From the NCBI GenBank assembly GCA_029213195.1, contig JARGNI010000001.1, positions 124,001-188,000 on the forward strand: a stretch of 64,000 nt of DNA. The letters are read 5' to 3'. The notes beneath the pieces are model-generated. The model was not told the DNA's origin, made no database searches, and was given only the letters and a program-made list of their open reading frames with translations. Positions within the stretch are counted from its first letter, which is position 1, and the number at the start of each line of letters is the position of its first letter. The stretch is from Verrucomicrobiales bacterium. Lineage in GTDB: Bacteria > Verrucomicrobiota > Verrucomicrobiia > Verrucomicrobiales > DEV007. Both the position numbers and the translations under genes were made by a program. Of the stretch, positions 1 through 64,000 are shown piece after piece.

Positions 1-1
1 C

Positions 2-3000
2 AACGTGGCGACTTCAACCGTGGCCGCTCCGAGCGGCACGGAAGAGGGGCCCCAGGCTCAGCAGGAAGCGACGATCACCTTTACGATCGTTGGCGCCGAT
101 GATCCGGCGGTGGCCGTCGACGACGGAACCGCCTTCTCACGCGTCTGGCGCGTGGGGGTCGACAACAATTCAAACTCCGACTTCACCCAGGAGGGGCCGA
201 ATACCGACGAGCACTACTATTTCGCGGGAACCTACACGACGAGACAGGATGGGATCGCGGATCTCAATCCGACGATCGACGAGGCCTTCGATACCTTCGA
301 TCGAGCCCTCACGGTCGGCGATCCTTCGAACTTCATCCACTTCAATCTCGACGCCGGAGAACTCGACAATGATTTTCGCCTTGTTGTCGACAATATCCAG
401 AACAACGGGAGCGTTGCGACTGATCCAGTCGACTTCGAGGTCTTCTTCAACGGGAATCTCGTCTACACTGATACGGTCGACGTAGTTGCGGGAGAAATCT
501 TCGTTTCCCCTCTGTTCAACGGGGCAGACGTAGGGGCCACGACGGGTGACAACACGATCGAGATCCGTCGCTCCGCGACCGGTGCCGGATGGATTCAGTT
601 CGATCACATCACGCTCGAGAGCCGTCCCGTCTACACCACCGACGAAGACGCCGCGCTCAACGTTTCCGCGGCCGATGGCGTTCTTGCGAACGACCAGGGA
701 GATGCTCCTCTCGCCGTAACCGGGCTCCAGGGAACTGCTTCCCTGACTGGATTTTCGGAACATGGCGCTGCCGTTACGATCTCGGCCGATGGTAGCTACA
801 ACTACAATCCAACTTCCGCCGCTCGACTTCAGATGCTGGCCGAGGGTGAATCTCTTGTCGATACCTTCACCTACGAGATCACCGACGGAGGAGGCGGCAC
901 CTCCACTGCTATCGTCTCTCTGACCGTCAGCGGGAAGGGCGCCATCGAGATCCGGGACACTGACGTCCTTCCCGATGGGACCACTCTCGACGGACGGGAT
1001 GTCGAACTCGCCATGTTTGGCGACAGCCTCGAGATTTCGATTTCGGGTGAGCCGGATCCCTTCCACACGACGACAACTGCGGTCGCGAACAATGCAAACG
1101 GTCCCCACGATATCCTAGTCGACATGCCCGGGGACAGTGTCTCGATTCTCGATATCGGATCGGCCAACAGTCCGTTCGGAAATCTCACGGTGACCGGGGG
1201 AACCATCAATCTGAATGGCACCATCACGACCAACGGAGACCAGGGCTACACTGGGCCGGTTGTTCTCGGGGGAGCGACCACTTTCGACACCAGTGCGACC
1301 GATGGAGCGGTGACTGTGACGGGAACCGTCGTAGGTGGCGGCAACGATCTCAGTTTCCTGACCGGCGTCGGCGCTGGTCAGATCACCGATTCCGCGACCG
1401 GAATCGGTCAGCTCAGCGCGACTCAGACCGGCAACATCGCCTTTGAGAACGGTCTCGAAGTCGACGAGCTTTTCGTAGGGATCTCGGTCAATACCGGGGT
1501 GGCCGCCGACAATGTCTTCGCAACGGGAATCGTCTCCGTGACAGGAGGAGCGGTGACCATCGGTGACGGAGACGGCAACGTGGAGATTGGGATGCGCAAA
1601 GGCGCATTCGCTGTTTCCCAGTCCCCCACCACAGGCACGCTCGATCTTTCCGGAGCGAGTTCCGTGACCATCGATGTCGAGAATTTCCTCATGGGAATCA
1701 TTCCGAACGTTGGCGGAGAAGGGCTAGCTCAGGGAACCCTGTTACTTTCCGATGCCGGAAGCAACACCATCAATGCCACCACGATGACGGTGGGAGATTC
1801 TCCTGGTCTCGGAAATGGCACGAGCAATGTCGAACTCGGTGGAGGGATCAACAATCTCAACGTCGACACCTTCACGCTCGGCGGACAGAAGAGTGTGGGC
1901 AACATGACCATCGATGCCGGGGGAACCCTCAATCTCTCGGGCGACGCCAATGCTGCCGCCGACGTGATTCTTGGCTTCAATGTGACGGGGAACACGGGCA
2001 CTGCTTCCCGCGGTAATCTCGATCTCAGTGGCGGAACTTTCAATGCCACGATCAACGACCTCCGTATGGGGCGCCATCTCGTGGGAGGAGGAAACGGTGT
2101 CGGGATTCTCACTTTCGATGCGGGAACCGTGACTGCGAACACCGTTGAACTTGGCGTCGGCAACGTGAATGCCGATGGCACGATCACTCAGCGTGGCGGA
2201 ACCTTTACGGTTGCCAATGGAGTGACTGAAGATAGTGATGGAGGGAGCGCGATCAACGTGATCGACGGTACTTTCACGATTCTCGCGGGCGGACTCGAGG
2301 TCGATGATCTTCTCGTCGGCCAGAATAGCACTACCGCAGTTCTTACGGTGGGCGGCGGAGATGTCGTGATCGGTGATGGAACCGGCAATCTCGATATCGG
2401 GCGTCGCACATCCGCAACCACGCTGGGAACCGTCGATCTCTCCGCTGCCGATTCGGTCACGATCGACGTGGACAACGTCAGGCTCGGAACAGAGACGGCT
2501 CAAGGGCAGACCCAGGGGATCCTGACTCTGTCGGCTGCTGGTGCCAACACGGTCACTGCTGCCGAGGTTACCCTCGGAAGATCTAACTCAGGCGACAATG
2601 TTAGCCTGAGCGATGCGAGTGAACTCCATCTCGGCGGAGCAGCGAACAATTTTAATGTGGATACAGTCATCGTTGGAGACCTCAAGAGCGTCGGTCTAGT
2701 CGACATTGTCGCCGGAGGAACTCTCACTTTGAACGGTCGTGGAGGAGTCGGTAACGAGACCGATCTGAGTGTTGGATTCAATAACGCGGCGGGAACGGGA
2801 ACCAATCCCGTGGAGAGCCATCTCGATCTCACGGGAGGGATATTCAATGCCACTCTCGATGAGGTTATTGTCGGACGACACCCTAGCGGTTCTGGAAGTG
2901 GCACCGGAAAGATTACGATTGTTGATGGTGCTGTTTCTGCGAAGTCAGTTCTTCTTGCCGATACGGCAAATGCCACTGGCACACTCAATCTCGGCGGCGG

Positions 3001-6000
3001 CACCCTCGACCTCCAGGGGGGCGACATCACCGAAGGCGGCGGAACGGAGCAGTTCAACTTCACGGACGGAACGCTCAAGGATGTCAACCTGATCGGCTTC
3101 GGTTTCACCCAGTCGGGCGGAAGTCTGCAGATTGGTGACGATGACGCGATCGACACGTTGACCGTGGATGGCGATGTCACCCTTGGTGGAACCATTGCGA
3201 TCGAGATCGATGGCACCGCGGGAGCGGGAGCAGTCGGAGGCCACGATCAGATCGTTGCCGACGAAGTGGGAGGAGACGGCGACAGTGCGGTCGATCTGAC
3301 GGGCAGCACGCTTGCCCTCGAACTGAATCACACTCCAGGCGTGGGAGAGGCGTTCACGATCCTCTCGAACGATGCAGTTGATGCGGTCACGGGAACCTTC
3401 ACCGGGATTCCGGAAGGCGGCGCCGTCACGGTGGCATCCACGGTCGACACGCAGCTCTATGTCTTCACTGTCACCTATGCCGGTGGCGACGGAAACGACG
3501 TCGTCCTCACGAGCGAGGGTCTCGCCGATACTCGCGTCGAGATCGATGGCAGTGGAAATCTTGTTATCACCGACATCTCGAGTGATTCGGATGACGATCT
3601 CACGATCACCGACGATGGGGCCGGGAACTATGTAATCACCGACCCGAATCTCGTTCTTGGAACGACCATTCCGGGTGCGGTCCAGCTCGATGCCAACACG
3701 GTCCAGATCGCCAAGACTTCCGTCACGGGAGGATTGCTCGTCAATGGTGGGTCCGATGCAACGGCTGCTGCGGACAGCTTTGTTTTCGCGGATTCGACCA
3801 GTTTTGCCTTCAACGGAGATGTCGTCGTCAACGCGGAGACGATCCAGCTCAATGAGAGTATCAACGCCAACGGAAACGACATCACTTTCAATGGTGATGT
3901 GACGCAGGGAGCGTTCGATGTCACTCTGACCGCCGATGCGATCGGTTTCAATGGAGATACCACTCTCGATTCGAATCCGAGCGCCAATGCGTTTGCTCTG
4001 AATGCGACCACGGCGACCAGTGCGACGGGTACGCTTTTCGATGTAAACGGAGGTCGGTTCCAGTTGCTCAATAACACCGAGTTCGTGAACGATGGGGATA
4101 TGGAGACAGGGAGCAATGTGGCGCTTCCGATCTTTTCCAACACTTCCGGAGGAAGTGCAAAGATCACCAATAACGGAACTTTCACTCACAACAGCACTCA
4201 GGTTCGTCTCTACGTGGAACTCGAGAATACCTCGACCGGAACGATCGTGATCGACAATCCTGCGGGATCCGCGGAGATCCAGTTTCAGCCAGCAGGTGCG
4301 AATGGCCCGGGTGGACATATCACCAACAGTGGCACGATTACGATCTCCGAGGAGTCTGCCCGTTTTGACGGGACTGGCTCGATCACCAATCAGACCGGTG
4401 GAGTCGTCGACATCACGGGTGCGAGCACCACGTTTGCGGAAAATCTGACGGTCACGAACGAAGTAGGTGGCACGGTCGATTTTGACGGGGCCACGGTTAC
4501 CATTGATTCGACGACCTTCGACAATGCGGGTGATCTGAATCTCGAGAGCGTCAGCACGATTGCTCTGAACGGTGGAAGCTCTCTCACCAACGACGGGACG
4601 ACGACTTGGGTTGCAGGCTTTGCGGCCAAGATCGTTACCGGAAATGGAACCATCACCAACAACGGCACCTTCGACATGGTGACTACGGTGAATGATGACA
4701 ACCTCGATCTCCAGAATACCGTCAGCTTCGTCAACAGCTCGACCGGGGTCTTCGACATCCAGGGTGGAGGGGACCTCCGTCTTTCGAATGCGAGTAGCTT
4801 CTCGAACGAGGGAACTTTTCAGAAAACAGTGACGGGAGTAGCTTCCGGGAGCAACGAACCGAGTTACATTTTAACCTCGGGAGGAATCTTCACCAACACG
4901 GGAACGATCGACGTCAGTTCCGGTCATCTCGCCATCTCTGGCGGCGACACGGCGGCAGAGTCGTTTGTTTCGACGGGTGGAAATTTCACGACCACGGGAT
5001 CGGGAACGCTTTCCTTCTCCGGCTTCTGGACCGAACTGACCGGGGTTTCCTCGATCGGTGGAGGCGAAATTGAAATCGGCAATGAGAACCCGGCCGGCCT
5101 GGGTGGCCTTTTCCAGGCAGGTGCCGCGACGACAGTTCTCAATGTGACCGGAGATGGTCTCCAGTGGGGCAATGGCCCCGGCGGTTCGGATGTCGACGCG
5201 AACGGCAATGTTCTTCGCAACGACGGTCTTCTTCGAGTTGTGGGTGCTGGCGCCGACATCGTGGGCACGGGGAGCGTCGTCAATGAGGGAACTCTCGACC
5301 TCGAGAGTGGAACGCTGAGTCTCGACGGAGCCAATCCATTGACGAACAATGGCACGGTCAATCTCGATGGGAGCGTGACCCTGAATGGGGCGAACTCCCT
5401 CGTCAACAGTGCGACGGGAACGATCGAGTTGAGCCCCGTGACGGGCAACCGCACTCTCACGATCAACAATACCGGAGGTGTCGTGAACAACGGTGACACG
5501 AACTTCGACGGGGACGGCAACATCACCCTCGCGGGATCGTCGACCTTCACGAACGCGAATACCTTCAATCACTCGCATTTCGGTGCGAACGACAACTTCG
5601 TTATTCGCGGTGGCCTGACTTTCGCGAATACCGGGGATTACCTGCTCACCAATGGTGGGGATATCCAGATTTTGGATGCAGGATCGTCCTTCGACAATTC
5701 CGGCCTGCTTCATAAATCGGGGCCGAACGACTCTGCTATCTTCGACTTTGCAGGAGGGACAACGGGCACTTTCAAGAATCTCGCTGGAGGCGAGGTTCGA
5801 TCGACAGGTGGCATCCTGCACATCGCGGCTCGAGGAGGAAATATCTCCGATCCTGCAGCAACCTGGACGGCAAATGGGGGGGATATTCGCCTCGGTGCCG
5901 AATGGACTGGAACGGTGGCTGGTTCCGCGACCGGGACAAACGTCCAGCTCGGGGTTTCCAGCAACGGGGCGTTCGAGAGCCAACTCACCGTTGGCGCAGG

Positions 6001-9000
6001 AGAACTCACCTTCGACGTCAGTGGTGATGGAGTGGAATGGGCGCAGGGCGTGATCGATGTCCAGGCCAACGATCTCATCAACGTAGGACAGTTCAACATC
6101 ATCCCGAGTGCGGCCAAGACCCTTGAGGGCACCGGAGCATTCATCACCGGAAACGGCGGAACGACCACGGTCGCGACCAGTGCTGTGGTGACGACTCCGG
6201 ATGGAGCGACCAACGAGATCGAGAGTGGAGGCACTCTCACGGGGGGCGGCACGTTCACTGCCGTGACCAGCGGGGCTGCGGGGTCTCTTATCACGACGGA
6301 TGGAAATCTGACACTCGGCGATCCGGCAGCAAATGCCTTCTCTACAGGAGGTGATATCATCGTCAACACGGGCGACACCCTGACCCTGGCCGATTCCGGG
6401 CTGGCCCTGATCGGGGAAAGCACCCTGGTCAATGGAACCCTGACTGCCGCCAACGGTCTCTCGATGAGCGGTGGCGATGAGCTCTCCGGTGGAGGAACGG
6501 TCGATGCCGATATCAGTGTCAATTCGGCGAAAGTGACTCCGGGAGAAGCCGCAGGAGACATCACCAATACGCTCACGATCACGGGCGATATCGATTTTGG
6601 AACGGGTGACTTTACCGTCGATCTCGATGGTGCCGCCAATGGCGACTCGCTCACGGTATCGGGAGCTGTCGACCTCGATGGCTCTACGCTCGATATCCAG
6701 TCGATTGCCAACGTAACCGATGGCGATGTCATCACCCTGATCAACAATACGGGTGCTGGTGGCGTGGTCTCGACATTCTCGGGGCTACCCGAGGGAACGG
6801 TCTTCGATTCCCTGGGAGGCCAGGTCTTCCAGATCAGCTACACGGGTGGTGATGGGAATGATGTGACTTTGACAGCGTCCGGACCCGCAGAGACGGGCCT
6901 CACGCTGGTCGGTGCTCCTGGTGCTGAAGATCTCGTCATCACGGATGTCAACGGGGGAAGCAGCAATGATACTCTGAAGATCACTGTCGGGACTCATCCA
7001 ACGCTCGGACAAAACGGATATACCATTACTGATCCAGGTCGTGCTCTTACCGTCTCGATTCCCGGGGCGGTGCGGGTCAGCGGAAACGAAATCTTCGTTC
7101 CGTTTACCGCGATCTCCGGAGATGAGATCATCTTCGATGCCGATGATGGAGTCGATACTTTGACCCTCGACCTCGGGAATACCGGGGGCGCAGTCCTCCA
7201 GCAGAGCATCGTCTTCAATGGTGGCGGCGGAGCCGGTGATGTTCTTGAGATCATCAATGGTGATCTCACCCGGGTTGTTCACACCATGATCAATGGGACC
7301 GACGGAACGATCGATCTGGATAACGACGTAAACACTGACCTCGAGATCACGTATACCGGTCTCGAGCCGGTCGACATGACGGGATCGACGGCGACCGAGT
7401 TTGTCTTCAATTTGCCCGCGGGAACGGACAACGCCCAGCTTTCGGATATCGGGGGAGGATTTCTCCGACTGGAAAGCACCGATGGACCTGCGACTTTCGA
7501 GTCGACTGATTTTGCTCCCCCGAGCGGATCGATCACGATCAATGGGGCTGCTGATGACACGCTGACGATCAGCAATGATATCACCCTCAGCGGTGACCTC
7601 ATCGTCAACGGAGCTGAGACCGTTCTCGAAGCGAATGTCACAACCACTGGAGCCGACCAGACCTACAACGGGGTCGTCACGCTCGGTGCCGATGTCATCC
7701 TGGCCGGAAATGATGTGACTTTCGAAGAGACGGTCGATTCCGACGGAACGGCGCGTGCACTCACCGTCAATGCGGACGGGGTGACCCGATTCGCCAAGGA
7801 TGTCGGTGAGACCAGCCCGCTTTCGGCGCTGACGACCGATGCTGCCGGATCGACGGAGTTCGGGACCGGTGGAGCGCAGGTCCTTCAAAGCAACCTCGTT
7901 GTCAACTACGATGCTGCTTTTGAGACGACCGGTGACAATACCTGGACCGAGGCAGGAACATCCGCAGGAAGACCTTGGGATCTTCCGGGCAGTGGAGCCT
8001 TCCTACCTGTTCCGGTCAATGAGCCTGGCCTTCCGGGGCTGACAGCTGCCTACCAGTTCCCCGCAGCTGCGGCGACTGCGACCACCTTTGGCACAGCCCT
8101 CGGTGCGGGATCCAACGCCAGCTTCGAGATCTGGTTCAAGCCCACCGGGGCAACCGGTAGCGGCAATCTCGAAGTGCTTTGGGAATCTGGTGGCGATGTC
8201 AATGGCAGTGCAATCTTCTTTGATCGAGCCAGCAACTCCGTCGTGGTTCAGGCCCAGACTGGAGACAACAATGAGTTTTCTGCTTCCGCATCGCTCGCGG
8301 CAGCGGGAACAGGATTCCAGCAGGTCGTGGGGATCTACGATGTGGCAGGCGACAAGATCGATGTCTACCTGAATGGTGCGTTTGTCGCTTCGACCCCTCA
8401 GGCTGGTTTTAACAACTGGGCAGGAACTGATGGGGCGGGCCTTGGCCGAGTCCAGGGAACCGTGACCCAGGACAACGATGGGGTCGCTCCGGCGGACCAG
8501 GTGGTCAGCAGTTTCACCGGCGAGATCGCAATCCTTCGCGGATATAATCGAGCGTTGACCGCCGGGGAGATCGCTTCGAATTACGATGCGATTACCGAAG
8601 CAGTTTCGGTCACTACGACGGGAGCCCAAACCTTCAACGATGGTGTCGAGGTCGGCAGTCCCACAACCTTCGAGGGGGATCAGGTCACTTTCGCCGATAC
8701 ACTCGACAGTGACGCTACACTGGCAGGGTCGGTCAGTATCGATTCTCCAGTGATCGAAATCGAGGGAGCCGTGGGGAGCACCAATCGTCTCCTCAGTCTC
8801 TCGACCGATGGAGGCACCACTACGATTTCGGGAGCCTCGGTGACTACGACTCGCCAGCAGGACTACCTCACGGATGTCGTCCTCGCGGCCGACACGGTCC
8901 TCACGGGACAAGAAGTTACTTTCGACTCCACCGTTGCCACCGATGGCACGGATCGCAATCTCACCATCAACGGTATCGCCAATCTCGACGGTGCTTCGAT

Positions 9001-12000
9001 CGATACGGGCACAGCCGGCAACCAGGTCTTCAATGGCGAGGTCAACCTCGGCGCCGCGACTGTGACGCTGACAGGAAATGACGTGACTTTCGCGGACACT
9101 GTGAATGGCTCGTCCAACCTCGTCGTCGATGCGGGAGGGGTGACCACCTTCAGCGATCTCGTCGGAAACGCGACGGCGCTTCAGAGCGTCACGACCGATG
9201 CGGCGGGATCTGTCGTCCTTGCAGATGACGTGGTGACTACGGGGGCGCAGACCTTTAGCGACGCGGCTGCCATCACTTCGGACCTTCAGTTGCTCAGCAC
9301 TGGCGGAGGCGACATCGCCTTCAATGACACGCTTGACGGACTCTTCGGGCTCAGTGTCCTCACGGATGGCGCGACCCGATTCGGTGGGGTCGTAGGCGGA
9401 ACCGATCCGCTCACGAGCCTTTACACCAACCCCGGAGGCACGGTGGAAATTGCGGCCGACGTCACGACATCGGGTGTCCAGAACTTCGGTGACCGGGTCG
9501 AGATTGTCTCGGATGCGACGCTCACGGGAACCGATATCACGTTCTTCAACACGGTGGATGAAGGCGCTGCCGCGACCTCGTCGAACCTGACGGTCGATGC
9601 CAGTGGTACGACTCGTTTCGCTTCGAATGTCGGAAGCACCCTGGCCCTCGACAGCCTCAATACCGACGCTTCGGGATCGACGATCTTTGGTGCGGCGGTG
9701 GCGGATACCGCGACCCTGGCGACGGGGCTCGAACTCTTCCTACCGTTCGAGACGTTGAATCCGGGTGAAGACACTTCGGGCAACGCTCGCGATGGCAGCC
9801 TGATCAACGATGCCGCGATTGTTCCCGGGTTCGGAAGCGATGCCGTTACGTTCGATGCCAACGGCGATCGTGTCGTGGTGTCCGGTTACAAGGGAGTTAC
9901 GGGCGGTGGTGCGCGGACGATGTCTGCGTGGATCAACTCGGCCGCCCCAGGAGCTGCTGGGGGAGACGGGATCATGTCATGGGGAACCAACGCGCCGACT
10001 CAGAAGTGGGTCTGGCGAATCGCCGACTCCAACGGGAGAATGCGCGTTGAGATCAATGGAGCCGGGGTAGAAGGCACGATCAATGTGGCGGATGGAAACT
10101 GGCACCATGTCGCGGTCGTCTATGATGGAAGCGGTACGCTCAATGGGTTGCAGTTTTTCGTGGATGGCGTCCAGGATACGAAATCGGTCAACAACAACAT
10201 CGTAGCTGTAAATTCTGCGAGTGGGGCGGACGTGGCGATCGGCGCTGATCGCTTGACGCAACCCAACAATAGTCGCGACTTCAACGGCACTATCGACGAG
10301 GCCGCGATCTGGTCGCGGGCTCTCACCCCAGGTGAAATCATGGCTCTGACCTACCCCGTCAGTGGGCCGATCTCCATCACGACCGACGGCAATCAGGCCT
10401 ACGGTGACGCCGTTACCTTGGCGAACGATACCACTCTCGTCGCAGTCGATGTCGATTTCTCGAGCACGGTCGATCTCGGAGACAACGAGCTCACTGTCGA
10501 GGTGAGCGGCACCGGCGGATCGGCGGCCGATGTCATCAGTGGGACCGGTTCACTTGTGAAAGAGGGGAGCGGAACGTTCACCCTGGACGCGGTCAATGGC
10601 TACACGGGAACGACGACCATCGATGATGGAGACCTTTCTGTCGCTGGCTCGACCGATGCAGCGAGTGCGGTGACGGTGAATGCCGATGGAACTCTCTCCG
10701 GCACGGGGAGTGTTCTAGGCACTGTAACGTCACTGGGAGGCACGGTGGATCCCGGGGTCACTACGGGAGACCTGGGAACCGGCAATCTTGCCCTGAATTC
10801 GGCCTCGACCTATTCGGTCCAGCTGGAAGGAAATACGCAGAATGGCGACGCTACGGCGAATAACTACGATCAACTCGATGTCACCGGAACGGTGAGCTTG
10901 GGTGACGCAGTGCTCGATCTCTCGGTCGATTTCTCACCCGGCGTGGGCGACACATTTACCATCATCGACAACGATGGCACCAATCTTTCTGACACGGTGA
11001 GCGGGAACTTCTCGACCTTGCCGGAAGGTCAGGTCTTCGAGACCACCTCGACCACCGATGGGCTCACCTACGTTTTCCAGATCACCTATGCCGGGAATGA
11101 CGGCAACGACGTCGTCCTCACCAGCTTCGGGGTCGCCGAGACCGAGGTGTCGATCGACGCGAGTGGAAATCTTGTCATCAAGGACATCAATGGAGAAGTC
11201 TCCAACGATCAGCTCACGATCGATTTCGACGGAACGAACTACACGATCTCGGATCCGAATCTGGCACTCACGACCACGATCCCGACGGCGACGCGTCCTG
11301 ACGGGAATACCGTCGTGATTCCGGCAACGGCGTTTACTGCCGGCATCAAGGGGCTCACGCTCGATACCCTGGGGAATGCAGGGGCGGCACCGACGGATAT
11401 CGATACCGTCCAGTTTACCATCACCGGTCCCGCGACGGAGATCACCCTCGATGGGGATCTCGTCCTCAATGGAGCGGAGCGGGTCACTCTGGACGCCACT
11501 GACGTTCTGAATGTGAACGGGGGCCAGATCCAGTTCAACGGGGGAGACAACGAACTCGTGATCGATGGGGGGAGCCTCACCGGGTTTGTCTCGATCGTCG
11601 AGACGGCTGCCGGCACGAACACAATCACCTTCGACAGTGGGACCTTCGGCACGGGTGCCGAGGATATCACGGTCGACTTCTTCAACCTCAATTCGCTCGA
11701 CCAGAACGGAGCTCTCACCTACGTCCGGACAGGCGGAATTCTGCAGGTCAACAACAACCTCACGATTGGTGGAGAGTCCGCCGGCGGAGAGGCGGGCGTT
11801 TTCCGTCAGAACAACGGAGATGTGCTCGTCGACGGCGATCTCCTCTTCGGCGGAGTGGATGCCGGAGCCAACCTGGGGGGCACCTATGACCTCAATGGGG
11901 GCAATCTGACGGTGGGGGGAAGTATCATCGAAGGAGCTTCGACGGGTGCGAACGATTCGATCAATTCGGCGCAGCTCCAAATCGACGGCGGGACTCTCTC

Positions 12001-15000
12001 CGTCACCGGAGACATTACGGTCCAGCGTTTTGCCGTCGGTCAGGATGGCGGTAGCAATGGCAGCTACAGTATTGCAGCAGGTCAGGCCGTGACGAGCACA
12101 GGAACCACGGCAGTCGGATCCAACGGAACCGGTGTGCTCGATATCACCGCAGCCGGAGCAACCCTCACGGCTGCCAACATGGTGGTCGGTGAAGCGGGAG
12201 CTGGAGATGGCACCATCAATATTGATGGTGGAAATGTCCTTACTTCCAATGGAGCGATCACCCTGGGACAAAATGGTGACGGCGTCATCAACGTGATTAG
12301 TGGTGAACTCGATGCCAATGGAGGAATCAATGTGGGTAGTGGCGCGACCGGTGACGGAACCCTTGTTGTCGGAACCTCGGGAGGAAGCGGGACGGCGGAT
12401 CCCATCGTAAATGTTAGTGGAGGAAATACGGAGACCGCCCTCAATGGGACCGGCGCGATCACACTCCACAATGGTCAGTTCAATCAACTGACCAGCAATT
12501 TGATTGTCGGGCAGGAGCCGGGCTCCGATGCGACCTTCACGATCAACGATGGTGTAGTCGATATCGAGGTCGGGGGGCTTCGTTTCAACAACGGCACCGG
12601 ACTGCTCGAGCAGAACGGTGGAACCGTCAACGTCGCAGGTGTTCTCGACATGGCGAATGAGAACAACCTGACCGTGGGGCAGGGCGTCGATGCGACCTAC
12701 CGGATGACGGCCGGTGTTCTCAACGTGGGGGATACCGCGACGAGCGACCTGATCATCGGGAATGTCAGCGACCCCGATGCCTCCGCAACTTTCGAAATTA
12801 TCAACGGAACCGTGAACGTCAGCAATTCGATCCGGATTGCGGATACTGGTGGAGACTCCAGCGGCGAACTCATCGTCGGTGACGGCAGCGTTTCCAGCAC
12901 TCCAGTCATCAATCTGAATGTTCCGGTTGGGACGGCAGGTGCGGGTGCCGGAAACTTCGAAACCGGTGACAATGGAGACGGAATCTTCACCCTCAAGAGT
13001 GGAACGGTGAACTCCAATGCTGCCAACCTGATTACGGGCCAGGCGGTAGGATCCACCGCCACCCTCACGATCGGTGGTTTTGCCGGCGATGCGACGCTCA
13101 ACGTGCTCGGTACGGGAGGTGCAGGTGACTGGAATACGAACGGTGGCAATGGCATCGTTTCCGTGCTCACGAATGGAACCATCAATGTCGGCAACGACAT
13201 CAATATGGGGAGCAGTGGGGATGCAAATTCCGGACTGGAACTCACCATTAATGGTGGAACCGTCAACGTCGGAACCGGAACGCCCGGATCGGGAAATATC
13301 GACTTCCGCAATCTTGGGCCGAAGGATCAGATCGATCTCGTGGATGGCCTTCTCAACGGCAACGGGGGAACGATCAACCTCCGGGACGCCGCCGACAGTC
13401 AGTTCAGCTTTACCGGAGGAGTGCTACGAAACTTTGGCACTTTCACCAATGGTTCACTGATTCAGAACGGTGCCAGCTCGCTCCTCGATATTGGCGAGGA
13501 AAATGCGACCTCGGGAACCGTCGATGCGAGCACGACCAGGACGATGACGGTCAATGGCGACCTCACCGTGACTGCCGGCACGATCAAGTTTGATATTGCC
13601 GCCGATGGCAACAATTACGATCAACTTGTCGTGAATGGAAACGTCGATCTCTCTGGGGCTACCCTCGAGATCAACGTCGACGCGGCCTTCGACAGTTTGA
13701 CCGCTCCCGACGAGATTGTCCTCATCACCAATGATGCGGCGGATTCTGTCTTGCCTAACACTTTCGTCGGCTTGACCAACGGAGCTCCTGTCAGTCTCAA
13801 TGGAATTGTCTACAACGTCTTCTACACCGGTGGTGACGGAAATGATGTCATTCTCGCCCAGGCCGAAACTTCAGTTGGATTGGATGTCAGTGGCAACCTG
13901 GTGATTACGGATACGGCAGGTGGTGATTCCGACGACCAGATCGTGATTACCGATGACGGCACGAACTACATCATCTCCGATGCCGGAGGATTGATTTTGG
14001 GACGGGATCCAGGTCTGGCCGGTGCCACCACCATCGACCCGAGCACGATCAGTGTTCCGAAGGGTTCGGTGAATGGTCTCGTTGTCGAAACATTCCCTGC
14101 AGCGGGAATCGATACCGTGACGCTGATTTCCACCGATCCTGACGGCAATTTGGACTTCTCCGGAGATATTGTCATCAAAACCGACACCATCCTCCTCCAG
14201 AGCGACATCCTCGCCGGCGGCGGCTCGAACATCACACTCAACGGAGCGGTGGACATGACGAGTGGAGATCGGACCCTGATCGGGAACGAGATTCGCCTGG
14301 AATCGACCCTCGATGTGGGAGCCAACCGGATCACGATTGCCTCGACCGGCGACAGTGAAATCGTCGGCGACATGACCGGCGCGGGCAATGCGATCGCCGG
14401 AGGACTGCTCAAGCAGGGACCCGGCGAGCTGACCATCAGCGGAGACGGTTCTGCCTTTACCGGGGCGAGCCTCCTCCAGGGCGGCAGCCTGATTGTCAAC
14501 GGAAGCGTCGGAGGCGACGTCCGAGCGACCAACAACAGCGTGGTCGGGGGCGAGGGAACCATCTTCGGAGACGTCATTCTTTCCGGAGCCGGGGACATCA
14601 ACCCGGGTGACAGTGGGAATGGGAAAGGCACCCTCACCGTATCCGACACCAGTGATCTCGACACCGAAGTGCGTTTCACCGCGAACTCCACCTTCACCGT
14701 GGATCTCACGGGTGCCGCCGGAGTGGGCACCGAAGTGGCGGGCACCCATTACGACCAGTTGCGAGTGTTGACCCCGGTCTTCACCAGTACCGTGGACCTT
14801 GCCGGAGCGACCCTCGAGCTCAACGTGGATCCGAGCGACCTCGACAAGGGAGACACCTTCACCATCCTCGACCTCGCATCGGGAACCGTGAGTGGAACCT
14901 TTGCGGGACTGGCCGACGACACCTCGTTCATCGATGCGGCGACCAACCAGAGCTTCACCATCAACTACAACGGAGGAGACGGAAACGACGTGGTCCTGAC

Positions 15001-18000
15001 CGCGAACGGAACCGTGGAAACCCTCGTGAGCTTCGATGGAGCCGGCAACCTGGTGGTGGAAGATATCTCCAGTGAAACGGCCGACAACCTGCAGATCAGC
15101 CAGAACTTCAGCCGGATCATCATCAAGGATGTGACGCCGGGAACCGCCGTGGTGCTGGGAACCAGCATTGCCGGAGCGACGATGCCCGATCCGAACACCG
15201 TGATCATCGACCTCCTCGATCCGGACATCCAGAGTCAGTTCACGGGGAACACCATCGTGGTGAAGACCGAGAACGCTGGTGGCGATCCAAGTGCCGATGA
15301 CACCCTGACGGTGGACTACACCACCGGGTTCATTTCCAAGATCATCGATCTGGATGGAGGAGGGGAAGACACCGCGGGCGATCAACTCATCATCGCCAAC
15401 GGGAACTTCGTGGACGTGACCCACAACATGACCGGAGCGGGAAGCGGAAGCCTGGACTTCGGACCCGTGACCCAGGACGTGACCTACAGCGGACTGGAGC
15501 TGCAGCCCGTGGACCTGAGCACGAGCAGCACCGAGGACGTGACCCTGAACCTGCCCAATGGAGTGACCAACGAAGCCGAGCTCGTGGAACTGGGCGGAGG
15601 CCTCGCCGAGCTGCGAAGCACGAGCTCACCGGCAACCTTCCTCAATACGCGGATCCAGATCCCGCCAGCGGGACAGACCCTGGCGATCATTGGAGGAAGC
15701 GGGACCGACACCGTGACCGTGTCGAGTGGAGCGGGACTGGTACTCAACGGGCACCTCGAAGTGACCGCCGAGAACATCGAGTTGGCCGGAGACGTGAACA
15801 CCGGAAACAGCGGAAACCAGACCTACAACGGAGAAGTGACCGTGTCGGGAACGACGACGCTGAGTGGGCAGGACGTGTTGCTCAACGGCAACGTCGTGCT
15901 GCAGGATGACCTGAGCGTAAGCGTGAGCAACACCGGCCTGGGCGGCGAAGCCAGCGGCGACATCAGCTCCGACATAGGAGTCGACCGGACGTTCACGAAA
16001 CTGGGAACCGGAGAATTTACCCTTTCGGGGACCAACAGCTTCCCCGGAAGCGTGGTCGTCGACGAGGGAACCCTGACCGTGGAAGACTCCGCCGCGATCG
16101 CGAACACCGTGGCGGTGACCCTGAACAGCCCGGGCACCCTGAAAGTATCGGCGCGCGAGCGGATTGGCTCGCTGAGCGGAGACGGGCAGCTGAACCTGGT
16201 GAACTTCCTCGAGACCGGAGATGCGAACGACACGACCTTCAGTGGCCGGATCTTTGGATCGGGCGGGTTAGTGAAGCTGGGCAGCGGAACCTTTACGCTG
16301 ACAGGAGACACCAACACCTACACCGGCGACACCGATGTGAACGAGGGAACGTTGCTGGTGAACAACCTGAACCAAAGCGGAACGGGAAGCGGAGACGTGA
16401 CGGTATCGGCCGGAGCGACGCTGGGCGGAACCGGAGCGATCGAAGGAGACGTGCAGGTGAATGCCGGAGGAATCCTGGATCCCGGAGAAACGACTGGCGA
16501 CCTGGAGATCGATGGGACGGTGACGTTCGTGAACGGATCGACCTTTGCGGTGCAGCTGGGAGGAACCAGCGGAACGCTTGGGGCGGTGCCGAACGATGGA
16601 GCGGGTACCTACGATCAGATCGTGACCGGAGACGATGTCGATCTCGGCAATGCGACCCTGGATCTTACGCTGGCGAACCCATTCCAGCCTGCCGTCGACA
16701 CCAATTATGTGATTGTCGAAAATGGTACGGGGAACACGACGACAGGAGAATTCGTGGGACTGCCCAACGGAGCTCTTCTCACGGCAACTGATGGTCTGGG
16801 CACGAATGCCCTCTTCACGATCCACTACAACGTGGATGCGAATTCGATCTCGACGGATCCGACCGATCCTTCGGCTTGGGCTGCAGGAAACGACGTTGTT
16901 CTCCACTCGGCAGGAACGGCCGAGACCATGGTCAATGTGGCCGGAGGAGATCTCACCATCCTCGATGTGAACAATGATTCGCCGGACAATCTGTCGGTCA
17001 CCTTCGACGGAACGACCTACACGATCACCGATACGAGCGCGACACCGCTCGTGCTTTCGACCCAGACCCCGCAGGCTGGAATTACCCAGGTGAATGTCAA
17101 TACCGTCACGGTGGATGCAGGAATTGTTACGGGAAGTGTCACCATCCAGACCGCGAATGGCGATGCCAGCCTCGACGCGGTCACGCTCGGCCTGACAGCT
17201 GCGCTGCCAGGTGACCTCAATGTGTTCGCCGAAACGATCACGCTCGCTTCGGACATCGACACTGGTGCCGGTGACCAGAACTTTGCGGGAGCCGTCGTTC
17301 TCAGTGACGATGTGGTTCTCAGCGGAAATGATATCACGTTCACAAGCACGATTGATTCCGATGATGGTACCGCGACTCCGCGTTCGCTCACGCTGAACGC
17401 GGCAGGAGAAGCAAATCTGAATGGAGATGTCGGTGTCACGGAATCTCTCCGCACCTTCGATACCAGTGGCAGTGCGCAGGTAAACATCGCATCCGATTTG
17501 GACGCCCTTCAAGGCGCTCTCGTTTGGAATTACGACTTCTCCGAAGCCGGAGTGGGCGCGACCAGCGTTACCGACCTGGCCGGAGCCACGGCGAATGCCG
17601 GCGCAACTTTCGAGCTGACGGCGGATGTGACCAATGCGCCTGTCATCGCAGCAGCGACAGGCACCAACGTTCCTACAGCGATCACTGCTGCCGGTGTGTT
17701 TGCGGGTGGTTCCACGACTGTCGCAGGAGATGGCGGCTTCCGAGTCACTTCCAACGGAGCCGACTCGGCTCCTCAGAATGTTCTCGGTGGAATTGATTTC
17801 GGTAATGCTTCCTTCGAATTCTGGATCAATCCAGCATCCGTGGGCACCTCCGGTACACCAGCAGCCACGGCTCAGTCGATCTGGGAGACGGGTGGTGGAA
17901 CCGGAACCGGTTTCGCGATCATGCCCGATGGCACCATGCGGATGCGTGCCGTTCCCGGCAATGTTGAGCTCGACTACGATTTGAACGGGGATCCTCTGAA

Positions 18001-21000
18001 CCTCCTCGCGAATGCGGTTGCGGGAACCTACAGTCCCGGCCAGTGGCTCCAGGTGACGGGCACGTTGGATCTCGCGGCCGACACCATGACGCTCTTTGTC
18101 AATGGAACCCAGGTGGCTACTACCGGTGGTGTGACTTTCGGTGACTGGGACGGAGGAGACCCTTCCGCGCTCGGAGCCATCGGGGGCGCCAACATGGGCG
18201 GCTGGGGCGGAGGAACCGCTCCGGGCGGTCAGCAGTTCTCTTCCTTCGAGGGAGAGATTGGCGTGTTCCGTCTCTATGAGAGCGCTCTCGCCAATGCGGA
18301 AGTGGCCAACAATTTCGCCTTCATGAACTCCGCGAATGCCGTTCCTTCCGAGATTACGATTCGGACGACGGAAGCGCAGGATCACGGAAACACAGGCATC
18401 GGAACGGATCTTGTGATCGACTCCGGCACGACGGTGACTTTCTCCGGCGATCTCAATGATGATGGAAGTGCTGCGACGACTTCCAATGTTTCGATTACCT
18501 CTGCCAATGATACTACCTTCACGGGTGCCGTCGGTGCCGCAGACTCGATTCAGAGCCTCGCCGTCACGGCTGCCACCGCACATGTGGATGGTGGTTCGGT
18601 CACGACCGACCTGGCTCAGGAGTTCATCGGTAATGTGGAAACGGCAGGAACGACGACGCTTACGGCAGGAACTACGGTCGCGTTTCGAAACGATCTCGCG
18701 GCGCTAAACGATTTGAATGTGGTTTCGGCCGCCGAGACTTTCATCGATGGAAATTCCGATCTCGATGGCGCTACCAGCATCAATGCAGGACTGAATATTC
18801 AGTTCGGAGGAACTGTGGATGCCGAAGGCGATCTCACTGCGGTCACCTCGACTTCCGTGATCTTCCAGGATGCGGTCGATATTGCGGCGGATCTTTCGGC
18901 AACGGGATCGAACAGCGTGCAGTTCCTCTCCACCCTGACCGGTCTTCCGGTTTCGGATGTGGTCGCGAATTCCAATGGACTGTCCCTGTTTGCCGATACG
19001 GTGAATGTTGGTTCGATTACGACCAACGCGCCGGGACGTACTGAAATCGGTGCGGATGTCACCCTGACAGGCGCAACCGCCTCGACGATCAACGATCGAG
19101 TTCTCCTGCTCGATACGCTTACGATTACGACCGCTGCTGGGTCCAGTGATCTGACTTTCAACTCTACGATCGACAGCGAGGTCGGCGAGGCGAATGACTT
19201 CACCGTGACGTTGGATGGAGGCGACGTGATCTTCAACGGTGATATTGGTGAAGACCAGCTTGGCAGCCTGTCCAACGATGCCGGACTCGGAAACTTCGTG
19301 GTCGATGGATCGGCCGGAGAAGCCATCTTCGGTTCCCGCCAGAATACGGCCCTGGATACCGTGCCTCTACTCAACTACGAGGCAGGTGTCGGAGGCAACG
19401 TCAACGGCACCTTCGACAACCTGCTCGGAACCGGGGTCGACTTCACCCTCGGCGCCAATGTGGCTTATGATCCGAATCCGGATACCAGCTTCGGAGGGAT
19501 CACGGGAGCCTATACCTTCCCGACCAGCGGTTCGAATAACGGAGCCGACAAGGCGACCGCGCCAACATTCGAGAGTGTGGCGGGATACAATGGAACGAGT
19601 GACTCGACCTATGAATTCTGGTTCAAGCCGGAATCCCTTGCCGGACCAGGTCAGTTGATTTGGGAGTCGGGAGGAACCACGATCGGTTCGAACCTCACCC
19701 TGGATGGTTCAGTGCTCCGTTTTGTCGGCAAAGAGGCGATTGTTGCAGACACGGCAGCGACCCCGCGCTTTGGCGAGGTAAGCTTCGACCTGGCCGGTCT
19801 CTCGGCTGAGGAGCAGGGGGATTTTGTTCAGGCTGTGGTCGTCTACAACCGGAATACCGCAGGTCTCGATCAACTCGATCTCTTTGTGAATGGTGTGCTT
19901 CGGGATACCGCCACTGGGATCGACCTCGACGACATCATTGGCGGGGATCCTGCCGGGCTGGGCGGATCGAGTGGTGGTGCAGCCAATGTAGGCGGGAATG
20001 ACAATGACAATGTTGATGTAGGCCCTCCGGGCGACAGTGACGGTGCTCCCGTTGTTCCGTCGAATACTTTCGCCGGCCAGATTGCCGTCGTTCGAGTTTA
20101 CAACGAACTTCTCAGTGGTCTTGAGGTGCAGCGCAGCTTCGACCTCATGAAGGAGCCTCTCACCGTGACAACCACGGGGGATCAGACCTTCGATGTTGCC
20201 GTGACTACGGCGAGCACGACGCACAACGGAAACGACGTTTCCTTCAACAGCACACTGGATTCTCTCAGTGCGGATAACCGTGCAGATGTCGTTGTCAATA
20301 CTCTCGAAGATGGGGTCACAACCTTTGGTGGTGCCGTCGGACTGGGCGAAGCGTTGGGCAACCTGACAACCAACGCGGATGGGCGCACCGACATTGCGGC
20401 GGACATCAGCGCGATTGGAGACGAAATACGATTCAATGACGCCGTCCTTCTGGAGGCTTCCGACGTCATCATCACGCAGGGAGGAACCTCGGGATTGGTG
20501 ACCTTTGTTTCCACCATCGACGCCGGAGACGGGGTCGCTGCAAATCTCACAATCGATACTCAGCCAGCTGGAACGACCCGCTTTGGAGGAAATGTCGGCG
20601 CAGATGTGTTTGGAGCGGATTCCAACGACGCAGGTCTCGCGACGTTGACGACCGATCCGGATGGAATCACGGTATTCGGGGCGGCGCCAGGGACCGTTAC
20701 GTCGGGAGCGACACTCAACTACGATGCGAGCGATCCTGCAGATCTGACCCCGGATGTCTGGGAAGGCAGCGCGAATCCTCTGGATGACTTTAACTTCGCT
20801 GCAAGCACAGCAAGCCTTCAGCCTGTTGCTGGAAACAACACTCGCGATGGGATCACCAATGCCTACCAGTTCCTGGGAACGGGAGGAGCGAGCAACCGTG
20901 GAATCAATGATCTCGCGGGAGATCCCTCCGATAATTCTGCGACATGGGAATTCTGGTTCCGACCCGATGCCGCGGGCACGGGAGTGGATCGGATTTACGA

Positions 21001-24000
21001 AACCGGTGGAGCCGGCGATGGAATGGCGATTGTTTTCGATCACGCTTCCGGTGCTGTGACTTTCGTTGTGGACGATGATTTGGAGAGACGGAGTGTTTCG
21101 GGAGGTTCGCTTACTACAACTGATTTTCACCAGATTGTGGCGGTCTATGCCAAGGACGACCAAGGCACGACGACCGATCGTCTTGAGTTGTTTGTCGACG
21201 GCGTTTCCGTCGACACGATTGCGGACACCACGATCCTGAACGATTTCGATGGCGGAGACACCGCCACCCTCGGGGTGACAGGAACGGGACTGGCGGAGAC
21301 AACTCCAGGCAATGGGAATCTCCAGGGTGATCTCGCGGTGTTCCGGTTTTATGAGAGCGCGCTCACGCTTGATGCCGTGGGAGAGAATTTCCGCGCCGTA
21401 TCCGGCGTCTCGGGACAGCCCCCGATCACCGTCACCACCACAGGCGATCAGACCTACAACGACGCGGTCGAGTTGGAGACCGATGTCACAATCAACGCGG
21501 AAGATCTCATCTTCGAGACGACGGTTGATCTCCAGGACAACGATCTCGTTGTCAATGTCTCCGACACGGGGACGGGCAGCGAAGCCAAAGGTGTCATCTC
21601 CAGCACGGGTGCCGATACCGGAACTCTGACCAAGGAAGGGTCCGGCACGCTGACGCTCAGCGCTGCCAATACCTTCGATGGTGATACCACGATCGATGGA
21701 GGAGTTGTCTCCCTCACCGGCTCCGTCGAGAGTGCGGTGATCGTGAATGCTGCGGGAACCCTGGAGGGAACCGGAACCGTGAGCGGACTGATTACCGTCA
21801 ACGATGATGGTGATATCGAACCCGGTGTCGCCGGTGTCGGGACGCTGAACGCGGCCGGAGGTGTGTCCATCTCTGGAGACTTCAACTTCGATGCGGATGC
21901 CGGAGGAAGCGATGAACTGAATGTCACTGGAGCCGTGGTCCTCACGGGCACTTCGACGTTTACGGTCGAGACGGCCACGGGTGACTTCACGGCCGTGCCC
22001 TCGATTCTCGTGATCAACAATGATGCTACCGACGCTGTCGACGATGGAGCTGCGGGAGCCGGAGTTTTCTCGAACCTGGCCGAGGGCGATCAGGTCGATG
22101 TCAACGGTGCCCGATTCCATATCACCTACACGGGAGGAACGGACAGTAATGATGTCGTTCTCCTGCGGAACGATGCCCCGGTCCTCGCTTCGATTGAGAC
22201 CTTTGCCGCGATCTTCGAGCCGAGTGTGGCTGTAGACCTGACAGATACCTTGACCGTGACCGATGCGGATGCACCGACCGATTCGATCCTCAGTGCGACG
22301 ATCACCATTACCGACAATTTCGTTGCGGGTGGTGAAGATGTCCTCGCCTTGGCCACGGGAACCGTCCTGCCGGCTGGTGTGACGACGAATTACGACAATG
22401 CCACGGGTGTCTTCACGATCACCGGAGCAGCGACCCAGGCGGAATACCAGGCGCTGCTCGATGCGCTCGAGTATACGAATACGAATGCGACGGCCACCAG
22501 CAGCGTTCTGCCTCGGACGATTACGTTTGTTGTCAACGACGGCGATCTCGATTCCAACATCGTGACTCGCGAAGTACGACGGGCTGCGACCGCTGGTGAG
22601 ATCAGTATCTTCACCGAAGGAGGAGGTGCGGATGGCATCGCGACGGGAACCAACGCGACGAATTCTTTTGTTCATGACTTCGACACGATCGTCAAGGAAT
22701 CGGTGCCGAGTCACGACCTGAGCGATACGACAGCCGATGGTATCGAATTGAGCGCTGGTCACCACCTCGTGATCTACAATTCTCGTTTCGACTCCACCAG
22801 TGGAGTAGACCGCTCCGAGATTCAGAGCAATTTGAATCTTGGGGGAACCGACCTCGCGGCGGGCTGGTCGCAGGGATACATCCGCCGGACGGGTGGGGCC
22901 GACGAAGCAATCACCGCCGGAGGCGCGATCATCGAGGTCGATGCGACCGATGTGAATGGCACCGACAACGTTCTCACTCTCGAGTCGTTCCGCACCGACA
23001 ACAATGGTGCGGGAGTGCAGCGTGAACCCGATGCGACCGGTATTCAGCTGATCAAGCTGGACGACAACTGGGACTACCTGCGCCTCAGCGGAGGAACTGT
23101 GGACGGCGGCAGCGTAAATGGTCTCGAGTCGAACGGCTTCGCTGCCAATGGATTCGAGTCGGTTCGTTATGGGACCACCGAGGAACTTGATGCGTCTTCG
23201 TTCACCTACAATGCGGCGACGGGAGAAATCACGTTCGCTGATGATGGTGAGTATCTTGTCTTTGCCAACACTTACCTGACGGCTCCGGGAGGACGGTCCA
23301 ACTACCACCAGGCGCTTGCGCTGAACGGAGCGGAGATCGAGGGGACGCGGACCAGTGTCTACGCTAGAAATGCCAACCTCGCCAACCAGGGTGCGGTCAG
23401 CTACGGCGGGATTGTTTCGGCCTCGGCCAGTGATGTCCTCACCGTGAACGTGGCGAAAGAAACACCTGGATCCGGCGACGCGGCAGTCAACGGCGTTCGC
23501 ACTTCGATCACGGTGGTTCGCCTGCCGGATACCGCGCAGACGATTCGACTGACGGATACGACGGGACAGGAGGTGAACCAGGTCGGTGCGGAAGCCACGA
23601 CATTCACCGAGGTCCGCGAGGAAGACTCGGAGTCCTTCGTCCACACCACGGGCGGTAGCACGGTGACAGTGCAGGAGGAGGGAGACTATCTCTTCTTCAA
23701 CAGCATCTTCCACCAGGACGACACCAATCCGGATGGAGGTGGAGAGACCGGAGCTCGGACCAACGTTCAGACGGGTTTCCAGGTCAACGGCGGAGGAATC
23801 GAGTCTCTCGGACAGAGCGGACGATACAATCGGGATGCCCCGGATACCCTTGACGACGAGGCTGGAAATTGGGGCGGAATTATTCTTTCTCTCGACGCCA
23901 ACGACGAGGTCGAAATGGTGACCCAGAGACTGGGAGCGGCTCCGAATGTGTCTGCAGAAAGTGTTGCTTTCCAGGGTCTCAACCTTTCCTCGCTCTTCAC

Positions 24001-27000
24001 CGATCTCTCGGTGGCGCAGAATAGCGGAGTGACCGGAGACGAGGGCGATGCCTCGGTTCAGATCACGACCGATCAGCTTCGCACCGCGAGCACGAATACG
24101 GCGGACCCTGCGGATATCGTCTACACGGTGACGACGGGGGCTGACGTTGCCGTGGGTGCGCTGAGCGCGAATACCTTTACCCAGGCCGATGTCGATGGCG
24201 GAGCTGTGTCCTTCAATATTGCGGGTGCGGGATCGACCACAATCGAGTTCTCGGTCACGGATGGCGTTTCGACTCGGAACGGAACCTTCGAATTCCGCGT
24301 CGCCGCCGACGACGGGTACAACGTACCTACGACCGGACTTCTCAGCATCAATCCTGGTCTCGGTGTACTTGCCAACGAGGGCGGACTGGAAACACCTCTC
24401 CGAGTCGTGGGTGGTGGACCTGACGGTGCCAGTATCAACGAGCTCCGCGATGAGCCTGCGGAAGTGGTCGGATTCATCGACAGCGAAACCTTTGCTTCTC
24501 TTGGAGGCGGGACGGTGACCCTCAATATGGATGGCTCGTTCACCTACAACCAGGGAACGGCTGCGGGTGCGACGGATACTTTCGTCTATCGTGTGACTGA
24601 TTTCTCGACGGGTGTGACTTTCGACAAGACGGTCACTCTGAATCTCGGAGTTCCCAATATCACCCCGATCGATCTCGAGACGGATGAGGATACGGCAATC
24701 ACGCTGGATATCACCGGTGCCGACCAGGAATTCCTCCAGCAGGGAATTCTCCAGCCGGAGAACGCGGAAATCTTCCGCGCGAATCGCGTCGGTCAGTCGG
24801 TCGCGGTTGATGGCAATATTGCCGTCGTCGGAGGGGACTCCAGTGGAGAAACCGAGTCCATCTTCATCTACACTCGCGCCGATGCGAGTTCACCATGGGT
24901 GTTCGATCAGCGCATCGACAATCCGGACGGCGCGTTTGCCTTCGACAAGTTCGGATTTTCCGTGGCCGTGGACGAGACGTCCGGAACGATCGCGGTGGGA
25001 ACCTTTGCCGATGACAATCATGGTCCCGGCAACGACGGCGGTGCGGTCTACCTGTTCCAGAACAATGGCACTGCCTGGGTGCAGACCCAGATCCTCAGTG
25101 GAGATACGCTTGCAGCAGGGGGTGGCGGAAACCTCAATACCGTGGGGATTGACGGCGGCGACAACTTTGGTGTCTCGGTCAATTTCAGCAATGACGCGAC
25201 GAATGGTCTTCGCCTCATCGTCGGTGCCAATGCCGAGGATACCGGTGGCTCAAACAGCGGTGCCGCCTATGTCTTCACCTCGGCGGATGGCGGAGCGACT
25301 TTCGCGCACGAAGCGACCCTGCGAGCTTCCGATGTCCAGGCGAATGACCAGTTCGGACGCAGCGTCGCGATCGACGGCACCGTGGCCGTCGTCGGCGCGG
25401 AACTCGAGGACACCAATGGCGGCAATGCTGGTGCGGTTTATGTCTACCAACTCGAGGGCGGAGTCTGGGTCGAGAAATCGATTCTCCGTGGTGACTCCGG
25501 AGACGACCGCTTCGGATTTTCCGTCGATGTGACCAATGGTGGCGATCGCATCGTGACCGGTTCGCGCCTCGACGATGTGGGTGGTGGAAACTCCGGAACC
25601 GTCTATGTGCTGGAGCGGCAGGACAACGTGCTCGTGGGCGATGTCTCCGACGACACCTGGACCATCACCCATACGATCAAGGGAGCGGATACCGCGGCAA
25701 ACGACCAGTTCGGGATTTCCGTTGCGATTGATGGAGACGTTCTCATCGCCGGTGCGATTGGCGAAGACATCTCCGGTGAGAACAACGTGGGAGCCGCCTA
25801 TGTCTTCCATTTCAATGGAACCAATTGGACGACCGAACAGACGAAGCTGCTCGCGTCGGACAATGGTGCTCTGCCAAACGACCAGGGACAACTCGGCCGA
25901 TCGGTGGCCGTTTCCGTGGATTCCTCCGGCAATGCGACCTATTTTGCGGGCGCCTACCTTGCGGACAGCACCCTTTCCGATGGCGGAATCATCCGTCAGC
26001 TGGGACGAGCCTATCTCTTTGACGGAACGGTTGCCGAGATCGCCACCGCCACGGCACCTGCCGAGACGATCATCGAGCCTCTCGACCACCTTGCTGGTCC
26101 GGGAAGCCAGATTCTCGCCCGCGACGAGTTCGGTCGCAACGTGGCCGTCGCCGGGGATATCGCAGTCGTCGGGTTCCGTACGGCGGATGATCCGACTGCC
26201 GTCAACGATCGTGACGGTGCCGTCTACGTCTACCAACGTGACACGCTCGGAAACACCGATCCTACGGACGATACCTGGACCTTGCTCCAGATTCTCAGCT
26301 CCGAAGGAGACAACACCGATGACGGGCAGTTCGGATTCGATGTCGCGATCTCGGCGGATGCCTCGACGATCGTGGCCGGAGCCTATCTTGATCATGATGG
26401 CGCTTCCGATGATGGTTCCGCGTATGTCTTCGAGCGACAGAGCGATGGCACCTACACCCGGGTCTCCAAGCTTAGACAGTCTCTCAACGATGAGAATTCG
26501 GACCAGACTGGATTCAGTGTCGCGGTCAATGAAGATGGGTCGACCATCATCGTTGGTTCGCGTTTGAAAGATGTTCCCACGACGGGTGCCAATGAAGGTG
26601 CCGTCTTTATCTACGAGCGTGGCGCCGGATGGAACGGAAACCGGAACGACCCAAGTGCAACCTTGACGGCGAGCGACGGGCAGGCCAACGACAACTTTGG
26701 ACGTGGCATCGCGATCTCCGGGGACCGGATTGCTGTGGGTGCCATCGGTGAGGATACCCAGGGGAGCAATTCCGGATCGGTCTATCTCTACGAGAAGGCC
26801 AGTGGGGATACTTGGACTGCGGCAGTCACTGCTGGTGGAATCGAAACGATTCTTCGTCCGACCACGGCGTTCCTTCCTGATGGAGTCACTGCGGCCAACG
26901 GCATCGGGCCCAATGACAACTTCGGGATCAATGTCTCCCTCGATGGCGACGTCCTCGTGGCTTCGGCACACAATGACGATGACCAAGGGAACAACGCGGG

Positions 27001-30000
27001 AGCCGTCTACGTCTACGATCTGACGAATCTGGCGACTGCACCGATCAAACTCTTCGCCTCGGATGCCCAGGCGAACGATACCTTCGGGCGTTCCGTTGCC
27101 GTAGAAGGCAACCGGATCCTCGTGGGCTCTCCGAACGAAGACACCGACGGATCCAACAACGGGGCCGTCTACTACTTCGAACTCGATGCACAGGTTGGAA
27201 GCCCGACGCTCGGCCAGTGGGTCGAGCGAGACATTCTCTACAACGAACTTCAGGACGCGGCGGACAACGGAGACAACTTTGGCATCAGTGTCGATATCTC
27301 CGGCACGACCGCGCTTTCCGGTGCTCATCTCGCGGGACGCACGCTTCCGGACGGAACCTTTGTCCGCGACTACGGTGTGGCCGCGCCATTCGAGCTCCTC
27401 GGTGGAGACTCCACGCTCACTGCGGTGGGCGACGTCACCCTGACACTGACCGCTGGAGCGGATCCAACCGATCCGGAAATGACGGCTGCGGGGGGCATTG
27501 TGTCCATCGTCGATGGCAAGCTCGTCTACGATCCGAATGGGGCCTTCGAATATCTCGAGTTCGGAGAAAACGCGACCGATACCTTTACCTACACCTTGAC
27601 CGGGCCGAGTGGAAACACCTCCACCGAAACCGTCACGGTGACGATCCAGGGAGTGAATGACGCTCCGGTCGCGCTCGATGATCCGCAGACCGCGGTCACC
27701 TTGACCGGACCGACCACCTGGTCGATCCCGGCGGCAACGGCAGGACCGGTTTCGACCGACTTTGCGACGACCGCGCCTCTGAATGATGTCTCGAGTCTTT
27801 CCTTCGAGATTGATACAACGGCAGGTTCGGCCCTGGAAAACTTCCAGGTTTCCTACACGACCGATGGCACCACTTGGAACGTGCTCAGTCCGCAGGTGGT
27901 GAAGACTTCATCTGACGATACCGAGGCCGCCGTTCGTGATCTCGATTTCTTCCAGGCCGTGCCGGGGGATGGCAGCGTTGCCGTGATCCTCGGGACGAAT
28001 ACTGCGGGAACCGACACCTACACCGTTTCCGTGCAGCTTCCGGCTGAGATCGATGGGATCACAGGATTCCGCCTCGAGACCTTTGCCGACGATGGAGACT
28101 TCTCCACCGATCCTTCCGGAGCCGATACTGTCGGACCGGTCGAAGTGACCGACTTCCGGGTTATCGCCGGACAGGTTGCGGAGATTTCCGAAGATGGTCC
28201 GTCTGCGACCGGAAATGTGCTCGCCAATGACGGGGACATCGAGGGCGATGCCCTCTCCGTCGTTGAAGTGGAGGGAGCCGCTGCCAATGTGGGTCAGACC
28301 ATCACTCTCCCATCGGGAGCAGAGGTGACGGTCAATGCTGATGGCACCTACACCTACAATCCGGCAACCGGAGCTTTCGATTATCTCAACGCGGGAGAGT
28401 CGGTGGCGGACAGCTTTACGTATCGAGTTGCGGATGTGGCTCCGGGAGCAGGCGCTCTTCCTGTTGTGGATTCCGAAACGACGGGAACGCCGACTGGACT
28501 CAGCAACTTTGGAGCGATTGCCGGAGTTTCCGATACGCAATCGGTGACCTTTGAAACGATCATTCAGCCCACCGATCTCAATGGGCGCGAAATCATCTTC
28601 GAGACGGGAGGTGGCCAAGGTGTTGGATTGGTTCTGAACGGAGCCGACCTGATCTGGAGCGTCACTCAGAACAGTGGTGGAAGTCAGACGGCACGGGTGA
28701 CTCACACTCTTCAAGATGCCGACATCGCCGAGCCACTCCATGTCGTTGCGACCTTCAATATCGGAACCGATGAGGCCGTTCTTTACGTGAACGGGCTTGA
28801 GGTGGGTCGAGACTCGGCTGCTGCCAATATTTCCGATTGGGATGGTGGTGACTTCGGAGGCTTTGGAACCAGTGGTGGTGCGAATCTTGGTGGCTTTGGA
28901 GGAGGCTTCAACTTCTTCGGAGGCAACTTCGGCAACCTCACAACGGTCGATCCTGCTTCCGATGTGCTTCGCATCTACAGCGGAGATGTCTTCACGGCTG
29001 ACCAGGCGCGCGTCGCCAGTATCATCGCAGCAGGAACGGCGGAGACCGAGGCCACGGCGCGATTCATCGTCCAGGGCACCAACGACCTGCCGGTGGCGAA
29101 TCCGGATACGGCTGCGGCAGTGGAGAATGGGGATACGATCAGCATCAATGTTCTCGCGAACGACACGGATGCGGACACGGGTGATTCCATCACTGTGACC
29201 TCCTCGTCGACCAGTCGACTGGGGGCGACCACGGCGATTCTTGACTTGCCACTTCCAGACGCGAGCGATGCGATCACGAGTGTGGACTACAGTGCGGATG
29301 GTACTCTGAACAGCCTGACCGTCACACGCGGCGGGGTGGACTACACTTACACGGCCAATGACCTCGTCGGGATCGATGTGACAGCGTGGAGATCGGTCAA
29401 TCAGACCAGCATCCTTGCACCGGATTCCAGCAGCGAGCCTGCAGTGGGAGATCGTGCCGAGTTGCTCGAGGATGACAATCTTCGAAGTGGGGTCATCAAT
29501 GGCAGTGGCAGTGGTGGCGGATTCACCGTAGGATTTGATCAGGCAGTCAGCTCTGCGGCGCTCTTCGAAATTTCCTCGAGTGCAACCAACGCCGATACCT
29601 TTACTGTGGAAGCCTTCAACGGCGCAACATCGGTCGGAACGATTACCTTCACCAATGCCGACTACACCGGTTCCTTCGGTTCAGTAGCGTACCATCTCTT
29701 CCGCGGCGATGATGGCACGTTCGGAGATCTTAATGAATTGGAGAATGATCCGATCACGAGCAATTCAGGAGGGAGCCAACTCCTCCGTGGATTGATCATC
29801 GATTTCGGAGGTGCTGAGTTTACCAGCCTGGAATTCGGCCCTGCAGGACTCGATACGGTCCTGATCAAAGGTCTACCGAAGCAGGTTGTCACCTACGACC
29901 CGGATACGGGTGCTCCAGCAATCGAAGCCCTCGCTGCGGGCGAGACCATCGTCGATACCTTCACTTACACGATCGAGGACAACACGGGACAACCTGGTGT

Positions 30001-33000
30001 GCAGACAGTCGCTCCGGGAGCGACGGTCGACCTGGTTGCTGACGGAACCGTGGGAACCGGTCCCTGGGCCGACGGCGGAATCAGCTGGAACCTGGGAGCC
30101 GGTGGCGCTTCCGAGGTGGCGGTGACGCCAAGTCAGAACAACGGGGCTCCAAGTTGGATGACCCATGCGATCGACTTCAATGGCGCGGGACGAAACGGTG
30201 CCACGGGTGCGACGCTGAACAACTTCAGTGATGCCAATGACGATGCGACCTTCGAACTCTGGGTCGCTGCGGATGATGTCACCCGCAACCAGGTCCTCTT
30301 CGAGACCGGTGGCGGTGGAGATGGTTCCGGAGTCTACCTCAATGACGACGGCACGGTCAGCTTTGTCGTGAAGAACGGCGGTACCTCTCGTGCCGTCACC
30401 TCGACGACGACGTTGAAACCGGGATTCTTCCACCAGATCGTTGTGACCTACGACCAGGCTGCGACCGACCAGATCAAACTCTACATCGACGGCAAGGAAG
30501 AGGGCGTTGCCTCCGTTGCGAACCTGAACGATTTCGCCGGTGGCGATGGCTCCGGACTCGGAGGCGTCGGAGGCGACGAAGGTGGTGACAATGGCGCTCT
30601 CGGAGCACTCGCCAGCTACGGCCGACTCGACGGTCAAATCGGTGTCTTCCGCTACTACGAGAACACCGTGCTCGATGACGCGACGATCCGCGATCAGTTT
30701 GGACTCTCTCGTGGAGAGGTCTCGGTTACCCTCACAGGAACCAATGATGGCAACACGGCCCAGGCCGACTTCAACTTTGCCGTCGAGCACGGAGGCGCTG
30801 CCAACGCCACCCAGACAGCAGGAGGCGACGGAACGACCCTCGGAGGAACGACTGGAAACGTCATCGGTGCTCTCGGACTCGGTGCTGCGAGTACGAATCC
30901 TGGTGATGTCGCTGATACCGATATCGATGTGAATGGCACGGCACCGGACGATCAGCTCTACGTGGCTGCGGTGACCTTCGGCGGGGAAACGACCTTCGTG
31001 GCTCCTGCAGGAACCACGGAAATCGTGACGGCACTCGGAACACTCGAGATTGCCGCGGATGGAACCTACACCTACACCATCGATCAGGACATGGCGGACA
31101 GCCTTACGGCCGGTGAGGTTCAGCCGGAGGTCTTTACCTACACAATCGCCGATCGTGGAGCGACCGATCAGGTCAGGCTCGCCGAGTTCAACTTGAACCC
31201 AGGCGGATCAACTCTTGTCGATGCGCCTGATTTCATCGAGAACACGCTCGTCACCGTGACCAATCTCCAAGGGTTTGACGCCACGAATGACGCAGGTGGG
31301 ACCACCGGAGCTGGTTTCGACGATATTTTCATTTCCGGGTCCAGCAACGCCGCTCTCATTCGCGGGGAAGCGACCGCGGATAATTTTGCGGATGCCCTGC
31401 TCGACGATGACTATTTCGAGTTCTCCGTGACTCCGCAGGCAGGCCAGACGCTGGCCCTCACTTCACTGGGCTTCGATCACTACGCCGATGGATCGGGTTC
31501 TGCCGGAGAATTCAGCACCCTGATCTGGACAGCGAGTATCAACGGATCTCCGTTCACCCCGCTGCATGCTCCGGATGCCTTCGTGGCAGAATGGAATGCA
31601 GGTCCCGCTGCGAGGACTCTTTCCCTGGGGCCGGATTTCCTCCAGCTCACGGAAACCGATACCGTCACCTTCCGCTTCACCTTCGCGGATAATTCCGGTG
31701 GAGATCGCGACTTCATCAACCGCCTCGACAACCTCGTGATCAACGGGGTTCCGGGCGGTGTGGAAATCAGTGAGGCCGATCTCACCATCGAGGTTCGAGG
31801 AAGCAATGACCTTCCGGTCGTGCGGGATGACGACTACACGGAGACCGCGATCGCGAATGAAGATGAAGTCCTTGTAGTGCCCACGGCAGGAGCAGCTCCG
31901 AGCTATGCGGAGAACGTTCTTGCCGATGACCCGGTGGTCTACTGGAGATTGGCCGATGCCGACAAGTCGAACGATGCGACAGCGGTCAACAGTGCGACTG
32001 GTGCGAGCAGTATCGGTACGGCAGGCGACGGTCAATACAAGAACACGGTGACGGAAGTCGCGGACGCTCCTGCCCTGACCGGTGGAGTCGGAGCCAACTT
32101 CAACAATGGAACCGATGTCCAGGATGCCGTGCATGTGGACTTCAGCAACAACTTTCCGGGTTCCGCTCTGACCTTGGAAGCCTGGTTCCGTGCGAATGCG
32201 GCAGACAATGCAGAGGGAACTTTGTTCTCCTATGACGGTGCGGCCGGAGGCAACGAGATCATTGCATTGTTCCAGGGCGGCCCCCTGAGAGTCTTCTTCA
32301 ACAATACGGTTCGGGACACGACGATCACTGAAGCCGAACTCTTCAACGGGGAGTGGCGTCACGTGGCTATCACCTTCGACAGCACGACGGGTGAATCGCA
32401 GGTCTTCCTCGACGGCGAACTGCGGGATACCCTGACCTTTGCGGCGACAGCACTTTCCACCTCGGGAAGCTTCCTTGTCGGCTACGAGCAGGACGGACGT
32501 CTCAACAACGGTGGGCAGCCCCAGCAGAAGTTCAACGGAGACATCGCCGAGGTCGCGATCTACGGCTCCGTTCTGACCGAGGCGCAGATCGAGGCACATC
32601 TGTCGGCACCGGGAGTGCTCGCGAACGACACGGATGTGGACAACGATCTCGTGGTGACTTCGCACGACCAGGTCAGTGCGAACGGAGCGACCGTGGTGGT
32701 CAATCCCGACGGAAGCTTCAGCTACGATCCCACCAATTCCGCAGCGATTCAGATGCTCAAGCAAGGCGAGTCGCTGGTGGATACCTTCACCTACACGGCC
32801 ACCGAGGTGGCGTCCGGAATCGTTCAGCCAAACAGCGTCCTCAATTACGAGGCCTCTGCGGATGCGGACGGCAACGGCACCTGGGAGAACACGGGCACCA
32901 ATGGCGGGTTCAACCTCACGTTGGACACGGCAGGCGGAGTTCAGCGGATCGATGTTTCTGCAACCACCAATTTTGATGGTATCACCCACGCCTACGATTT

Positions 33001-36000
33001 CCCGGGTGGAGTCGGAGCCGACGTCGATGCCAATGCGAAAGGGGCGGAGTTCAACGCGACCCTGCAGAGCCTCGCCAATGGAGGAGACACCGTGCCGACC
33101 ACTTTTGAAATGTGGTTCAAGCCGGATACCCTGACAGGGGGCAACCAGGTTCTCTTTGAAGACGGTGGTGGAAATGGTTTTGGAATCTTCCTTGAGAATG
33201 CCAATCTGCGGGTCCGGGAGACGGACGGTGCTCAGGTCATTACCGACATTTCAGCGCTCGCTGGGGACTTCATCCAGGTTGCCGTCACTTGGCAACCCAA
33301 CGGACCGATGGAGGTTTTCGTCAATGGTCAGTCGGTCGGCTCTGCGAATGGAACCGGAGGTGACTACACCGGCGGCGATGCTGCCGCTCTCGCAACGAAG
33401 GGAGCGGCGAACGTGGGCGGTCTCGGAGGCGGAAGCCAGGGACGAGTTCCGTTTGACGGACAACTCGCGATTTTCCGGGTCTACCAGTCCGTGCTTTCAG
33501 ATACGGAAGTTCTCGGAAACTTCAACGCGGTAGCAGAGCCTCCCGCAACCGGAACGGCCACAGTCAGCATTCTTGTTGAGGGACGCAACGATGCACCGAT
33601 CGCGGCGAACGACTTTGTCGATGGGGATTATTCCAACACGGTATTTGTTTCGAATGCCCCGACCTTGTTCAGTGGAGCGACGGGTCCTGACACCATTCTC
33701 ACCAACGACGGAATCGTTTCCGGCGCGCTGCTGAATTATGCGGCCCAGAACAACTTCGATGCCGATGACCGGATCGAGGATGACGGCACGTGGCCGAATA
33801 CCGGTGTCGTCAGTGGCGGCGACCTGACGCTCAACAGCGGCGTCAGCCTGATCGACGCGACTTCTGCCAACCACAATGGAATCGTCCAGGCCTACTCCTT
33901 CGATGGATCGACCAGTGCGTCGGCCTTCATGCAGGGGGATTCTCCTCTGGATGTCGGAGTGACGACCACGGCGAACGCCACGATCGAGATGTGGTTCCGT
34001 CCGGAAACTCTCACCGGGGGAAGCCAGAACCTCTGGGAGACAGGTGGAGGAACCGGAACGGGATTGGTTCTGCGAGACAACAATCTTGTCTTCCGCGTCA
34101 TCCCAGGTGGTGCTGAAGTCACCTACGACCTCAACGATTTCCAAGCGGACTTCGGATATGATCCGACGACGGATTACATCCATGCCGTTGGAGCGATCAA
34201 CATCGACGAGAACTACGTCGAGTTGTTCATCAATGGCGTTCTCATTGGTCGCGGTGAAGCCGGGCTGAGCAACTGGGATGGCGGCGACGGAGCCGGTATC
34301 GGCTTCCATGGAGGTGACAACCAGGGTGGCTTCGGGGGTGGACCTTCGGGGATCACCGAGAATTTCCAGGGTGACATCGCAAGCTTCCGTCTCTATGGAG
34401 AAGAAAACGGTGGAACTGGAAATGGAGTCGCTTTCAACGAGTTGCAGGCCCTCCAGAACTTCAAGGCGATCCATGCCGGAACCGATATCGATGGAAACAC
34501 CTTCACGGCGACCGGACTGGTCGATCTCGTGAATGATCCGACCGGAAATACGGTCGTCGGTCTGGGGACTCAAATCACCCTGGCTTCCGGTGCTCTCGTC
34601 ACTCTCGACGACGCGACGGGAACCTTCACCTACGATCCCAACCAGGCCTTCGATTTCCTTGGCTTGGGTGATGTCGGAACCGATACCTTCACCTACCAGA
34701 TCACGGATGTGCTTAGTGCTGCCGAAATCAATGCCGGTGCCGTGCCAGGAACAAGCACGGCAACGGTGACGATCCAGATCCACGGCGTGGCCAATGCGGT
34801 CGACGATACTGTCCAGGTGGCGGAAGACACGCCAACGACGATTAGTGTTGCGGATCTTCTTGCGAACGATCTCTCGGATCGTTCGGTTCCCGGTGCGACG
34901 CTGGATTACAACGCGAATCCGCTTCCTTCCGGAACCACGGTTTGGGAAGGCAGCAGCAATCCTGCCGATAACTGGAATTTCGGAAACAACGTGACCCTCG
35001 AACAGGTCACCTCCGCGAAATTTGCTGGTGTCAGCCAAGCCTTCCGATTCGATGGAACGGGCGGTCCGGACAATCGTGGTATCAATGATCTACCCGGTGA
35101 TCCGTCGGATGCGGACGCGACTTGGGAGTTCATTCTCCAGCCGACCAACACCGGCTCGGATGATCAGATCATCTATGAAACCGGTGGAGCCGGGGATGGC
35201 ATGGCGATCTGGTATTCGGTCGACGGCACTGCGAACGATCTCGATCCCTCCGATGGAGTGGGAACAATCCACTTCACGATCGATGATGGCGGTGTCCAGG
35301 AAACGGTTTCTGCTGCTTTGGGACAGGACGATTTCAGTCATGTCGCCCTTGCCTATGACAGGGACAGTGGAGGACGCGACGTCATGCGAATCTTTATTGA
35401 TGGTTCTCTCGCTGCGGTGAAAGCACCTACCGGTATCGATGACTTTGACGGCGGTGATACCGCTGGTCTTGGAAACGTCGGCAACTCTCGAGGCGAAACA
35501 GTTCCTGCCGGTGCTGCGAACTTTACGGGAGACATGTCGATCTTCCGCTTCTATGAGAAATCTCTAAACAGCGCGGAGGTCGTTCAAAACTTCATCGCAG
35601 CGCGAAGTCCTGGAGCGACAGTTCTCACTCTGGGGGCGGATAGTTCTACGACTGGTACGGTCAGTTATGATCCTGGCACCGGTTTGGTCACCTACACGCC
35701 GATGGGTCAGGATCCTCTGGCTTTTGGAGAGCTGGGATCCGACACGTTTGTCTACACCAGTTCTGATGGCACGGAGATCGTTGAGATCCTGAGTGGTAAT
35801 TCTTCACTTGTTGCAGAATCCACGATTCTGATCGGCCAGATTGCGAACAATTCCTTCGAGACGCCTGATACTACAGTGCAGGAGGAAGCCTTTGCGACGG
35901 TCACTCCGACCTCATGGCTTTCGACAGGCGATGCGAATTTTGCCTTTACCGGACAATATGATCAGGAGCCCGCTCTGAATCTCAGTATCACCGGTGATTT

Positions 36001-39000
36001 TGCGAAAGTCTCCGCTGACGGAACGACCGCCGGGGAAATTGGACAGAATACCGGGGTCAACTGGGCCGACCTGGAAGAGGGCGACACGATCACTCTCAGC
36101 CTCCAGGTTGCCAAGCTCACCGCAATCGATTTTGTCGATCTCGATGTGCAGTTGCTGGACGGAACTCTTGCGACCGGAACCGGCGTGGGAACGAGTAATG
36201 TTGTCGCGCAATTGGATGTGGACGGAGCCGGGTTGACCGCCGCAGAAGGAGACTTCGAAACGGTGACTCTGACTCATACCGTCACTGCGGCAGATCTTGC
36301 CCGAACCGGTACGGTGAATGTTCGCTTCGCAGGCGATGCGACCCAAACCGGTCAGACGGCACTGGATACGGTCCAATTGACCGTGACCTCGATCAATGTG
36401 GATGTCAGTCCAACGCTCTCGACCCCATTCAGCAGTCTGAAGAACGTCAATGGTGGCGATTTCGCGAGTGGTGATACCCTCGATATTTCGGGAACGAATG
36501 CCGATGGTTCGGCCTTTGTCGGAACGTTCACGATCACTGATGTCGACACCACCACGCTGGGTGACTTCCTCGATGCTCTCAACGCTCTTATGGCGGATGC
36601 GACCGCGGTCCTCGGTGCCTCTGGCGACCTGACCGTGTTTGCCGATGCCGCGGGTGATGCAGATCTTTCCCTGTCGATCAGCTCCGCTGCTGCTAATGCC
36701 GGCAATACGGATGCGGCACCTCTTGGATCATTTTCGATCTCAAGCAATGGGCGTGACGCGACCGGCAACACGACTACGGCGACGGTGAATGTCGAGATCC
36801 GCGGTGAGAATGACCCGATCACGGCGAATGATGACACGCTTACGATTACCGAGTCCGAAGATGGAACGGTGTCGGTCGGCAACATCATTACCGAGGGAGC
36901 CGGAGCCGATACGGATATCGATTCCAAGCAGGTCATCATTTCCGAGGATTTCTCGGGAGTCGGTGCCCTCGACGGTTCTTCGACGGAGACGGGTGGACTG
37001 ACCTGGTCTGCGGGAACTCTCTGGAACGCAGATGGAACGAAGACGGCCAACGGCTTCTCCAATGCTTTGGTTCCCTTCCAGCCGCAACAGGGACGGGTCT
37101 ACACCATGTCCATGACGGTAAATCCGGACTCCAGCGGGTCCGGCGACTGGTTCGCAGCAGGCTTCAGCGACGCTCCGAACCCGAACGGTGGCTGGCACAC
37201 CTCCGCCAATACGGTTTCCGGATGGATGCTGATCCAGGAGAATGACAATGCAGCCGAAGCGATCCGGACCTTTGAGACGGAAGCCACGAGTGGTGGCACG
37301 ACGAGTGGCCATCCGTCACCGGGAGAGGGACCGATCGATATCCAGATCGTGCTCGACACGACGGAAGCGAACTGGGCTGTCGAATGGTATGCAGACGGCA
37401 AGCTTCTTCGGTCGACGACCCTGGCGAGCAACCCGACGATCAACTACGCCGGATTTGGTGCCTGGAATACGGCAACCGGCAGCGTGTCTGATTTCCAGAT
37501 CACCGAGAATGTCGTGGCCCTTGGCGATGCCATTGTCGTGGCAGTCAACGATGACACGACATCGGTCGATACCCAAATCACGGTGGGGGCAGGTGCTCTC
37601 GTTACTGTGAACCAGGACGGTTCGGTCAATGTCGATGCCAACGGTGCGTATGACTCGTTGCCGACCGGCGCAACGGCGCAGGAAACCTTCACCTATGTCG
37701 TAGCGGATCAGAATGCCCAGACGGTGGACCTCGCGGCTCATCTCAACTTTGGGGAGACGGCAGTGGATCCGGATGGAGTGGACACGCCTCCGGCCCTGGA
37801 TCTCTCCGGCAATGGCCGGAATGGCACGCTCAACGGCAATGCCGTGATCGAGGCTTCCACCTCACCGGTAGGAGGCTCCATGCTGACCCTGGATGGTACG
37901 GGTGACTTTGTGACCCTCGATGGATACCAGGGCGTTGGCGGTTCGGATGTCCGAACGATGTCGGCCTGGATCAATACCAGTGTTCCTGGTGCCGCAGGCA
38001 TCATGTCCTGGGGATCCAATGTCGTGAATGAGAAGTGGGTCTGGCGGATCGCCGACACCAACGGCAGGATGCGTGTCGAGGTCAATGGCGGTGGTGTCGA
38101 GAGCACCACCAATGTGGCCGATGGCAACTGGCATCACGTCGTCGTCGTCTATGATGGCAGCGGCGATCTCAACGGCGTCCAGTTCTATGTCGATGGCCAG
38201 CTGGAAACCAAGTCCGTCAACAGCAGCGTCGCGATCAATACGGCCGCAGGAACCGATGTCTATGTCGGAGCCGATCGCGTAACCGCGAACAACGCCTCGC
38301 GTGACTTTACCGGCAATATCGATGATGCTGCGATCTGGGATCGTGCGCTCTCGGCTCAGGATATCAGTGATATCTACCAGACCGCGATCGTCCAGGGACA
38401 CAGCTTCCAGGAGCAGGATACTGCGACGGTCACGATCACGATCGAGGGTGAGAATTCGGCACCGGATGCCGTCGACGATACGGTCACGGCTCGTGAGGCA
38501 GGCGGATTCAACAACGCGGCAACAGGAATCGATCCGACCGGAAACGTCATGGCGAATGACACCGACGCCGATTCGAATGACGATCCTGCAGCAGGGGACG
38601 GCAGTGTCCGCGTGACGGAGGTTTCCTTTGCGGGGACCGACTTCAACGGAACAGCCAACCAAACTTTGACCGTCGATGGTCAAACGATTATCGAAGGGGC
38701 CTACGGATTCCTGACGATCAATACCGATGGCAGCTATCGCTACGAGGTTCACCAGAGTGTGGCCGACAGCCTCGACGAGGGAGAGACCGTGACTGAGCAG
38801 TTCTCCTACACGATCGAGGATGGCGAGGCCCAGTTGGTCGAGATCACCGGTCTCAGCCTGGATGCCGATACCCAGTTGGTCGATCTGACGATCGTCGATT
38901 CCAGCGGAAACAGCAGAACCCTGACCCCTGGCGACCTGGTCGGGATCGAGGTCACGCAGTTCGATGGTAACAGCACCAGTATGCTCTTCGCTCCGGGAGG

Positions 39001-42000
39001 CACGACGGTAGCGCCGGCACCCGGTTCACGTGCAGCCTTCCTGGATGGAGACACTCGATTCGACAGCTCCCTGGCCAACCTGCAGCTCGGCACAACCGCC
39101 GACATGAATGCCGATAACAACATTGGAGCGACGGTTCGCTTCGATCAGTCGGTCTCCTCTGCCGTCTTCTTTGAGATGGGCGGCAGCGAGGATGTCAACA
39201 TTCAGGTCAGCGAAGACGGAGTGACTTGGACGAATGCGGTCTTCTACGGAGACTACAATCAGTTTGGCCCATCTCTTCCGTTCCAGGAGTTCACATCGGC
39301 CTCGGGGACTCCGAATACCTTGAATGAGCTTGAGAACAATGCGGTCAACTCCGCACGAGCCATTTCTCAGAACACGGGTGGATTTGTGATCAATGCAACG
39401 GACTTTGGGCTCGCTTCGTTTGAATACATGCGTTTCAGCAGCTCAAACGGCATCGCGACTGCTGATCCGTCCTTCATTGCGGGAATCGCTGCGACTGCCG
39501 CGACGGAAATCCCCCTGACCGACACTGCAACTCTCACCATCACAGTCGAGGGTTCCAATGATACGCCGGATGCCTACGACAACACGAACAGTGCAACGGA
39601 AGCAGGCGGAGATGCCAATTCCGTGCCTGGTTCGGGTGCTGCGGGCAATGTCATCACCGATCCGGAGATCATCTCCGGAGATGGACCGCTCCCTGCAAAT
39701 GGGCTGGTCGGTCCGGGCGTAAACGATGCCCTGGAGAACCTGGGACAGACGCTCACGGGAATCGTCGTCAACGGGGTGACCTACACGGATCTGACAGGTG
39801 CGGTAGCGGTGACCGCGACCAATACGAGTGGTCGCTTCGGAGCCCTGAATGAGGGTACTCCTGCGAATTCGACGGACGCATTGACGGGTCTGAGCGTTAC
39901 GACGGGGCAGACCAATCAGGCCCAGACTGATTTCACGCTGGCAGCAGCTGTGAATGATGGCGATCCGACAGGCATCTTCTTTGGCGAGATCAACATTTCA
40001 GGCCAAGCCGGCGATGCCGTCACGGTGATTCCGCTGGATGCGGCAGGGCAGCCGATTGATACCTGGAGCCTCAGCATCACGGCTGCAGACTATGGGGATC
40101 AGATTGGAATCACCCAGACGCCTGGATTGCCGAATATCAGCACACGTCTCACCTCCTTCACGCTTGCGGACTTTACGGGAGGCACAGGAACCCTGACGGG
40201 TGTCGCCGGGATCCGTCTTCTCGACGACGTGGGTGGGGTTGATTTCGATCCTTCCGTCCTCGGAACCTTCAACCTCGCGGTCACGGATCGTGATGTCGAT
40301 GCCGATGATACCGTGGGAACGAATCCGGCGACGGATGTCCACGTGATCCGGGCCAGCGCTGACGGTGGGGCTTCTACGGCGGTAGCGAGCAACACGACCA
40401 GTGCCAATGGAACGACTCTTGTGGGCGTCTACGGTGACCTTACGATCGGTTCCGATGGAAGTTACGTTTACACCGTGGACGAAACGAGAGCCGATGTTCT
40501 CGACGCCGGAGATGTTGGAACGGACACTTTCAGTTACACGATCTCTGACGGGACGAAGGTGTTCATCGATGTCGATGGAATCATCTCGGGAGATGCGAAG
40601 GACTTCACTCGCAGAACTGGAGAGGGCATTTCTGAATGGACTGTCGTTCCCACAGAGAATGCCGGAACCGGAGATGTCGCGGGATCAAGGACGGGAGAGT
40701 TCCTCCAAATGCTGCCCGACACGACAACAGCCGGTGGAAGCGCTTCGATCGCGGCCCCCAACAATGGTGACTTCCTGCCATCTGTCGAATACGAGATTCA
40801 GATCGAGGAAGCCGGTACCTACCAGCTCTTCGTTCGCTGGGCCAACAGCGGCGCGAACGGCGGCGGGAATTCCGACTCGATGTTCGCCGATATCGTCGAA
40901 TTCAAGGATGGTGTGGGCACCGGAAAGGCTGACTGGTATGAGCTGAATCAGAATACCCGCAATTTCACATGGGACGGCGGTGGCCAGGCCGAGGTCAATG
41001 TGGCCGGTCCGGCGAACAACGCGATGACCTGGGATTTCGACACACCGGGAACCTACACCCTGCGGTTTACGCCAAGAGAGGATGGGGCAGCGATTGATGC
41101 CTGGGCCTTGGTCAATACCGCGGCTGGTGCGACCGCTCCTACGGGAACGGACGCCGGTCCTGATTCCACCATTTCCCAGGACACCGCGACCCTGACAATC
41201 ACGGTCAACGGGGCCAACGATGATCCCATGGCTGTGCCTGACACCGCGACCGCAACCGAAGCGGGAGGCGATGCCAATGGAACAGCGGGAGTAGATCCGA
41301 CCGGAAATGTCATCAGCGGAGCAACTCCGGACATCGATGTCGATGGCGATGATACCATCGGAACGAATTCTGCGACGGACTTGTTCGTGACCCAGATCAA
41401 CTACAATGGAGGGGCAGACCAGGCCGTCACGGCGGGAACGACAAGTGCTAACGGAACCTCTGTGGCTGGAATGTATGGAACACTCACCATTGGTGCGGAT
41501 GGCAGCTACGTGTTTGTCGTTGATCAAGCGGCGATGGATGCAGCGGGTGTCGCTCTCAATGAAAGTGTCACCGACTCCTTTACCTACACGGTTTCGGATG
41601 ACAGTGGGGCCACGGATTCGACCACTCTCCTTGTTACTATCAACGGGGCGAATGACAATCCGGTGATTTCTGTCGGAGGTGGGTCTGCCGGAGATGCCTT
41701 TAATGAGGCACCCAATCAGACCAATACCGGAAATGGGTTTACCGCGAACGGAACGCTGGATGTCTCCGACATCGATACGAGTAACACGGTGGACGTCTCC
41801 GTCTCAGTGGTGGCTCCGAATCTGAATCCGATGTTGCCACCAACGAGCGCGAGTACGGCACCCGACAATGCGACCTTGCTAGGGTTTTTGAGCGTGGATC
41901 CAACAAATATCAATCCACAAGGTCCGGTACGCACGATCTCCGATATCAACAACGACGGAACGATCAACTGGAGCTTCGACAGTGGTTCCGAAGAATTCGA

Positions 42001-43183: not shown

Positions 43184-43705
43184 TCCCATTCTCTGACTCG
43201 GGCAGGGAACTCGCGGAGGAGGATTTTTTCCTCCGCGCTTCCCTCCGGTCAGGGGACAGGGGAAAACTGCTCCCTCTCTATTACTCCTTGTTCGAGTTGA
43301 TTGAAATTGCCGAAACCTTTTTCGGATGAGAACGCCAATAACCACAGTCGACGGTGAGATCGGAAATCGGGCCATCTTGAACCCACCGTGAATCTTCTGG
43401 CGAGTCCTCCGGAAAGCGACCCCTGCTCGAAAAAGGCCTCCGCCGACCCGATTTCATGGGGTGATTTCAACTACCGTGCCGTCCGCCCTGATTTTGAGAG
43501 AAATATGCCAGGAAAGTCACGATCGACGGACTGGGGGCAAAGATAGGAAACTCCATGATCTTCTTATCTTTAAGAATCATTTCGCAGATTCGATCTTTTT
43601 GATTGTGAATGATCTCATTTCTGGTAAAAACCTTTTCCTGTGAGTTTTTTGTTGCGTTATTTCAACGTTTTCAAGAATTTTCATAATAAACTCCCGTCCT
43701 AGTTT
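43184..43705 (+). other. Intergenic region between the two giant genes
   Basis: This 522-nt gap has no convincing gene; the longest in-phase pieces are short and lack family features. It starts with a strong hairpin (43205-43243). The last 150 nt are much more AT-rich than the coding sequence, as expected of a promoter region. A possible -10 (CATAAT, 43682-43687) with a weak -35 (TTCAAC, 43661-43666, 15-nt spacer) is present, and small inverted repeats AAAGATA/TATCTTT lie at 43539-43571. None of these is strong. No purine-rich Shine-Dalgarno stretch precedes ATG 43706. Confidence 0.6.
43205..43243 (+). terminator. Hairpin after gene A, probable terminator
   Basis: Starting 22 nt after the stop codon, GGGAA (43205-43209) pairs with TTCCC (43239-43243). 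CGCGGAGG (43212-43219) pairs with CCTCCGCG (43230-43237), with a small internal loop between the two helices. The terminal loop AGGATTTTTT holds the T-run, which is unusual: a canonical intrinsic terminator has it after the stem. It may therefore act as a 3'-end stabiliser, or terminate in either direction. Confidence 0.5.
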
Positions 43706-46700
43706 ATGAACAGAACGACATCCTCCCGTCGTAAGCGCTGGTTCTTTGCCCGTGCTATGGCTCGCGCCTACCGTGAAATGCTCGAAAAGCGCCGTAAAAA
43801 GCGTCCAGGAGCAAAGACTGCCAAGCAACGACCGCTTTTTGCAGAAGCGCTGGAACCCCGGGTCTTGTTTTCAGGAACTCCCGTTCCTGCGGACCCGGAA
43901 GCAGGAGGAGGAGAGCAGAACGAAGAGGCAGCGCAGACCGCGGAGATGCTCGAAAACGTGTCAACCACGGATTCTACCATTGACGGAATTCCGCAGGCGG
44001 GACTGGAGGACGAACTGACTGAAGAAGATGTGGAAAGACTGGCTCAAGAGGCGGTCGCTCGTTGGGAGGCGAGTGGGCTGACGGATGAGCAGATCGAAGC
44101 GCTGGAGAGGATTAATTACGTTGTCGACGATCTGGGAGGATTGACGCTCGGCAAGGTAGAGGGAGATACGATCTACCTGGATGATGATGCAGCAGGGCTG
44201 GAGTGGTTTATCGATGAGACGGCATCCTTGGATGAAGAGTTCTCCGGATACGACGGGTATCTGGAAGCGCTGTCCGATGAGGCCATGGAGGGGATCGATC
44301 TCCTCACGGTCATCATGCACGAGCAAGGGCACATCCTTGGTCTTGCCGACTTGGGTGGGGATGTTGATGGTCTCAACCTGATGCACGACGACCTGTCGGA
44401 GGGAGAGCGTATTCTTCCAGCCGCAGGACAGGCAGTCGGCGCTGTACCGGGATCACTCACGGGGAGTCATGAACTCACCGTAGGTCCTGTAGCCGATGGC
44501 GCGGCCTTGCGCACTGCGATCCAGAATATCGAGTCGGTCGATGGCATCAACGGGGACCCCCTCTACGAGATCGAGCTCATCGCCGGAACGAACTACGATG
44601 TATCGGGAGGCCAACTGGAAATCCGCAACCGGACGGTCAATGTGGTGATCGAAGGAAACGGCGCTACGATCGATGCGAAAGACTTGAATCGTGTCTTCTA
44701 TATCTCTGAGGGTTCCAACGTGACCTTCAGGAACTTGACGATCACAGGAGGTTCGATTTCAAACGATTCGGGAGCAGGGCTCTGGATCGATAACGCAAAT
44801 GTAACCTTCGAGGATGTGACGATCGAGGGCAACGCGACCGGCCATCAGGATCGACACGGTGCGGGATTCTTTGCTCGAGGACTTGAGACGACCATCACCG
44901 TTCTGGGCGATTTTGTTGTCCAGGACAACAATGCAGGTGGCCACGGCGGAGGATTTTATCTCGAACAGCACGTGGTTCTGGATGCCAGTGCCGCGAACTC
45001 GGTACTCATCGACAACAACAAGTCGGGTGACAATGGAGCCGGATTTACGCGAACGGACCGCGATGGAGGAGGCTTTGCCCTCAATGAGCACGCGACCGTA
45101 ACTCTCAACAATGCGGTGATCTCCAACAACGGTTCTGCGAGTTCCGGTCGCGATGGAGGAGGTTTCTGGGCCATTGGAAACAGTGAAGTCCACCTCACGG
45201 GAACCAACGACCTTTCCGGAAATACCGCTCGGGAAGATGGTGGTGGATTTTATCTTGCCGACCGAGCTGTTGTTACCATGTCGGATACCAAGGTCGAAAA
45301 CAACACTGCGACGGTGGGACATGGGGGCGGATTCCGCACGGTGAGCGCACTCAATGAGGTGACGCTTTCGGAGACTGCGGCGGGCTTGTCGAGCCTTCGC
45401 AACAATATGGCCGTCAATAACAACGGCCATGGTGGTGGATTCTGGAACCAGGGGGCGCTGAACATCACGGACGTGGATATCACCGGGAACAAGGCGGGCA
45501 ATCAGGGGGGCGGCTTCTACAACTACGGAGAAGGCGCCGTCGTGAATTTCACTGACGTGAATGTGACCGACAATACCTCGGGAGACGGAGGCGGAGGCTT
45601 TTACAACAACCGAGCGGTAGTCAATTTCGAGCTTTCCTCGAATGCTCAGACGAATATCACCGGCAACGAAACCGGTGTAGAAGTCGATGGCACGACTCGC
45701 CGTGATGACCGACACGGAGGGGGATTCCGTACCGAAGGCACCGGATCGATCACGATCAACGGGGCGAACGTGAGCAACAACATCAGTACGGGTTATGGAG
45801 GAGGATTCTATGCGGGCGGAGAACACGCTGTCACCCTGAACGACGGGGTCATGAACGCCAATGTCATGAACACCACGCGCGGTGACCGTGATGGTGGCGC
45901 AATCCTGATTACGGAAGCGGCTTCCGTCACCTTGAACAACGTCGATTTGACGAACCATACGACGACGCGCCGCTATGGAGGAGCAGTCGCGATGCACACT
46001 GCGAGTTCGACCTTCACCATGAACGATGGGGAGATCTCCGGCAATATTTCGAATAACGCGCTCAACAACGACAGCGGTTATGGCGGCGGAATCTGGTCGA
46101 TCGGAACCGTGAACCTGACGAACGTCGATATCAGTGGGAATGAGGCAAAGGGTGAAGGGAACGAGAATGTCTACGGTGGTGGACTTGCGATCCAGGGGCG
46201 TTCCGGCACCGGAAATTTCACCAATGTGAACGTCACCGGAAATACCTCATGGCACAATGGGGGAGGAGTCTTTACCGGGGACGGTCAGGTCAATTGGGAC
46301 GGGGGAACCCTCTCGGGGAACCTCATCGGAGGCAATAGTGGAAACGACTCGGTCGGTGCCGGTGCCTTCATTTCAGGGGAGACGGATGTGACGTTCACCA
46401 ACGTGACGGTTTCAGATCATGAAGCAGAGTCCCACGGCGGAGGTCTTTACATCAATGGAAGGTCGGTGGTCACCTTTGATGGAGGAGAAATTTCGAACAA
46501 CCGGGCTGGCATCGAGTCGGATGGCACGGTGATCCAGAACGGTGCGGATGGAGGAGGTATTTATGCCACCGACGATGCTCGTCTCGTTCTCAAGGGGGGA
46601 GTTCTTGTTACCAACAACACAGCTGAAGAGCACGGGGGTGGATTCGCAGCCGTCGCTGATCGGAACATTGTCTCGATTGAAGGCGCCCAGATTACGAACA

Positions 46701-49700
46701 ACACGGCTTCCAGTGGTGAAGGGGGCGGGTTCTTCAACCAGGGGACGGTTCTCTTTTCCGGTTCGACGATCATCACGGGGAACCGGACGACAGTAGGTGA
46801 CGAGAGTGCGGGAACAGACAACGTGGGAGGTGGTTTTCGCAGTGCGGGAACTCTTTCTCGCGTGCTGACGGGAAGCATGGGCGACATCTATTCCCGTGGA
46901 GTCCCCGATATCGTGATGGGCACGGCGACCATCACGCTCGACAACAACGTTGCCCATGGACGCGGCGGTGGATTCTATGTGACGGACGGGATCGTCGACC
47001 TGCGCGGGAGCGTCGCGGGTGATATCAGCATCTCGAACAATGGCATCGATAGCGGTGCCACTTCCAACGAGCGCCGGGGAGGTGGATTCTGGGCTTCCGG
47101 GGGATCGCGAAACACCCTGGTTCGTCTCGACAATGCGGTGATCGATGGCAACGCGTCCCCGCGTGATGGTGGTGGTTTCTACATCCGCGAAGGTGCCAAG
47201 GTGGAGTTGAATGAGGTTTCGATTACGAACAACACTGCGGTCCTCGATGGCGGCGGATTCCGTGGGGATGGCTCGGATACCGAGATCACCATGACGGGTG
47301 GTACGATTCAGAACAATACTGCCACCTTCGAGAACTCGGGCGGAGATGGCTCCCGCGGGGGAGGATTCCGGACTAGCGGACACGTTTCCCTGACGAACGT
47401 TCAGGTCACAGGGAACAAGACCGATTGGGTCGCTGGTGGAAACCAGGACCGACGCGGCGGCGGGGCAGCTGTGGATGGGAGTGGAAAACTCACGGCAAAC
47501 AATGTTACTTTTGACGGGAACCAATCCTACGGAGTGGGCGCAGGAATTTACCTCGAGGGTCTCCTCGAGGCGACGGAACTGAATGTGTCCAACCATTCCT
47601 TTCTCGTTACCGATCAGCGTCGGGAAGGCGCTGGAGTCCATGCGACCGGAGCTTCAAAGATCGACTGGACTGGTGGTGAACTGTCCGGAAACGTTTCCAC
47701 CTATCATGCTGGTGGCATGCGGATGGACGGAAGTGCGGAAGTGACCCTGACCGATGTCGACATTCTCAACAACCGGGCGCAGCACCATGCGACCGATGGA
47801 GATACAAATGCGGTCGGAGGAGCGATCTACGCTGAAGGCACCACGTCGCTCCGACTTATCGATTCGACCGTGGATGGCAACATTGCCGAAGGCCGGGGCG
47901 GAGCCCTCTACTTTGACGACACCGAGGTGACGATCGTCAATACGAACATCACCAACAACCGAGCAGGGGTGACTTGGGATTCGGCAACCGGAACTCTCAG
48001 TTTCATTGCCAATGCCAACGGAAATAACATTCAGAGAGAAGGCGGGGGACTCTGGGCCAGCGGTGAAGCACAGATTCATATGAGCGGTGGCCAGGTCTCG
48101 GGCAACGCCGCGTGGAACGGTGGAGGATTTGAGATCCGGAACAATACCGAGCTCACGCTGGATAATGTCGTGGTCGAAGGAAACGTGGCGAATACCGGTG
48201 GAGCCGCTCGATCCTATGAAGATGCCGAGTGGAATGTGATCAACAACACTCAATTCCTCGGGAACGTGGCCTACAATGGAGATGGAGGAGCGCTCTACCT
48301 TTCCAGCCAGGTTGAGGCGGATATTTCGGATTCGATCTTTCGAAACAACGTGGCTCTCCACAACGGGGAGTTTGCAGGAGATGCGGACCGAGATGGTGCC
48401 GGAATCTACCTGAACAGTTCCGCCGATGTTTCGATTCATCGAAGCACGTTCGATGAGAACTTTGCTCACGGGCGTGGTGCCGCGGTCTTCGCCAATCACA
48501 ACGATGCGGGCGGGTTGGAGATTCTCGATTCCTCCTTTGTCGACAATCGAACGACGCATGAGGCGACAGGGAGTATCTGGAGAGGACGAGGAGGTGCCGT
48601 CAGTATTGAAACCGCAACCAACACAGCCGAGACGAAAATCGCAGGCTCACTGTTTTCAGGCAATGTTGCTGCGTATCACGGAGGTGCGATCAATGTGAAC
48701 CGCGGGGTTCTCGATATGGAGAACACTACGATCGATGGGAACATTTCCGGGCTGGATCTTGATACGGGGGCAGGGGTCACCTTTGGAACGGACGCTGCAA
48801 CGACCATCGCTGCCGTCAAGGCCGCTGCGACCCGCTCCACAAATGCGACCGGTGGCGCGATGATGATCGAGGCCGGAACCGATGGGATCACCGCAAGCCT
48901 GAAGTATCTCACCGTCACCGAGAACCAGAGCTACGCGGGAAATGCGGGTGGAATCTTTCGAAACAACGATTCGAACACGAACATCACCGTGAATCTGGAA
49001 GACAGTATCGTCTTCAACAACTTTCGCGATGCCGACGTGAACGATCCGGTGACGAACCCTTCGATTCGGGATACCCAGAATGGAATCAACCTGATAGGGA
49101 ACAACATCATCGGGGTTCATGCAGGAACGGCATTGAGTGGGAACACTGCCGGTCTGGGCAATACAGATCCAGGTCTTCTCGCACTTGCGGACAACGGGGG
49201 GGCGACGCTGACTCGCGCGTTCAATGCAGGGAGTAGTGCCGAGGATGCGGCGGCTTCGGCAGGTGAGGCTTTTGATCAAAGGGGCGGAATCCGTCCTGCA
49301 GGCGCCTCTGACCTGGGGGCCTTCGAATTGGGCGCTACGCTTCCAACCGTTACGATTACGGATGTCGAAGAGGTAAGTCATGGCCCGGTCACTGAGCCGG
49401 CTCAGTTTGGCGCGACGCTTTCCGGTGCGGGCACTCTTTCTTGGACTTTCACGGCACCTTCGAGTGCTCAGACCGTGTTGGTGGGTGATTCCGTCGCCTT
49501 CACTCCAACGGAGAGTGGGGACTACACGGTGGCGCTCAGCGTGGATGGTGGACCTGTCGCCAGGGAGTTCACATTCAATTCCGGAACCGCGGTGTCGGTG
49601 AATGATGAGGCAAGTCTGCGTGCTGCAATCGCCGCGTTCAATAGCGGTAGCGCCGACATGACGGTGACCTTGGATTCTACCGGAGACTATACTTTTTCTT

Positions 49701-52700
49701 CGGCAGACGATCTCGATATTACGAATCGTGACAACACCATTGTTCTTGTTGGAGACGGAGCTTCGGCAGCAGATACCGTGATCGATGGAGATGATCGAGA
49801 TCGAGTTTTCGATGTGGGTTCCTTCTCCCACCTGATTCTGCGAAACCTTACGGTTACCGGTGGTCAGGTTGCCGACCATGGAGCCGGTATCCGGGTCAGC
49901 AATGGCTTTGTCACTCTGGACAACGTGATTGTCGAGGACAATGAGGGTGCGGGAACAGGAGGGGCCAACCGGGTCGGCGGAGCCATGTATATTACCGGGC
50001 ACTCCGAAGTGGAGGCGAATGATGTCACGATTCGGAATAACACCTCTTATGGCCGAGGTGCAGGAATCTACATTGACCATCACTCTGCTCTTTCGTTCTC
50101 GGGCAACACGGTGATCGACAACAATGACAGTTCTCGGATCTGGAACAATGGGCACGGGGGTGGCCTTTGGGCGAGCGGTCGGGCTACGATTACTGCTGAG
50201 GGGGATCTCTCGATTACGAACAACGATGCCGGAGCCGGAGGCGGAGGCATGTTCCTGGGAGATGAAGCTTCGTTGGATGCTTCTCAGGCAACGTCAGTCA
50301 CGATTTCAAACAACAACCAGAACCCTCTTCAGGATGGAAATTCCCATGGAGCGGGCTTCTGGGCTTCGAATCGCAGTTCGGTTATTCTCAACAATGCTAC
50401 CATTGATGGGAACGGAAATCCTGCGAAGGGACAGGAAGGTGGCGGATTTCGCGCCAATACGCATTCCTCGGTCACCATCACGGGCGGTGCGATTACGAAC
50501 AACCACGCTCGGACCAGTGCCGGTGGTTTCCGCCTTGTGGATTCGGCCATCGTTAGTCTCACCGACGTGGATATTTCTAACAATACGGCAAATAATGGTG
50601 GATCTGGTGGAGGTTTTTTCAGTGAGGCCAAGACCTCGGTGACAATTTCTGGCGGATCCCTGGAGAACAATTCTGCACAAGGTGGTGGCGATGGAGGTGC
50701 ATTCTTTGCCCGTGGAAGAGTCACGATCGACGGGGTGGAGATTCAGAACAACACGACTGGTGCCAACAATGATGCTTTCGGGGGAGGTTTTTATGCAACC
50801 GGCCAGGACGCTGTCATCAGCCTGACCGATGTCGATATTCTGAACAATACGTCAGCGGATCATGGCGGTGGTTTCCATGCCACCGGCGGAGCTCAGGTGA
50901 CGTTTGACCTAGACACAAAAAGCCAGATCCGGATCACTGGTAACTCGGTGACTGGGAACAACGGCGGCGGCGGAGGCTTTTTCCTCGGGCAAGGAGCCAG
51001 TGTCGATCTCAATGCGGGTGCTGCTGGGCAGACTGTGGTTTTGAACGGCAATACCACTCATCAGCACGGGGGTGCCTTCCGGACGGATGGAGGCGCAGTC
51101 ACGATTCTCAGTGGTGACCAGTCCGAGATCTCGGGCTACGACCTCACTACCGTGGGCGGTGCCAATGGTTCGGGGGCGGGCTTTTTCGTCAGTACCTACG
51201 GTTCAGTCGATCTTACCAATGTCGATATTCTGAACAATACCGCAGCCGACGAAGGTGGCGGCTTCTTCACCCAGTATTTTGGAAGCGTGACGGTCACCAA
51301 CGGGGTGATTTCAGGAAACCGTTCCAATGGGGAGAACAACCAGGATGGGAACGACAACTGGCGGAACCGTGGAGGGGGATTCTTCAACCGCGGAAGTTTG
51401 GTCACGCTCAACAACACGGACGTGATCAACAATCTGACCCTGCCGTCCACCGGGCGGACGAACAGTCAGCATCTTGGCGGAGGTTTTTACCAGGAAGCCC
51501 GCTGGTCTCTAACTGAGATCAACGACGGCAATATCACTGGGAACAAGTCGCAGGGCGACGGGGCAGGATTCTTCGTCGTGGATGGTGCGGTCTCCATCAG
51601 CAGCAGTGATGGATCACACACGATTTCCAACAATGAGACCACCTCGGTAAACCGAGGCGGAGGTGGCTTTTTCGCTCTTGGTATGGCCGATGTGACGATC
51701 GACAATGTCGATATCACCAGCAATATCGCGACCAACAATGGGGGCGGATTCTACGTGACGAATGATGCCACTGTCACGGTGAAGAATGCAAAGATCGATC
51801 AGCATACCCTGACGGGTACGAATCGGGATGGTGCCGGTTTTTACATTCGCGAGCGGGGCCACGTCATCCTCGAAAACGTGAACCTCGAGAACAATACGGC
51901 GACTCGCGCAGGAGGTGGTTTCCGAGCGGAGAGTGTCGATGCGCGTGTGGAGATTACGGATTCCACCATCACCGGAAACAAAGCAACCGACAGTGACGGA
52001 GGCGGATTCTACAACCAGGGAACTGTTGTGATTCGGGGAACCGAAATTTCTGGGAACATTGCCGACGATCCGACACCGGGCAATGATGACCGTGATGGCG
52101 GTGGATTCTACAGCACTGGCTGGGGATCCTCGGTCACCTTGGAGAATGTGACCATCGACAACAACGACGCCTACGGCAGAGGAGCCGGTTTTGTCCTGAA
52201 CAACGGCTGGGGCGACTTTGATAACGTCACCGTAACGAACAACGAAATTCTATCGACGAATCGCCAGGGTGGCGGTGGATGGGTCGCAGGGGGTGCTCGT
52301 CTCGATTGGGATGGCGGAGCGATATCCAACAACATCGCGACCAATGATGGTGGTGGACTCGCGCTCGGCTCGCTCTGGAGTGATGGCGAGGCAGCAGGTC
52401 TCGTCGACCTGAATGGTGTCGATATCACTGACAATACGGCAGGTGAGCAGGGTGGAGGATTTATTTCCTACCGCAGCAACACGACGCTCAATATCACGAA
52501 TTCCTCGATTTCCGGGAACCAGTCTTTGCGAGGCCGGGGCAGCAACTACGATGAGGCTGGAGGCGGCGGCACGATCTGGGGTGGAAACGTCACCATCGCC
52601 GACACAACGATTTCGAACAACGAGTCGGCGGCGAATGCGACGGGCAACGAAGCGAAACGGGGAGGCGGTCTCTATATCCGTTCGAGTTATGCCGATGTCA

Positions 52701-55700
52701 CATTGAATGACGTGGATATCACGGCAAATACCGGGGCGGAGGGTGCCGGACTATACAACTGGGGAGCTGTCCTGACGATGAACGGCGGCAGTATTACGAA
52801 TCACGTTGCTCCTGCAGATACGGAGAGAGTTGGTGGAGGAATGGCCCTTCTCGGAAATTCGGAGAACGAGATCAACAATGTCACGATTTCAGGAAATATT
52901 GCCTCAAGCGAAGGCGGTGGAATCTGGGCGGCAGACCGAGCCATCACGACGCTCAATAATTCTTCTGTGGTCAACAATAGGACAAGTGATCCGGTAGGGG
53001 GGAATAATAATCGAGTCGGCGGAGGAATTCGTATCGGTAGCGATGCGATCTTTACCGCTAATCGCAGCCAAATTGACAATAATGAATCGTTCGGGCGGGG
53101 CGGCGGAATTTACAATGACGGGAAGCTGACTCTGGTGGAGAGCTCGATCTCCGAAAATGTTTCTCAAGGCAGAGACGAAAACGAGAGCCGAGGAGGTGGT
53201 CTCTGGAGCAGTGGAGGGGATTCCCAGCTGACCGTCGAGAGTTCCACAATCGCCAACAACACTGCCTACGGAAACTACGGCGGAGGAATTGCGTTCTGGT
53301 CGGGCGAGGGAAGTATTACCAATTCCACCATCTCCGGCAACAAGGCCGGCTACGATGTCGACGGGAATGTAGTCAATGGGGGCTACTCTTCTGGTGGAGG
53401 AATCCGGATGCAGGATGGCGGGCAGAACGGGGGCTTCCTGACGATCGATCATTCGACGATCACGGAGAACGTGGTCAAGGGAGGCGACGGTGGTGGTATC
53501 CGCCGCAACAATGGTGAATTGACCATTTCGAACTCGATTCTCTATGGCAATATCGCTGAGGCAGATTCGACGAGCCCACGCGCGCAGGACCTTTATGGGG
53601 CTAGCACCATCGAAGGGAACAATATCATCGGAGTGTTGCGCGATGAGACGCTGGCTCCCGGGGCGACGGTGAGCAGCGACAATCCAGGGTTGGGAGCGCT
53701 GCAGGACAATGGTGGTCCCACCCTGACTCACCTGCCGGGAGCGTCGGCGATCGATGCGGCCATCTCGTCGACGGCGGCAGAGGACCAGACCGGTCAGACC
53801 CGGAATCTCGGCGTGGCCAACGATATCGGTGCGGTGGAGTATGAAGCCCCCACGACTACGGATGACGTGGTCGGTAACACGACCGACGAGGACAATGCTG
53901 CCGGTGGAATCGATCTGATTTCCAATGATACGGCGAACTCTGCCAGCACCTTGACGATCCAGTCGGTTTCCAAGCCCAGCGCAGGTGGAGTGGTGACGAT
54001 TGATGGTTCGGGGACTTCTGTGACTTTCGACCCCAACGGGGAGTTTGAGCATCTTGGAACCGGTCAGCAGGAGACCGTGACCTTCTACTACGGCATGGAG
54101 AGTGCCGATGGCTACGGATCGGGCCATCCCGTCACTTTTATCGAAGAGAACGGCGTGGTCGCTGGCCTTGCCATTCATCATGGTCTCTCCAGCCTTGCGG
54201 CCGGCGGAGCAACGTGGGTGGAGCGAGATCAGGCTGCGGATAATCCGGATGGAATCGGGAACCAGGGGGGGGCGAAGGCCCCGGACGAAGGTGGCGCAAT
54301 TTCAGGAAAGTTCCTCCAGGTTCCGAACGACAAGGGAATCAATACGGGAGGAGTGGATACACCGCCCGAATCGGATCCCTACGTAGACTATACGATTGTG
54401 ATCGAGACAGCTGGAACCTACGAGCTCTTTCTCCGGGGATCCAACATGTTGGCAGACTCAGGAGGAAGCGACTCGGTGTTTGCTTCGATCGTCGAACTCC
54501 AGGACGGAACTGGCGGCGCCAATGCCGATTGGTATGGCATCGGAATGAACACCGGAGGAAACTTCCAGTGGAAGGGTGGCGGTGCCAGCGAAAACACGGG
54601 CTCCAACAACAGTGGGAATGCCACGTTCGATCTCGCGGCCGGCACCTATACGCTGCGTCTGATGCCTCGTGAGAACGGGGTCGCGCTGGATGCATGGGCC
54701 CTGGTCGAAACCAGTGCCATTCCGAACTCCGTCGTCACTGTCAACAGCCGCGTCGCAGGGCCTGCCGAGAGTCAGTTTGTTACCGGCGTGCTCGGGAAAG
54801 CCGAGGTGGTCGTCACCGGCGTGAATGACGCGCCGATCGCGGTGGATGATACCGCAAGCGCGACTGAGGCGGGAGGGGCCGACAACACCATCCCGGCGAG
54901 CGGATCGACCGGGAATGTTTTCGACTCCACGACGGCAGAAGTCATCACGCTCACGGCGACCCTGATCGAGGGGGCGCAGCGAGGTGACTCGAGTGAAGTG
55001 GCCACGACGAATGATCCCTTTGCCTATGATCCTGCTGATCCTACTGCGGTCATGCCGGACCAGGCCTACAGCACCTCCGCCCCCGCGGATGGGTTTCACG
55101 GGTCTGGCTCGGGGGACCATGTGATCTCGTATGAGCTGGCTGCTCCTGTGGTTGTTGTGGATTCCTCGACGGAGCTGATCGTGGACCTGTATGGTCGGAA
55201 TTGCTGCCGGGATCGAGACAACAACATCGATATTCAGTATCTGAATGCGGCGGGAGAATTGATCGGCGAAATCAAAGGCCTCACGATTCCTGACATTGCG
55301 CCAGAGCATCTTCGGGTTTCCAGCCTCGGGGCCGTGAGGGAAGGCGAAACCATTGCGTGTTTCCGGGTAGTGGGACACGATTCCGATTCCAATCCCACCT
55401 CGGGCAACAATTTCTCTCTCATGGAGCTTCGCGCGGCGAAGCTCGTGGGTGACAATGATGTCGATGCGAACGATACCGTCTCGCTGGGGCTCGCTACGGA
55501 TCTCGTGGTGACCGATATTGCTTTTGCGGGAGCGCCTTTCCCAACAAGCACCAACACGGGTGGCCCGGTTTCCGGCCAGACCCTGATCGACGGTGCGTTC
55601 GGAACACTCACGATCCAGCCGGATGGCTCTTATTCGTATGAGGTGAACGAGGCGGTTCTCGCCGGGATCGATGCGGGAGTGGATCCGGTCGACACCTTCA

Positions 55701-58700
55701 CCTACACCATCGCGGATGATGAGGGGCTGACTGATACAGCTACCCTGAGCGTCACTGTCACCAGTCTTACGGACACGACGACCGTGATCTATGTCAACGA
55801 TGACTGGGCAGGAACCACTCTCGGAGCTTCTATCGTAGATGGGGATCTCGAGACGGGGGCGGCCGATCCAGCGATCTTTGGAGCCAATGCGTTTGCGACA
55901 CTGGCCGACGCGGTGGCTGCAGCCAAAGCGGAATCGCAGCCGGTCACCCTGGTCATCAATGGTGGGACCTACTCCGAGGCGCTCGATCTCAGTGGGGCTT
56001 CAAACGGGCTGACCGTCCGCTTTGCCGAAGGTGGGGCAACCGTTGCTTCCCTGACTGCGGATGCCAACGTGACCTTGGAGTTCGATATCGATGGCAACGG
56101 AGGAGTTGCAGGTTTCGATTTCGATCAACTCGTCGTGACCGGCGATGTGAACCTGGGAGGAGCCAGCCTGGATGTGAGCAACTCAGCGTTGTCTGCTGCA
56201 GTAACTCCTTCGAGTGAGCTGGCCTTGATTTCGAACGGAGGAGCGACTTCCGGGGAGTTTGCTGCTTTGGGCGAAGGCGCTGCCTTGACCATCAATGGCG
56301 AGGTATTTGCAGTTTCTTACACTGCAGGCGACTCGAATGATGTTGCCCTTGTTGCCGCTGGACCAGTGGAAACCCAGGTCGAAGTGGTTGGAGGTAACCT
56401 CGTGATTACGGATGCGCCTTCAGACGCAACGACGGACTCCCTCTCCATTCGGATTGGGGATCCCGATCCCACGAATGGGTTCTACGTGATTTCCGGCGAC
56501 ACGGTGATTTCAAGCAACAGCTCGGGGGTGACCCGGAGCAGTGTGAATGAGATTGTCGTGCCGTTCAGCTCGCTTACGGCAGGAGGGACGATCACCTTCG
56601 ACGGAGGAGATGGTACCGATGTGCTCACCATCGATTTGAGTTCGAATGCAGGGGCGCCGCTTCAGCAGAAAATTGTGTTCAACGGCGGTTCCGGAGGTCT
56701 GGGAGAGAATGATACGCTTGTCATCACCAACGGAGTCTTCACTCGAGTCGTGCATAGCATGACCAATGGCACCGACGGGGAGATCGATCTGGATGACGAT
56801 TCGAATGTCGACATCGAGTATACCGGCCTGGAGCCTGTCGATATGTCAGGCAGCACGGCGACAGATTTTATCTTTAATCTTCCTGCCGGAAACGATAACG
56901 CGAAGCTGTCGGACATCGGAAGTGGGATTCTTCGTCTCGAGAGCACGGATGGTCCTGCGACCTTTGAATCTACCGATTTTCTCGCACCGACTGGCTCGAT
57001 CACGATCAATGGGGCAGCAGGGGATGTTGTTACGATAGGAAGCGACCTCGACTTCGGGGGTGCCACCTTTACAGTCAACGGTGCCCTGGTTGACGTGGAC
57101 GGAAGTTCGAACGACTTCAGCATCACCGCTTCCCAGGTCGATCTGGAAGATGTTACGCTGGATAGTTTCAATACCCTGGGTCTGAACGTGTCCGGAAGCA
57201 GCGTGATCTCGGGGACGGTGACCGCGAATGTCGGCGGGCTGTCGAAATCTGGCCTGGGTATCCTGACGATCTCCGGTCAGATGACAGGTTCCGACTTCAC
57301 AGGGACCGTGGAGTCCAATGGTGGTGAGGTCAAAGTGGAGGACGCCACGAATTCCTTGAATAGTGCGTCCACCTGGACAGTGGAAAGTGGCAGTGTGCTC
57401 GAGATTGCCGGTGACGCCGCTGCAAGCGCGCTCGGTGATGCCGATGTGACCTTGAATTCAGGGGAGATCGAGTTTGTTCTGCCTCCAGGAAGTGTCACCG
57501 ATACGCCGAATGCCCTTGAGGCAAGGTATTGGGACTTCAACATCCAGGATTTGGCGTATCGGAATACGGGTGGATTGTTTGGGCAGGGGGTCGCTGCCTT
57601 TGAAACGTTTGCGAATCTCAATCAGTTCATTGCAAACGATCTTGGAGCTGCCACGGCGAATCCGGATTTGATCGGAGCGATCGATTTTCCTGCGGGTGGG
57701 GGGAACAACTCCACGGGTGGAAACCCCTTTGACAGTATAGGGGTCAACGTCGGCACCGACAACATGGTGAGCGTCTGGAGCGGTTACGTCCATGTTGATT
57801 CCGAAGACTACGACGGAAACCCCACGACCTTCTACACCGCAAGCGACGATGGCTCGATGCTCTTCGTGGACGGGGAGATGGTGGTCAATAACAACCGCTT
57901 CCAGGGAGTGGTAGAGAGAAGTGGCACCTACGACTTGAAGCCGGGAGACCATCACATCGTCATCGCCTTCTTTGGCGGTGGTGGCGGAGAAGGGATGACC
58001 GCCAGCTGGCAGGGAGCCATTACGGGCGGAGCCAAGGAGCTCATCGATGCCTCCGACACAGGAGCGAGTGGAAACAGTTTCTTCTTTAAGCGGGAAGCCA
58101 CTGCGGTAGCCGACCCGAACTTTGACCTGAACAACAACATCACTGCAAATGGCACATCCACGATCGAGATGGCTGCCGAGCTCACCGGCGTTAAGCTCGA
58201 TGGCCTGACCACGGGTCAAGGGGCGGCGCTGGATGTAGTTTCACTCGGAGTGAATCAGCCTCTCGAGTTTGAAAACAGCGTCACCCTGAATGGTGCTGCA
58301 GCAACGACCACGACGATCGACACCCTGGGGAGTCCTGAGGTGATCTTGAACAATGTGAGTGGTGATGTTGATCTCGACATCACGGGGGACGGAACCGTGA
58401 TCCTGCCGACCGATAACTCCGCAGGCTTCACGGGTGAGATCCTTGCCGGAGATGGAGCAACGATTGAAGTCCAGGCCGACGGAGCGCTTGGCTCCGCCGC
58501 GAAAGGAACGGTTATTGAATCGGGAGCTTCGCTCCGCATCACGGGTGGTATCAACTACGCCACTCCCGAGGCTTTGACGATCAGTGGTCCAGGAAACTCG
58601 AACTCGGACGGGGCCCTCCACAGTGAAAGTGGAGACAACGATTTCGGTGGTCCGATCACCTTGGGCGCCGATGCCACGATTCGTACTTCAGCGAACTCCC

Positions 58701-61700
58701 TGGATCTCATTGGGGGAATCGATACGGCCGGCAACCAGGTTGTCTTTGAGAGTGTATCGACGACTCGAATCCAGACGGTGGGAATCACCGGGTCCGGCTC
58801 TCTGCGTAAGGAGGACAACGGAACACTCGAGCTTTGGGTCGATAACGGATACACCGGCATTACCGACATCAACAATGGTGTCGTCGATATTCGAACCGAT
58901 GGCGCCCTGGGAGCTGGTTCCACTACCGATGTTGCCGGAGGTGCGACACTCCGTCTCCGCGGAGACATCACCGTAGGCGAAGACATCACGCTCCAGAACG
59001 GAAATGGAGAAGGGAACCAGGGGGTTCTCCGGAATGATGATGGAAGCAATGAAATTTCCGGCACCATCACGCTCGCGAGCGGAACCCCACGGATTGACGT
59101 GGATGGCGGTACGACCCTGAGCCTTTCGGGACAGGTTACCGGTGCAGGAGGCTTCGATAAGACCGACTCCGGAACCTTGGTGCTTGAGAATGTGGCGGCA
59201 AACAACGACTACGCCGGCACGACCACGTTCGAGTCGGGAACCCTGATTGTCAGTGCCGACAACTCGCTTGGAGCTGCCGGCAACGACACCGTCATGTGGC
59301 ATGGTACGACCCTTGAGCTGGATCTTGCCGGGGACTACACCGCGGCAGAGTCTCTTGTTCTTTACTCCGGCGTGACTCTGCGAAACCTCAATTCGGACAC
59401 TACTTTCGGGGATGCGACATCGAGCATCACCCTGAATGGGGATGCCACGATCGACTCGGCTACGGGTGGTGCGACTTTCAGCACCGATGCTTCCATTTCC
59501 CTCGGGATCTCCAATCTCGTTGTGACCGGAGACGGAGACACGGACCTCGGAGGAGACGTGACCAGTGTCGACTTTGTCGATGACGGTTCGGGGAACTTCT
59601 GGGCTGCCGGTCTCGCAGAAACTGTTTACAACGGAAACAATATCGCGAATCCGACTGCGGGAACGATCATTGGAGGGAGCGGTCTCGTGACCAGTATCCG
59701 GGCCGGAGAGGCGAACTTCAATCAGAATACCGTGAATGAAGGTGCGAGCGGTCCCTGGACCTTCCAGGCCAACAATGAAACGGTTGTCTACACCGGCCAG
59801 TTTTTTGACGCCGACGGAGTTTTCGAGTTTGCCGAGAATATTGATGACGGCGTTCTGATCAAGGTCGATGGTGTGGAAGTTCTCGTCAATACCCAGTGGA
59901 ATGTTCCAACTACCACGGCCAGTGTAACTGGAAATAGTGCGGCTGGCGCCGCTACTCTTGACTTTGGTATGGGGCCCGACCTCGACGGCTGGCACGATAT
60001 TGAAATTCGTTTTGGAAATGGTAGCGGCGGCGCTGGTGCCGTGGGTCAGAATGGCTGGGCCTCGAACTTCGGATTTGGCCTCGCCAACCCTGTCTCCGGT
60101 AACACGGTAGATCTTCCTGCTTCGGCGAACGGCGGCGATTATGCTCCGGTCAGCGATCCGGGAGATGGATCGGTATTCCGGACCAATCTGGAAGGTCGGG
60201 CAGGCATTATCAAGCAGGGCGCGGGCGAACTTCGCCTCGAAGGAAACAATACCTTCGACGGCCTTACTGACGTTCAGGAGGGAACTCTCGTTGTGGGAGC
60301 GGCTGACGCGTTGGGATCCGACGATCTCGGAACGACTGTCGCAGATGATGCCACCTTGGCTCTTGAGGGAACCTTTACCCTCGCCAACGAAGAAATTTCG
60401 GTTGGAAACAGCACGATTCATCACCTCGGGGGCGATACGACGATCTCAGGTCCGATCACGGTGGAAGACCGAACCGATGGAACCGTTACGATTTCTTCCG
60501 ATGCGGATCTCCTCACTATTTCTTCGGATCTGAACCTGAACCTCTCCGACCTTGCGGTGCAGGGTGATGGTGACATCGCGATTACAGGGCAGTTGAGCGA
60601 TATCAGCTCTCCTTCAAGCCATGTAGAGTTGCTTTCTGGTGATGCCAATCTGAACGCCTACTATCGATTCGAGGAGCTCGCTGGCAGTGCGACGGCGTTG
60701 GATTCGAGCGGGAACGGCAATGACGGGACCTACGCGAATGGAGCGGAGAACGGATTGGAGCAGGACAGTGCGAAGGGCTCGTTGGATTCGGCGGTCAGCC
60801 TGGCGGAGGCCAACAGTCAATATATTTCGTTGGGTAAGACTCCGGCCGAGTTGGGATTGAATGGAAGCTTTACCGTTTCCGCCTGGGTGAATCTCGATAC
60901 CTTGACAGGTGACAACACGATTCTTGGAAATGCCGGATCTTCTACCAATCAGGGACTTCATCTCGTGGTTCGAGGAAACAAGGCGCATTTCGGTTTCTAT
61001 TCGACGGACACCGCTGGAGTTCAGACTCTATCCGCTAATACATGGTATAACATTGTTTGGCGTTACGATGCTGCCGGTAACGGAGGAAATGGTGAGCAAG
61101 CCCTTTTCGTAAATGGCTCTCTCGACGTTGCCAATACGGCCGCTCGAGCACCATTCGCTGGCACTGCTCCCGTTGACATCGGCAGATGGCGTGGAGGCAA
61201 CTACTTCGACGGAACTTTGGACGAGGTTGCGATCGTAGGAAGAGCGATGAGTGACGCAGAAATCGCGTCTCTTTATTCTGCCTCGTTTGATGCGGATCTC
61301 ACGAAGTCTGGTTCTGGAACGCTGACTCTCTCCGGGGACAACTCCTATGGAGGCGATACTTCGGTCCAAGGCGGGGATCTTGTGGCTACGAACACTACTG
61401 GATCAGCGACTGGTTCCGGTGATGTCACCGTAGCTTCTGGCGCAACGCTCCGGGGAACCGGTGCAGTCAGCGGATCGGTCACTTCGACGGGCGGAACGAT
61501 TGACTCCGGTCTTTCCGCTCCTGCCGATGTCACCGACGATCTCGGCACGGGCGGAGTCAGCTTTGACAATACGTCTACTTTTTCCGTCGAACTGGCAGGA
61601 ACCGATGCCAGTGCCGGAGAATACGATCAGATCGACGTCGCCCAAGGTGGCACCGTTGCCGTCGATGGAGCCGTCCTCGATCTGAGTATCGTGGGAACCC

Positions 61701-64000
61701 CAGGATTCACCAATACGGACAAGTTCGTTATCGTGAACAGTGATGACACGGATCCGAATGCAGCCGTCACGGTGACCAATGCTTTTGTCGATGACGCGTC
61801 AGGAACACTCACGGGAACCGCAGGAACCGAGCTTTCGGACGGAACTGCTTTTGAAGTTTCCGACGGAGCCAACACCTATGTCTTCACGATCCACTACAAC
61901 GTGGACGGAGCGACGGTGACCCAGGCCAATGTAGGATCCAGTTCTGGTAACGATATTGTCCTTCTTTCGCAGGGAATTGCCGAGACCAGTGTTGAAGTAG
62001 ACGGAGGTGGAAACCTGATCATCACCGATATCAACGGGGGAACATCCGATGACGAACTTTTCATCGAGGAGGTCGATGTCGCGGGAGTTGCCTACTACCA
62101 GGTTCGCGATCTTGGCGGATTGCCGCTGACAACGAGTGAGAACGCTGCCGACTTCATTCGGGTCGACGCGAATACGATTCAGATTCGGAAAAGCATCGTG
62201 ACTGGCGGGTTGACCGTGAATACCCTCGGGGAGACCACCAGCGATGCGGTGACCCTTGGGGGAACTGTGCCCTTTTCGTTTGCAGGACCTGTGGTGGTCA
62301 ATGGAGAGTCGATTACCCTGTTCCAGGATGTGACCGCCGACGCTGCGGGAACTCCGCAGGACGTTACTTTGAATGGTGCGGTGACTCTCAGCACTGCTGT
62401 TGCGGTTACGGGAGCGGATGTCGTCTTTGAATCCACGGTCGACTTCTCTACCTTCGACCTCACTGTAGACACGACGGGTGCCAACAGTGAGATCAAGGGA
62501 GCGATCGCCGGATCCGGTGTTCTCATCAAGCAAGGCCTCGGAACGCTCCGCATGAGTGGAGGTTCCGCGAACAGCACAGGGGCAACCACGGTCGAGGCCG
62601 GTGTTCTGGAATGGGGTGCCAATGATGCGCTTGGCAGTGGCACGGTCACGGTCGAGGCCGGTGCCACCGTGGATGTCTCGTCTCTTAGCGGAAGTAACAA
62701 TGGCGCTACCGGCACCAATGGCAGCCAGCGAGACTACGTCCTCGCCGGAACCGGATCAGCTGGGCAAGGTGCTCTCATCAACTCGACGGGATCCCTCGGC
62801 GGGAACTCCGCAGTGCGCAGTCTCACTCTTACCGACAACACCACGATCACGACAGGTGCTCGTCTCGATGTAGGCTCCGGAGGAACGATTGACTTGGCTG
62901 GTTTCACCCTGACGAAAGAGGGAGCCAATGTCCTGCCGTTCCGTGCCGCAGTGAACGATGCATCGGCCAGCCTGGTCATCAACGCGGGTGGAGTCTACAC
63001 CGAGAATTTCGATCTCACTCTCGACACAGTGGCCCTGAAAGACGGGACTAGCTTCGGAATCTACTCCTACAACGGAACTCCAGGTCAGACCGTGACAGCC
63101 GATATCACGATCGATGGAAACGCCAGACTTCGACATGGTTCCAATAATGGAGCTGGAGGCGCTGGGACGGGTGTTCCGTCTTCCGCGAACAAGTGGGAAG
63201 GAACTCTCACGATCAATGGGGGAACGGCGACTCTTCAGAATGCAGGGTTCAACGCCAACACTTCGAATGTCGAGTTTAACAGTGTCATCTCCGGAACGGG
63301 AACGATTGTGCTTGATGGGAACCGGGCAGATCGCTCGATCACCTTCGGCAGCGCGAATGATTTCTCCGGAACCGTCCAGCAGATCGATCAAGGCACCTTC
63401 ACTCTTGCCAACGGTCTTGCGCTTCAAGATGCGACCCTGGATACTCGGACCACGGCAGTGGGAGACTTGGATTTCGGATCGCTGACTGCGGCTACCTTTG
63501 GAGCGTTGACAGGATCAAATGATCTTGTCCTCGAGAATGGAACCTCTTCTGCGGTGGCTCTCTCGGTGGGGAACAATGATGCCAACTCCACCTATTCCGG
63601 AGAGCTCTCCGGAACTGGTTCCCTTGAGAAGATTGGCACAGGCACTCTTACTTTCGAGAATGATCAGACCTTTACCGGTACGACTACCATCACCGACGGA
63701 ACACTTGCGCTCAGCAAGGGGGCGGGAACGAGTGAAAACGTGCTCGCTGGTTCTTCCGCGATCACCGTGACTACCGGTGCGACGCTGGATGTAACTGCGC
63801 AGGAAAATGGCGTGATCTCCCTGGCCAACGGTCAGATTCTTCGAGGCGAAGGAACTGTAGTTGGAACGATTGATGGGGAGAATGGATCTGTTCTCTCACC
63901 AGGTGAAGGAGGGGTCGGCGATCCAGGGATTCTTTCTACGGGCAATCTCGATTTCATCTCCGGGGCTTCGGTCATTATCGACCTCGGAGGAACGACGGCA
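43706..64000 (+). CDS. Giant LEPR-XLL multidomain protein (gene B), 3' end outside the window
   Basis: ATG 43706 starts a frame with no stop to base 64000, giving 6,765 residues so far. The start is chosen because the basic N-terminus (MNRTTSSRRKRWFFARAMAR) and LEPRVLFSG at residues 49-57 match the expected head of LEPR-XLL proteins. Domain order: LEPR segment; metzincin-like motif at 205-226; beta-helix 1; Ig-like linker; beta-helix 2; two cadherin-like units with nested CBM6-like and F-type-lectin-like sandwiches; a short helix; solenoid with two PA14-like domains, one LamG and seven PATR repeats. No hydrophobic signal peptide is evident, which is common for LEPR proteins. A role as secreted or surface adhesin/scaffold is inferred. 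Any protease activity is unproven. The distal solenoid uses the same header modules as gene A, so the genes are probably related by module exchange. Confidence 0.95.
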   Translation, partial: MNRTTSSRRKRWFFARAMARAYREMLEKRRKKRPGAKTAKQRPLFAEALEPRVLFSGTPVPADPEAGGGEQNEEAAQTAEMLENVSTTDSTIDGIPQAGLEDELTEEDVERLAQEAVARWEASGLTDEQIEALERINYVVDDLGGLTLGKVEGDTIYLDDDAAGLEWFIDETASLDEEFSGYDGYLEALSDEAMEGIDLLTVIMHEQGHILGLADLGGDVDGLNLMHDDLSEGERILPAAGQAVGAVPGSLTGSHELTVGPVADGAALRTAIQNIESVDGINGDPLYEIELIAGTNYDVSGGQLEIRNRTVNVVIEGNGATIDAKDLNRVFYISEGSNVTFRNLTITGGSISNDSGAGLWIDNANVTFEDVTIEGNATGHQDRHGAGFFARGLETTITVLGDFVVQDNNAGGHGGGFYLEQHVVLDASAANSVLIDNNKSGDNGAGFTRTDRDGGGFALNEHATVTLNNAVISNNGSASSGRDGGGFWAIGNSEVHLTGTNDLSGNTAREDGGGFYLADRAVVTMSDTKVENNTATVGHGGGFRTVSALNEVTLSETAAGLSSLRNNMAVNNNGHGGGFWNQGALNITDVDITGNKAGNQGGGFYNYGEGAVVNFTDVNVTDNTSGDGGGGFYNNRAVVNFELSSNAQTNITGNETGVEVDGTTRRDDRHGGGFRTEGTGSITINGANVSNNISTGYGGGFYAGGEHAVTLNDGVMNANVMNTTRGDRDGGAILITEAASVTLNNVDLTNHTTTRRYGGAVAMHTASSTFTMNDGEISGNISNNALNNDSGYGGGIWSIGTVNLTNVDISGNEAKGEGNENVYGGGLAIQGRSGTGNFTNVNVTGNTSWHNGGGVFTGDGQVNWDGGTLSGNLIGGNSGNDSVGAGAFISGETDVTFTNVTVSDHEAESHGGGLYINGRSVVTFDGGEISNNRAGIESDGTVIQNGADGGGIYATDDARLVLKGGVLVTNNTAEEHGGGFAAVADRNIVSIEGAQITNNTASSGEGGGFFNQGTVLFSGSTIITGNRTTVGDESAGTDNVGGGFRSAGTLSRVLTGSMGDIYSRGVPDIVMGTATITLDNNVAHGRGGGFYVTDGIVDLRGSVAGDISISNNGIDSGATSNERRGGGFWASGGSRNTLVRLDNAVIDGNASPRDGGGFYIREGAKVELNEVSITNNTAVLDGGGFRGDGSDTEITMTGGTIQNNTATFENSGGDGSRGGGFRTSGHVSLTNVQVTGNKTDWVAGGNQDRRGGGAAVDGSGKLTANNVTFDGNQSYGVGAGIYLEGLLEATELNVSNHSFLVTDQRREGAGVHATGASKIDWTGGELSGNVSTYHAGGMRMDGSAEVTLTDVDILNNRAQHHATDGDTNAVGGAIYAEGTTSLRLIDSTVDGNIAEGRGGALYFDDTEVTIVNTNITNNRAGVTWDSATGTLSFIANANGNNIQREGGGLWASGEAQIHMSGGQVSGNAAWNGGGFEIRNNTELTLDNVVVEGNVANTGGAARSYEDAEWNVINNTQFLGNVAYNGDGGALYLSSQVEADISDSIFRNNVALHNGEFAGDADRDGAGIYLNSSADVSIHRSTFDENFAHGRGAAVFANHNDAGGLEILDSSFVDNRTTHEATGSIWRGRGGAVSIETATNTAETKIAGSLFSGNVAAYHGGAINVNRGVLDMENTTIDGNISGLDLDTGAGVTFGTDAATTIAAVKAAATRSTNATGGAMMIEAGTDGITASLKYLTVTENQSYAGNAGGIFRNNDSNTNITVNLEDSIVFNNFRDADVNDPVTNPSIRDTQNGINLIGNNIIGVHAGTALSGNTAGLGNTDPGLLALADNGGATLTRAFNAGSSAEDAAASAGEAFDQRGGIRPAGASDLGAFELGATLPTVTITDVEEVSHGPVTEPAQFGATLSGAGTLSWTFTAPSSAQTVLVGDSVAFTPTESGDYTVALSVDGGPVAREFTFNSGTAVSVNDEASLRAAIAAFNSGSADMTVTLDSTGDYTFSSADDLDITNRDNTIVLVGDGASAADTVIDGDDRDRVFDVGSFSHLILRNLTVTGGQVADHGAGIRVSNGFVTLDNVIVEDNEGAGTGGANRVGGAMYITGHSEVEANDVTIRNNTSYGRGAGIYIDHHSALSFSGNTVIDNNDSSRIWNNGHGGGLWASGRATITAEGDLSITNNDAGAGGGGMFLGDEASLDASQATSVTISNNNQNPLQDGNSHGAGFWASNRSSVILNNATIDGNGNPAKGQEGGGFRANTHSSVTITGGAITNNHARTSAGGFRLVDSAIVSLTDVDISNNTANNGGSGGGFFSEAKTSVTISGGSLENNSAQGGGDGGAFFARGRVTIDGVEIQNNTTGANNDAFGGGFYATGQDAVISLTDVDILNNTSADHGGGFHATGGAQVTFDLDTKSQIRITGNSVTGNNGGGGGFFLGQGASVDLNAGAAGQTVVLNGNTTHQHGGAFRTDGGAVTILSGDQSEISGYDLTTVGGANGSGAGFFVSTYGSVDLTNVDILNNTAADEGGGFFTQYFGSVTVTNGVISGNRSNGENNQDGNDNWRNRGGGFFNRGSLVTLNNTDVINNLTLPSTGRTNSQHLGGGFYQEARWSLTEINDGNITGNKSQGDGAGFFVVDGAVSISSSDGSHTISNNETTSVNRGGGGFFALGMADVTIDNVDITSNIATNNGGGFYVTNDATVTVKNAKIDQHTLTGTNRDGAGFYIRERGHVILENVNLENNTATRAGGGFRAESVDARVEITDSTITGNKATDSDGGGFYNQGTVVIRGTEISGNIADDPTPGNDDRDGGGFYSTGWGSSVTLENVTIDNNDAYGRGAGFVLNNGWGDFDNVTVTNNEILSTNRQGGGGWVAGGARLDWDGGAISNNIATNDGGGLALGSLWSDGEAAGLVDLNGVDITDNTAGEQGGGFISYRSNTTLNITNSSISGNQSLRGRGSNYDEAGGGGTIWGGNVTIADTTISNNESAANATGNEAKRGGGLYIRSSYADVTLNDVDITANTGAEGAGLYNWGAVLTMNGGSITNHVAPADTERVGGGMALLGNSENEINNVTISGNIASSEGGGIWAADRAITTLNNSSVVNNRTSDPVGGNNNRVGGGIRIGSDAIFTANRSQIDNNESFGRGGGIYNDGKLTLVESSISENVSQGRDENESRGGGLWSSGGDSQLTVESSTIANNTAYGNYGGGIAFWSGEGSITNSTISGNKAGYDVDGNVVNGGYSSGGGIRMQDGGQNGGFLTIDHSTITENVVKGGDGGGIRRNNGELTISNSILYGNIAEADSTSPRAQDLYGASTIEGNNIIGVLRDETLAPGATVSSDNPGLGALQDNGGPTLTHLPGASAIDAAISSTAAEDQTGQTRNLGVANDIGAVEYEAPTTTDDVVGNTTDEDNAAGGIDLISNDTANSASTLTIQSVSKPSAGGVVTIDGSGTSVTFDPNGEFEHLGTGQQETVTFYYGMESADGYGSGHPVTFIEENGVVAGLAIHHGLSSLAAGGATWVERDQAADNPDGIGNQGGAKAPDEGGAISGKFLQVPNDKGINTGGVDTPPESDPYVDYTIVIETAGTYELFLRGSNMLADSGGSDSVFASIVELQDGTGGANADWYGIGMNTGGNFQWKGGGASENTGSNNSGNATFDLAAGTYTLRLMPRENGVALDAWALVETSAIPNSVVTVNSRVAGPAESQFVTGVLGKAEVVVTGVNDAPIAVDDTASATEAGGADNTIPASGSTGNVFDSTTAEVITLTATLIEGAQRGDSSEVATTNDPFAYDPADPTAVMPDQAYSTSAPADGFHGSGSGDHVISYELAAPVVVVDSSTELIVDLYGRNCCRDRDNNIDIQYLNAAGELIGEIKGLTIPDIAPEHLRVSSLGAVREGETIACFRVVGHDSDSNPTSGNNFSLMELRAAKLVGDNDVDANDTVSLGLATDLVVTDIAFAGAPFPTSTNTGGPVSGQTLIDGAFGTLTIQPDGSYSYEVNEAVLAGIDAGVDPVDTFTYTIADDEGLTDTATLSVTVTSLTDTTTVIYVNDDWAGTTLGASIVDGDLETGAADPAIFGANAFATLADAVAAAKAESQPVTLVINGGTYSEALDLSGASNGLTVRFAEGGATVASLTADANVTLEFDIDGNGGVAGFDFDQLVVTGDVNLGGASLDVSNSALSAAVTPSSELALISNGGATSGEFAALGEGAALTINGEVFAVSYTAGDSNDVALVAAGPVETQVEVVGGNLVITDAPSDATTDSLSIRIGDPDPTNGFYVISGDTVISSNSSGVTRSSVNEIVVPFSSLTAGGTITFDGGDGTDVLTIDLSSNAGAPLQQKIVFNGGSGGLGENDTLVITNGVFTRVVHSMTNGTDGEIDLDDDSNVDIEYTGLEPVDMSGSTATDFIFNLPAGNDNAKLSDIGSGILRLESTDGPATFESTDFLAPTGSITINGAAGDVVTIGSDLDFGGATFTVNGALVDVDGSSNDFSITASQVDLEDVTLDSFNTLGLNVSGSSVISGTVTANVGGLSKSGLGILTISGQMTGSDFTGTVESNGGEVKVEDATNSLNSASTWTVESGSVLEIAGDAAASALGDADVTLNSGEIEFVLPPGSVTDTPNALEARYWDFNIQDLAYRNTGGLFGQGVAAFETFANLNQFIANDLGAATANPDLIGAIDFPAGGGNNSTGGNPFDSIGVNVGTDNMVSVWSGYVHVDSEDYDGNPTTFYTASDDGSMLFVDGEMVVNNNRFQGVVERSGTYDLKPGDHHIVIAFFGGGGGEGMTASWQGAITGGAKELIDASDTGASGNSFFFKREATAVADPNFDLNNNITANGTSTIEMAAELTGVKLDGLTTGQGAALDVVSLGVNQPLEFENSVTLNGAAATTTTIDTLGSPEVILNNVSGDVDLDITGDGTVILPTDNSAGFTGEILAGDGATIEVQADGALGSAAKGTVIESGASLRITGGINYATPEALTISGPGNSNSDGALHSESGDNDFGGPITLGADATIRTSANSLDLIGGIDTAGNQVVFESVSTTRIQTVGITGSGSLRKEDNGTLELWVDNGYTGITDINNGVVDIRTDGALGAGSTTDVAGGATLRLRGDITVGEDITLQNGNGEGNQGVLRNDDGSNEISGTITLASGTPRIDVDGGTTLSLSGQVTGAGGFDKTDSGTLVLENVAANNDYAGTTTFESGTLIVSADNSLGAAGNDTVMWHGTTLELDLAGDYTAAESLVLYSGVTLRNLNSDTTFGDATSSITLNGDATIDSATGGATFSTDASISLGISNLVVTGDGDTDLGGDVTSVDFVDDGSGNFWAAGLAETVYNGNNIANPTAGTIIGGSGLVTSIRAGEANFNQNTVNEGASGPWTFQANNETVVYTGQFFDADGVFEFAENIDDGVLIKVDGVEVLVNTQWNVPTTTASVTGNSAAGAATLDFGMGPDLDGWHDIEIRFGNGSGGAGAVGQNGWASNFGFGLANPVSGNTVDLPASANGGDYAPVSDPGDGSVFRTNLEGRAGIIKQGAGELRLEGNNTFDGLTDVQEGTLVVGAADALGSDDLGTTVADDATLALEGTFTLANEEISVGNSTIHHLGGDTTISGPITVEDRTDGTVTISSDADLLTISSDLNLNLSDLAVQGDGDIAITGQLSDISSPSSHVELLSGDANLNAYYRFEELAGSATALDSSGNGNDGTYANGAENGLEQDSAKGSLDSAVSLAEANSQYISLGKTPAELGLNGSFTVSAWVNLDTLTGDNTILGNAGSSTNQGLHLVVRGNKAHFGFYSTDTAGVQTLSANTWYNIVWRYDAAGNGGNGEQALFVNGSLDVANTAARAPFAGTAPVDIGRWRGGNYFDGTLDEVAIVGRAMSDAEIASLYSASFDADLTKSGSGTLTLSGDNSYGGDTSVQGGDLVATNTTGSATGSGDVTVASGATLRGTGAVSGSVTSTGGTIDSGLSAPADVTDDLGTGGVSFDNTSTFSVELAGTDASAGEYDQIDVAQGGTVAVDGAVLDLSIVGTPGFTNTDKFVIVNSDDTDPNAAVTVTNAFVDDASGTLTGTAGTELSDGTAFEVSDGANTYVFTIHYNVDGATVTQANVGSSSGNDIVLLSQGIAETSVEVDGGGNLIITDINGGTSDDELFIEEVDVAGVAYYQVRDLGGLPLTTSENAADFIRVDANTIQIRKSIVTGGLTVNTLGETTSDAVTLGGTVPFSFAGPVVVNGESITLFQDVTADAAGTPQDVTLNGAVTLSTAVAVTGADVVFESTVDFSTFDLTVDTTGANSEIKGAIAGSGVLIKQGLGTLRMSGGSANSTGATTVEAGVLEWGANDALGSGTVTVEAGATVDVSSLSGSNNGATGTNGSQRDYVLAGTGSAGQGALINSTGSLGGNSAVRSLTLTDNTTITTGARLDVGSGGTIDLAGFTLTKEGANVLPFRAAVNDASASLVINAGGVYTENFDLTLDTVALKDGTSFGIYSYNGTPGQTVTADITIDGNARLRHGSNNGAGGAGTGVPSSANKWEGTLTINGGTATLQNAGFNANTSNVEFNSVISGTGTIVLDGNRADRSITFGSANDFSGTVQQIDQGTFTLANGLALQDATLDTRTTAVGDLDFGSLTAATFGALTGSNDLVLENGTSSAVALSVGNNDANSTYSGELSGTGSLEKIGTGTLTFENDQTFTGTTTITDGTLALSKGAGTSENVLAGSSAITVTTGATLDVTAQENGVISLANGQILRGEGTVVGTIDGENGSVLSPGEGGVGDPGILSTGNLDFISGASVIIDLGGTTA
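43850..43876 (+). other. LEPR-XLL motif of gene B
   Basis: LEPRVLFSG at residues 49-57 follows a lysine/arginine-rich stretch and an AEA spacer. The LEPR-XLL domain marks the N-terminus of very long proteins in Planctomycetota, Verrucomicrobiota and some other bacteria. It is thought to take part in export or processing, but its mechanism is not known. The form here has F in place of the second L. Confidence 0.85.
44093..44420 (+). other. Metzincin-like N-terminal domain of gene B
   Basis: HEQGHILGLAD (residues 205-215, nt 44318-44350) fits HExxHxxGxxD, the zinc-binding signature of metzincins whose third ligand is Asp. MHDDLSEGERILP, starting at Met226, could be the Met-turn. Upstream, LEWFIDETASLDEEF recalls the segment that precedes this motif in other LEPR or calx-beta type giant proteins. 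The domain is only about 100 residues long, shorter than free matrixins. It may be a reduced or inactive protease, or a self-processing module; this is inference. Confidence 0.6.
44471..49330 (+). repeat. Gene B: parallel beta-helix 1 (Pmp-like GGGF/NN repeats)
   Basis: Opens with ALRTAIQNIES and GNGATIDAKDLNRVF, LRNLTITGG style, the usual start of CSLREA/choice-of-anchor-Q beta-helices. Dozens of repeats of the form V.L..V.I.NN.A...GGGF(Y/W) follow, close to the polymorphic outer-membrane protein repeats of Chlamydia, another PVC phylum. It ends with LTRAFNAGSSAEDAAASAG, then FDQRGGIRPAGASDLGAFE, the DxGAxE closing motif. An extracellular adhesive rod is inferred. Confidence 0.8.
49331..49585 (+). 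other. Gene B: Ig/PKD-like linker between the two beta-helices
   Basis: A single sandwich of about 85 residues: TVTITDVEEVSHGPVTEPAQ, TLSWTFTAPS, ESGDYTVALSVDGGPVAREF. This strand order fits a PKD/Ig-like domain. It separates two beta-helices of the same kind. Confidence 0.5.
49586..53845 (+). repeat. Gene B: parallel beta-helix 2 (Pmp-like repeats)
   Basis: Restarts with the opening type seen in helix 1: SLRAAIAAFNSG, VLVGDGASAADTVIDGDD, LILRNLTVTGGQVADHGAG. The same repeats follow (DVDISNNTANNGGSGGGFF, VDILNNTSADHGGGFHATG). The end is SILYGNIAEAD, NNIIGV, DNPGLGALQDNGGPTLTHLP and NDIGAVEYE, a classic choice-of-anchor-Q ending. Helices 1 and 2 look like an old duplication. Confidence 0.8.
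54146..54733 (+). other. Gene B: nested CBM6-like domain
   Basis: Marks are VDYTIVIETAGTYELFLRGS, SDSVFASIVELQDGTGG, ADWYGIGMNTGGNFQWKGGG, AGTYTLRLMPRENGVALDAW. Direct paralogue of gene A 40557-41130, with the same order of motifs and the same host type. Carbohydrate binding is inferred. Confidence 0.6.
54923..55440 (+). other. Gene B: nested F-type-lectin/discoidin-like sandwich with vicinal cysteines
   Basis: Contains ELIVDLYGRNCCRDRDNN (Cys3833-Cys3834, codons 55202-55207) and TIACFRVVG (Cys3885), ending FSLMELRAAKL. A CC pair after an NR-type turn is typical of F-type lectins and related discoidin-like domains, where the pair can form a vicinal disulfide in the sugar site. The Asp usually found before CC is absent here, so fucose binding is uncertain. 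Confidence 0.5.
55781..56362 (+). repeat. Gene B: short beta-helix segment
   Basis: VIYVNDDWAGTTLGASIVDG and AFATLADAVAAAKAESQPVT are the usual opening of right-handed beta-helices in these proteins. The segment then runs VTLEFDIDGNGGVAGFDFDQ, GEGAALTINGEVFAVSYTAG and DSNDVALVAAG, the closing motif that also ends the solenoid blocks of gene A. It is unusually short. Confidence 0.6.
56363..57511 (+). repeat. Gene B: solenoid block homologous to gene A block 3
   Basis: Header PVETQVEVVGGNLVITDAPS. At about 56600-57030 there is a segment (RVVHSMTNGTDGEIDLDDDS, YTGLEPVDMSGSTAT, LRLESTDGPATFESTDF) that matches gene A 7132-7568 almost motif for motif. A PATR-like repeat near 57235 (LSKSGLGILTISGQMTGSDF) follows. 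Confidence 0.7.
57512..58105 (+). other. Gene B: PA14-like domain 1
   Basis: ALEARYWDFNIQDLAYRNTG opens the domain. SVWSGYVHVDSEDYDG, YTASDDGSMLFVDGEMVVNN and YDLKPGDHHIVIAFFGGGGG are the usual PA14 core. PA14 domains bind glycans in many adhesins and glycosidases. Here it is inserted in the solenoid after DVTLNSGEIEFVLPPGS. Confidence 0.8.
58106..59570 (+). repeat. Gene B: PATR-bearing solenoid
   Basis: PATR repeats near 58796 (LRKEDNGTLELWVDNGYTG) and 59150 (FDKTDSGTLVLENVAANNDY), each followed by G.L.(V/I)......LGA spacing and GG.TL.L strands. PATR units are typical of passenger stalks. No insert is seen within this part. Confidence 0.65.
59571..60090 (+). other. Gene B: PA14-like domain 2 (diverged)
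   Basis: WTFQANNETVVYTGQFFDAD, FEFAENIDDGVLIKVDGVEV and DGWHDIEIRFGNGSGGAG follow PA14 or fibro-slime-like strand order (Y.G.F, DD...(V)DG, G.(H).I...). Similarity to PA14-like domain 1 is weak. A concanavalin-type sandwich is the alternative. Confidence 0.5.
60646..61290 (+). other. Gene B: LamG-like domain
   Basis: AYYRFEELAGSATALDSSGN, GSFTVSAWVNLDTLTGDNTI, WYNIVWRYDAAGNGGNGEQA and GTLDEVAIVGRAMSDAEIAS match the Laminin_G_3 order. It is flanked by solenoid and PATR strands, and is the only LamG of gene B inside the window. Confidence 0.85.
61291..64000 (+). repeat. Gene B: PATR-rich solenoid to the window edge
   Basis: PATR repeats near 61300 (LTKSGSGTLTLSGDNSYGG), 62515 (LIKQGLGTLRMSGGSANSTG) and 63622 (LEKIGTGTLTFENDQTFTG). 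A new block header starts at 61976 (IAETSVEVDGGGNLIITDI). The window ends in the globular segment that follows a PATR (SVIIDLGGTTA), so more of the block must lie downstream. Confidence 0.75.

Follow-up and report, generated by a model that had tools for sequence, protein, structure and literature searches.

We identify two adjacent giant genes, A and B, in a Verrucomicrobiales genome, and we interpret them, with somewhat better than even confidence, as encoding paralogous giant exported fibres built from one template, most likely surface or matrix adhesins. In the proposed template a fixed head, with a LEPR-XLL motif before a matrixin-like zinc protease, would lead into a beta-helix and then into a stalk that is a mosaic of modules of the lectin, propeller and Ig/cadherin types; the domain at the C-terminus would again be fixed. 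The intact frames, the shared head and tail, the predicted modules, the tandem giants of relatives and the conserved neighbours are read directly from sequence.

The window, that is, the whole stretch of DNA analysed (64,000 nt), corresponds to positions 124001-188000 of the 285,259-base contig C57 of genome G000, a 5.91 Mb assembly in 115 contigs that is 95% complete and 1.4% contaminated. Table 1 collects the features; residue n of gene A begins at window position 3n-12442.

Table 1. Features of genes A and B, in window positions unless prefixed with C57.
Feature	Position	Strand	Remarks
Gene A, complete	C57:111561-167183	+	18,540 codons from TTG 111561; 18,539 aa from ATG 111564
Gene A, part inside the window	2..43183	+	codons 4148-18540 and stop; gene start 12.4 kb upstream of the window
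Gene A middle, LamG_3 (aa 6852-7589, 10082-11269) and PATR (aa 7665-11381)	8114..21703	+	Pfam and iterated models
2,438-bp tract	14219..16656	+	direct repeat, in frame; 100% identical to gene B at C57:192585-195022 (beyond the window)
Gene A second FG-GAP (beta-propeller) array, aa 12409-13259	24785..27337	+	Pfam and iterated models
Gene A VCBS/cadherin-like modules alternating with LamG_3, aa 13287-17092	27419..38836	+	Pfam and iterated models
Gene A conserved C-terminal domain (tail), aa 18272-18540	42374..43180	+	75.8% aa identity with that of B
Intergenic region	43184..43705	+	522 nt
Gene B, complete	C57:167706-218108	+	16,800 codons, 16,800 aa
Gene B, part inside the window	43706..64000	+	codons 1-6765
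Gene B LEPR-XLL motif	43844..43891	+	NF012209, above the curated cut-off
Gene B matrixin-like metzincin domain	43997..44491	+	aa 98-262, our borders
Gene B zinc motif HEQGHILGLAD	44318-44350	+	within the matrixin-like domain
Gene B right-handed beta-helix region, aa 339-3239	44720..53422	+	weak match to aa 3415; Pfam and iterated models
Gene B VCBS-type (aa 3379-4014), PA14 (aa 4684-4771, 5354-5451), PATR (aa 5038-6667) and LamG_3	53840..63706	+	Pfam and iterated models
Gene B LamG_3, about aa 5703-5854	60812-61267	+	Pfam only

Two intact giant genes

Inside the window there are two plus-strand frames, of 14,393 aa (14,392 from the first GTG) and 6,765 aa, the first open at the left edge and the second at the right, with a gap of 522 nt between them. 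This confirms the first-pass annotation, which had described two adjacent giant genes running off the window and had called for an extension of the contig both ways. When the contig is extended, both frames close on C57, outside the window and without inner stops. The ATG of gene A at 111564 aligns with the start of gene B. The genes are 55.6 kb (A) and 50.4 kb (B) long and jointly take up about 106 kb, or 1.8% of the genome.

No N falls inside A or B, and the sole N run of C57 (100 N) is at 253287-253386. Codon usage correlates with that of 89 other C57 ORFs of at least 250 aa at r = 0.92 for A and 0.89 for B, with 0.09-0.19 in shifted frames and 0.69 in antisense; the composition of the coding strand most simply accounts for the many long ORFs in antisense. 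Chance is no serious explanation for the frames. An assembly break or frameshift within A or B is ruled out by the frames, the N positions and the codon data, with an exact 2,438-bp repeat (see below) as residual doubt, and the two genes are real and intact as far as the assembly can show.

Both genes are well above the 5 kb used as the mark of a giant gene in Planctomycetes (>5 kb; PMC5177795). The expectation that A would be among the largest bacterial proteins was overstated, as it is far below published PVC giants, such as that of V. archaeovorus (39,678 aa; PMC10066038) and those that PMC12057145 cites from the West-Roberts 2023 preprint, which reach about 85,800 aa. In our sample of 141 genomes A is near the top, the longest LEPR-XLL open frame having 18,596 aa (G056).

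A simple promoter and terminator scan of the intergenic region finds no plus-strand site; on the minus strand it gives one promoter-like and one terminator-like site (0.4 and 1.0 in shuffles). By eye, the last 60-100 nt or so before the start codon are alike in A, B and giants of other species, with TTGC..TTATTT and ATAATAAA-like stretches (window 43600-43705 and C57:111464-111563), hinting at a promoter or leader of its own for each giant.

A conserved head and a conserved tail

A LEPR-XLL head, which the first-pass annotation had suggested looking for upstream in A, is found there and also on B, and the two heads are 78% identical in amino acids. The corresponding family, NF012209 (LEPR-8K), is a 24-position motif with a curated cut-off of 17 bits; A and B both score 24.9 bits and are the only two above the cut-off in their genome. 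In a separate NCBIfam run, limited to the 500-aa heads and the C-terminal pieces, the heads score 20.7 and 22.3 bits. The motif is short, and in a control set of 14 known genomes it has matches at E<=1 in seven, at E<=0.05 in Deinobacterium chartae alone, and above the cut-off in one. It is above the cut-off in 48 of the 141 genomes.

In both genes the motif is followed by a metzincin-like domain with a zinc motif of the HEQGHILGLAD type. Its PF00413 (Matrixin) scores, 23.3 bits in A and 23.2 bits in B, are below the Pfam gathering score of 24, and the match in B does not appear at E<=0.001 in a scan of its first 2,500 aa as a single piece. All 24 heads chosen for alignment A3 match PF00413 at E<=0.01. 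Searched against the PDB, the profile of this alignment finds karilysin (E 1.3e-4) and, more weakly, matrix metalloproteinases, over the active-site stretch only. NCBIfam adds weak M6 and snapalysin matches, in the head of A only, and the AlphaFold model of the head is poor (pLDDT 42), without a Foldseek match at E<=0.001. On these profiles we call the domain matrixin-like only.

We followed the conservation of the head in 47 distinct homologous rows, leaving out gaps per column; the rows were gathered by a search with this head and so favour similar heads. The first His of the zinc motif is found in 40 of 41 rows, the Glu in 39 of 41 and the second His in 39 of 40. The position of the third zinc ligand (n=39) is Asp in 35 rows, Glu in two and His in two; the Met of the Met-turn is present in 36 of 38 rows and is followed by Arg in 38 of 38. 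The metzincin signature, HExxHxxGxx(H/D) and a Met-turn, is found across these rows, all gathered by the head query, and the head is probably an active matrixin-like zinc protease. Karilysin and other matrixins (PF00413) and snapalysin are alike in the HExxHxxGxx(D/H) motif, in the Met-turn and in the weak profile matches. Here, unlike in karilysin and the matrixins, the third ligand is mostly Asp, the domain is fused near the N-terminus of a giant, and gene A has no cysteine for a cysteine switch. In snapalysin the third zinc ligand is also Asp. The only two rows without the zinc motif are the first copies of tandem head-type domains in two loci, L099 (the giant at G025:C3:29653-60555) and L037 (G056:C8), where the second copies keep HExxH; this suggests duplication with loss of the catalytic residues in one copy.

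The tail comprises the last 269 aa of A and B. It starts with GGSxI...EGF and includes an LSVDSIxGRRL motif. Relatives of the tail occur in 19 of the 141 genomes searched (our own included), and in 33 of 33 distinct rows the tail ends 9-79 aa before the stop; by a hand count, head and tail occur together in 19 open frames. The tail of B has no Pfam match at E<=0.01. The AlphaFold model of the tail is weak and mostly beta (pLDDT 56), and Foldseek gives no match at E<=0.001; the best Foldseek match, thrombocorticin (E 5e-3, TM 0.36), is not taken as evidence, and a PDB sequence search with the tail returns one match, at E 0.83. We take the fixed tail as a putative export or anchoring part.

Mosaic middle regions

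We scanned A and B with Pfam in pieces that include all but two codons of A; modules that cross a border between pieces may be missed. Counts combine Pfam with our own iterated models and are lower bounds where they come from the latter, which missed the LamG_3 of B. For A they give 27 FG-GAP repeats in two arrays (the first at aa 2991-3790, upstream of the window), 12 LamG, 17 VCBS/cadherin-like and five PATR modules, together with a beta-helix region within aa 342-2698. For B they give 10 VCBS-like, 19 PATR and seven PA14 modules and one LamG_3 (Pfam). Neither method finds FG-GAP in B or PA14 in A. As predicted from these models, many repeat kinds are common to A and B, and the domain order differs. 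The VCBS repeats near the C-terminus of both are above the TIGR01965 cut-off.

Gene A encodes no cysteine (about 175 are expected at the contig rate) and has a net charge of -1851 and no TM-like window, all of which would fit an extracellular acidic fibre. B has five cysteines and also lacks a TM-like window. PATR repeats occur in autotransporters. We rejected the idea that the beta-helix and PATR regions mark a chlamydial Pmp or an autotransporter, as Pfam gives at E<=0.001 no such family across A and B and no match to an autotransporter C-terminal beta-barrel translocator.

An exact tract and the evolution of the pair

The 2,438-bp tract of Table 1 has two copies in the genome, only those in A and B, and is read in frame 0 in both (from aa 8887 in A and from aa 8294 in B). 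It sits in a 3.26-kb stretch at 90% identity, with abrupt edges and aligned flanks at 64%. The heads of A and B have a dS of 1.65, near synonymous saturation. An exact in-frame tract despite such near-saturated heads makes module exchange between the neighbours seem likely, and the tract fits a recent gene conversion or duplication. Computed recombination across it removes 54 kb and yields a single giant of 17,393 aa that stays in frame. In G006, a genome of the same genus, exact tracts shared by the giants that we read reach 41, 32, 269 and 247 bp at most, and for the giants of G025 we find none of at least 30 bp, so that the long tract is peculiar to the A/B pair.

Most comparisons have a dS that is saturated or exceeds 1, which makes the dN/dS values rough: 0.05-0.11 in the head, beta-helix, propeller and A/B tail comparisons, 0.39 in the module shared by A and B (dS 0.18), 0.09 and 0.16 in two modules compared between B and G024, and 0.30 in the A/G024 tail; three A/G024 segments are saturated and give no ratio. 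G024, a third species of the genus, has one giant of 18,928 aa, provided that two contigs sharing a unique 55-bp overlap are joined. Over roughly its first 5,000 aa this giant is collinear with aa 1-4620 of A (58-78% identity per segment), and the rest is made of reshuffled A-like, B-like and unassigned stretches. In the head tree, A and B pair (93/92) and G024 comes next (91/96); five of the seven G006 heads group (92/97) and two fall outside. Support is modest, and no branch is at the strong-support mark.

The likely path is that a whole giant was duplicated in tandem, after which the head and tail would have stayed constrained and the middles would have been re-assorted by in-frame recombination or gene conversion between neighbours. 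As a guess only, the protease could serve to trim its own fibre or neighbouring ones, or could cleave a substrate at the surface.

Tandem giants and conserved neighbours in relatives

The head occurs in 29 of the 141 genomes searched and in 13 of the 33 of the genus, our own included in both; several of the 20 genomes of the genus with no head are incomplete. In an even sample of the phylum (n=288) there are six head matches at E<=1e-6: those of our own genome, G121 and G139, all in the order, a fourth from the class (E 6.7e-15), and a further two, both weak, from elsewhere in the phylum. Against named genomes, the head of B finds seven loci, all in verrucomicrobial MAGs, six of them labelled Verrucomicrobiales. 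Within the phylum searched, we read A and B as a tandem pair from a family of giants with LEPR-XLL/metzincin heads that appears lineage-specific.

Head matches, which are not always separate genes, number 16 in G029, 11 in G023, 10 in G043 and seven in G006. The first-pass annotation had described the exact pairing and domain order as unfamiliar, and side-by-side giants turn out not to be unique. Contig C52 of G006 carries the end of one giant and, behind it, two complete ones (9,780 and 8,736 aa). C80 of the same genome has four heads, and a 10-N gap apparently interrupts one of its genes. On G029:C144, three frames with head and tail (5,148, 4,176 and 2,179 aa) come one after another. We did not join C80 and C52 of G006 into a single array, as the contig ends have no overlap.

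Upstream of A are genes for an AAA ATPase, a glycerate kinase, a DNA methylase, an ORF without match, a PLP enzyme and a TPR protein. These divergent neighbours match those beside a giant in G006 and beside the giant on C44 of G025, both of the same genus. The DNA methylase is 75% identical in G025 and 74% in G006; in G006 the PLP enzyme is at 90%, the TPR protein at 55% and the glycerate kinase at 53%, and the AAA ATPase identities are 31% and 25%. On the other side, genes for dCTP deaminase and cytidylate kinase come after the giant in G024 and G025, and in G006 they are found some 7 kb past the last giant of C52; downstream of B there are guaB and guaA instead.

A sulfatase gene and a tryptophan-halogenase-like gene stand just upstream of a giant in G006 (C80:67734-71181), G024 (C174:1-3420) and G025 (C44:15632-19936). 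The halogenase-like relative of our own genome is at C57:246277-247812, away from A and B.

The idea of a dedicated giant-surface-protein locus thus holds in part. Tandem giants with shared modules, neighbours conserved in two other species and tandem arrangements in relatives speak for it; against it, there are no dedicated secretion genes among the neighbours tested, and a surface location is read from the modules.

Export route and alternative explanations

We infer that A and B are exported and adhesive, and the modules point to the cell surface. The first-pass annotation had proposed to look for secretion genes downstream of B, and the genes tested there, guaB, part of guaA and secDF, include no dedicated ones; secDF, about 4.3 kb after B, encodes a general translocase. 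Neither these three nor the six upstream neighbours include an exporter gene of the kind that adjoins type I secreted adhesins. No Sec-like hydrophobic stretch, hydrophobic signal or anchor is found in A or B. An extension compatible with our preferred reading, and adding a route to it, is that the two are adhesins of the LapA/BapA kind, with a type I secretion system encoded elsewhere in the genome as their exporter; we regard this as possible, at rather less than even odds. The missing Sec-like stretch would agree with it, as would an LssB-type ABC transporter gene at the end of contig C5, which scores 573 bits over positions 1-506 of 696 and is below the cut-off because the contig end cuts it short; 0 of 14 control genomes pass the cut-off of the LssB model. 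In the genus, LssB (at least 490 bits) or HlyD above cut-off is found in 9 of 13 head-bearing genomes and in 5 of 20 others (Fisher p 0.029). With HlyD taken by itself the counts are 8 of 13 and 4 of 20 (p 0.027), and type I genes are found in 6 of 7 genomes with tails at E<1e-30 and 8 of 26 others (p 0.026), or 7 of 10 and 7 of 23 with tails of any strength (p 0.057). All these tables are hand-counted, and the tests are post hoc and uncorrected, with completeness and relatedness uncontrolled. On the other hand, four of the 13 head-bearing genomes (G001, G011, G014, G026) are without such a system, G001 having a weaker LssB relative (364 bits), and RTX-like nonapeptides are few (four in A, two in B). 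Three of the four type I operons that we read adjoin, by eye, a VCBS-like ORF of their own, with no tail found on those contigs, so that the operons of relatives need not export giants like A and B. The HlyD search of our own genome gives seven matches, all below the cut-off (best E 1.2e-8), possibly because the LssB frame is cut at the end of C5 and the next gene would fall past the contig. The type I link to A and B is a lead only.

Two observations concern the type I loci themselves. The region G000:C5:10001-28010 (L114) looks like a type I operon, in which the LssB-type transporter cut by the contig end is preceded, by eye, by outer-membrane factor-like, VCBS-like and TPR-like ORFs. On G029:C40 and G023:C151, a head-bearing frame and HlyD and LssB are on one contig, about 10-40 kb apart.

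The giants could instead be weapons, secreted or at the surface, for degrading or preying on other cells, a role put forward for the giants of Omnitrophota; the metzincin would then be the active part. The protease-like head with its conserved catalytic residues, the carbohydrate-binding-like LamG and PA14 modules and the predation proposed for other PVC giants (PMC10066038, PMC12057145) lean that way, but Pfam at E<=0.001 matches neither a glycoside hydrolase nor a lyase in A or B, there is no TM-like window, and a single small protease domain in some 17,000-18,500 aa argues for processing or adhesion over degradation; we consider a weapon unlikely. We hold an assembly artefact to be quite improbable. 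In that case there would be only one giant, or fewer giants, parts of which were joined or duplicated at the 2,438-bp tract, either by strain chimerism or by the way in which the repeat was resolved. The tract is an exact direct repeat with abrupt edges, it links A and B and is longer than short reads, and C57 is probably a scaffold, given the 100-N gap elsewhere on it. Yet, by reasoning, the four junctions of two direct copies can be connected only as a single linear path, or as such a path together with a circle; A and B differ far past strain level in their heads, tails (76% aa identity) and beta-helices; and other assemblies of the genus contain closed giants and tandem pairs. The interpretation as exported fibres built from one template is the one that we retain.

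Relation to known giants

PVC giants and tandem giant loci are already known. In a literature search with most subscription papers and bioRxiv outside its scope, and in the accessible parts of the articles, we found no description of the A/B locus or of a LEPR-XLL/matrixin fusion in Verrucomicrobiota, and the LEPR-XLL/metzincin-headed variant and its anatomy look new. LEPR-XLL proteins (NF012209) share with A and B an N-terminal motif above the cut-off and often very long ORFs; the family entry consists of 24 positions only, and in A and B a matrixin-like domain comes after the motif, together with the shared tail at the other end. A LEPR-XLL protein of about 8,000 aa from Vibrio has C-terminal RTX and serralysin domains instead (PMC10868602). 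The Giant1-5 proteins of Apilactobacillus kunkeei (PMC12863079) are alike in being consecutive extracellular giants with an N-terminal beta-solenoid (Giant1-4), a conserved C-terminal segment and recombination. They differ in size (3,000-8,000 aa), in having signal peptides and in belonging to a lactic acid bacterium. In the accessible part of that article a protease head is not mentioned, and no sign of recent within-genome gene conversion is reported, in contrast to the exact tract of A and B. Giant ORFs of Omnitrophota and other PVC bacteria (PMC10066038, PMC12057145, PMC5177795, the last on giant genes of planctomycetes) are similarly very large, and some contain Laminin_G_3; the V. archaeovorus giant has 42 predicted TM helices (PMC10066038), unlike A and B. 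Huge proteins have also been surveyed (PMC11573180). The adhesins BapA, Bap and LapF are alike in their VCBS repeats near the C-terminus (TIGR01965). The C-terminal pieces of A and B score 47.4 and 52 bits with the BapA/Bap/LapF model (NF045619), far below its cut-off of 180; their head and tail differ from those adhesins, and there is no type I gene among the neighbours tested.

A more far-reaching version of our reading, which we find doubtful, is a lineage-specific Verrucomicrobiota giant fibre locus with fixed head and tail cassettes, in which the zinc-protease head would mature or release the fibres and the stalk would be rewritten by in-frame recombination between tandem giants, allowing fast switching or fusing of surface giants.

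Many PVC giant ORFs have few annotated domains and unclear functions (Omnitrophota; PMC10066038). A and B belong to a recognisable family, with a defined head and tail, tandem copies, neighbours conserved in some species and signs of recent module exchange. Such a family makes it possible to test the role of the LEPR-XLL head and of the tail in export or anchoring, and to study how 50-kb genes are maintained and diversified.
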